Positions 1 to 37,950 of a stretch of DNA of 37,950 nt are shown piece after piece. Location of the stretch: positions 1 through 37,950 of the forward strand of contig JAIOPP010000157.1 of NCBI GenBank assembly GCA_021413845.1, given 5' to 3'. The stretch's first letter is position 1. Every line of letters begins with the position of its first letter. Source of the stretch: Planctomycetia bacterium (GTDB lineage Bacteria; Planctomycetota; Planctomycetia; Pirellulales; PNKZ01). Made by a program: the position numbers and the translations under genes. The notes under the pieces were generated by a model, which was not told the origin of the DNA, searched no databases, and was given only the letters and a program-made list of their open reading frames with translations.

Positions 1-64
1 TCTCCAATTCCGCTTCCCGTAACTTCTGAATGATCTGCTCGACCTGCAAACGCTTCGTGCCCAT
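1..64 (-). CDS. IS3-like transposase OrfA, N-terminal 21 codons only
   Basis: The start codon is at 64-62 with GGGAGGGG just upstream. The visible residues begin MGTKRLQVEQIIQKLREAEL, which matches the helix-turn-helix start of IS3-family OrfA proteins (the pattern EQIIxxLREAE). OrfA binds the element ends and is normally frameshifted into OrfB, the DDE transposase. Only the first 21 codons are here because the contig ends. An identical fragment is at the other end of the window. Confidence 0.7.
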   Translation of the reverse strand, partial: MGTKRLQVEQIIQKLREAELE

Positions 65-88
65 GATCCCCTCCCTTTTTCAAGTGAT

Positions 89-113
89 GGTCGTCAGTCT
101 ACGACTGACGACC
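89..113 (-). repeat. Perfect hairpin inside the IS end (left copy)
   Basis: Two 11-base arms (GGTCGTCAGTC and its complement) flank a 3-base loop between the IS terminus and the OrfA start. It may be a transposase binding site, or a transcript hairpin that blocks read-through from the flanking gene into OrfA. The identical structure is at 37838-37862. Confidence 0.6.
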
Positions 114-138
114 GGACTCGTTTAAGGGGGGCAGGTCA

Positions 139-777
139 ATCCCGGCAGTGGATTTGACGAAAGGGCAGACGGTTGTTTTTAAGACCCCTCACTTACCGGA
201 TATGGTCCGTGATCGACATTTTCGGATCGTCGACGCGTTAATGGCTACTACCGCAGCGCCCACCTACTTCCCCCATGCCGTGTTTGGCATCGGCAGTGCG
301 TATGTCGACGGCGGTGTTTGGGCCAATAACCCGACGATGGTAGCGGTTGCCGAGGCATTGCGTATTAGTAACGAGTGTCACCGCCCTGGAGTTGACAACG
401 CCATCGAGCTGAGCGCGATCAAGGTCTTATCCATCGGGACTGGCCGAGCACAGTATTTTGCTGAGCCTCCGACAGGGGGCGCTGGAATTGCTTGGTGGTT
501 GGCTCCATTGCTCGAACTCGTTTCGGTATCGCAGGCGCAGGGAGTGCATTTCCAAGCTAAGCACATCCTAAATAGTCGCTATCACCGAATCGACTTCGAC
601 ATCCCCAACGATTCGTGGAAGCTCGACCGCGTATCAGTTGTCGACCAATTGATTCATCTTGGCACTGCAAAATCGGCGGAACAAGTCGCGCAACTCCAGG
701 TTCCATTTTTTGAGACTTCGATCATTCGCTATCAGCCGTTCGACGATCCCGTTCGTGGACCCGCCGTTGCGAGCTGA
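139..777 (+). CDS. Patatin-like phospholipase, C-terminal part, cut by the IS
   Basis: The frame is open from the IS junction at 139 to the stop at 775-777, giving 213 codons. The GTG at 148 should not be taken as a start, since codons before it are in frame. The visible part carries the patatin catalytic-Asp motif DGGVWANNP (about 40 residues in), preceded by ATTAAPTYFP, and then the SIGTG strand. Patatin-like enzymes use a Ser-Asp dyad to hydrolyse acyl esters of lipids. The GxSxG serine half lies beyond the junction, so this copy is not functional unless the IS has been misassembled. The spacing of DGG, NNP and SIGTG and the helical C-terminus resemble bacterial CapV-type phospholipases as well as general patatin-like proteins. 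Which one cannot be settled without the N-terminus and its neighbours. Confidence 0.8.
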   Translation: MPAVDLTKGQTVVFKTPHLPDMVRDRHFRIVDALMATTAAPTYFPHAVFGIGSAYVDGGVWANNPTMVAVAEALRISNECHRPGVDNAIELSAIKVLSIGTGRAQYFAEPPTGGAGIAWWLAPLLELVSVSQAQGVHFQAKHILNSRYHRIDFDIPNDSWKLDRVSVVDQLIHLGTAKSAEQVAQLQVPFFETSIIRYQPFDDPVRGPAVAS

Positions 778-792
778 CGAGGGGGGCTATGT

Positions 793-1098
793 CTATCCCA
801 CGTGCTGAACCGCGCGAACGCGCGGATGACGATCTTCGGCGAGCCACGTCGATCTGAATCCTTGGGCTCTGCTCAGCAGCGTCGCGATCTCGGCCATCGG
901 CATCCTTCTCGCGGGCTGATCGCGGATCAACGTTCCGCGAAGTACGGTTCGAAGCGGCTCGGGGACCTGAACGGTGAAGGTTTCGGCATTCAAAGTTCGA
1001 ACTTGCCGGATCGCCTCTCCAATGGTTTTGCAGTCGATCGTGGGGCGGCCCGTCATCCATTCGGGAACTTCCGGAGGCAAGGTCTCGATCGCGGTCAT
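793..1098 (-). CDS. Hypothetical protein, about 101 residues
   Basis: This is an open frame from ATG at 1098 with balanced composition, starting MTAIETLPPEVPEWMTGRP. I do not recognise the family. The frame stays open upstream to 1245, and that extension contains ASTSCAVA, which is shared with the repeat at 17656-17718. The true start is therefore uncertain and the upstream part is more likely repeat than gene. There is no Shine-Dalgarno sequence before 1098. It lies in a worn region next to the IS-cut phospholipase. Confidence 0.4.
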   Translation of the reverse strand: MTAIETLPPEVPEWMTGRPTIDCKTIGEAIRQVRTLNAETFTVQVPEPLRTVLRGTLIRDQPARRMPMAEIATLLSRAQGFRSTWLAEDRHPRVRAVQHVG

Positions 1099-1169
1099 TG
1101 CGATTACTTGCGTGTCTCGCGGGAACGTCAACTTGCTTGCCGCTACGAGAGCGGCTTTACTGCAGAAGG

Positions 1170-1232
1170 AAGCAACTGCGCAAGATGTTGAAGCAACGGG
1201 AGACGCCTTTATTTCTTCACCCCAGCTACCCG
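1170..1232 (+). repeat. 63-bp diverged direct repeat, copy 1
   Basis: About 53 of 63 positions match 17656-17718 in the same orientation; the shared core is GCGCAAGATGTTGAAGCAA. The sequence diverges abruptly on both sides. Copy 2 sits just upstream of a transposase-like remnant on the minus strand, so the repeat may be the non-coding end of a dead insertion sequence. Confidence 0.55.
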
Positions 1233-1444
1233 TTGCGGGCGACATAGTCGGCGAGCTGTTTGCGTGCGGAGGTTGTCGGCTCCTCCGGCTTTGCTGGTTC
1301 CGCGGTTGTGGCCTCGGTGGCCGGTTCGCTCGTGCCTGCTTGCGTCGCAGAGGGAGACTTCATGTCCCAGGCGTAAGCGGTGAACTCCTTCCCGTGTTCG
1401 CCGCGGAGGTTCGCTCCGGTGCCCGCCCCGCACTTCTGAGCCTC
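1226..1444 (-). pseudogene. C-terminal gene remnant with Pro/Glu/Thr-rich linker
   Basis: A minus-strand frame runs from a stop at 1447 to a stop at 1226. It reads through CGAGTGANLRGEHGKEFTAY, then a low-complexity linker rich in Pro, Glu, Ala and Thr, and ends ARKQLADYVARNG. The sequence upstream of the only ATG (1363) also looks coding, which suggests a gene that has lost its 5' end. The tRNA-like fragment at 1468-1492 lies 20-odd bases before it. The family is not recognised. If it is an intact gene, it would be the 45-residue product from 1363. Confidence 0.35.
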
Positions 1445-1467
1445 TTAGTGACACTCCCGACTGTCAG

Positions 1468-1492
1468 CGGAGGCGGCGGGAATCGAACCCGC
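1468..1492 (-). other. tRNA/tmRNA 3'-end-like fragment, possible old attachment site
   Basis: On the minus strand there is a T-arm (GCGGG, loop TTCGATT, CCCGC) followed by CGCCTCC and G, as at the 3' end of a tRNA or tmRNA. No 5' acceptor strand (GGAGGCG-like) or normal anticodon arm can be found upstream, and the following bases are CTG, not CCA. It is therefore not a working tRNA. Such 3' ends are left where integrative elements insert into tRNA or tmRNA genes. The recombinase pseudogene at 17924-18972 is a candidate source, but no second copy of this core was found near it. Confidence 0.4.
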
Positions 1493-1776
1493 AGCCTCAT
1501 TCGGCTTCTTATACTTGGCCGAATCGAACGAAAGTTCTTAATGCTGCCGCTCTTGCGCCAGAACGTTTTTAGTCGGAAAGGCTTCCGCATTGCGCGAGGT
1601 ATATGGTCATGTACCCGCCAGCCCGCGAGAACGCTTGCCGTTCATTTGCGTTAAGCAGCGGGTACGTAGGTTCGAGTTCGGAATGGGAAGGTGACAAGAC
1701 GGACGACAACTTTATAGAGTCCCCAGTGTACGCAGTAGCGATTGCAGTAGCATCGCGCGAGTTGACCCGACATGAA
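1493..1776. other. Gap without a recognisable gene
   Basis: There is no convincing coding frame on either strand. A hairpin-forming stretch (TTCGGC ... GCCGAA, about 1500-1522) lies next to the T-arm-like fragment and could be the remains of a type II variable arm. The rest shows nothing I can name. Confidence 0.4.
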
Positions 1777-1881
1777 TCACCGGCGTCGAGCGTCGGTGCG
1801 ACGAACTATTCGGCGCGTCCGAGGCCGAATGAGAAGTTGCAAAGCGTAGTAGGTGGCGGCGTTGAAGAGGACGATGAACAT
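1777..1881 (-). CDS. 34-residue membrane microprotein (MFxxLFN family)
   Basis: It starts at ATG 1881 behind AAAGGA with 9 bases of spacing. The product has a hydrophobic segment (MFIVLFNAATYYALQL) followed by an Arg-rich tail (PRTRR ... RRR), the pattern of a small inner-membrane protein with a positive cytoplasmic end. The same N-terminal signature (MFxxLFNxATYxALQLxxxP, then RTRR) begins the frame at 16053, which supports translation of both. A copy of the shared promoter motif (1931-1963) ends 50 nt before this start, as at 16053. Function unknown. Confidence 0.6.
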   Translation of the reverse strand: MFIVLFNAATYYALQLLIRPRTRRIVRRTDARRR

Positions 1882-1930
1882 GGCGGTGGATCCTTTCATA
1901 CAAGTACGTCGGAAATCAAACTCGTGCAGA

Positions 1931-1963
1931 GAAAGTACGCGGCGATTTAAATAATCTGACGCC
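1931..1963 (-). promoter_or_regulatory. Shared two-block promoter motif, site D
   Basis: On the minus strand it reads CGTCA (1961-1957), 17 nt, CGTAC (1939-1935), then TTTC. It lies 50 nt before the microprotein start at 1881 and just after the lipase stop. It is a member of the motif family described in the findings. Confidence 0.6.
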
Positions 1964-1971
1964 GATAATTG

Positions 1972-3048
1972 TTAGGGACGTTCGTTTTCGGCGAGCGCGC
2001 CGGTCGGTGCGAGACTCAGCCGTTGCACCGTCCGTTGACTATCGAGGTATTGCAGGCAATGAATCCGTCTCTGACGATCGGCAAGTAGACAAGCGTCGAA
2101 GCCTTCGCCGTTCGAACTAGCCGGCGTAACCGAGATGACGCGCTTTCCGTCGGCGTTAAGTTCGTCGCGCGCTGTTATGGAGCGGCGTAGCCACGGCCGA
2201 TCCGTCGCCGCGTCGTCCAAGTCGTCGAGTGCAAGGTAGCGTCGAAACAAGTCGAATTCGCCGAGTTGAAGCATTCCTGCCACAACGTCGACGACACGTG
2301 AGTGATCGACCCCCTGAACCAAGAAGCATTCGTCCGCCGTAAGTGCCGTGCGATTGAGGCCTAGCGGGTCAGTCGCCGCTCGAAAGCTCAAAGAGCGTCG
2401 CGCATGAGCGGCGAAGTCGATCAAGCCAGGCGTGCGCGGATCGAACTCGGAACTGCCGCCGTACGGGAACCCGGCGGGGACGTCGATGGCGGGATCGAGC
2501 GCGAGGAGCGTTTCCACCCGACCGTATCGAGCAGCCAGCCGATCGGCGACATACGCACCAAAACTGTGGCCGACGATATTAAGTCGCGAGCCGTCGATGC
2601 GTCGATCGACTAAGCTTTGGTAGACCCAAGCGGCCACGGTGTCGATATGGTTTTCGGCCTGGGCCCAAGCTCCAAAACGACTTTTTGCGGCGTCACTCCA
2701 ATCCAAGAGAAGGACTTGCGTTTCGGGCGTTGCGGCGGCCAATGTGTCTGCGAGCGGACGCATCCGCTCGGGACCGGAGTTGTTGCCGTGAATGACGAGC
2801 CAAATTCGTCCATCGGCAAGAAGCGGTCGGGCATCAAGAGAGTGAATGTTGATCTCTTGCCCCGAGGCGAGTCGCCCGTCGGCAATGGCATGTACCTCGT
2901 CCATCGCACGCGCTGCCGAGACAAACAACGCGCCTGCTCCGGCATGAACGCAGGTCAAGATGCAGAATAGAGCGGTCATCGCACGGAGACGGCACGCGGC
3001 AAACGTTGCACAGAAAAACGTCGTCAGGCTGAATTGCGAGGCTCTCAT
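1972..3048 (-). CDS. Exported lipase of the pancreatic-lipase type (alpha/beta hydrolase)
   Basis: The protein has 358 residues with an N-terminal hydrophobic export signal (about residues 24-46). The strand WLVIHGNN (83-90) supplies the oxyanion-hole region, GHSFGAYVA holds the nucleophile Ser162, LALDPA holds the acid Asp185, and VDHSRVVD holds His249. This Ser/Asp/His order with LDPA and a late DHS is that of the animal pancreatic-lipase family rather than ordinary bacterial esterases. It probably cleaves lipid or other esters outside the cytoplasm; the substrate is unknown. The gene starts 43 nt after a shared-motif promoter (3091-3123) and shows no terminator before the next promoter. 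The residues after about 260 match nothing I recognise. Confidence 0.75.
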   Translation of the reverse strand: MRASQFSLTTFFCATFAACRLRAMTALFCILTCVHAGAGALFVSAARAMDEVHAIADGRLASGQEINIHSLDARPLLADGRIWLVIHGNNSGPERMRPLADTLAAATPETQVLLLDWSDAAKSRFGAWAQAENHIDTVAAWVYQSLVDRRIDGSRLNIVGHSFGAYVADRLAARYGRVETLLALDPAIDVPAGFPYGGSSEFDPRTPGLIDFAAHARRSLSFRAATDPLGLNRTALTADECFLVQGVDHSRVVDVVAGMLQLGEFDLFRRYLALDDLDDAATDRPWLRRSITARDELNADGKRVISVTPASSNGEGFDACLLADRQRRIHCLQYLDSQRTVQRLSLAPTGALAENERP

Positions 3049-3090
3049 CGTTCGTTCCTCTTTCGGTGTGATCTACTCGGTGTATCCGTA

Positions 3091-3123
3091 TGAGAGTACG
3101 AGCCAAGCCTGCGAAACCTGACG
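3091..3123 (-). promoter_or_regulatory. Shared two-block promoter motif, site E
   Basis: Minus strand CGTCA (3123-3119), 18 nt, CGTAC (3100-3096), then TCTCA. It ends 43 nt before the lipase start and lies between the terminator of the upstream TPR gene and the lipase. Confidence 0.6.
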
Positions 3124-3133
3124 TGTGCAAACG

Positions 3134-3163
3134 AAAAAAACGCGAGGTGGGAAGCCTCGCGTT
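3134..3163 (-). terminator. Rho-independent terminator after the TPR gene
   Basis: A 9-bp stem (AACGCGAGG with its complement, 3139-3163) with a 7-base loop is followed on the minus strand by seven T residues (3140-3134). It ends the transcript of the gene at 3208-3828. Confidence 0.8.
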
Positions 3164-3207
3164 CGACGTCCTTTTGGACGAAATGGGATACCGCTTATCA
3201 ATTCGAC

Positions 3208-3828
3208 TTACGGCTTCACGCCCTGCGGAACTTGCCCGCAACCGCAATCCGCTTCGAAGGACGTCGGTGCAATCTGCGGCAAGTACATCTTCAGCGCGAG
3301 TTCGCTGCAACGTTGGTCGAACTCGACTTGCCGCGGCGCCGGAACCGAACCCACGGCAAGATATCGCTGCGCAAGCGCTTGGAAGATGTTTCCTGCTTCG
3401 ACTTCGGCCGCCGCCAAGGTCAGCAGGTAGTACGGCCGCGCTTGGGCGTCGTGCATCTGCGCCAGGTCGACGGCCCGGCGCGCGTGGAGCAGCGCTTTAT
3501 CAGTGTCGCGCCGTTTAACATCGGGACAGGTGGCGTAGATCCACGCCACTTCATTATGGGCCTCCGCGTGGTTTGCGTCGGCGGCGAGAACTTTCTCGAA
3601 CTGGACGACGGCTTCGCCATGCAGACCCGTGGCCGCCAGAGCCTTCCCGCGGTTGAGATGCTGTTGCCGGAGCCCGAGCGACGCCTTCGCGGGCTCGAGC
3701 ACCTGACCGGCGGTAATACCGGTGAAATCAAGGGCCCGCGCTGAACCGGCCGACGACAAGCTCGATGCCACAAGAACGAGCAAGGTAAGGCGAAACGACC
3801 CATTCAGTAGTAAAGCGAAAGCGTTCAT
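3208..3828 (-). CDS. Exported TPR protein, 206 residues
   Basis: The start at 3828 has AAGGAG at good spacing. A signal peptide (about 1-33, ending in SAGSARA) is followed by TPR helices: HLNRGKALAATGLHGEAVVQFEKVL and AEAHNEVAWIYATCPD (about 55-105). The motif AWIYATCPD, then DxxKALxxARRA, is common in planctomycete TPR proteins and recurs near the C-terminus of the 774-residue neighbour. A Cys pair (CGCG) lies near the end. It likely acts as a protein-protein scaffold in the periplasm. It has its own terminator, and its nearest upstream shared-motif promoter is 283 nt away across a strong hairpin. Confidence 0.7.
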   Translation of the reverse strand: MNAFALLLNGSFRLTLLVLVASSLSSAGSARALDFTGITAGQVLEPAKASLGLRQQHLNRGKALAATGLHGEAVVQFEKVLAADANHAEAHNEVAWIYATCPDVKRRDTDKALLHARRAVDLAQMHDAQARPYYLLTLAAAEVEAGNIFQALAQRYLAVGSVPAPRQVEFDQRCSELALKMYLPQIAPTSFEADCGCGQVPQGVKP

Positions 3829-3926
3829 GACAGGCTCCTTCAGATTACGGAAAAAAGGGAATGGTTGCGGACAACGAACATTACGGATCGAAGGAGCAGT
3901 TCCTGACGCAACTTTTCCTTGAGGCG

Positions 3927-3971
3927 CAAACTAACGAGCGTGCGACTCGGTGTCGCACGCTCGTTAGTTTG
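3927..3971. repeat. Perfect 20-bp hairpin with a 5-base loop
   Basis: Arms 3927-3946 and 3952-3971 are exact complements, with loop TCGGT. No T-run follows on either strand. On the minus strand it sits after a 16-codon frame (4009-4059) and before the TPR gene start at 3828. It could stop or attenuate transcription from promoter C, or protect an RNA end. Confidence 0.75.
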
Positions 3972-4008
3972 TACAGACCAAGCGAAGCGCGAGCAGCGTC
4001 ATTCCCAG

Positions 4009-4059
4009 CTACGCGGCCCACCAGAACGATGCACAAAACGAACGGCTGCGAGCCGACAT
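4009..4059 (-). CDS. Possible 16-residue leader peptide
   Basis: ATG at 4059 lies 52 nt after the promoter motif 4111-4145, the same distance as for annotated genes of this set. The frame ends FCASFWWAA. There is no Shine-Dalgarno sequence, no homologue in the window and only 16 codons, so translation is unproven. The strong hairpin follows 38 nt after its stop. Confidence 0.25.
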   Translation of the reverse strand: MSARSRSFCASFWWAA

Positions 4060-4110
4060 GGTAAAACTTTTCGAATGAACTTGCAGAGGCGGGGAGCTAT
4101 CGACGTTCGC

Positions 4111-4145
4111 AGAGAGTACGAGCCGCTGCGGCCGCTTCTGACGCC
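4111..4145 (-). promoter_or_regulatory. Shared two-block promoter motif, site C
   Basis: Minus strand CGTCA (4143-4139), 18 nt, CGTAC (4120-4116), then TCTCT. It lies just after the terminator of the 774-residue TPR gene and reads toward the leader frame, the hairpin and the TPR gene at 3208-3828. Confidence 0.6.
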
Positions 4146-4165
4146 GATTTCCGCTCGCTGCGCGC

Positions 4166-4197
4166 AAAAAAGGGTGCGAGGCAATTGCCTCGCACCC
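4166..4197 (-). terminator. Rho-independent terminator of the 774-residue TPR gene
   Basis: A palindrome with 11-bp arms (GGGTGCGAGGC) around AATT spans 4172-4197. On the minus strand it is followed by six T residues (4171-4166). It lies 32 nt after the stop at 4229. Confidence 0.85.
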
Positions 4198-4228
4198 TGC
4201 AAATTCTCTTCGAAGTCCGCCGTAGTCG

Positions 4229-6553
4229 TCACTCACGGAACGGTTTCTTCGCTGCGTAGAGCTTCAGCCGAGTTTGATATTCAGCCTTATCGGAGGGGGG
4301 CGCTGCGTCCACAATGAGTTTTTGTATCTCCAGCGCTTTGTCGAAATCGCCGACTTCGGCGAGAGCTGCCGCAAAGGTGTCTAGATAGGATAAATTCTTC
4401 CAGTCCGTATTTTTTTTGCAGGCCGTGCGAGCCATATCGAGCGCTAATCCACCGTGTCGGTACTTTTCGTCGAGGCAGGTAGCGTAGATCCAAGCCACGA
4501 GGTTGTAGGCACCTCCGTCATCTCCGTTAAGCGTGAAGGACCTTATGAGGTCTTCCAATGCTCGCTGATACTGCTTTTGACGATACCATGCGTGGCCTCG
4601 CGCATGGTAAATCCAACCCGACGGTTGGGCATCAATCCCGGCGTCTTCGCAGAGGGAGATCGCCTTGGTGTAGTCTTCGATCGCGATCGCATATTCTTTC
4701 CGACCGAACCGTAATTCGCCGCGACGCGCGTAAGCATAATAATTGCTTGGATCAATTCGAATCGCCTCGTCGTGATCGGCGGTGCTCTTCTTCTCATCGC
4801 CCAGTGATTGCCAGGCTCGGCCGCGATAGAGATAGGCGTTAGCCAACTCGTCTGGGACGCCGAGTCGAATTGCCTCGTCGAAGTCCGTGATCGCGGCGGC
4901 GAAATCCTTTTTCTCAAATGAAATCCGGGCTCGAAGGTAGATTGCCATGGGTAGAGCCTTCTCCAGTCCGAGACGGACTGCTTCTGCGACGTCCGTCGAG
5001 GCCTGTGCGTAGTCTCCCTTGTCTAGGTACTTCATGCTGCGTGCCAAGAAGTGAAACGCACATTGAGGATTGCGGTGGATGGCCGCGTCGCATTGATCAA
5101 GTTGCACCGTTTTTGCCGCCGCCGCCGCCTTCGCGTTTTGCGCTTGCGCGAGGTAGCTCGAGATCACTAAATCCCAAGCAATCGGAGCTTCGCGATCGTT
5201 GTTATTTGCCCGGTATGAATAGCGAACCACTCGTTCATAATCGCCGAGTTGGAAGAACGTCTTACCCATGCCGGCGTAGAGCAAAGCCAGCTGCTCGTCG
5301 TAGTCGCTGGGGGGGGCCTGGTTCAATAACTCCACGGCATGACGGAACTCCTCGAGCGCATTTTGATATTCGCCGCTTTCACGTAAGGCCATCGCGCGAA
5401 GGCGATAGCCTGCGGCGGATTTCCAAAGATGAACGGCCTTACTACTGTGAACGAGGGACTCCTCAAACCGATCTTGAGCGAAGGCGCGATCGGCGGCGTC
5501 CAGTTCCTTGGTATATTCATCAGGCGGAACGGGGCGGAGTGCGGCGGCACTTCGTTTATCGGCGTTGGCTTGGCTTATTTGACCTTTCCGCTGATACACC
5601 ACGCTTCGAGCCAAGAAATTGTCTTCGTTTGTCGGGTCGAGGAGGATGGCTTGTGTGAAGTCGGCCAGAGCCTGGTCGACTTCGTTAAGAAGGTTGATAT
5701 GCAGAGCGCCTCGGTCGTAATAGATGGCGCTCGAGTAGGGGGCGATCTTGAGAGCATGGGTGTAGTCCTCCCAGGCTTTCTTTTTATCGAGGCCGGCTAG
5801 GACACGGGCGCGAATGCAGTAGGACCGCGCTTCGTTGGGTCGGCATTGAACGATCTTTTCGCAGTCGGCAGCAGCTTTTTCATATCGCTGCAGACTCGCA
5901 TAACAGTCGGCCCGAGCTTCCAAAGCCTTGATGCATTCCGAATCGATCTCAAGGGCTCGAGCGAAATCCGACAAGGCTCGCTCTGTCATTTTATTCCGTA
6001 CGTATTCCTTACCGCGGGCGACGTATTCCGCAGCACTCGTTGGCGCGTTGCACGTCCATACTGTGTCCGCCAAACGAAAGGACTTAAAAAAAGCCGCGGT
6101 ATCTGTCGCCGCGAGAGCCGTCTCGGTGCCGGATAATTTCAGACTTATCAAGGCCTTCGAAGTTCGAAAGAGTTGAACGAGGTCTATTTTGCCTTTGTTT
6201 GAAATCCGATAGGAACGACCCTCAATCCACCCTAGGGCGATAACACTTCCTTTCGTTTTAAATCCTGCGTCATAGCGCTCGAAATATGCCGCCGCTTCAA
6301 TGGAGGAAGTCTCTGAAAATAACCCGATGTGATAGGAGACGCCCTTTTGCTCCGCTACGTATTCCGTTGACCATCTCTCGATGAATCTGTCGTGGTTCTC
6401 CGGAAAACAAATCGAAAACGCGCCGTCTGACGGCCGAAGCACGTAATCGTCAGCCCGAGTGAACGTGCCGCACGATAGCGCGGCTAGTAATACGACGCTC
6501 CGGATCAAGCGTCGCGACGGTTCGCACAAGCGATTGCAAATAACGGCATACAT
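4229..6553 (-). CDS. Exported multi-TPR protein, 774 residues
   Basis: I chose the start at 6553 because it has AAAGGA nine bases upstream and gives a signal peptide (RSVVLLAALSCGTFTRA). The frame is open 90 codons further, but that extension crosses the promoter motifs. After a folded N-terminal domain of about 170 residues there are at least ten TPR units, with typical pieces such as ALSDFARALEID, ALADFTQAILLDP and AITDFDEAIRLG, and near the end AWIYATC. TPR arrays bind partner proteins, so this one probably works as a periplasmic scaffold. No catalytic motif is seen. It is divergent from a dead sigma-factor gene (6863), just as the 725-residue TPR protein is divergent from the live one. 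Confidence 0.8.
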   Translation of the reverse strand: MYAVICNRLCEPSRRLIRSVVLLAALSCGTFTRADDYVLRPSDGAFSICFPENHDRFIERWSTEYVAEQKGVSYHIGLFSETSSIEAAAYFERYDAGFKTKGSVIALGWIEGRSYRISNKGKIDLVQLFRTSKALISLKLSGTETALAATDTAAFFKSFRLADTVWTCNAPTSAAEYVARGKEYVRNKMTERALSDFARALEIDSECIKALEARADCYASLQRYEKAAADCEKIVQCRPNEARSYCIRARVLAGLDKKKAWEDYTHALKIAPYSSAIYYDRGALHINLLNEVDQALADFTQAILLDPTNEDNFLARSVVYQRKGQISQANADKRSAAALRPVPPDEYTKELDAADRAFAQDRFEESLVHSSKAVHLWKSAAGYRLRAMALRESGEYQNALEEFRHAVELLNQAPPSDYDEQLALLYAGMGKTFFQLGDYERVVRYSYRANNNDREAPIAWDLVISSYLAQAQNAKAAAAAKTVQLDQCDAAIHRNPQCAFHFLARSMKYLDKGDYAQASTDVAEAVRLGLEKALPMAIYLRARISFEKKDFAAAITDFDEAIRLGVPDELANAYLYRGRAWQSLGDEKKSTADHDEAIRIDPSNYYAYARRGELRFGRKEYAIAIEDYTKAISLCEDAGIDAQPSGWIYHARGHAWYRQKQYQRALEDLIRSFTLNGDDGGAYNLVAWIYATCLDEKYRHGGLALDMARTACKKNTDWKNLSYLDTFAAALAEVGDFDKALEIQKLIVDAAPPSDKAEYQTRLKLYAAKKPFRE

Positions 6554-6631
6554 GGTGGAAATCCTTTGAGTTCGAGAGACGGGTGAAACGATCGCGGTTG
6601 CCTTCCCTACCGGTACCGCGTCGCAATGGAA

Positions 6632-6659
6632 GCACGGATTCACGTCGCACGGTCTTACG
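6632..6659 (-). promoter_or_regulatory. Possible second shared-motif site before the TPR gene (B2)
   Basis: Minus strand CGTAA (6659-6655), 18 nt, CGTGC (6636-6632). It has one mismatch in the second block. It lies 79 nt before the start at 6553 and nearer than site B1. Confidence 0.35.
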
Positions 6660-6710
6660 CGAGAAATAAAACGCGGCCCGTGGTCGACGTAAGCGGCGGC
6701 CGCTTCAGCA

Positions 6711-6744
6711 GGGAGTACGAGGCTGGCCTGCAGTTCCTTACGCC
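6711..6744 (-). promoter_or_regulatory. Shared two-block promoter motif, site B1
   Basis: Minus strand GGCGTAAGGAA with CGTAA at 6742-6738, 18 nt, CGTAC at 6719-6715, then TCCC. It reads toward the 774-residue TPR gene, whose start is 158 nt further on. Confidence 0.6.
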
Positions 6745-6796
6745 TAATGTTCTGGAAAGCCGGAGCTCGGTATCGCACTCGGAAAACACCGTGATA

Positions 6797-6826
6797 TGTG
6801 CGGTCGTTCGGGCCCTTGGGCACGAT
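6797..6826 (+). promoter_or_regulatory. Housekeeping-type promoter kept before the sigma remnant
   Basis: TGCGG, then 17 nt, then CACGAT, ending 37 nt before the ATG at 6863. The same arrangement (TGCGG, 17 nt, TACGAT, 41 nt to ATG) precedes the intact sigma gene, so this is likely a relic of the same promoter. Confidence 0.4.
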
Positions 6827-6862
6827 TTAAGCAATTCATTTCGCCGGGGCACGAGAGGGGCA

Positions 6863-6943
6863 ATGCACAGTACTTCGCCGACGTTGCTGCAGCGAGTTCG
6901 CGATCCACATGACCAAGCGGCCTGGAAGGTCCCTGAGCATTAG
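6863..6943 (+). pseudogene. Remnant of a second ECF sigma-factor gene
   Basis: The 26-codon frame reads MHSTSPTLLQRVRDPHDQAA before a premature end, against MHTTQPTLLQKLRDPRDQVA at the start of the intact sigma factor (9975). After the shared Trp the sequence turns unrelated and stops. It sits divergent to a TPR gene, exactly as the intact copy does. I take it as the stump of a duplicated sigma/TPR module. Confidence 0.7.
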
Positions 6944-7293
6944 GTTCGTTCGGCAGCCACAGCTGCGTCTGCTTCGCCGTCTGCCGTTCGACCATTCGGC
7001 GAGCCATCGCAAAACCGTGATTGCCTTTGCTGGGCTTTCATCGCGGGTTCCTGCGATCAAACCAAATACGCCGGTACATCGAATACCGGCGGTCACGGGA
7101 TAGTACGGATCGGGGCGCCGATTCCTTACGCGGCGAATAATCAATTTCACGCGATCGGTTAGCAGTCGGTTCGGCGGAGGTGCGACCGCGGAATCCGAGC
7201 CCTATGCCGATGTGGAGGGCGTCGGAGACTGAGACCAAGTCGGTGGGCCGGGCTCGGAGTTCGGTGATAGATACTTGCCGGGAAACGAAATCG
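6944..7293. other. Gap with a lone promoter motif and no firm gene
   Basis: No protein that I can support is encoded here. It holds the shared motif at 7099-7132, a small inverted repeat just downstream (CCGGTA, 7 bases, TACCGG), and a 13-codon frame on the minus strand (7038-7079). It is probably decayed sequence from the lost sigma/kinase copy. Confidence 0.4.
7099..7132 (-). promoter_or_regulatory. Shared two-block promoter motif, site G
   Basis: Minus strand CGTAA (7130-7126), 18 nt, CGTAC (7107-7103), then TATC. No clear gene follows within the usual 50 nt; only a 13-codon frame starts at 7079. It may serve a small RNA or be a relic. Confidence 0.5.
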
Positions 7294-7335
7294 CTTCTCC
7301 AACCGCTCGCGGATTTCCACGAGCGGTTGGAGAAG
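7294..7335 (-). terminator. Strong hairpin terminator after the 725-residue TPR gene
   Basis: Perfect 16-bp arms (7294-7309 and 7320-7335) surround a 10-base loop, 82 nt after the stop at 7417. The T-run is poor (GATTTCGTTT on the minus strand), so it may act as an RNA 3'-end stabiliser as well. Confidence 0.6.
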
Positions 7336-7416
7336 CCGGTCAAGGCATTTCAGCCTAGGGTGATCTTCCGGACGGCCGTTGCTATGTTCCAGGTCGTACC
7401 GGCATCGTCCTGCTGA

Positions 7417-9594
7417 TTACTCTCGTGCGAACTCCGCCGTGACGTCGGCGAGGGATAGCAGTAAGCTCGCTTTCTCTCCGTCGTCGGGATTCGACTTGAT
7501 AAGCCGCAGCGCCGCGTTGTAGGACCCGATGCGTGCGTAGGTGCGCACGACCGCGTCGAGCGCATATCCAGTGGCTTGGTCGGGCCTCGCCGGGAGGCCC
7601 TGTGAGAATTCGAGCGCCTCGGCGGGCCGTTTCGATGCGAGGAGGTAATCGAAGTATGCCCAGCGGCATTTCTCCCAACAGACCTTGGCCTCGTCGGAAT
7701 CACGGGCCTTTTCCTTCTCGTCGCGACGTTCGCCGTATTGCTTGGCAACTTCCAAAGACCGAGTCGCACCGGCCAAGTTCCCCCGACCGGCATACGCCAC
7801 TGCAACCGCTATTACGGTTTGGGCCTGCAACAACTTACCCGATTGCAGCAGCTTCGCCTTCCGGGCGTCGTCGGATTGATCCCAAACGGGGAGCGACTCA
7901 ACGAGAGAACGCCATTGTTGCGCGATCCGGTCGGTCGCTTCCATCGCCAGATCGACCCGATCCAAGTCGGCAAGGGCAACAACCGCCTCCTTGTCGCCGT
8001 ATGAGGCACCTGTGGCGAAGGACCGTACCGCCTCTTCGCGGTCGCCGGATCGAAGTTGCGCACGGCCGATGGAATGGTAGAGCCTTGTTGCGTAAGGCTT
8101 GTTGGTCTTCGCCAAGTCGAGCGCGAGATCGATTTTCCCGGCTTCGGCAAGCGCGACGCCGAGATAATAGGGCGAATACATCTTCTTCGACGTCTTGGCC
8201 GAATAGATCGCCCGATCGAAGTCGCCGCGAAATGCCAATGCGTTAATTAGGTTGTCGGCGGACCTAGCGCCCTCTTCGACGGTGCCGGCGGCTTGGAAGG
8301 AATCGGCCGATTGCTGAAAATGACCGTGAGCGACCTGCGCTTCCGCGATTTGCTCGATAGTCAGCGCTGCGTAGTGGGGCAACTTCGCGGCGATCGCGAC
8401 CGCGTTGCGAATCGTTTGCTCCGCCGCGGCGCGATCGGCCCCGGCCAACGCTTCCTTCGCTATATCAACGAGTACGTCCGCGCTCGACGAATAGCTCCGG
8501 CTTTTGGAATCGGGCATAGTCAGGGCCAACTCGATGGCGCGCAAGGCCGTGGAATGTTTCCCGAGATTCATGCGGTTTCTCCTTCCGTACCGGCCAATAT
8601 CCGAGATCGTCGATTGAAGATGTTCCTCATCTCCCGACCTCATGAGCCGGTCGATGCGCTCGATCGTTTTGCTCGCTTCGGCGGGTCGACCTGCTTTGAT
8701 CTGCAAATCGTAGGTATCGAGTAGTTGGAAAATGCGTTTCCACGAATCGCCCGTGTCGTCATAGGCGAGTTGCGCCTGGGAAAGGGCGGTGTCGTACGTC
8801 GACAACGCGGCGGCTTGGTCACCGGCTGCCGCTTGGGCGGCGGCGATGCAATCCAAAGCGTCGGATTTGTGCGCCGCGCTGTGAATTGAGTCGGCATCGG
8901 CAAGCGCCTCCTGGATCATGCCGGCTTTCAACTCGATCTCGATCAGGGCGCTCAAGCGTTGCTCGTCGGTGGAATGTCTCCGCTTGATCTCGTCGCGTAT
9001 TTCGCGAATGAATACTTGCGTGACCTTAGCCTTGGGAGTGATCGTTAAGTAGGCGCGGTCGTCGTTCAGGGCAAACAGGCTTAGACCCTTCTTGCTATCG
9101 AGCCCCCACCAAAGATAAGAAGGTCTCTCCTCGTCCCCGATCATGACTCCCGAACTGCCGATACTTTCGTTGATCCATTTGAGAAAACCAGCGGCACCGT
9201 TTTTCGACGCGACATCGCTTTCGATGAACTCAATGAATACTTCGACGAGCGTTTCGCCCTGGAACTTCACGTGCACGGCACCGGCATTGGGGTGCGGCAG
9301 GTTGCGGCGCGAAAGCAGGTACTCCGGTGCGTCGGGGCCGCGGGATTGGGCCGCGGGAGGCAATCTGGCGTCGGGAAATGACTTGAGAAAGTCGCTCCGC
9401 GTCATGGCGAAGTCAGACCAATAGCGCAGAAAAGGGTCTTGGGGCGTCCGCCGTTCGATTCGGGCTTTCGAATCGCCGGTGCCGGGACTTTCGGCGCGGA
9501 GCGTCGAAACTCCGACAAGGAGCAGCAGCGGCAGGACGCAGAACAGACGCCGGGCGGCGAACCGCGGCAGCAAGCTTCGTAACGCAAGAAACAT
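7417..9594 (-). CDS. Exported TPR protein, 725 residues, divergent from the sigma factor
   Basis: A clear signal peptide (LFCVLPLLLLVGVSTLRA, about residues 17-34) leads to a domain of about 180 residues with Trp-rich and beta-like sequence. Then comes a long run of TPR helix pairs, for example SALIEIELKAGMIQEALADA and AAAQAAAGDQAAALSTYDTA, to the end. No catalytic motif is seen. The gene starts 52 nt after a shared-motif promoter and is divergent from the ECF sigma gene, so the two can be co-regulated. I infer a periplasmic sensor or scaffold role in the same stress response. The family is common in planctomycetes but not functionally defined. Confidence 0.75.
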   Translation of the reverse strand: MFLALRSLLPRFAARRLFCVLPLLLLVGVSTLRAESPGTGDSKARIERRTPQDPFLRYWSDFAMTRSDFLKSFPDARLPPAAQSRGPDAPEYLLSRRNLPHPNAGAVHVKFQGETLVEVFIEFIESDVASKNGAAGFLKWINESIGSSGVMIGDEERPSYLWWGLDSKKGLSLFALNDDRAYLTITPKAKVTQVFIREIRDEIKRRHSTDEQRLSALIEIELKAGMIQEALADADSIHSAAHKSDALDCIAAAQAAAGDQAAALSTYDTALSQAQLAYDDTGDSWKRIFQLLDTYDLQIKAGRPAEASKTIERIDRLMRSGDEEHLQSTISDIGRYGRRNRMNLGKHSTALRAIELALTMPDSKSRSYSSSADVLVDIAKEALAGADRAAAEQTIRNAVAIAAKLPHYAALTIEQIAEAQVAHGHFQQSADSFQAAGTVEEGARSADNLINALAFRGDFDRAIYSAKTSKKMYSPYYLGVALAEAGKIDLALDLAKTNKPYATRLYHSIGRAQLRSGDREEAVRSFATGASYGDKEAVVALADLDRVDLAMEATDRIAQQWRSLVESLPVWDQSDDARKAKLLQSGKLLQAQTVIAVAVAYAGRGNLAGATRSLEVAKQYGERRDEKEKARDSDEAKVCWEKCRWAYFDYLLASKRPAEALEFSQGLPARPDQATGYALDAVVRTYARIGSYNAALRLIKSNPDDGEKASLLLSLADVTAEFARE

Positions 9595-9645
9595 GGGGGT
9601 CTCCCGATTCCTAAGAGGACGATCAAACTTTTCAACACGCCGGAA

Positions 9646-9678
9646 GAGAGTACGCGGCTCGAGAAAACTCCTTACGCC
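9646..9678 (-). promoter_or_regulatory. Shared two-block promoter motif, site A
   Basis: Minus strand GGCGTAAGGA with CGTAA at 9676-9672, 17 nt, CGTAC at 9654-9650, then TCTC. It ends 52 nt before the TPR start at 9594. Confidence 0.65.
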
Positions 9679-9905
9679 GACGACAAACTAACTTTCGGTC
9701 AGGAGAATGCGGCTGCCGCCTGGTGGGCGCGGTCGGCCTCACCGGGGACGGCCGCGTGCAGGCGGTCGACGGGCGTTTGCGTGATGCGTCTCGGCAAGGA
9801 GGAAGCGATCAGCGCGGTAACCGGTGGGCGATTCCTTACTCGTCGCGGGGCGAGTTCCGGCGAATTTTCGTATCGCGTTGCTTTGGGCCGGGAAAAGCCT
9901 GGAAT

Positions 9906-9934
9906 TTGCGGTGTCCGCGGTCGGAGGGTACGAT
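9906..9934 (+). promoter_or_regulatory. Housekeeping-type promoter of the sigma gene
   Basis: TTGCGG, 17 nt, TACGAT, ending 41 nt before the ATG at 9975. The spacing and sequence are kept before the sigma remnant at 6863, which supports it. The sigma gene itself lacks a good copy of the shared motif, so it may not be strongly self-activated. Confidence 0.4.
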
Positions 9935-9974
9935 TGGGCCTTCCCTTGCCGACGGCGTTTGAGACGGTTCCCTT

Positions 9975-10538
9975 ATGCACACCACGCAGCCGACGCTGTT
10001 GCAGAAATTGCGCGATCCGCGTGATCAGGTGGCGTGGAACAAGTTCGTCGAGCTCTACACCCCGTTGCTCGTCTACTGGGGACGGCAACGCGGATTGCAA
10101 ACGGAAGACGCAGCCGACTTGGTGCAAGACGTTCTTTCGCACTTGGTCCACAAACTTCCCGAGTTCGAATACCAACCCCACAAGCGTTTTCGCAATTGGC
10201 TGGCGACGGTCACGCGCAACAAGTTCATCGATCGGACCCGCAAGCGGTGGGAACAGGGTCTGGGGGGCGATGAAAGTCGGGCCGAGCCGATCGAGCCCGA
10301 ATTGGACGGGTTCGACGAGCAAGAGTACCGGCAGTACCTCGTCCGCCGAGCTTTAGAGATCGTCCGGCGTGACTATCAAGAAGCCACGTGGCAGGCCTGT
10401 TGGCGGTCGGTGACGACCGACGATTCGGCCGCCGAGATCGCCCAGCAACTCAACCTGACCGAAGGGGCCGTGTATGCCGCTAAGTGCCGAATTCTCAGGC
10501 GGTTGCGCGAGGAATTGGCAGGACTGATCGACGACTGA
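9975..10538 (+). CDS. ECF sigma factor, 187 residues, planctomycete kinase-linked type
   Basis: Region 2 covers about residues 15-85: the segment DAADLVQDVLSHLVHKLPEF contacts core polymerase, and FRNWLATVTRNKFIDRTRKR reads the -10 element. Region 4 covers about 130-185 and ends in a helix-turn-helix (SAAEIAQQLNLTEGAVYAAK) for the -35 element. It has no C-terminal extension. The Ser/Thr kinase gene follows at 154 nt on the same strand, the classic pairing of planctomycete ECF-STK groups. There is no Shine-Dalgarno sequence. It is the obvious candidate to read the shared two-block motif. Confidence 0.85.
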   Translation: MHTTQPTLLQKLRDPRDQVAWNKFVELYTPLLVYWGRQRGLQTEDAADLVQDVLSHLVHKLPEFEYQPHKRFRNWLATVTRNKFIDRTRKRWEQGLGGDESRAEPIEPELDGFDEQEYRQYLVRRALEIVRRDYQEATWQACWRSVTTDDSAAEIAQQLNLTEGAVYAAKCRILRRLREELAGLIDD

Positions 10539-10555
10539 AAAATAAACCGAGATTC

Positions 10556-10590
10556 AGGCGTAAGGAACGGCCGGCGAGATTCGTATCGTC
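10556..10590 (+). promoter_or_regulatory. Shared two-block promoter motif, site I
   Basis: CGTAA (10559-10563) in GGCGTAAGGAAC, 18 nt, CGTAT (10582-10586), then CGTC. It lies between the sigma and kinase genes, 102 nt before the kinase start. The kinase could thus be induced by the sigma factor it may control. Confidence 0.55.
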
Positions 10591-10691
10591 TCCCGGGAGA
10601 GAATCACTGCGCGATCGCTACATCAGCGTGAGCAGGCGGTTGCTCTCGGTCCGCGAGTCGTCGTTCCGAGCTTCACCGTGCGAACCATTTT

Positions 10692-13250
10692 ATGAAACCG
10701 ACCACCGCCTGCCCGCCTGCCGACCTGCTCCGCCTCGCCGCCGAGACTTCGTTGGCAGGCGCCGAGTTGGAAACGATCTTAGTGCATCTGGAACGTTGCG
10801 GTATCTGTACCGAAGCGTTTCGCACGCTCAGCGGCAAAGATGCCTGGAGCGAAACGCTACGCAACGTGCCGGCCTTGTCGCCGGCGTCGTTGGAAGAAGC
10901 AGAGGCGGTGGCGCGGCTCATCGATGTGTTGCGCCGCGTCGGGCCGGGCGAGGACCAATCTCTAAGGCGGGCGTTGAGTGCCGAGTCGACGACCGTAGCC
11001 AAGGCCTCTTCCGTCACGACGAGATCGAGCGATTACTCTTTTCTCTCACCGCCGACATCGACGGATGAACTCGGTCGCCTCGGATCGTACCGCGTGCTGC
11101 GGGAACTGGGCCGAGGCGGGATGGGCATCGTGTTTGAGGCCGAGGATCCGGCCCTGCATCGTCGCGTGGCACTGAAGGTGATGCAGCCGTCGCAGGCAGC
11201 CGACGCTGCGGCCAAGCAAAGATTCTTAGTCGAGGCCCGTGCCACGGCGGCGATCGAGCATGAGCACATCGTCATTATTCATCAAGTCGGTGAAGAGGCC
11301 GGTTTGCCGTATCTCACGATGCAATTACTGCGTGGCGAATCGTTGGCCGCGCGCCTAGAAAAAGGTGCGGCACTACCGGTAGGCGAAGCATTGCGGGTCG
11401 CCTTAGAAACGGCACAGGGCCTGGCGGCGGCTCATGCACGAGGCCTGATTCATCGCGACATCAAGCCCGCTAATATCTGGATCGATGCGAAAGGTGATCG
11501 CGTCAAAGTCGTCGACTTCGGCTTGGCTCGAGATCTGACGAGCGACGTCCAGCTGACTCAAAGCGGAGCTTTGGCCGGCACGCCCGCCTATATGTCGCCC
11601 GAGCAAGTCGAGGCGCGGCCGCTCGACGCACGAACCGATCTCTTCAGTCTCGGTTGCGTGCTCTATCGGATGCTGACGGGGCGAAACCCGTTCACCGGTC
11701 AAACATTGGTGAGTGTGCTGAACGCGGTTACGGGGACCACGCCGCCGGCAGTCGAATCGCTGAATCCGCGAGTGCCGCGCGCCGCCGTGCAGCTGGTCGA
11801 GCGTTTGCTGGCGAAGAATCGCAACGAGCGTCCAGCATCTGCCGACGAGGTCGTCGTTGAATTGCAGAAAATCCTGACGACGCAAATGGCCGAGGCATCC
11901 GATGTCGTGCCGCTGCCGGAAACCGCAACCGCCGGTCGATCGAGCAACAACAATCGTCGTCATGTTTGGATCGCCGCAGCCGCGGCCGCGTTCTTCTTTA
12001 TCTGCTGCGGCGCTTGGGTCGTCATTCGCGACAAGGACGGTCGCGAGACGGCCCGCGTTCAGTTGCCCGAAGGCGGCAGTGCGACGATAGCCGGCGAGTC
12101 GGCGACGGCACCGAAGAGCGTCGTCCCGTCGAAGATCCCCGTCGTGGCAGCCTCCGGTTCGCTCAAATGGCCGCCGGAATCACGCAACAGCAAAGCGTAT
12201 TTCGATGCCCAGCGAGCGTTTGCCGAGTGGGCGATTAGTGTCGGTGCTTATATCGCAATCGACCACTCCGGATACGACGCCAAGAGTTCAGAGCAATTGC
12301 CGAAGACCCCTTTCCGTGTTCAACACGTCTCGCTATCCGGCTCAGCTCTGATCAAGGTTACGGAATCCGACCTGGCACGGTTGGAGGATGTACCGGAGCT
12401 GCTTTTTCTGCGGCTCTCCGACATACCGCTGACTTCGGCAGGACAAGAACGGATTGTACGTCTCGACAACTTGCAAACACTGGAGTTGGCGAACTGCGGA
12501 GCGGTCGACGATGTGTTCGTCGATCGAGTCGGAAGTATGACCAACTTAAAGACGTTGGGATTCGAAGATTGCGGCCCAATCGACGAGGCGATGACCGAAC
12601 GGATCGGACGACTTGAGAAATTAACAAAGCTCACTCTCGATAGCTGTGGCTTGATTGATGAAGCACTGAAGCCGCTGGCTGGGCTACGGGAAATGGAATA
12701 CCTGTCCTTCCAGGACAACAAACAACTCACCGACGAAGCCTTCGAGCATTTGCAGGCAATGCGAAAGCTTAAGTGGCTCAATATTTCGGATAGTCAGAGG
12801 ATCCGAGGTAGGAAGGTGAGTTTTCTACAGGGGTGCGCGGCGTTGGAGAGGTTGACCCTGGGTTACAACGTCGATGATGAAGGCTTGTCCGAAATCGCCA
12901 AGCTGAAGACCTTGAGTGTCGTCGAAGCGGCGGGACCGTACACCGACAAGGGGCTCGAAAGCCTAGGCGCGCTTTCGCATCTCAAAGGCTTCGCTATCAA
13001 CTCTAGGAACGTCACCGACTCCGGTTTGAACAAACTGATTCGCAAGTGCCGTCTCACGGAAACGGTTCACATCGGCAATACGCCGGGTACCGACGCAATC
13101 ATCGACGCGTTGGCCGAACAGAAGGCTTTAAAGCGCATTGATCTACCGTCGCGCATCTCCGCATCGGCTTACGAGCGATTGCGTACGGCCCTCCCGGGAA
13201 CTGATCTCGCTTGGCTCGGAAAGCCCGTTCCAGCGACCAAGGCGCCGTGA
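10692..13250 (+). CDS. Membrane Ser/Thr kinase with anti-sigma zinc motif and leucine-rich repeats
   Basis: The protein has 852 residues. The N-terminus carries H32-x3-C36-x2-C39, the zinc-binding signature of ZAS anti-sigma domains. A complete PknB-type kinase follows (about 133-395): glycine loop GRGGMG (140-145), Lys162, HRDIKPAN (254-261), DFG (275-277) and the GTPAYMSPEQ activation-loop end. One membrane segment (about 425-446) leads to an exported part with leucine-rich repeats (about 540-830). I infer that it senses an outside signal through the repeats and holds or releases the sigma factor encoded upstream by binding or phosphorylation. The ZAS-kinase fusion makes it a candidate one-protein anti-sigma/kinase. 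Translation starts without a Shine-Dalgarno sequence. Confidence 0.85.
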   Translation: MKPTTACPPADLLRLAAETSLAGAELETILVHLERCGICTEAFRTLSGKDAWSETLRNVPALSPASLEEAEAVARLIDVLRRVGPGEDQSLRRALSAESTTVAKASSVTTRSSDYSFLSPPTSTDELGRLGSYRVLRELGRGGMGIVFEAEDPALHRRVALKVMQPSQAADAAAKQRFLVEARATAAIEHEHIVIIHQVGEEAGLPYLTMQLLRGESLAARLEKGAALPVGEALRVALETAQGLAAAHARGLIHRDIKPANIWIDAKGDRVKVVDFGLARDLTSDVQLTQSGALAGTPAYMSPEQVEARPLDARTDLFSLGCVLYRMLTGRNPFTGQTLVSVLNAVTGTTPPAVESLNPRVPRAAVQLVERLLAKNRNERPASADEVVVELQKILTTQMAEASDVVPLPETATAGRSSNNNRRHVWIAAAAAAFFFICCGAWVVIRDKDGRETARVQLPEGGSATIAGESATAPKSVVPSKIPVVAASGSLKWPPESRNSKAYFDAQRAFAEWAISVGAYIAIDHSGYDAKSSEQLPKTPFRVQHVSLSGSALIKVTESDLARLEDVPELLFLRLSDIPLTSAGQERIVRLDNLQTLELANCGAVDDVFVDRVGSMTNLKTLGFEDCGPIDEAMTERIGRLEKLTKLTLDSCGLIDEALKPLAGLREMEYLSFQDNKQLTDEAFEHLQAMRKLKWLNISDSQRIRGRKVSFLQGCAALERLTLGYNVDDEGLSEIAKLKTLSVVEAAGPYTDKGLESLGALSHLKGFAINSRNVTDSGLNKLIRKCRLTETVHIGNTPGTDAIIDALAEQKALKRIDLPSRISASAYERLRTALPGTDLAWLGKPVPATKAP

Positions 13251-13408
13251 CGGCGTCCTCGAGACCTTTGCCGGTTGAAAGCCTATAGGCCTGTTCGCCG
13301 ATCGGTTTCGAAAGCGGCCGCGCTACGCCTGCGGTCCCAACCTTCTGCCGGCGATCCACTCAATATCTTCGGATTGTTGAACTTGCCTGCGAAGCATACT
13401 CGCGACCG

Positions 13409-13954
13409 ATGAGCGAGATTGTTAAAGATCGATACTCGGACTTGTATTTAGCCTCTCGTCGAGACAAGGCGGTCGACACGATCTCGGTGACGCGCGCCAG
13501 TGCCGGAACTTTTGAAACTGAGGACGCGTTTCCGTCTCGAATGGTCGAAGAACTTCGCCCGCAACTCTGTTTTGCGTATCGCTTGGCCGTCCCTGATAAA
13601 AATCGCGATGTCGCGTCGCTACGACTCGGTCGGCAGTTGATGCGCGCCAGCTTTTCATACGGCCTTCGTTTCGGCCTACGCCTCGTCGTTATCACGACGA
13701 CCCAGAAGCTCTTTAACTACTATTTGAAAGCAGGCTGTGTTCCGATCCGCTCACATGGATTCGTTCATCCGCGATTGGGGACGCTTCATTTTCCCATGGC
13801 ACTTCCCGCCGACCCGGCTCGCTTCGCCGAGAATCTCGAACGCCAACTGCCCGTCGTCGTGGCTCCACGTCAGCAAGCGCGGAGAAGAAGGCCCGGCGAG
13901 CAGCACCGGCTTCGCCCCCGCGTCGGGGTCAACGAGCAGAAACTGAAAGAGTAA
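13409..13954 (+). CDS. GNAT-like acyltransferase, possibly shortened at the end
   Basis: The frame gives 181 residues. The middle (about 60-120) reads like a GNAT or N-acyl-amino-acid-synthase fold: LRLGRQLMRASFSYGLRFGL, then LVVITTTQKLFNYYLKAGC, the strand and helix that hold the acyl donor. The C-terminal 35 residues are unusually Arg-rich and overlap a coding-like frame on the other strand (13751-14080), so a frameshift or truncation near 13850 is likely. The substrate cannot be predicted. It has no copy of the shared motif upstream. Confidence 0.5.
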   Translation: MSEIVKDRYSDLYLASRRDKAVDTISVTRASAGTFETEDAFPSRMVEELRPQLCFAYRLAVPDKNRDVASLRLGRQLMRASFSYGLRFGLRLVVITTTQKLFNYYLKAGCVPIRSHGFVHPRLGTLHFPMALPADPARFAENLERQLPVVVAPRQQARRRRPGEQHRLRPRVGVNEQKLKE

Positions 13955-14080
13955 GGAAGCGCCTTTTTGTCCAAAGAGAATAAGTTCTCCGCCGAGACGG
14001 CTTGTCGCGCCAGGCACGATCCCGCCCGGAAAGGTCGGCTTGGCGGCCCTCAGGCTGTCGATGCGGATCGCGACATGCCG
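13751..14080 (-). pseudogene. Gene fragment resembling a beta-propeller-type protein
   Basis: A minus-strand frame runs from a stop at 14083 to 13751 with protein-like sequence, including GATSRLGGELILFGQKGASL and SPRLLTWSHDDGQLAFEI. The second piece resembles TolB/WD-type propeller blades. There is no start codon near the 5' edge, and it overlaps the end of the GNAT-like gene. I regard it as a remnant with low certainty. Confidence 0.25.
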
Positions 14081-14162
14081 TTATGTCAGCTATGACGTCC
14101 GACTCGCCGGTGGCATCCAGGCGAGAGTGAGTCCGCAAATATCCTGCAGTTAAATCGGCCAG

Positions 14163-14196
14163 GCGCGTAAGGAACGTCGCCCACCGCTCGTACTCC
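14163..14196 (+). promoter_or_regulatory. Shared two-block promoter motif, site F
   Basis: CGTAA (14166-14170) in GCGTAAGGAAC, 18 nt, CGTAC (14189-14193), then TCC. It ends 52 nt before the ATG at 14248 and can drive both genes that follow. Confidence 0.65.
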
Positions 14197-14247
14197 TTCT
14201 ACGGCGTCTCAAGTACCTTTCAACTTTCGTGAATTAGGAGTTCCATC

Positions 14248-14625
14248 ATGTTCCCAAGCCTCTTTGTCGGTCTGCTTCTTCTGCTCATTTCCTCGGAGTC
14301 GAAACAGGCCGAGCCGATCACACTTTCGGCTGGACGCGCATCGGCCGTTCATGCCGTCGTTGAGTACGCGCCCACTGGAACCGATTTCATGATCGCCGAA
14401 ATCTATACGCACTTGGCCGGTCTCAAGCTGGCGGCCGGCGACGTGACAGGTGCGATCTCCGATTGCGACCTCGCCGTGAAGCTGGATCCGTCGAACATCG
14501 CCGCCTGGAATCTCTTGCGTCGGGCCTGTGAAACTCAAGCAACTCGATGCCCCGGCCCGGTCGTGCCCTCCGATTCTTTGGGGCGCTCAACAGCGGCGTT
14601 ATTTTCTTTCCGCAATGATCAATAA
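14248..14625 (+). CDS. Small exported TPR protein, 125 residues
   Basis: AGGAG lies eight bases before the start. A hydrophobic signal (MFPSLFVGLLLLLISS) is followed by one clear TPR unit: IYTHLAGLKLAAGDVTGAIS, then CDLAVKLDPSNIAAWNLL (about 52-90). The last 30 residues are unstructured. The SUMF1 gene follows after 33 nt with its own Shine-Dalgarno sequence, so the two form an operon under promoter F. Likely a periplasmic binding partner. Confidence 0.6.
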   Translation: MFPSLFVGLLLLLISSESKQAEPITLSAGRASAVHAVVEYAPTGTDFMIAEIYTHLAGLKLAAGDVTGAISDCDLAVKLDPSNIAAWNLLRRACETQATRCPGPVVPSDSLGRSTAALFSFRNDQ

Positions 14626-14658
14626 CCGTCCGTCACTTATAGGCAAGGAGATCAAGCT

Positions 14659-15612
14659 ATGTATGCCCTCAATCGCTGTGCAGCGTTCATCACGATGTTT
14701 TCGGTTCTCGTTATTTTCGGCGTCCAAACGGGTCGTTGCGACGAACCGAAGCCCGGCTCACGGGAGGCGATGACTCGAAATTCAATCGGCATGAAGCTGA
14801 CGTATATTCCCGCCGGCGAGTTTACGATGGGAACGCCAGATCATCTGCCATCTCGCAATAAAGGAGAAGACGAGCATCGAGTCACCATCGTAAAGCCGTT
14901 CGATCTAGGCATTTTTGAAGTTACTCGCGGCGAGTTCCGTCAATTTGTGCTTGAAACGAAGTACCTGACCGATTTGGAGAAGCCTCAGTCGGATTCAGAC
15001 AGAATCATTTTCAGAACAGGGTATCGAGCGGACGAAAAGAGAACGATTCACGACCAGATTTACGATTGGCGATATACCGGCTTCGACCAGAGCGATGACC
15101 ATCCGGTCGTCAACGTCACGGCGGCCGACGCACGGGCATTTTGCGATTGGCTCTCCAAACGCGACGGGAACAACTATCGGCTGCCTACGGAGTCGGAATG
15201 GGAGTACGCTTGCCGTGCAGGATCCACGACCATTTATTCGTCCGGCGATGATCCGACGGACTTGGTCAAATACGGTAACGTTCAGGATGCGTCGTGGGTG
15301 AACGCAAAGATCGACTGGTTTGGCACTGGCAGTAAATACCTGACCAATAGCTTCAAAGGCGACGACGGGTTTGTTTTTACCTCGCCAGTAGGCCGCTTCC
15401 GACCTAACGTATTCGGTCTATTTGACGTGCACGGTAACGTCTATGAAATGTGCCGCGTCGAAGCGAGCGACGATTCGCTCGAAGGGGTACAGATACGAGG
15501 CGGGGCGTGGTCCTGGTCGCCGGAAGCTTATTGCCGGTTGGGAAATCGTTATAAATGGGGCGAAGGAAGACCTTTTTTCAACGTCGGATTCCGCGTTGTT
15601 CGCGAGCGGTAG
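14659..15612 (+). CDS. Exported SUMF1 (formylglycine-generating-enzyme-like) domain protein
   Basis: AAGGAG lies nine bases upstream. A signal peptide (about 1-27, ending GRCDE) precedes a complete FGE-sulfatase domain (about 40-317): NSIGMKLTYIPAGEFTMGT, DHPVVNVTAADARAFCDWLS, YRLPTESEWEYACRAG, GLFDVHGNVYEMC, RGGAWSWSPEAYCR and GFRVVRE. The HPVxxVxWxxA site reads VVNVTAADA and the usual GNVWEW reads GNVYEM, so it is a divergent member. Many planctomycete SUMF1-like proteins lack the enzyme's catalytic cysteines and are thought to be binding domains; catalytic activity is therefore not assumed. It is second in a two-gene operon. Confidence 0.85.
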   Translation: MYALNRCAAFITMFSVLVIFGVQTGRCDEPKPGSREAMTRNSIGMKLTYIPAGEFTMGTPDHLPSRNKGEDEHRVTIVKPFDLGIFEVTRGEFRQFVLETKYLTDLEKPQSDSDRIIFRTGYRADEKRTIHDQIYDWRYTGFDQSDDHPVVNVTAADARAFCDWLSKRDGNNYRLPTESEWEYACRAGSTTIYSSGDDPTDLVKYGNVQDASWVNAKIDWFGTGSKYLTNSFKGDDGFVFTSPVGRFRPNVFGLFDVHGNVYEMCRVEASDDSLEGVQIRGGAWSWSPEAYCRLGNRYKWGEGRPFFNVGFRVVRER

Positions 15613-15660
15613 TCGACGTTAGCGAGTGAAACGACGTCAAGCTCGAGTTCGCTCATTCTT

Positions 15661-15699
15661 ACGGCGAGGCACGTCACACACGACGTACCTCGCCGTTTG
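15661..15699 (+). terminator. Hairpin after the SUMF1 gene
   Basis: A 9-bp outer stem (ACGGCGAGG with its complement, 15661-15669 and 15688-15696) and an inner ACGT pairing, then a weak T-rich stretch (TTGCATTT). Probable terminator 48 nt after the stop. Confidence 0.55.
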
Positions 15700-15971
15700 C
15701 ATTTCCTCGCGGCTCGGGTGAGCCACGATCAAATGCCTCGAATTCTTATTTCGCATCGATTCGAGAATCGAACGGTCCGACGAGGAGCCGTCCGTAGCCA
15801 TAGGAACGGACTGCCGTCGGGCCGCGTCGGACGATCGGGTAATTCGTGTTCTACTCCGTCGCACGACGGCCTGATCGCGACGATGAAGCTCTCCGATGAT
15901 CTGCATGACGGCCGGACGAACGTCGTCGTTACTCGCGGCGCGTCGGTTTGTGGACTTAAAGAAATCTGGAA
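15700..15971. other. Gap, no gene seen
   Basis: Both strands have open stretches, but none with protein-like composition, a start signal or a recognisable motif. A short inverted repeat (CGATTCGAGAATCG, about 15757-15770) is the only structure noticed. Confidence 0.4.
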
Positions 15972-16005
15972 GGCGAGTAAGACTTTCAATCGAGCTGCGT
16001 ATTCT
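15972..16005 (+). promoter_or_regulatory. Shared two-block promoter motif, site K
   Basis: AGTAA (15976-15980), 17 nt, CGTAT (15998-16002), then TCTT. It ends 48 nt before the ATG at 16053, whose product shares its N-terminus with the microprotein that follows site D. Confidence 0.5.
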
Positions 16006-16052
16006 TCTGCGATCGATCGAACCCAAACGCTTCTATTTGAAAGGGGACCACC

Positions 16053-16460
16053 ATGTTTGCCGCCTTATTCAACCTCGCTACCTACCATGCCCTGCAGCTG
16101 AACGTCGCTCCCCGCACACGGCGATGGCACACGAACGGAGTCGGCACGTCGTCGATTCCGCCGACTGCGACCGTCGTTTCTGGCAGCGCTTCTTCGCGAT
16201 CTGGGAGCATCGTACTAGTCCCCTGTCACGCTATGAACCACAAGCAAACACGGACGGAAAGGAACTTCGCCATGAAGACCGCATTCACGATGTTCATGAA
16301 TGTTCTTAACTTGCTCGTCGTCTCGCCGTTGCTGCCCATTGCGGCCTTGATGTGGTGCTGTCGACTTCACGAGATCTATCGGACACGACGCTGGATGCCG
16401 TCTTTATCTCACGTTTTTTGTTCTTCTATTTACTTCCGCCGTTTTTTTAAGGAGTGTGCC
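16053..16460 (+). CDS. In-frame upstream segment with two microprotein-like starts
   Basis: The frame opens at ATG 16053 behind AAAGGGG and begins MFAALFNLATYHALQL with PRTRRW following, matching the 34-residue microprotein at 1777-1881. A second start with AAAGGA precedes ATG 16272, whose product has a membrane segment (LNLLVVSPLLPIAALMWCC) and YRTRRW after it. Neither has its own stop: the frame runs on without interruption into the TIGR03067-like gene at 16461, for 278 codons in all. Either this is one long membrane-anchored protein, or separate small genes have lost their stops. The sequence between the signatures does not look like a folded domain. Confidence 0.4.
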
Positions 16461-16889
16461 ATGTTCCCCACGATCCGATCTCTGATTTGTACGTTGCTAT
16501 TGAGCGGTACCGGAGCGGTTGCACAAGGTGCCGACACGCTTGACGGTATTTGGACTGAGTACTCAATCGGGGCACTCGGCAAAGTCGTTCCCGTCTTCCC
16601 CTCTAACACTTCCATCGAGATCCATGGAAAATCGTTTGCACTTCGATATAACGGCAAAGTCAAAGCAAGAGCTGAGATCGAAGTCAATCGAGAGGCCCGT
16701 CCGCACGCCACTATGGACATCCGATTTACCAGCAGTAATTATGCCGATGCCAGTAGGCAAGCGATCTATTATTTAAAAGGCGACAAACTGATGATATGCG
16801 AGCACCGAAGTGAAGGGGATATTCGCCCGACGAATTTCGAAACAGATTCCGGGGAAACCGTTGTTCGTGCTTACAAGAGAAATCAATGA
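16461..16889 (+). CDS. Exported TIGR03067-like protein, 142 residues
   Basis: I chose this start because AAGGAG lies seven bases upstream and it gives a good signal peptide (about 1-24, ending AVAQGA). The mature part has the small beta-barrel pattern of planctomycete TIGR03067 proteins: LDGIWTEYSIG, IEIHGKSFALRYNGKVKA, then YYLKGDKLMICEH and the hallmark RPTNFETDSGETVVRAYKR. The function of this family is unknown; it is often linked to sigma factors and kinases in planctomycetes. The frame is open far upstream (to 16053). Confidence 0.7.
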   Translation: MFPTIRSLICTLLLSGTGAVAQGADTLDGIWTEYSIGALGKVVPVFPSNTSIEIHGKSFALRYNGKVKARAEIEVNREARPHATMDIRFTSSNYADASRQAIYYLKGDKLMICEHRSEGDIRPTNFETDSGETVVRAYKRNQ

Positions 16890-17117
16890 GGCGGAATCCG
16901 ATCTCGAGACAGTTTTAAGGGGGCGATAAGGATAGAGACGACAGGCGCCCGCGCAACGCCCTAGGGGTCTTGCGGCCGCGGGAGTGCGGCAACTTAAGTA
17001 CGATTGCTTTTGAGTCGCCGTGCGTCACTTAGGTTGGTCTCTCGATCGAGTGTTATTCGTAGTGCGATCCTCGCGACCTCTCTACGCCACGGCTTAGTGA
17101 CTCGCAATCCGGTATAG
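16890..17117. other. 3' untranslated region or possible small-RNA gap
   Basis: No gene is seen between the TIGR03067-like gene and the terminator at 17118-17157. A 230-nt untranslated tail is long, so a small RNA ending at that terminator is possible, but no promoter of good quality was found. Confidence 0.3.
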
Positions 17118-17157
17118 GAAGGCCCCACGGGACGTCACCGAGCGGGCCTTCTTTTTT
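17118..17157 (+). terminator. Rho-independent terminator
   Basis: An 8-bp stem (GAAGGCCC and GGGCCTTC, 17118-17125 and 17144-17151) is followed by six T residues (17152-17157). Confidence 0.8.
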
Positions 17158-17297
17158 GCCGTCGATGCCCCGTGGGGGTACCCACTGCAGAGGTCGGATA
17201 TGGAGCGTCCGGTGCAAAAATGAGATCGCGCCGAAATCTCGGCGCGAAGTGAAGCCGAACACAGGCGGAGTCGCGAGTTGGAGATGAGTCAACCGGC

Positions 17298-17624
17298 ATG
17301 CTCAGCGATGAAGTCATGGTATTCGCCGCCGCAACGCGCACTTCGTCGGTTGAAAACGAGCCTGATCGGTTGCGATTCGGCGTGTCGCTAAGCGGCGATT
17401 CGCTCGTAATGCTTGAGCAATCCGCCGAGCCGTTTGCGGCAACGGACGTTACGAAGCGGGAATGTCGTCTCGTCGAGAGCGGTGAGTTTCTTCGTTCCCT
17501 GCGGCCGAACGAGAAGTTCGTTTTCACACCCTTGATGCGGCCGCTGGTCGCCGCCGATCTGCACGGCACCGCCGAGATCGATTACCTTGCCGGGCCAATT
17601 CCCGCTGCGTCGAACCGGCGATGA
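17298..17624 (+). CDS. Hypothetical protein, 108 residues
   Basis: The frame starts MLSDEVMVFAAATRTSSVEN and has even use of residues with several acidic and hydrophobic stretches, unlike the Arg/Ser-rich antisense frames around it. I do not recognise it. There is no clear Shine-Dalgarno sequence, and the frame is open for a short way upstream. Its last codons overlap a transposase-like remnant on the other strand, so its end may have been altered by an insertion. Confidence 0.4.
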   Translation: MLSDEVMVFAAATRTSSVENEPDRLRFGVSLSGDSLVMLEQSAEPFAATDVTKRECRLVESGEFLRSLRPNEKFVFTPLMRPLVAADLHGTAEIDYLAGPIPAASNRR

Positions 17625-17652
17625 CCAACAGCAGCGAGCGAGACAGCGACAT
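17581..17652 (-). pseudogene. Transposase N-terminus-like remnant
   Basis: From ATG 17652 the minus strand reads LLLVIAGSTQRELARQ after a few residues. This resembles the start of planctomycete integrase-core transposases (AGSxxRELxxQ, then YLKxEN in the family), but after ARQ the match stops. The 63-bp repeat copy lies directly upstream of its start, which fits an insertion-sequence end. Confidence 0.35.
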
Positions 17653-17655
17653 GGC

Positions 17656-17718
17656 AAGCAACCGCGCAAGATGTTGAAGCAATGGAAGATGCCTTCATTT
17701 TTACACCCCAACCGCCCG
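17656..17718 (+). repeat. 63-bp diverged direct repeat, copy 2
   Basis: About 84% identical to 1170-1232 in the same orientation. It lies 16.4 kb from copy 1, and the pair brackets the regulon region. Confidence 0.55.
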
Positions 17719-17923
17719 GTTGATAGCAGCCCCATCCCAATGCGCTAGCCCCGCTACGAATAGTTCAATTGGTGTCCTGTCGCCCCGACTGCGGAAATCC
17801 TAGTGTTTCAGTGATTTGAAAAGGTGCGGTTCCTTCGTCGGTCAGAGATTCGGTCAGACTTGAGATTCGCAAAACCGTTTTGCGTCCTCGGTCGTACTGC
17901 TCTCGACCATAAGGAATCGCACC

Positions 17924-18972
17924 ATGAGACAACCGCAAATTCACGAGCGCAAACGCGCTCACGGTGGAAGCACCTTCTACGCCCAAATCGGCGATAAGCA
18001 GGTCGGCCTCGGAGCCGACCGCAAGCTAGCAAGAAACGGTTCGTCGATCTGCTCACCGATCGAAAGCCGAAAGACGGGTCGAAGAACCCGCTCGTTATCG
18101 ATCTGCTCGATGCCTTCATCGCATGGTGTCGCCGGAACGTCGAAGCTCCGACCCTCGCTTGGTACTCGCCGCACATCAAGCGGTTCAGGGCCTACATCGT
18201 GCCTGCCTTGCGGGTCAAAGACCTCAAGAAGGGCATGGTGAAGGAATGGCTCGATGAGGACTATGCCGAGCGCTCTGCGAACAAGCGCACGGCCGCCGTG
18301 CGGTCAATAATGCGGTCCTTCCATTGGGCTCTGGATGACGAACGCGTTGATTCGATCCCCATCGGCCGCATCAAAACGGAACGGCCGGCGCACCGTGAGC
18401 TTGTGCTCGACAAGGCCGCATGGGGCAAGCTCCTAGCATTGCTCGAAAACAAGCACGGCAAGAACTACGACGACTTCCGCGACTACCTAACCGTCATCTG
18501 GGAGACCGGATGTCGGCCGCAGGAAATCCGACTTGTCGAAGCGAAATACTTTGAGCGTGAAAATCGTCGCTGGGTGTTTCCGAAAGAGAAGTCGAAAGGC
18601 AAGAAAATGCAGCGCGTCGTCTACCTAAATGACGAAGCGTTCGCGATCTGTGAGCGACATGCGGCTTTGCATCCGACCGGACAAATGTTCCGGCAACAGA
18701 GCGGCACGCCGTGGGATCGAAACGCCGTGCGATGCAAGTTTCGGCGGCTTAAGATTCAAATGGGCCTGAAGGAACTCTGTGCCTACACCCTTCGCCATAG
18801 CTGGGCGACACGTATGCTCGTCGCCGGCGTCGACTCTCATGTCGTTGCGAAGCTCATGGGGCATCGGCACCCGATACATCGGCAAACGACATTTCAGGTC
18901 GATGACCCTGCAACCGAGCGGGTTGCGGTCGGGATCGCGAGAGCGAGCTTTCGGCAGCTTCGTTGGCGCTGA
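17924..18972 (+). pseudogene. Tyrosine recombinase, frameshifted and with Tyr to Phe change
   Basis: The N-terminal part (17924 to about 18030) starts MRQPQIHERKRAHGGSTFYA, and the rest continues one frame over from about 18031 with KKRFVDLLTDRKPKDGSKNP. A single missing base in the A-rich GCAAGAAACGG restores one protein of about 349 residues. The SAM-like core-binding part (PHIKRFRAYIVPALRVKDLK) is followed by the catalytic domain with Arg in TGCRPQEIR (18514-18516), a Lys-rich beta-hairpin (KSKGKKMQRVVYL), TLRHSWATRML and MGHR. Eight residues after MGHR, where the nucleophilic Tyr should be, the codon is TTT (Phe, 18892-18894). Both changes point to a dead integrase of an old mobile element. 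Confidence 0.75.
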
Positions 18973-19101
18973 GTCTCTTTGCGAGCTGCAGTTAGCCCAC
19001 TTTGATCTTCATCCAGGCGATCGGCGCCGATTCGCCGAATACCTCCGCGGCGAGCACGTCGTTCGCAAGGGCTTCCTCAACATTCGGATAAGTATCATTT
19101 G

Positions 19102-19458
19102 CTAATCGGAGCCGGTATGCGGCACAACCCGGTTAGTCAGAGCTATCAATTCCTTGAACAACTTCGGCTCGTCCCGCTTGAATCGAAAGCACGATTTACC
19201 ATGTAAGCATTTGCGAAGCTCCGGCGAAAGTGAGTCGCGAATTTCGGAAGAGGAATCCGCGTTATTCAAGTAGAAGCTAATCGAAACCTTGTTGATGCTG
19301 ACACCCGCGAAAAAGGTCGGCTTGTTCATCCGCTCAGACTTCTTCGAATTGAGAAAATACTCCGTGTCCGTATCTACATCGACGGCGCAGCGTTTCTCAT
19401 ACTTTTTTAAGATGGACTTGAGCTTCGCGAAAACAGCCGTGAAGTCATCAGGTGGCAT
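19102..19458 (-). CDS. Conserved small protein, 118 residues, function unknown
   Basis: AAGGA lies before the ATG at 19458. The product is mixed alpha/beta: DFTAVFAKLKSILKKYEKRC at the start, a middle beta region with VSINKVSISFYL, and a C-terminal SPELRKCLHGKSCFRFKR, then LFKELIALTNR. The KGKSCFxF-like motif is found in small cytoplasmic proteins related to the DUF1801/YdhG-like group; I make this link from memory and with low certainty. It stands alone between the recombinase pseudogene and a membrane protein gene. Confidence 0.6.
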   Translation of the reverse strand: MPPDDFTAVFAKLKSILKKYEKRCAVDVDTDTEYFLNSKKSERMNKPTFFAGVSINKVSISFYLNNADSSSEIRDSLSPELRKCLHGKSCFRFKRDEPKLFKELIALTNRVVPHTGSD

Positions 19459-19667
19459 GTCCGGTCCTTCGATGAAATCGACATGATGGTGCTATCCAAC
19501 CGCGTCGGCGATCTGCATATGAACCTCGGTCAGCTCAAGATCCTACAAGAAGTCGACACACCTTGCATATTCGTTCGCCTTTCGCTGCTCGACATGAAAA
19601 GTCATCTGAGTTGGAACTTCGCCTGGGCCGAGCTCCGCAGGTGCGGCGCGGTGTACTTCGTGTGTCG
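19459..19667. other. Gap, no gene seen
   Basis: The interval contains no reliable start signal or recognisable protein on either strand. Confidence 0.35.
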
Positions 19668-20243
19668 CTACTTTCCGTCGCCGGAAATCTGCTTATTCGC
19701 TGCGCACGATAAAAGCGTTTGACGCAGCACATCGCTATCCTTAGCCGTGAGGTGATCGTTGTCGACGGAAAGGTCGACCTTCGAACCGTACTTCCGAAAG
19801 TGGAAGGTGAAACCGTCCATGTTCCAGCTGCGGAGCTCGTTCCATGGGACGTTGAAGCCGAAGTAAAACGGTGAGAGCCGAATCCCCTTGCTATCCACTC
19901 GGAGCCGGCCGAGTAGATTGCGGATGCCGAGGTGAGCGAGTGCCAACCCCAGTACGATGCAGATGACCGAGACCGTGACGATCGGTAATCGCAATAGAGG
20001 CGTCTGCGATACTTCGGAGAGCAGAAACGCCGCCGCGCCGAGAAAGACGGCCGCCGATGCGAGGAACTTCAAGCCTGACGAAGAACATCGGCTCGCAAAG
20101 AAGAACGTCGTCGAGACGGCGGGAATTCGGGTCGTGAAGGATGAGCCCTTCGTGACGCCGGCCGGATTGCCCAGCTCCGAGCGTACTACGGTCATGGAGA
20201 TCGAACGCCCCTTCTTCGGTGAATTCAATGTGGAAGTCGGCAT
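19668..20243 (-). CDS. Hypothetical membrane protein with PH-like domain, 191 residues
   Basis: After a polar N-terminus of about 55 residues come two membrane segments (LKFLASAAVFLGAAAFLL, about 58-75, and LPIVTVSVICIVLGLALAHL, about 86-105). The cytoplasmic part reads LRVDSKGIRLSPFYFGFNVP, then WNELRSWNMDG. The pattern 'two helices, then GI-x-PW-x-EL' is that of bacterial PH-like YcxB/EbsA-type membrane proteins. Function unknown. The gene is followed by a gap and then the small conserved protein on the same strand. Confidence 0.55.
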   Translation of the reverse strand: MPTSTLNSPKKGRSISMTVVRSELGNPAGVTKGSSFTTRIPAVSTTFFFASRCSSSGLKFLASAAVFLGAAAFLLSEVSQTPLLRLPIVTVSVICIVLGLALAHLGIRNLLGRLRVDSKGIRLSPFYFGFNVPWNELRSWNMDGFTFHFRKYGSKVDLSVDNDHLTAKDSDVLRQTLLSCAANKQISGDGK

Positions 20244-20358
20244 GTTGAGAGTTTCCTATGGCGGATTGTGTTGTATTGGATCGTGGTCTTCACTCAAGCC
20301 CCGGTCGCAAGCAACGCCGGGCGTTCTCGTTTGGAGGCCCGGCGCAGCGAGCTCGGCG

Positions 20359-22242
20359 CTAAGCCGAGGTCTGGAGGAGGTTGTTGTCTGCGATCCGCAC
20401 GCACGAGTCGTGGTGTGAGAGGGCGACCATCCGTTCGAGCCCGACGATTTCGACCGGCACGCCCGAGTGCTTCGACTCTCGGACGGCATGCATCAGCGTG
20501 TCGCACGACGAGTGGTCGATGATCGCCACGCGCTCGTCGATGTGCACATGCACCTTCGTCGCCTCTTCCGGGATCGATTCCAACTCCTTGCTAAGTTGCA
20601 TCGTGTTGAAGCAGACGAGCGGCTTCGTCACGTGTAGGTGATACTCGCCGTCGATCAGCGCCTTGTGGCTGATCGGGTTCTGAAAAAAGCCGATCACACT
20701 TTCCGACATCGATACCGTTTCGCTCATATGCACGACGATGTCTTGCGCATCCGTCGGCAGATTACTGAGTTCCCGCTCGAGCTTATGAGCGTTGAACCAA
20801 GCGATCGGTCGGTCGACGTACAGATGCAGCGTGCCGTCGACCATTTCGCGACGACCGACCGGATGGGCGAACAGATCCATGAAGATCGACGTGCGAGCTC
20901 CACGTGGGAACGTCAATACGGCCTTGCGGCAGAGATAGGCGTCGAGGAAGAACTTCGCGACGACCCCGGTCACGATGCCGATCAGCAAGTCCGTCGCCAG
21001 CGTGGCGACGATCGTGAACATGAAGATGCCTAGTTGCTCCTTGCCGATGTGGGCCACATGACGCCACACGAGCGGCTCGCACATCCTCCAGCCGGTGTAA
21101 ATCAGCACCGCCGCCAAGACGCAAAGCGGAATCATGTTGATCAGCTGATAGCCGACCAGGAGATAAAGAATCAGACAAACCGCGTTCGTGAAATTGGCCC
21201 ACAAGGTTCGTCCGCCGGCCGCGACGTTGACCTTGCTCTTCACTCCGCCGGGGATGATCGTCAGGCCGCCGACCAGACTCGACGCGATGTTCGAGATCGC
21301 CATGGCGAGCAATACCCGATTCGGCGACGATCGACGGTGAAACGGATCGATCCGGTCGATCGCCATCGCTGTGGCCAGCGACTCCACGCCGTCGATCAGC
21401 GTGAGCATGATCACCCCCATGATCGCCGCATACCAAAGATCATGCCGCGCGAAGAGCTCGGCGAAATGAGGCGTGTGGATCCCGTGGAACGGGTTCTCCG
21501 GAATCTTGATCAGAAACTTCCCGTCGTTCAAAGCGCCGAGGCCGAGCCCTTGCGCGAGCAACACGCCGAACACCACGGCGATGAGCTGCGGCGGCATGAT
21601 CTGCAGAAAGCGAACCTTCTTCTGCAGCGCGCCCATGATGAATAGCGAAGCGAGAGTCGCGAATGCCACGGCGAACACCGCCGGCGTCATTCCCTGAGCG
21701 ATCTCCGGGAAATGGAGCAGGTACTCGTAAAACTCCTTCGCGTGCACCGAGCCCGTAAAGCCGAAGAACGGAATGAACTGCTTCACGATGATGATCACGC
21801 CGATCGAGGCGAGCATCCCCTCGACCACCGCTACCGGAATCATCGCCGCGTAGCGGGCCAACTTAAACACGGCCATCAGCAACTGACAGCAGCCCACCAT
21901 GAAGATCACGACGAGCAAGAACGGATAGCCTTCGCCGACGTGCGTGGCATCTCCCGCGCCACCCAGCGAAACCATCACGGCGATGATCGCCGGCGCTAGG
22001 CCGGCCGCAGGGCCGGCGATGGTCATGTACGCGCCGCCGATGAACGGAAAGATAAAGCCGGCGATGATCGCCGAAATGAGTCCGTAGATCGGTGGCACAC
22101 CCGAGGCGATAGCGATGCCCGACGACAAGGGCAACGAAACGAGCGAGACGACGATTCCGGATAGGATATCGTGTCGAATGTGTTTCAAACCGGCGATGCC
22201 GTTTTGCGGCTTCTCGTTTAACGCGAGACTGGCGTCGGACAT
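20359..22242 (-). CDS. SulP-family anion permease with duplicated STAS-region
   Basis: The protein has 627 residues. The N-terminal 450 hold the 10-14 membrane helices of the SLC26/SulP fold, with the hallmark start DILSGIVVSLVSLPLSSGIA, GPAAGLAPAI, and later LTLIDGVESLATAMAIDRI and the NIASSLVGGLTIIPGG loop. The C-terminal cytoplasmic part ends in a STAS-type domain (HIDERVAIIDHSSCDTLMHA). SulP proteins carry sulfate, bicarbonate or other anions in symport or exchange; the substrate here cannot be fixed. An internal duplication is visible: residues 468-509 and 530-571 match (DGxxHLxVxxPxxxFN, then LxxEL). It appears monocistronic. Confidence 0.85.
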   Translation of the reverse strand: MSDASLALNEKPQNGIAGLKHIRHDILSGIVVSLVSLPLSSGIAIASGVPPIYGLISAIIAGFIFPFIGGAYMTIAGPAAGLAPAIIAVMVSLGGAGDATHVGEGYPFLLVVIFMVGCCQLLMAVFKLARYAAMIPVAVVEGMLASIGVIIIVKQFIPFFGFTGSVHAKEFYEYLLHFPEIAQGMTPAVFAVAFATLASLFIMGALQKKVRFLQIMPPQLIAVVFGVLLAQGLGLGALNDGKFLIKIPENPFHGIHTPHFAELFARHDLWYAAIMGVIMLTLIDGVESLATAMAIDRIDPFHRRSSPNRVLLAMAISNIASSLVGGLTIIPGGVKSKVNVAAGGRTLWANFTNAVCLILYLLVGYQLINMIPLCVLAAVLIYTGWRMCEPLVWRHVAHIGKEQLGIFMFTIVATLATDLLIGIVTGVVAKFFLDAYLCRKAVLTFPRGARTSIFMDLFAHPVGRREMVDGTLHLYVDRPIAWFNAHKLERELSNLPTDAQDIVVHMSETVSMSESVIGFFQNPISHKALIDGEYHLHVTKPLVCFNTMQLSKELESIPEEATKVHVHIDERVAIIDHSSCDTLMHAVRESKHSGVPVEIVGLERMVALSHHDSCVRIADNNLLQTSA

Positions 22243-22844
22243 GGGTTCGCCTTACGGGTGTGAGATGAGCGTGGCGAATAAGCCCGAAAGCGAACGACAT
22301 GCCGTCGACACGGTCAAACTGCCGCCCTGCATTTCTTCGGCGAATCGCAAAAAGAATGACAATGCGATGAAAAGAGGCTGTTCGAGATATGAGTAGTCAA
22401 AGCGATCAGATCTCTTCAAGCGTGGTTTACCACGAGCGACCTGCGGCAGAACAACGCTGCAGCAAGCGCAGATCTCAAGCATTTGCACTTGACATAAAAA
22501 TCATCTTGCCATGACACGTGGCTAGAATCTTTCCATTGGCTCACGAACACTTTCGATCTGGAAAGAATTCGGAAAAAATGGAAAGAAATTAGCCACGGAC
22601 CTTCGTCGAAGGGCCCGATCCACGTCTCGGCCTGGTAGCAGAACGCGGCGATCGCTTCCGCGGCGCGAAGGTCAGACGGTTCGGTGGCAATGAGCTCGTG
22701 CATATCAAGAGCTCAGTCTCGATGACGAAGCGGAGCTCAACGATTTTACGAGGCAGGGTTGGGAACGCTCTCGCGCTCAGGGCATGCTTTAGCGATAGTT
22801 GCATCCGCCCAGAATAAGTTCACGGCGATCCCGTCGCGCGGCGT
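22243..22844. other. Gap of 600 bases between permease and histidine kinase
   Basis: A TTGACA box lies at about 22488 on the plus strand, but no -10 at proper spacing was found. The only protein-like frame is the doubtful one at 22416-22703. Confidence 0.4.
22416..22703 (-). CDS. Doubtful hypothetical protein, 95 residues
   Basis: It starts MHELIATEPSDLRAAEAIAA and then AETWIGPFDEGPWLISFHFF. The first half looks protein-like, while the second half is rich in Ser, Arg and Cys and less convincing. There is no Shine-Dalgarno sequence and no recognised family. It could be a remnant. Confidence 0.25.
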   Translation of the reverse strand: MHELIATEPSDLRAAEAIAAFCYQAETWIGPFDEGPWLISFHFFRILSRSKVFVSQWKDSSHVSWQDDFYVKCKCLRSALAAALFCRRSLVVNHA

Positions 22845-24803
22845 TTAGACAACGCTCATGTCGTTCGTAAAGGATGGTGAAGGTTCACCTGAGGACTTCG
22901 TGGTCGGCGGCGACGGACTTCGCGCAGTTGTTTGCAACGTGGCCAAAACCTGGATGAGTTGCCGGCGATCGATAGGTTTCGTGAGATAGTCGTCGCAGCC
23001 GGCTTCGATGCATTGCCGTTTGTCTCCGGCCATCGCATGCGCCGTGACGGCGATGATCCGACCACGGTACTGATGCTGTCTGAGCGACTTGGTCGCTTCG
23101 TATCCGTCCATTAGCGGCATCTGCATATCCATCAATACGGCGTCGAATGGTCGACCAGCTCGATCCGCGGCCTCGGCGAACGCGACCGCTTCGATCCCGT
23201 TCTCGGCCAACACCGTTTCGGCTCCGGCTCGTTTCAAGTAGTGGAAGATCAGTCGTTGGTTGTCTAAACCGTCTTCGGCCACGAGCAGCTTCATTTCGAC
23301 AAGAGATTGCTCCCAGTTCGTCGATCCGATCTCCTTCTTGGCAACAATTTCCTCGACGCTGCCGACGTCGGCAACAGGAGAAACCGATTCGATTTCGATC
23401 GGCAAACAAAGACGAAAACAAGTTCCGACATCCGGCTCCGAATAAACGATTGAGACGTCGCCGCCGAGCAACGCCGCAAGGCGTCGACTGATGATCAGAC
23501 CGAGACCCGTTCCGCCGAATCGACGTGATGTCGACGCATCGGCCTGAACGAACGGCTCGAAGATCCGGCTTTGAGCGTCGACCGTCATTCCGATTCCCGT
23601 ATCGATCACGTCGATTTCCATGGTCGACGTCGGGGTCGATGCGAAGCGAGCGACGACAGTCACACTGCCGCGCTCTGTGAACTTAATCGCATTTCCCAGC
23701 AGGTTCGTGATGATCTGTCGGATCCTGGTCGGGTCGCCGACGACGGACGCGGGGACGACTCCCTCCGAACGAACGCAGAGCTCGATCCCCATTTCGTCGG
23801 CGCGAACTTGCATCAAATGTTCGACTTCCCGAAGAATCGCGGCAGGAGCGTACGGCAGCCTTTCGACCGACAACTTCCCGGACTCGATTCGAGAGAGATC
23901 AAGAATGTCGTTGAGCAAAGCGAGCAAATGATTTCCGTTCCGCTGAATCGTCTCGATCGCGTCGACTCGAGAAAGCGGTGCTTTGGAAATGTCTCCTAGC
24001 TCGTAAAGCAAGTCGGTATATCCGAGAATTGCCGTCATCGGAGTTCGAATCTCATGGCTCATGTTCGCCAGAAACTCGCTCTTCGCGATGTTTGCCGCTT
24101 GCGCTCGATCTCGAGACTGGCGGAGGTGACGCTCGCTTTCTTGAAGTTCCGATGTTCGCTTCTCCACGACGGCTTCCATTCTCAGCGCTGAGGAATTCGC
24201 TTCGGCCTCACGACATGCGATCTCCGTCATTTCGGCCAAGCTTCGGCGACAAGCATAGATCAAGAAGAAGTCTTCATAGAGCACCCATCCGATGTGTTCC
24301 AGCCAGCGCCATGAATCCGTAGAAGCTATACCGAAGACGCTCGTCGGCCAGTAGATGCCGCGCACCGCGTGATCTAAGCCCGTAACGATGGTTGCCGTCA
24401 CCAAGACTCGCCAGTCGCGGTAGAAGGCAAGGCACGCCAAAGAGCCGAAAATAGGAAAGTGCGATTCGATGCGGCCGCCGGTCAAGTGAATGAATAAGGC
24501 GCATATCAGCGATTGGCCGATCGCGACCGCATGCCGCGACTCGCTAGATCCCGGATACCGGCGACTCAGCCACAGCGGCGGGACGACGACCATCGCTCCG
24601 AGGAAAACCGCGATCCACACATGAGGATGAATCGATTGCTGCGTGCCCGACCACGTAGTCGGCGACGTGCGGAGCGCAATCACGATGAGCACGACCCACT
24701 CCAGCGTCAGGAGGAGTCCGAACATCCGATCCGTGGTTTGCCAGTTCCGAAGTGAATGCTGTCGTAGCAGTCGCTGTGCTTCGGGCGAAAGTGAGTGACT
24801 CAT
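22845..24803 (-). CDS. Hybrid sensor histidine kinase with six-helix His-rich membrane sensor
   Basis: The protein has 652 residues. About six membrane helices occupy residues 28-187, with conserved-looking His106, His115, His145 and His170 in HLTGGRIESHFPIFG, GLDHAVRG and LEHIGW. A short coiled linker leads to the dimerisation helix (SEFLANMSHEIRTP, phospho-acceptor His250) and a full HATPase_c domain (NLLGNAIKF, DTGIGM, GGTGLGL). The C-terminal receiver (about 505-625) has Asp559 in LMDMQMPLMDG. The signal is passed His to Asp and normally on to a partner, none of which is adjacent except the chemotaxis receivers upstream. It follows the thioredoxin-like gene by 34 nt, so they are likely cotranscribed. 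Confidence 0.85.
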   Translation of the reverse strand: MSHSLSPEAQRLLRQHSLRNWQTTDRMFGLLLTLEWVVLIVIALRTSPTTWSGTQQSIHPHVWIAVFLGAMVVVPPLWLSRRYPGSSESRHAVAIGQSLICALFIHLTGGRIESHFPIFGSLACLAFYRDWRVLVTATIVTGLDHAVRGIYWPTSVFGIASTDSWRWLEHIGWVLYEDFFLIYACRRSLAEMTEIACREAEANSSALRMEAVVEKRTSELQESERHLRQSRDRAQAANIAKSEFLANMSHEIRTPMTAILGYTDLLYELGDISKAPLSRVDAIETIQRNGNHLLALLNDILDLSRIESGKLSVERLPYAPAAILREVEHLMQVRADEMGIELCVRSEGVVPASVVGDPTRIRQIITNLLGNAIKFTERGSVTVVARFASTPTSTMEIDVIDTGIGMTVDAQSRIFEPFVQADASTSRRFGGTGLGLIISRRLAALLGGDVSIVYSEPDVGTCFRLCLPIEIESVSPVADVGSVEEIVAKKEIGSTNWEQSLVEMKLLVAEDGLDNQRLIFHYLKRAGAETVLAENGIEAVAFAEAADRAGRPFDAVLMDMQMPLMDGYEATKSLRQHQYRGRIIAVTAHAMAGDKRQCIEAGCDDYLTKPIDRRQLIQVLATLQTTARSPSPPTTKSSGEPSPSFTNDMSVV

Positions 24804-24837
24804 AGAAGAACCTCGCCGTCGATGAAGATGCGGTGCG

Positions 24838-25428
24838 TCATGGCGATTTGCGTTCGACCAGCGGGCAGCCGTACACTGGAGTGCTCACCAGTGGGAAGTC
24901 TGATCCTGCGATCGCTTCGGACAGCAATCGCTCGAACGCATTGCTTTGCTCGCCGCCTCGTTCGGACGTGATGCCGCCGCGAAATCGCAGTCGGCCGGCA
25001 GCGTCGTAAAATGCCAAAAATCCCGACGTTTTCGCGCCGAATCGAGTTGCCTCGACGGCGTCAAAGTCTGTCAGTGTTCCTTCCCGAGACAGGGATCGAG
25101 CGCGACGCCAATTGTCTGAGTCTGTTTCCACGACGGTGTTATCGTTCAAGTCGGAAAAGAGGAAATAGCAGGTCGGTCGATTTGTTCGATCGGCAATTAT
25201 TCGCTCGATCTTTCTCATGCCCTTCTGCGAACAGGGACAAAAAGGATGAAGGAATACGACGAGCGTTCCGTAGCGCTCATCCAACTTCAGTCGCGAATCG
25301 ATGGGCCAAAGTGGAAGCGTGTCCCCTGCGCGGCCGGGATCATGGTCGTAGTCGATCCACAGCTGAAAGACGACGGCGACACTTGAGAGCCAAGCAAGGC
25401 CGAAAACGATTTTTATCGGAAAGGGCAT
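24838..25428 (-). CDS. Membrane-anchored thioredoxin-like protein (RedB-like), 196 residues
   Basis: One N-terminal membrane anchor (about 5-25, KIVFGLAWLSSVAVVFQLWI) is followed by a thioredoxin-like fold: TLVVFLHPFCPCSQKGMRKI (about 55-75) places a Cys pair, CPC, where thioredoxins have CxxC. Later SGFLAFYDAAGRLRFRGGIT matches the closing strands of such folds. The sequence resembles proteins annotated RedB next to similar histidine kinases. A redox role outside the membrane is inferred, perhaps as sensor input to the neighbouring kinase. The CxC spacing is unusual for a disulfide reductase. Confidence 0.55.
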   Translation of the reverse strand: MPFPIKIVFGLAWLSSVAVVFQLWIDYDHDPGRAGDTLPLWPIDSRLKLDERYGTLVVFLHPFCPCSQKGMRKIERIIADRTNRPTCYFLFSDLNDNTVVETDSDNWRRARSLSREGTLTDFDAVEATRFGAKTSGFLAFYDAAGRLRFRGGITSERGGEQSNAFERLLSEAIAGSDFPLVSTPVYGCPLVERKSP

Positions 25429-25515
25429 GACGATCTTTTAGCCACGAAATAGAAATACTTTGAATTGGTTCGTTCGATGCGGCAACGACCGGTCCTCAGT
25501 GCGAACTCGTATACG

Positions 25516-26424
25516 CTATGACTCGGAGTAGGTTGCGCTCGCCGGTCGGTTTCCGGCTCCCAGATCACGCACCATCTGTTCGACGGCCAACATCGCGCAT
25601 TGCAATGTCATGACGACGTCGGTCGTCGTGATGATGCCGACCAATCGACCGGCGTCGACGACCGGGAGACTGGAGATGTGCCCATATAACAAAACCGTAA
25701 TTGCCTGATTCACGAGCATATCCGAAGAAACAGTCGTCGGGCACTCCGCCATCAAGTCGGAGGCAACGAGTTTGAGCGATACGCGACGAAGATCTCGATC
25801 GCTGACGACGCCGACGAGCTCGTTGTCGTCGTTGCAGACTAGGATATGTCGAATCTTGTACTCGATTGTCATCGCTCGGAGTTCCGCGATGGTCGTCAAA
25901 GGACATGCCGTTCGGACGACGGTCGTCATGAGATCACCGACCGTCAAGTCGCTCGGCAGTAGCTTGTGATTGTCGTTCACAAGCGTGCCGAGAATTCTTA
26001 ACCGCTTTTGTGCTAAGCGGTTCCTCGATGCCTCGTCGTATGGATCCGACTCGGGCTCCATCAAGTCCCCTCTACGTCGGCCGAACTTCGGCCTTGCGTT
26101 GCGCACGCGCCGATCGACGAAGCAGATTGCGATCCCCATCAGCGCGATGCAGCCGGCGACGACTTCATGTGGCAGCGGCAAGAATCTCTCGATCCCGGTT
26201 CGTTCTTCGGCTGCGGCTGAACCAGCGGATCGCATTTCACTATTGCTCGTCTCCACGGACTGACCGCCGTCATCGGGCGATTTGATTTCGACGCGGTAAG
26301 GAACCAGCAATAAAGCGATGCCGGCGAGAGTCACCGCCAAGATACATGCAGCGGCAAACCGTCCCGTTCCGTTGGTGGTGGAGCGCCGATTTCGGCGAAC
26401 GAGTGAAATGATGTTTTTGCTCAT
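25516..26424 (-). CDS. Membrane protein with a CBS-domain pair, 302 residues
   Basis: Two hydrophobic segments (about 24-44 and 89-104) flank an exported loop. A cytoplasmic part holds two CBS motifs: LTVGDLMTTVVRTACPLTTI to LVGVVSDRDLRR (about 160-220), and VASDLMAECPTTVSSDMLVN to LVGIITTTDVV (about 222-275). CBS pairs bind adenine nucleotides and gate attached domains; here the attached part is a membrane anchor only. It sits between the second cheA and the redox/kinase pair, with gaps of 63 and 87 nt, so it may be part of the long minus-strand operon. Confidence 0.7.
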   Translation of the reverse strand: MSKNIISLVRRNRRSTTNGTGRFAAACILAVTLAGIALLLVPYRVEIKSPDDGGQSVETSNSEMRSAGSAAAEERTGIERFLPLPHEVVAGCIALMGIAICFVDRRVRNARPKFGRRRGDLMEPESDPYDEASRNRLAQKRLRILGTLVNDNHKLLPSDLTVGDLMTTVVRTACPLTTIAELRAMTIEYKIRHILVCNDDNELVGVVSDRDLRRVSLKLVASDLMAECPTTVSSDMLVNQAITVLLYGHISSLPVVDAGRLVGIITTTDVVMTLQCAMLAVEQMVRDLGAGNRPASATYSES

Positions 26425-26487
26425 GGCGATGTTATTTAAGAAGTAATTAAGGCGATGTAGCGAAAAAGCGCGCTCAGTCTATTCCGA

Positions 26488-28758
26488 CTAGGCAAGGCCG
26501 CATTCGTTCGGCGATGAACCAAGTGTCAACTCGTTGATGATCTCGGGGACGCTCAGCACGAGAGCGAGATGGCCGCCGCCGAGTTGAGCCACACCTGCCA
26601 CGGCAGGCGAGCCCGTCACGACGTCGTTCAGTCCGTTAACGACGACTTTACGTGTGCCGAGAACTTGATCGACTAATACGCAAAGCTGCCCGTAGTGCGT
26701 ACCGACGACGATGGCCGACATCGGCCTCTCAGCGACCGACCGATTCGTCGCGCCGTTAAGGAGAGTCGACAGTCGGCGCGCGTCGTAGACCGTGCCGCGA
26801 ATCGTCGCGACCTCGGCGCCATGGAGCGGAGCGAGTTGATCCGGCCGCAATTGAGTGATTTCGCGAATGAATTCGAATGGAATGACAAATTCCTCTCCTT
26901 CGTTTCGAACCATCAGGCCGTCGATCACGAGCACCGCCTCGCGCAGCGGCACCTCTAGGCGAAACGTCGTTCCGACATTGATTTGGGAACTGACGTACAC
27001 TTCGCCTCGATGCTTGCGGACAGCATTGCGGACGACATCGAGTCCGACGCCGCGCCCTGAGACCTCCGAAAGTTTCTCCGCCGTCGAAAAGCCGGGATGA
27101 AAGATGAGCTGGACCGCTTCTTCGTCCGACATGGCATCGAGTTCCGAATCGCTTAGCAATCGCTTTTCGCGTGCCTTGGTCTTCAGCTTCTTCGGATCGA
27201 TGCCGCGTCCATCGTCGGTGATGAGAATCCGCACATGGGTTCGCGTGACTTCAGCCTTGAGAGTGAGTTTGCCGCAACGCGACGCGCCTCGATTCTCACG
27301 ACTTTCCGGATCGTCGATTCCGTGATCGACGGCGTTGCGAAGGATGTGCGTCAACGGCGCATCGAGATCCTCCAGCAAGACCTTGTCAATCTCGAGCTCT
27401 TCGCCGAGAAGCTGAACATCGACCTCCTTCCCCAACTGTCGGCCCAAGTTGCGAGCCATGCCGGGATACTTAGCGAAGAGGTTGACGACTGGCACGCGGC
27501 GCAGCGAGAACAGGCCCTTCTGAAGCGCGTGAGCTTGTTCGGAGAAGTTGCGGATGATCCCGCGCAGCTCTTCCACCATCGGTTTCAGTTGTCGCGACTC
27601 GGCCATTCGACTTTGAACATCTTTGAACATTTCGCCGGTGATGAACAACCTCGCGACGAGGTTCAGAAACTCGTCGAGCCGTTCTTCCTTAACGCGAACC
27701 AGTCGACCGGAATTCTCTTTTTCACGCTGTGCCGGTGGAGCTACAGCTGCCGTTGCCGCGCTATAATGGCTTACGACTATATTGCTGGTCTCGTTGGTCG
27801 ACTTCGCATTGTCCGTGACGGCCAAAGCGTCGCTCGGACGGTCGGTTGTCAACTTCGCAAGCTCGGGCCACAGCTCGTCCCAAACCACCGCGAGTAGGGT
27901 CGAATCGAGTGGGATCGGACTCGCGGTGATTGTTTCGAAAGTCCGCGCCGTCGTTTCCAAAGCGGTCGCAAAGCTCTCGCGACCGACCGCACGTGACTTA
28001 ACCGCCATCGCTTTGGCAGCGACGACGAAGTTATGACCGGTCTCGGGAAGATACTTACCTTCGTCGAAGGCGAGAAAGAGATGCAGAATATCGTCGAGGT
28101 CGTCGAGTTTCTCGGTGAGGCTACCGCTGGCTTCCAAAGCCGCGAATTGAGCCGGAGTCCATGCTTCGGCGGCGACGCCTGCGCTGCTCCCAGCTCCGGC
28201 GTTCACTTGTTCGTAGAGCTCAAGGTGCAGGTCGTCGAGCATCGTGTCGGCGACTGCTTCCAGCCAGTCGGATGGGGTTGCCAGCCCGGCGACGTTTAGA
28301 CCGGCTAGTCCGCGTAGGATTCGGGCGAGGTCGTTGCGGGTGCCGAGTCTAGCGTCTCTCGGAGCCGCATGCGTTTCGATCTCGTCGAGAATTCTCTGTG
28401 CCTCGGCCGACGTCTCTTCGGCAACCACGCCGCCGACAGCCGTCGTAACCATCTCTTCGAGCAAGTCGAAGGCCGAAGTGAATGCGCGCTCAAGCTCCTC
28501 ACTGATCGGTTGCAACTTCGCACGAATCTCGTCAAGCGTATTCTCGACAGTGTGCGCAAAGGTCTTGATCGCGATCAGACCGAAGAAACCGGCGTTTCCT
28601 TTGAGGGAATGAATCCCTCGGAAAACGGCGTTGATCGGCTCCGGAGCGGGCGCAGCACGATAGGCGGCAAGATGCTGCGCAAGCGACCGCAATGAGGTGA
28701 GCGCTTCATCGGCGAAGTCTTGTAGCAATTCGATTTGATCTTGAGACGCGACGTTCAT
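26488..28758 (-). CDS. cheA: Chemotaxis histidine kinase CheA, second copy, 756 residues
   Basis: The HPt domain is at the start with phospho-acceptor His50 in IHSLKGNAGFF. An alpha-helical region without an obvious P2 domain spans about 140-330. Then come the dimerisation helices (RLVRVKEERLDEFLNLVARL), the ATPase domain with ILRNAVDHGI, DDGRGIDPKKLK, GFSTAEKLSEVSGRGVGLD, and a C-terminal CheW-like domain (FVIPFEFIREI). It differs clearly from the first cheA of the cluster (956 residues, two HPt). It starts 6 nt after the receiver gene upstream, which suggests translational coupling and that the receiver is its target. Confidence 0.9.
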   Translation of the reverse strand: MNVASQDQIELLQDFADEALTSLRSLAQHLAAYRAAPAPEPINAVFRGIHSLKGNAGFFGLIAIKTFAHTVENTLDEIRAKLQPISEELERAFTSAFDLLEEMVTTAVGGVVAEETSAEAQRILDEIETHAAPRDARLGTRNDLARILRGLAGLNVAGLATPSDWLEAVADTMLDDLHLELYEQVNAGAGSSAGVAAEAWTPAQFAALEASGSLTEKLDDLDDILHLFLAFDEGKYLPETGHNFVVAAKAMAVKSRAVGRESFATALETTARTFETITASPIPLDSTLLAVVWDELWPELAKLTTDRPSDALAVTDNAKSTNETSNIVVSHYSAATAAVAPPAQREKENSGRLVRVKEERLDEFLNLVARLFITGEMFKDVQSRMAESRQLKPMVEELRGIIRNFSEQAHALQKGLFSLRRVPVVNLFAKYPGMARNLGRQLGKEVDVQLLGEELEIDKVLLEDLDAPLTHILRNAVDHGIDDPESRENRGASRCGKLTLKAEVTRTHVRILITDDGRGIDPKKLKTKAREKRLLSDSELDAMSDEEAVQLIFHPGFSTAEKLSEVSGRGVGLDVVRNAVRKHRGEVYVSSQINVGTTFRLEVPLREAVLVIDGLMVRNEGEEFVIPFEFIREITQLRPDQLAPLHGAEVATIRGTVYDARRLSTLLNGATNRSVAERPMSAIVVGTHYGQLCVLVDQVLGTRKVVVNGLNDVVTGSPAVAGVAQLGGGHLALVLSVPEIINELTLGSSPNECGLA

Positions 28759-28764
28759 TGGTAT

Positions 28765-29250
28765 TTAGCGTTTGGCGGTAGTGAGAAGAGAAGCCCGATC
28801 TTCTTCGATTAGCGAGACGTGTTCCTGGCGTCGCAGGTCGGAAAGTTGTTTAAGTGTGTCCCACCAGCGGTGGATGTTGTGCGTCACTTCTCGAATGCAC
28901 TCGAGTAAGGCATCGGCATCGACCAGCGGCTTGAAGAGGCAGGCGTGTGCGCCTCGCCGCATCGTTCTCAAAGCACTGCTAAGCGACACGAGGCCGGTCA
29001 ACATGATCACCGCCGTCCCGCCGTCGGCTTGCTTAATCTGCTGCAAGAGCTCGATGCCGTCGAGGCCCGGCATATCGATATCGAGCACGACGACTCGATA
29101 GTTGCCGTTCAACACGGTGTCGATCGCTTGGCGCGGATCGTTCAGTTGCGTGACTTCGATTCCGTGTGAGCCGAGCATCTTGGCAACGAGACGGGTCGTC
29201 GCGGGATCATCATCGATATGGAGTACACGGAGCGGTTCGTCTCGATTCAT
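28765..29250 (-). CDS. Receiver-domain response regulator, 161 residues
   Basis: I prefer ATG 29250 to the in-frame GTG 29259 because AAGG lies at proper spacing before it. The receiver domain has DDD near the start, phospho-acceptor Asp57 in VVVLDIDMPGLDG, Thr in MLTGL and Lys in LFKPL. A helical tail of about 40 residues (HRWWDTLKQLSDLRRQEHVS) replaces a DNA-binding domain. It overlaps functionally with cheA 6 nt downstream and likely acts as a CheY-type or phosphate-sink regulator. Confidence 0.8.
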   Translation of the reverse strand: MNRDEPLRVLHIDDDPATTRLVAKMLGSHGIEVTQLNDPRQAIDTVLNGNYRVVVLDIDMPGLDGIELLQQIKQADGGTAVIMLTGLVSLSSALRTMRRGAHACLFKPLVDADALLECIREVTHNIHRWWDTLKQLSDLRRQEHVSLIEEDRASLLTTAKR

Positions 29251-29315
29251 TTCGATCACCTTAGTTCGGGAATCATGTAGTGCGAGTCGTCGGGGCTCGG
29301 TCTAACGGCCAGGCC

Positions 29316-29774
29316 TCAGTAGTCTTCCAACTGAAGCAAGGGCCGTCCTTGATGAAACGTGCCCGCCAAGGCCGCCCGCCAGCGTGCGAGACGGCGCTGC
29401 GACTGTTCGACCAAGTCGATCAAGAGTTCCTTCGCAAACGGCTTGAGTAGATAATCCGAGGCACCCAATTCGGCGGCATCGACGAGACTATCGGCCGTCG
29501 AGGTGGCAGTCATGATGAGCACTTGAGCCCCGTTGGAGCGGCGTTTCGCGATACGAATCAATTCAAGGCCGTCGACGTTGGGCATTCGGAGGTCAGTGAT
29601 CAAGACGTCGACCAAATGATCGTTCAAATATTCGGCGGCCTTGTCCGATTCCGTAAATGCGGCGATCTCCGCGGTCGTACCTAGGGCCTTTTCGAGGATC
29701 ATCGAATAGAGGCGGGCTTGTGCCGGGTCGTCGTCGACGAGCGCGATACGAAGTTTGGAAATAACGGTCTTCAT
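29316..29774 (-). CDS. Receiver-domain response regulator, 152 residues
   Basis: AAGGAA lies before the ATG. The receiver fold has DDD at 14-16, Asp61 in VLITDLRMPNVDG, Thr in IMTAT and Lys in LLKPF. A helical tail (VEQSQRRLARWRAALAGTFH) follows, with no output domain. It lies between cheX and the other stand-alone receiver. Three further single-receiver proteins in this cluster make it hard to say which kinase talks to which. Confidence 0.8.
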   Translation of the reverse strand: MKTVISKLRIALVDDDPAQARLYSMILEKALGTTAEIAAFTESDKAAEYLNDHLVDVLITDLRMPNVDGLELIRIAKRRSNGAQVLIMTATSTADSLVDAAELGASDYLLKPFAKELLIDLVEQSQRRLARWRAALAGTFHQGRPLLQLEDY

Positions 29775-29834
29775 GCGGTGAATTCCTTATTCGGAGGACA
29801 AAAGACGAACGTTTTCGATTCTTAAGCGGAGAAA

Positions 29835-30308
29835 CTAGGAGTCAACCAAACTGACTTCGAGACAGAACGCTCCGGCGTCGCTTTCGAAAGGAATGCCGAT
29901 CGGATGAATCCCGGTCGGGAACACGACGGTGTGGTTCTTGCCGACGACGACGGTCGGTAGACCTATGCTCAGGTTCAGGCTTTCCAGCTTCGCTTTCGCG
30001 CCGCCGACGATCATGTTCGTGAGCTCCCCTACCGCATCGACGACGTTACCATCGATCGTCGTCATCTTCTCTCCGAGGAGAATCTCCGTGGCGGTTATCG
30101 CGACGGTCTTGCTCATACCCAGCAACACGGAGCCTTTCGCGACTCCGGAGAGTCCGATCACACCCGTGATCTCCAGCGAGGGTTGAAAGCCGTCTTTGAC
30201 GTAAAGCGTCCCGCGCCGAACATCCAAGCTCAGCATCGTCTTGAATACGGTCGTAACCGATTCGACGAAGGGGTTGATGTATTCGGTCTTGATCGGGTGA
30301 TACTGCAT
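29835..30308 (-). CDS. cheX: CheX-type CheY-P phosphatase
   Basis: The start is at 30308 (MQYHPIKTEYINPFVESVTT); longer in-frame starts run through cheY and are rejected. The 157-residue product has the CheX/CheC fold, with one phosphatase signature D-x3-E-x2-N in VDAVGELTNMIVGGAK (about residues 88-103). This pair of Glu and Asn attacks phospho-CheY in the family. CheX normally works as a homodimer. It follows cheY by 14 nt, so the substrate is probably that CheY. Confidence 0.85.
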   Translation of the reverse strand: MQYHPIKTEYINPFVESVTTVFKTMLSLDVRRGTLYVKDGFQPSLEITGVIGLSGVAKGSVLLGMSKTVAITATEILLGEKMTTIDGNVVDAVGELTNMIVGGAKAKLESLNLSIGLPTVVVGKNHTVVFPTGIHPIGIPFESDAGAFCLEVSLVDS

Positions 30309-30322
30309 GACTTCGCTTTCTT

Positions 30323-30697
30323 TTAAACAAGAGAGGCATCGATGAACTTGCCGAGCTTCGCCTGCAACGTCGCTGCGTCGAAGGGCTTGACGACGTATTC
30401 CGACACACCGGCCTGGATCGCATCCATCACCCGCTTCTTCTCGGTTTCCGTCGTGATCAACACGACGGGGATCGTCGAGCCCGAAGCGCGGATCTCCTTG
30501 AGCACTTCGATACCCGTCTTGCCCGGCATGTTCCAATCGGTCAGCACGAGGTCGAACGACTGCTCCGAAAAGTGCTTGACGGCCTCGTTGCCGTCACCGG
30601 CTTCGACGATCTCGGTCACGCCGAGCGCCGACAAGCCGCGAATGATGATCTTGCGCATCACGCCGGAATCGTCGGCGACCAATACTTTCATGCCCAT
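30323..30697 (-). CDS. cheY: CheY response regulator
   Basis: The 124-residue product is a minimal receiver: DD at 9-10, phospho-acceptor Asp54 in LVLTDWNMPGKTG, Thr in LITTE, Lys in VVKPF. The DWNMPG sequence is typical of true CheY proteins that act on motor or output targets. The start MGMKVL at 30697 has AAAAGGG upstream. It lies 2 nt after the cheB stop, so the two are translationally coupled. Confidence 0.9.
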   Translation of the reverse strand: MGMKVLVADDSGVMRKIIIRGLSALGVTEIVEAGDGNEAVKHFSEQSFDLVLTDWNMPGKTGIEVLKEIRASGSTIPVVLITTETEKKRVMDAIQAGVSEYVVKPFDAATLQAKLGKFIDASLV

Positions 30698-30699
30698 GA

Positions 30700-31830
30700 C
30701 TAGAAACCCTTTTTTAGAGGAAGTGCTTGAGTAGTGACCGCGGCGGGATTCGTTCCGACGCAGCGGCGACGCGCCTGTACGGCGATCGCCTCGGGAAGAT
30801 TTTGGAGCGCCGTTTGGACATCCACGTGCCCTTCGACGAAGGCAACCTTGTTCATGCCGTAGACATCCGAAGATCCTTCGTCTTGGCCGAGGACATAGCC
30901 GCCGACCGCTCGAATGAGTCCGCAACCGTCGGCGCCGTCGCGTCCCATTCCGGTCATAATGACGCCGACGCAAGCCTTACCGAACGTCTGTGCTGCGCTG
31001 CGCATCATCACGTCGACCGACGGCTTATGACCGCTCACGGGATCGCCGTCGGAGATCACCACTTCGACCCGTCCGCCGGTTCGTCGGAGTGAAAGATGCT
31101 TGCCGCCGGGTGCGACGAGCGCCTCGTTCGGTCGCAAGATGTCGCCTTGCGACGCTTCTCTGACGCGAATCGAGGATAAGCTGTTCAGGCGATTCGCGAA
31201 CGGAGAGGTAAACATCTGCGGCATGTGTTGCACGATGACGATCGGCGGCAACGGAGGCACGAGAGCGCCGAACAACTGAGCCAATGCCGGCGGACCTCCG
31301 GTCGAGATCCCGATCGCAATGCAGCCCGTGTAGCGGTCGGCTCGTTCGTTTGTCGTGGTCGTCGCGACACTCCGAACGGCCGTGCGAAGCTGCTTCGTTC
31401 TGCGAAGTTGCAAGACACGGCGCACGTCGGCCCCGCACATGTTGCGAATCTTCTGCGGCAGTTCCTCGCCGAACACTCGCTTCATATCCGCTAAGCCGTC
31501 GGGCTTAGCCACGTAATCCATGGCCCCGCGATCAAGCGCTTGCAACGTGACGTCGGCCGCTCGTTGCGTCAAGGCGCTGACGACGATCACCGGCGTCGGA
31601 CGACAGGTCAGCAACCGATCGAGCGTCTCGAGTCCGTCCATCCTGGGCATCTGCAGGTCGAGAGTCACGACATCCGGCCGCAGAGCCTCAAGCGAAGCGA
31701 GGGCTTCGATCCCATCCGCACATGACCCCACGACGATGAGATCGGGGTGCGCAGCCAGCCCGTCGCCGATGAGCTCGCGGATCACTCGAGAGTCGTCGAC
31801 GACCATGACTCGAATTTGTTTTCTGCTCAT
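30700..31830 (-). CDS. cheB: CheB chemoreceptor methylesterase/deamidase
   Basis: The 376 residues comprise an N-terminal receiver domain with Asp58 (VVTLDLQMPRMDG) and a C-terminal esterase domain with the catalytic triad Ser176 (GISTGG), His202 (VQHMP) and Asp298 (MTGMGRDGADG). It removes methyl groups from chemoreceptor glutamates when phosphorylated by CheA, opposing CheR. It is flanked by single receivers on both sides. Length is as expected for the family. Confidence 0.95.
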   Translation of the reverse strand: MSRKQIRVMVVDDSRVIRELIGDGLAAHPDLIVVGSCADGIEALASLEALRPDVVTLDLQMPRMDGLETLDRLLTCRPTPVIVVSALTQRAADVTLQALDRGAMDYVAKPDGLADMKRVFGEELPQKIRNMCGADVRRVLQLRRTKQLRTAVRSVATTTTNERADRYTGCIAIGISTGGPPALAQLFGALVPPLPPIVIVQHMPQMFTSPFANRLNSLSSIRVREASQGDILRPNEALVAPGGKHLSLRRTGGRVEVVISDGDPVSGHKPSVDVMMRSAAQTFGKACVGVIMTGMGRDGADGCGLIRAVGGYVLGQDEGSSDVYGMNKVAFVEGHVDVQTALQNLPEAIAVQARRRCVGTNPAAVTTQALPLKKGF

Positions 31831-31887
31831 ATAACGCTCCTCGATTCACAGTTCGATGCCGGCACGGAATTGATGATGTGGTTGTGT

Positions 31888-32265
31888 TCAATTCACCGAT
31901 GCCTGCTTTGCCAAAGCTTGCAAGGCCGCTTTGAGACGAGTCTTTTCGAACGGCTTGACGATGAAATCGGCCGCCCCGCATGAAATCGCTTCCTTAAGAA
32001 TCTTCGTTTGGTCGATGGCGCTGACAAGCAGCACCTGAGCCGTCGGATCGAAGGCGCGAATTCCTTTCAGACCGTGTAGACCGTCGAACTCGGGCATGAC
32101 CATGTCGAGCGTGACCGCCGTCGGACGCAGCTCACGATAGCGGTCGATCGCCTCTTGACCGTTCGTCGCTTCAGCCACGACGCGCCATCCAGACTCCACT
32201 GCGACGTCTTTAATCAGCTCGCGGATGATCATGGAGTCGTCGGTAACAAGTAATGTGTTTTCCAT
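31888..32265 (-). CDS. Single receiver-domain protein (CheY-like), 125 residues
   Basis: It is a CheY-size receiver with DD at 9-10, phospho-acceptor Asp54 in AVTLDMVMPEFDG, Ser in LVSAI and Lys in IVKPF. The motif TLDMVMP is that of the CheY-like proteins found in clusters with CheC and CheD. It lies between cheD and cheB. It may be the partner of CheC, leaving the CheY at 30323 for CheX. Confidence 0.85.
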   Translation of the reverse strand: MENTLLVTDDSMIIRELIKDVAVESGWRVVAEATNGQEAIDRYRELRPTAVTLDMVMPEFDGLHGLKGIRAFDPTAQVLLVSAIDQTKILKEAISCGAADFIVKPFEKTRLKAALQALAKQASVN

Positions 32266-32316
32266 TGAGACACTTTTCGAGAGTAGTGTGTGATTGCGAA
32301 GCCTTGGGCGTCCGAC

Positions 32317-32850
32317 TTAGATCGTGATCGGCACCGAGCCGAGAACTTCGACGAGCAAGGATCCGGTACGGCATTGAAACGTGACGCGACGACCGTGAGT
32401 GCCGCCGACGTGCTCGCTCAGCAGACGAATTCTGAGTGCCGCGAGTCGTTCGACGACGGCATCGACGTTCTGTTTTCCGATCTGAAACGGTCCTTTCGAT
32501 TCGAACATGCTTGCCCCGCCGGTCAGCTTGGCCGTGAGCCTGGACGGATCGATGCCGTGGGCCCGCAGCTTGGCTACCATCGCGTCGAGGGCCGTGTCGG
32601 CGAACTTACCGGCACTTCCGGTGCGATTGTCGGACGACGGCAACACGATGTGGGCCATCGCCGCGTAGCGCAGGTTGGGATCGTAAAGCGTGAGGCCGAC
32701 GCAGGAACCTAAGACCGCCGTACCGACGCCGTCGGGCGAAAGGAGTGCGATCTGGCCCATACCGACGGAGGCGGCGGCGACGGCTTCTTCGCGCGCCGTA
32801 CCCGGCGAGCGTGCGGCGGCCGGTTTCGGTGTGATCGTGGTCGTAGGCAT
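32317..32850 (-). CDS. cheD: CheD chemoreceptor glutamine deamidase
   Basis: The 177-residue product carries the CheD triad: Cys50 in VLGSCVG, His67 in AAMAHIVLP, and Thr in KLTGGA (about 108). It converts receptor Gln to Glu, and in CheC/CheD systems it is titrated by CheC, whose gene lies directly upstream. About 25 residues at the N-terminus are extra and look unstructured. The gap to cheC is 43 nt. Confidence 0.93.
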   Translation of the reverse strand: MPTTTITPKPAAARSPGTAREEAVAAASVGMGQIALLSPDGVGTAVLGSCVGLTLYDPNLRYAAMAHIVLPSSDNRTGSAGKFADTALDAMVAKLRAHGIDPSRLTAKLTGGASMFESKGPFQIGKQNVDAVVERLAALRIRLLSEHVGGTHGRRVTFQCRTGSLLVEVLGSVPITI

Positions 32851-32893
32851 GGAATGTCTCGGAACTCAATGAGCCGCGGTCGGCGGAAGGGGG

Positions 32894-33511
32894 TTATGCG
32901 TTCGGCGCCGTGATGGACTTCCGAAGTACTTCCATCAAGTCCGGGGAAGGTACGAAGATCACGTTCCAATCGACCCCATGGTTCAGATGACGAAAGCATG
33001 TGCGAGCCAGCAATACGTAGTCGGACTCGATCGCCTGCGCCATCACGGCTTGCTCGAGGATGCCGACGAGGTAGTCGCGAAGCATTTGCGGCGGCGACGG
33101 GAACAAGCTCAATCCGGTGATGTTCGTCAGCGCGCTGAGATACGCGGAGCCGAGTATGTTGCCGGTTTCCATCAGCGCGGAACGTTCGATCTCACCCCAC
33201 TCGGCGAATGGCCGCGGCGCTCGGTTCAGGAGCATGCCGGCCAGGTCGGCAGCTCCGTCGTCGTCGACCGTCAGTAGGAATTGGCCGCCGACGTCTCCAC
33301 GAACATCGAGAGCGACGACGGTCGCGATCTCTTGACTACCATGGATCGCCTCGCCGAGTTCGACGAGCGGAAGCTCTCGGATTTCGTCGAGAGACAAGGT
33401 GACGCGCCCCTGCGTCCAGATCGACATGGCACGTGAAGCGGCCTCGATAGCGGGTCCGAATACCCGTTCCCATTCGATGCGAACGGCGGCTTGTTGCGGC
33501 ATGGAGTTCAT
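32894..33511 (-). CDS. cheC: CheC-type CheY-P phosphatase
   Basis: The 205-residue product has the CheC/FliY fold with one clear phosphatase signature, S-x3-E-x2-N, in SALMETGNILGSAYLSALTN (about residues 111-130). The second signature expected in two-site CheC proteins is not evident in EQAVMAQAIESDYVL. An N-terminal extension of about 40 residues is present. CheC removes phosphate from CheY-P and binds CheD. It lies between the large cheA and cheD, each at about 30-45 nt. Confidence 0.88.
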   Translation of the reverse strand: MNSMPQQAAVRIEWERVFGPAIEAASRAMSIWTQGRVTLSLDEIRELPLVELGEAIHGSQEIATVVALDVRGDVGGQFLLTVDDDGAADLAGMLLNRAPRPFAEWGEIERSALMETGNILGSAYLSALTNITGLSLFPSPPQMLRDYLVGILEQAVMAQAIESDYVLLARTCFRHLNHGVDWNVIFVPSPDLMEVLRKSITAPNA

Positions 33512-33543
33512 CTTCTGTTCTTTCGAAAAGGTTCGTGGAGTTC

Positions 33544-36414
33544 TCAGGATGCGACGGCGGGAGTAACCGTCGAGATTGTGGATGTCGGCGGCAGCGGCAA
33601 CGATTCGTGAGACGACCCACAGGCCATCTCCAACAGCGCGGCGACGTCGAGGATCAACGACACGCGACCATCGCCGAGAATACTCGCGCCGGCGATTCCG
33701 TTGACGTTCTGGAAATTTTCCGTGAGCGACTTAATGACGACGTCTTGCTCGCCGAGCAGATCGTCGACGATGATGCCGAGCTCGCGTCCTTCGCTACCGC
33801 AAATGACGATCGTCACGTTCGACGACTCGCGATTCGCCTCGATTTGAGGCACACATTCGCCGAATAGGTCGTTCAGTCGGACAAGCGAGATCACGCGTCC
33901 ACGAACTCGCGCCATCGGGCTGCCGTAGACGGTCGTAAGATCGGCCGATGCAATTCGCACGATCTCGATCACCGATTCCACCGGCACCGCGAACACATCC
34001 CGATCGATGACCATCAGGAGGCTCGGTAGAATCGCCATCGTGAGCGGGAGCTTGATCTCGAAAGTCGTTCCATGGCCCGGCTCCGAGGAGAGCTCGACCG
34101 AGCCGCTGAGCTGTTCGATTTTCGACCAGACGATATCCATACCCATGCCGCGACCGGACACTTCGGTCACGCGCTCGGCCGTACTGAATCCGGGCCGCCA
34201 GATCAGTTGATAAACCTGTGCGTCCGAGAGCTTTTCCGCCTCGGCTTCGTTCATCCAGCCTTTAGCGACCGCCTTGGCACGGATGCGACCGGCGTCGAGT
34301 CCGCGACCATCGTCGGAGACTTTAATGATGATGCGGTTGCCGCGATGAAATGCATTAAGCGAGATCGCCCCTTGCCGTGGCTTACCGGCAGCGACCCGTG
34401 CTTCGGGACTTTCGATGCCATGATCCGCCGAGTTGCGAATCAAATGGATCAGCGGATCGCCGAGCTCGTCGATCATCCGTTTGTCGAGTTCGGTGTGTTC
34501 ACCACGAATCTCAAGCTGAATATCCTTTTCGCCGGCGCGACTGAGGTCACGCACGACGCGTTTGAATCGGGAGAATAGTGGACCGATCGGAACCATCCGA
34601 GTGTCCATGACCGATTTTTGAATCCCGTCGGAGACTCGATCGAGTTGGTGGACCGCCTCGGCAAGATCGGTCAGCAAGCTGCGAACTTCGGCAACACGTC
34701 CCATATCTCGTTGGACAACGCCGAGGTCTTCTCGAATTTGCTTCGCACCGATAGCGAGCGAATCGAGCTTCGCCGAGCGTTCGCCTCGACAATCATCGAC
34801 TTCGTTTACCAGCCGATCGACTTGCTTCACGGCTTCGGCAAGCGACGCGGATGCCGACTTGTCGGAGAAGATGCGTTTCAGCTTCAAGCCGATCTGACTG
34901 AAGCGGGCCTTCGTGATGACGAGTTGCCCGGCGAGGCTCATGAGTTGGTCGAGTCGCTCGATATCGACTCGCAGCGTCTCGGTCGGCTTCGTCTTGGAAT
35001 CGGTCGCTACAACCGCCGTCGGCGACGATGCTGCAGGAATGTCTTCGGCAATCGCATCCGCGACTTCGTCGATGCTTGCTTTGATGGCGAACGCTTGTTG
35101 CGTGGTCTCCGTAGTCGCGACCGGATGCTTAAGCCCGGTATCGGTCACGACGTTCGACGCAAGCGGCGTCAGTTCGACATTTGTCACTCCCGAGATACGC
35201 ATGTCGGCATCCAATCGCTCGAGACCGCTCGCCGTCGCGATTCCGAACACGAGATCCGTGAAGTCGGCTACGGTATCGAACTCGTCTTCCGCTGGGGAGC
35301 AGAAGAAGACGTCGCCGACACGATGCAGCTTTTCCAACAACACACGAGCCTTCAGTTCGACGAGCGCGAGGCCCGGCTCGAAGTGAACCGATCCCACATA
35401 TCCGGAACTATTGCGAGGTAAATGAGCCGCCGCCGATTGGAGCCGCCGTCGGATGCTTTCCCCGACATTCAGGCGATCGGCCGTAGATGGAGAGGGTGAT
35501 TCGGCATCGATCGAAATCGCCAAGGCCGACATTTTCCGACAGGCTTCTCCGAGACCATCGGCGGTTGGCGAGCCTGAGCGGAGATGATTGATATAGCCGC
35601 GAATCGAATCGACCGAGACGAGTAAGGCATCGATCAATTCGTTCGACGGCGATGCGTCGCGACGACGGAGATCCTGAAGCTGATCCTCCATGAAATGGGC
35701 CAAGCGAGCGACACGGCGCAAGCCGATCGACGCGGCCGACCCTTTGATCCGATGACAACAGACCAACAACGATTCGACCCCGGTCGCGTCGGGCTCCTGA
35801 AGCAAGACGTCAGAGATGGTATCGAGCGTGAGATCGGCTTCGTCGATGAAGATGCCGAGATACTTGGCCGGAACATCGGGATCGTCTTGAAGATCACCGA
35901 GAGGATCTTCGGACTTGAAGATCTGTGACGATCCCGCGACCGGTGTGAGTTGCGCGTCCGTTTTTGTGCCGGTGGCCGGCAGTTCGACCGTTTTACTTTG
36001 TAAGACTTGTTCGATCCGATCGAAAACCTCGCGACATTCGACTTCATCGCCGCCAGAACCTTTGAGCAGCTCGATCATGGCGTCGAGGCGATCGATGGCT
36101 TGAAACGAAACGTCGACGACCGAACTGGAGACGTCCAGGCGGCCGCAGCGCACGGCATCGAAGACGTTTTCGATCTTATGAGTCAGCGAGTTGATGTCCT
36201 GCATCCCCATCATTCCGGACAAACCTTTAAGGCTATGCGCGGCGCGGAAGATGTCGTTCAGCAACTCTTGGTCGGTCGCGATCGGCGAAGCGTTGGATTT
36301 CACGGCGAGATCGAGTTGAAGCAGGCCGTCGTTCAGACGACGCATCAGCTCGGCGGACTCATCGAGGAAGTCCCCCATCAAACCGTCGGTGAGTTGCTCA
36401 GGTGAATCGTTCAT
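33544..36414 (-). CDS. cheA: Chemotaxis histidine kinase CheA with two HPt domains, 956 residues
   Basis: A first HPt domain has His60 in AAHSLKGLSGMMG and a second has His221 in CCHRIKGSAASIG. A P2-like segment follows (VHFEPGLALVELKARVLLEK, about 343-420). Then come an unusually long dimerisation region (about 490-600), the ATPase domain (HLIRNSADHGI, DDGRGLDAGRIR, GFSTAERVTEVSGRGMGMD), and a C-terminal CheW-like domain (FAVPVESVIEI). A single CheA with two phospho-acceptor domains can feed more than one receiver, which suits a cluster with five or more receivers. It follows cheR by 40 nt. Confidence 0.92.
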   Translation of the reverse strand: MNDSPEQLTDGLMGDFLDESAELMRRLNDGLLQLDLAVKSNASPIATDQELLNDIFRAAHSLKGLSGMMGMQDINSLTHKIENVFDAVRCGRLDVSSSVVDVSFQAIDRLDAMIELLKGSGGDEVECREVFDRIEQVLQSKTVELPATGTKTDAQLTPVAGSSQIFKSEDPLGDLQDDPDVPAKYLGIFIDEADLTLDTISDVLLQEPDATGVESLLVCCHRIKGSAASIGLRRVARLAHFMEDQLQDLRRRDASPSNELIDALLVSVDSIRGYINHLRSGSPTADGLGEACRKMSALAISIDAESPSPSTADRLNVGESIRRRLQSAAAHLPRNSSGYVGSVHFEPGLALVELKARVLLEKLHRVGDVFFCSPAEDEFDTVADFTDLVFGIATASGLERLDADMRISGVTNVELTPLASNVVTDTGLKHPVATTETTQQAFAIKASIDEVADAIAEDIPAASSPTAVVATDSKTKPTETLRVDIERLDQLMSLAGQLVITKARFSQIGLKLKRIFSDKSASASLAEAVKQVDRLVNEVDDCRGERSAKLDSLAIGAKQIREDLGVVQRDMGRVAEVRSLLTDLAEAVHQLDRVSDGIQKSVMDTRMVPIGPLFSRFKRVVRDLSRAGEKDIQLEIRGEHTELDKRMIDELGDPLIHLIRNSADHGIESPEARVAAGKPRQGAISLNAFHRGNRIIIKVSDDGRGLDAGRIRAKAVAKGWMNEAEAEKLSDAQVYQLIWRPGFSTAERVTEVSGRGMGMDIVWSKIEQLSGSVELSSEPGHGTTFEIKLPLTMAILPSLLMVIDRDVFAVPVESVIEIVRIASADLTTVYGSPMARVRGRVISLVRLNDLFGECVPQIEANRESSNVTIVICGSEGRELGIIVDDLLGEQDVVIKSLTENFQNVNGIAGASILGDGRVSLILDVAALLEMACGSSHESLPLPPTSTISTVTPAVAS

Positions 36415-36454
36415 TAGTGACCGCTTGGGTAGGACCTCAAAGAGTTCGATACTG

Positions 36455-37306
36455 CTAAACCTTCGAGGGAGCGCGATGCAGCCAGCCTTGCGACGACCGG
36501 AAGTCCTTCAGAAATTCGGACGCGCCATCGGCAGGACCGGTGATGATCGTGCCGTCGGGTCGCAACAGACGGCGAATGTTGTTCAAGACTTGTTTCTTCG
36601 ATGCGTTGTCGAAGTAGATCATCACATTCTTCAAGACAATCAGATCGAACGGCGGCTCGCGCAGCACTTCAAGCAGATTGTGAACTTCGAAGCGGAGCAT
36701 GTCGCGCAGGATCGGTTTCACCGTGAAATCTTTGGTCTGCGGGACGGGAGCGAAAAACCGCTTGCGGTATGTGTCCGGGACGAGATGCATCGCTCGTTCG
36801 CCGAACGTGAGCGTGCGGGCCTTCTCAACCGCACCGGCACCAATATCGGTGCCGAGAATCTCGACCTTCCAGGCGTTGAGAGGTGAAAGTCGATCGGCGA
36901 TGCAGGAGGCGATCGTCGTCGCTTCGTCGCCAGTGCTACACGCGGCGGACCATACCCGAATCTTCGGCGGATGACTCCCTGCTCGGCAAGCGGCCGTGAT
37001 CTCGGGGACGAACGTGTCGCGAAGCCAGTCCCAATGCTGTTGATCGCGAAACAGATACGTTTCGTGAGTCGTCACCTCTTGGAGAAAGTTCTCCCACTCG
37101 GGATGACTCGCCGGAGACTTTACGAGAAACTCGTAGTACTTGTCGTAGCAATCGAGACCGGTTTGCTTGAGTCGACGACGAAGTCGGTTCGACAGCAGCG
37201 TGATCTTTTGCGGCGAGATCGAAACTCCGATGCGCTGATAGATCAGCTTAGCGAAGAGGTCGAGTTGCCGCGGGGTCACGTCGGCGCCGATGGTATGGGT
37301 TGGCAT
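36455..37306 (-). CDS. cheR: CheR chemoreceptor methyltransferase
   Basis: The 283-residue product has the N-terminal helical receptor-contact domain (about 10-85) and the SAM-binding domain: VWSAACSTGDEATTIASCIA (about 138-157), EILGTDIGAGAVEKA (about 168-182), and DLIVLKNVMIYFDN, where the usual CRNV is LKNV. It methylates receptor glutamates, opposing CheB. GGGAGGG lies before the start and directly abuts a GC-rich hairpin. It follows the chemoreceptor gene. Confidence 0.92.
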   Translation of the reverse strand: MPTHTIGADVTPRQLDLFAKLIYQRIGVSISPQKITLLSNRLRRRLKQTGLDCYDKYYEFLVKSPASHPEWENFLQEVTTHETYLFRDQQHWDWLRDTFVPEITAACRAGSHPPKIRVWSAACSTGDEATTIASCIADRLSPLNAWKVEILGTDIGAGAVEKARTLTFGERAMHLVPDTYRKRFFAPVPQTKDFTVKPILRDMLRFEVHNLLEVLREPPFDLIVLKNVMIYFDNASKKQVLNNIRRLLRPDGTIITGPADGASEFLKDFRSSQGWLHRAPSKV

Positions 37307-37316
37307 GATGTCCCTC

Positions 37317-37345
37317 CCCGGGCCGCCGTGTTGCGGCGGCCCGGG
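37317..37345 (-). repeat. Perfect GC-rich hairpin between chemoreceptor and cheR
   Basis: 12-bp arms (CCCGGGCCGCCG) flank a 5-base loop, with no T-run. On the transcript it ends right at the Shine-Dalgarno sequence of cheR, so it may protect the mRNA or limit cheR translation. Confidence 0.6.
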
Positions 37346-37362
37346 ACGTTAAGCGGTTAGCG

Positions 37363-37812
37363 TTACTTGGAAACCTTGAACCGCGAGACGAGTTCTCGCA
37401 GCGACGAAGCTTGAGCACCGAGTTCTTCGCTGCTGGAAGCCATCTCTTCGCTTCCGGCGGCGGCCTGCTCGGTGACGTGCGAGATTTGCTGGATCGCCTT
37501 CGACACTTCGACGGCGCTGGTAGCTTGCTCGATGGCTGCGGCTGCGATCTCGGTGATTTTCTTGGCCGTCGCTTGAGCACTGCCGATGATGCGACTGAGA
37601 GCTTCACCCGTTTGGGCGCTAAGGGTTGCACCTTCGCTGACCCGCTGCGTCGATTCCTTAATCAGAGTCGAGATTTCCTTAGCTGCTTCGCTCGATCGTT
37701 CGGCCAATTTACGCACTTCGTCAGCGACGACGGCGAACCCGAGACCATGTTCTCCAGCGCGAGCGGCTTCGATCGCGGCATTCAATGCGAGCAGGTTGGT
37801 TTGACTTGCGAT
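37363..37812 (-). CDS. Methyl-accepting chemotaxis protein, C-terminal 149 residues, cut by the IS
   Basis: The frame is open from the IS junction at 37812. It begins [20 protein letters not shown], the start of the invariant hairpin tip that binds CheA and CheW, and continues [15 protein letters not shown] and the returning coiled coil with [20 protein letters not shown]. Everything before the tip (sensor, membrane helices, HAMP, descending helix) is missing, so this copy cannot signal. It is the most upstream visible gene of the chemotaxis operon, and the insertion might also reduce transcription of cheR and the genes behind it unless a promoter lies between or in the IS. Confidence 0.9.
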
Positions 37813-37837
37813 TGACCTGCCCCCCTTAAACGAGTCC

Positions 37838-37862
37838 GGTCGTCAGTCGTAGACTGACGACC
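37838..37862 (+). repeat. Perfect hairpin inside the IS end (right copy)
   Basis: 11-base arms with loop GTA, 25 bases from the IS terminus and 24 bases before the OrfA start. Confidence 0.6.
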
Positions 37863-37886
37863 ATCACTTGAAAAAGGGAGGGGATC

Positions 37887-37950
37887 ATGGGCACGAAGCG
37901 TTTGCAGGTCGAGCAGATCATTCAGAAGTTACGGGAAGCGGAATTGGAGA
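37887..37950 (+). CDS. IS3-like transposase OrfA, N-terminal 21 codons only
   Basis: ATG at 37887 follows GGGAGGGGATC. The frame runs off the end of the window and is identical to the left copy. In this orientation the transposase gene points away from the chemotaxis genes. Confidence 0.7.
   Translation, partial: MGTKRLQVEQIIQKLREAELE

Follow-up and report, generated by a model that had tools for sequence, protein, structure and literature searches.

Many ECF sigma factors in planctomycete genomes adjoin Ser/Thr kinases. In ECF43 (EcfP-PknT, EcfK-PknS) the factor and its cognate Ser/Thr kinase are encoded close together, and the parts of two reviews available to us describe a sigma factor in which the DAED motif is missing and phosphorylation is the activating event (PMC8103513, PMC8999054). 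ECF59, ECF61, ECF62 and ECF217, where an ECF factor likewise adjoins a Ser/Thr kinase, are listed in the available part of one of these reviews as groups with proposed phosphorylation in which region 2.2 retains its acidic motif or a similar one; according to the same part, those STPK-linked groups whose acidic motif is intact may act otherwise than ECF43 (PMC8999054). Class I anti-sigma factors (ChrR, RsiW, RslA, DdvA), in turn, combine the Hx3Cx2C signature with a helical layout and a gene adjoining an ECF gene. The locus analysed here resembles each of these systems in part. It lies in a stretch of 37,950 nucleotides from a Planctomycetia bacterium (contig JAIOPP010000157.1), the whole of which we call the window, and computational analysis of its sequence leads us to propose that a receptor kinase probably holds an ECF sigma factor of its own, and that this factor would drive an unusually large local regulon.

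The sigma factor gene occupies positions 9975..10538 of the plus strand (187 aa). A sequence-only reading of this DNA had recognised an ECF sigma gene amid a set of repeated sites, and profile searches agree: TIGR02937 scored 70.9 bits (cut-off 42.9) and Sigma70_r2 50.5 bits (cut-off 24; 1.8e-13), with Sigma70_r4_2 at 19.1 bits, under its cut-off of 25.7. By these matches the protein is an ECF (group 4) sigma factor. At the DAED position it keeps the acidic DAAD, which is the commonest form among its homologues (66 of 105, the motif being unread in 25), and in this it differs from ECF43. Thr43, two residues before the acidic motif, could be a phosphosite; a Ser or Thr inside the four acidic residues occurs in 5/105 homologues (DASD in two; DATD, EASD and DSAD in one each).

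The next gene (10692..13250, plus strand) encodes a membrane Ser/Thr kinase of 852 aa, with an anti-sigma-like segment, overlooked in the sequence-only reading, at about residues 1-85 (HLERCGIC), the kinase domain at 133-385, hydrophobic sequence from 427 and leucine-rich repeats (LRR) at 555-708. It belongs to the Hanks type, since Pkinase scored 165.6 bits against a cut-off of 31.7 and both HRDIKPAN and DFG are present. The single strong hydrophobic segment lies C-terminal of the kinase domain; the topology of the protein and its role as a sensor are inferred. The Hx3Cx2C signature is found in 101 of 105 distinct kinases encoded next to such sigma factors, this one included. Within the genome itself it is present in 4/5 sigma-neighbour kinases and in 1/24 others, a count based on 29 loci of 58 kinase matches from which L220, a misread locus, was dropped; with L220 kept (30 loci) the table is 4/1/1/24 (Fisher p 0.0009). 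A profile of the N-terminal domain searched against the PDB retrieved DdvA (4e-8), RslA (1e-5), RsiW (2.5e-4) and ChrR (0.005, twice), as well as one CHAT-domain protein (1e-6). Pfam zf-HC2 was detected in 10 of 15 aligned kinase N-termini, all picked among those with the Hx3Cx2C motif, and was not detected, at E up to 1, in that of the window kinase. The structure model of the domain came nearest to ChrR, RslA and RsiW, with Foldseek E-values above 0.2 and Z values that are middling for helical folds. In signature and by homology, the N-terminus can be classed with the class I anti-sigma domains, from which it differs by its fusion to a kinase that also has the hydrophobic segment and LRR region; to our knowledge, no solved protein has this combination. 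It is also this anti-sigma-like domain that sets the kinase apart from those of ECF43 and, together with the local regulon and the promoter letters described below, the locus from ECF59, ECF61, ECF62 and ECF217, to which we liken it by description.

Which sequences would such a sigma factor read? The sequence-only reading had pointed to nine two-block sites around the gene, and a scan of both strands of the window for (CGTMA or AGTAA)-N17-18-CGTAY returned precisely those nine. When other spacings were scanned (8-16 and 19-29), three matches appeared at spacing 19 and none or one at each of the others. Leave-one-out matrices compared with non-sites gave first rank to eight of the nine sites and second rank to K. 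The sites are intergenic, as had been claimed: none of the nine falls within the ten main genes, a list of our own choice, which cover 79% of positions 1900-16100. The second block contains CGT in 9/9 sites, and the first is GTAAG or GTCAG, followed by AAC only in B1, I and F; the hallmark of ECF promoters, in the part of the review available, is AAC in the -35 and CGT in the -10 element (PMC8103513).

Most of the sites stand before genes that are probable targets. On the minus strand, site D (1926..1964, 19.6 bits) precedes a 34-aa microprotein (1780..1881), its -10 starting 58 nt from the ATG; site E (3086..3125, 26.3 bits) precedes, at 52 nt, an alpha/beta hydrolase (1972..3048; Abhydrolase_1, 1e-6); and site A (9639..9679, 28.4 bits) precedes, at 60 nt, a 725-aa protein with a weak TPR match (7417..9594). 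On the plus strand, site F (14163..14201, 22.7 bits) lies 59 nt before a small TPR-like protein of 125 aa with weak matches only (14248..14625), which is followed by an FGE-sulfatase (SUMF1-like) protein (14659..15612; 3.3e-47), and site K (15973..16012, 19.8 bits) lies 55 nt before an ORF of 278 codons (16053..16889). The start of this ORF resembles the microprotein (71% identity over 24 aa), and its part 16461-16889 is TIGR03067-like (5.6e-10; 39.4 bits, slightly under the cut-off of 40.15). The distance of 43-52 nt to the start codon originally given for A, D, E, F and K had to be corrected to 47-55 nt, counted from the last base of CGTAC or CGTAT to the ATG. A further site that had been missed, C2 (3876..3909, minus, 12.5 bits), begins its -10 at 57 nt from ATG 3828 of a TPR-like gene (3208..3828, minus; weak NCBIfam TPR matches). 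Six sites (A, D, E, F, K and C2) have a start-codon distance like that of promoters. A good gene start is distant from C, B1 and G, which counts against the promoter reading. Site C (4108..4146, minus, 28.3 bits) lies upstream of C2, 292 nt from the same TPR-like gene and without a clear gene of its own; the second block of B1 (6705..6745, minus, 31.8 bits) starts 166 nt before the gene of a 774-aa TPR protein (4229..6553, minus; start set at 6553, not 6823); and 66 nt beyond G (7092..7133, minus, 25.9 bits) there is only an ORF of 33 codons (ATG 7041). The tenth site originally proposed, B2 (6632..6659, minus), is weak and doubtful, with CGTGC as its -10 starting 83 nt from ATG 6553; C2 is a tenth site. 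Site I (10556..10596, plus, 27.8 bits) lies between the sigma and kinase genes, 110 nt from the start of its second block to the next good start. No match to the profile (E up to 10) was found just 5′ of the sigma gene on its own plus strand. That the genes served mostly encode exported proteins stands in part: N-terminal hydrophobic segments are present in the hydrolase, the 3208-3828 protein, the 725-aa protein and the FGE-sulfatase protein, but the kinase is not itself exported.

Within its own genome, the motif is confined to one contig. A profile built from the nine sites and run over the 7.08 Mb genome gave the same nine at the top (19.6-31.8 bits), these being its training sites, and then 12.6 and 12.5 bits, with 150 of 1433 first-look candidates scored; C2 is one of these two best non-training matches. 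Beyond the window, the CGTAAG pattern is at background in this genome (10 against 14 for the reversed control). Across 56 related genomes the best profile match reached 17.3 bits, below all nine sites. Contamination was considered as an origin of the contig; its CheA, one gene only, is nearest to same-genus genomes (55-57%), and the contig therefore probably belongs to the genome.

The position of site I is common to homologues. The decisive test was a motif derived independently of the window. A blind two-block search was run on 52 homologous sigma-kinase gaps of other planctomycetes, the window being left out and the gaps cut at the start codon; on uncut gaps, an initial search had recovered only the kinase start codon and the conserved first codons. 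The best run scored 398.2 (GtaAGATT-N11/12-cgCATA.T) against 260-274 in eight mononucleotide-shuffled runs. This level was attained by two of 16 runs only (398.2 and 397.7), the remainder scoring 318-372, several of them on shifted parts of the same block; reverse-complement runs (329-372) cannot serve as an independent control, since they use sequences that contain this very motif. Ranked among 75,886 window positions, sites D, E, K, F, B1, A, C and G took places 1-8 with this foreign matrix, followed by C2 (10), I (12) and B2 (64). By de novo counting of 5-mer dyads over whole stretches of 10-38 kb, in which GC-rich coding words and 7-bp tandem repeats swamped the counts, the window motif was absent from the top six.

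How far does the motif follow the sigma factor? In gaps whose sigma factor is at least 45% identical, the forward score exceeded the reversed one in 28/28, each gap being scored after training on the others, and p was ≤0.05 in 25/28 (100 dinucleotide shuffles; L125, L139 and L144 failed), whereas below 45% identity only 9/24 attained this level. Likeness of motifs tracks likeness of sigma factors (Mantel r 0.26, p 0.001, n 30). The window matrix, applied to 37 homologous gaps, found strong matches in L051, L052 and L098, weaker ones in L049, L069, L097 and L104 and poor ones in most, a partial success that we attribute to drift of the motif letters. Around 29 relatives, the family matrix at 15 bits found four further sites in 375 kb against one for a reversed-column control, which suggests that a large local regulon is not typical. 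In four relatives (L099, L142, L145, L160) no kinase was found within 2.5 kb, despite remaining sequence. The cultured relative Limnoglobus roseus (L133) does have the pair, and one genome contains four sigma-kinase pairs.

These comparisons bear on what the two blocks are. The sequence-only reading had kept as an alternative a direct repeat with a period of 22-23 bp for a dimeric transcription factor, and CGTA or GTA does occur in both blocks of the window sites. In the family, though, the left block GTAAGATT and the right block CGCATA.T, with the same spacing as the window sites, are unlike each other, which fits a -35/-10 pair and not a direct repeat; as the sites also accompany the sigma-kinase pair and six of them show the promoter-like distance to the ATG, the repeat is scarcely tenable. 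It is very improbable, too, that the sites serve as promoters for a different sigma factor of this genome or arose when local duplication spread a short sequence. The genome has 12 matches to the window sigma factor, some being fragments of a single gene, and two targets share the microprotein start, but elsewhere in the genome, where the paralogues lie, there is no comparable site among the candidates scored, the paralogue at C69 has a site of its own (TGTAAG-N16-GGTATTC), and the window sites agree with the foreign motif derived from the orthologous gap. As first suggested, the best-supported reading is a -35/-10 pair recognised by the ECF factor encoded in their midst, with the motif confined to this contig and recurring in homologous sigma-kinase gaps, and we consider it very probable that the sigma factor at 9975-10538 reads the candidate sites.

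What the kinase does to the sigma factor is a separate matter. As in ECF43 (EcfP/PknT, EcfK/PknS), the kinase might activate the sigma factor by phosphorylating it; the zinc-finger segment would then serve for docking only, and the promoters would still be those of the sigma factor. The available parts of the reviews propose activation by phosphorylation for planctomycete STPK-linked ECF groups and name a Ser/Thr in or near the acidic motif as a possible target (PMC8103513, PMC8999054), and Thr43 and the five homologues with a Ser/Thr within the motif agree with this. Nevertheless, a sigma factor that keeps DAAD should bind RNA polymerase without phosphorylation, for which reason we place this phosphoswitch second, and at its N-terminus the kinase looks like solved anti-sigma factors; we regard the switch as unlikely. 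That the N-terminal domain of the kinase binds and inhibits the sigma factor is, on the evidence of its sequence, likely. For the two proposals jointly, that the sigma factor reads the sites and the domain inhibits it, our confidence is good yet somewhat lower, because of the Thr before the acidic motif and the Ser/Thr inside it in some homologues.

In the model that we favour, the ECF sigma factor would control roughly ten promoters within 14 kb, a local regulon. At rest it would be bound and inactivated at the membrane by the class I anti-sigma domain of the kinase. A signal, perhaps perceived at the leucine-rich repeat region past the membrane segment, would switch the kinase, and phosphorylation, either on the anti-sigma domain or on the sigma factor, would free the latter, a release step to which we give about even chances. 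Free sigma factor with RNA polymerase would then transcribe from the nine or ten promoters, yielding a set of probably mostly exported proteins, and site I, before the gene of the sigma factor's own kinase and anti-sigma domain, would provide negative feedback.

Neither the promoter motif nor the anti-sigma/kinase fusion was found in the parts available of the literature searched (PMC8103513, PMC8999054, PMC7406223, PMC13147305, PMC8567305, PMC11032199); the 2021 ECF reclassification or the 2012 planctomycete comparative paper may describe either. An N-terminal anti-sigma domain on the kinase is a candidate for a route other than that of ECF43 in STPK-linked groups that have kept the acidic motif intact, and it is testable with two proteins. 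The promoter letters offer a handle on regulons that annotation does not allow one to guess, and sigma factor and promoter, drifting in parallel, supply a natural series of sigma-promoter pairs that may be orthogonal.

The foreign-gap and distant-relative comparisons described here speak for a tie between the two-block motif and the ECF sigma factor encoded at 9975-10538 (plus strand), at the level of sequence. Scanning both strands of the 37,950 bases for CGTMA or AGTAA, 17 or 18 nt and CGTAY returned exactly the nine promoter-like sites described in the sequence-only reading (A, B1, C, D, E and G on the minus strand, F, I and K on the plus strand); by spacing, the pattern occurs three times at 17, six at 18, three at 19 and at most once at every other spacing from 8 to 29. 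All nine lie outside ten main genes of our own choosing, which cover 79% of 1900-16100. Homologues of the sigma factor share 46–53% identity in several planctomycetes and ~40% in many, and a kinase gene follows within 2.5 kb downstream in 106 of 117 loci (the window included, and some being the same contig fetched twice); seven of the other 11 contigs run for no more than about 420 nt beyond the sigma gene.

A blind two-block search of 52 distinct gaps of 70–450 nt between sigma stop and kinase start, with the window left out, gave GtaAGATT-N11/12-cgCATA.T as the best motif (score 398.2; second run 397.7, remaining 14 runs 318–372; eight runs on shuffled gaps 260–274). The window motif, GTAAGGAA-N11/12-xxCGTACT, stands in the same register and therefore has identical spacing. 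When the foreign-gap matrix was applied to 75,886 window positions, D, E, K, F, B1, A, C and G were the best eight and I was twelfth. Each gap was also scored with a matrix trained on the other gaps, the held-out gap having helped to find the motif, and with p values from 100 dinucleotide shuffles: forward exceeded reversed in 28 of 28 gaps with sigma identity of at least 45% (p≤0.05 in 25) and in 16 of 24 below 45% (p≤0.05 in 9). More distant relatives, including a paralogue of the same genome, carry TGTAAG-N16-GGTATTC-like sites, 41–54 nt ahead of a start in loci L058, L059, L060 and L061; for the others, the next start is 17 nt off, far away or not called by a simple gene caller. The foreign-gap motif and these distant sites speak against the alternative that the two blocks are a direct repeat bound by a regulator. 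In several of L058–L063, a gene of about 455–486 aa lies ahead of the sigma gene and one of about 1050–1070 aa nearby, both preceded by such sites.

A whole-genome matrix scan, proposed earlier as a check, placed the nine sites as the nine best matches, at 19.6 to 31.8 bits (7,079,622 bases of a draft genome in 167 contigs; 150 of 1433 first-look candidates scored), these being the profile's training sites, so that rank alone proves nothing. With leave-one-out matrices within the window, eight of the nine ranked first among non-sites and K second. The genome holds 15 matches to CGTAAGN{16,17}CGTAY, five of them in the window; the 10 elsewhere are background, because the reversed pattern occurs 14 times. 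Run under stricter filters on 56 other genomes, three of them congeneric, the nine-site profile reached 17.3 bits at best. The window is the whole of contig 157, which starts 1.9 kb from site D, so the cluster may continue past the contig end.

Next in the genome search came a half match elsewhere (12.6 bits) and then a further site, C2, at 3876-3909 on the minus strand (12.5 bits), which ranks tenth in the window under the foreign-gap matrix. From the start of its second block to the ATG of the TPR-like gene at 3208-3828 is 57 nt, inside the 52–60 nt range of A, D, E, F and K; the same gene is 292 nt away from site C. B2, previously offered as a weaker tenth site, is weak by both the own profile and the independent matrix. 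B1, G and I are without a good start codon at 52–60 nt, and the own-profile search found no such site in front of the sigma gene. No convincing gene occupies the ~860 nt of 6554-7416, where G and B1 lie, which gives the impression that a target gene has disappeared from there.

The sites probably serve genes for an alpha/beta hydrolase, TPR-like proteins and an FGE-sulfatase-like protein, along with a TIGR03067-like ORF and microprotein genes. That the products are mostly exported remains likely: by a crude test (19-residue mean of 1.5 or more), four of the eight non-kinase targets (those of A, E, C2 and the FGE-sulfatase) have an N-terminal hydrophobic segment, while the targets of B, F and D fall below this threshold, with signal-like starts in B and F by eye, and that of K has a segment only at residue 84. 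The microprotein starts under D (1780-1881) and K (16053-16124) have in common MF..LFN.ATY.ALQL...PRTRR (71% over 24 aa); a possible third copy lies at G000:C131:17368-17424 (68% over 19 aa, E 0.007).

Sites are more alike within a locus than across loci (13.2 of 18 letters in the window vs 10.9), and second sites of loci L050, L052 and L143 agree in 16, 15 and 15 letters against means of 11.1, 11.1 and 11.5. Promoter similarity tracks sigma similarity (Mantel r 0.26, p 0.001, 30 pairs including the window), which suggests sigma-promoter pairs of separate specificity, the correlation being weak and in part expected from common descent. About ten promoters in 14 kb are exceptional among the relatives examined, because a family matrix at 15 bits found only four further sites in 375 kb around 29 relatives (reversed-column control, one). 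Three of the four, at L050 18255, L052 17520 (reverse) and L143 3605 (reverse), precede genes of large putative surface proteins with N-terminal LLEQRSLLSA, PLEERVMLD or LEARMMLAA, starts which we take to be a planctomycete export signal; one protein has matches to an OmpL47-type domain and to a Ca-tandem adhesin repeat, and another had no match among NCBIfam models. Three clusters of G010, a genome with four sigma-kinase pairs, carry runs of 7-bp tandem repeats, either near the sigma gene or in the stretch separating promoter from kinase (L051 9089-9232 and 10672-10809; L049 7031-7098; L052 10378-10453), where phase-variable spacing is possible.

The adjoining kinase (10692-13250, plus strand) has a hydrophobic segment after the kinase domain, at residue 427, and an LRR region past it; such a segment occurs in 66 of 90 complete sigma-neighbour kinases. 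Within its residues 1–85, C7, H32, C36 and C39 are invariant across 15 aligned N-termini chosen from among those with Hx3Cx2C, and this motif precedes the kinase domain in 101 of 105 distinct sigma-neighbour kinases, the window's included. PMC7406223 places Hx3Cx2C across helices 2 and 3 of class I anti-sigma domains with a zinc motif. The motif is apparently not general to the kinases of this genome, because it occurs in 4 of 5 sigma-neighbour kinases vs 1 of 24 others (hand-calculated Fisher p about 0.001; kinase-match locus L220 left out, so that 29 of the 58 matches are covered). Pfam zf-HC2 matches 10 of the 15 N-termini (best 4.8e-8) and had no match in the window kinase's own. Against PDB sequences, the 15-sequence profile gave six matches with E of 1 or less: DdvA, a CHAT-domain protein, RslA, RsiW and ChrR twice. 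An AlphaFold2 model of the N-terminus has four helices (mean pLDDT 74.6, pTM 0.48), and the solved structures closest to it are ChrR, RslA and RsiW (Z 9.4, 7.1 and 5.0; Foldseek E-values weak, 0.23 and worse).

In region 2.2 the sigma factor itself retains DAAD, preceded at two residues' distance by Thr43; according to a review (PMC8999054), STPK-linked ECF groups apart from ECF43 keep such an acidic motif and may work otherwise. We infer a sequestration and release mechanism in which the membrane receptor kinase would hold its own sigma factor via the N-terminal domain and, on receiving a signal, would free it; with one of the sigma promoters driving the kinase gene itself, the circuit would include negative feedback.
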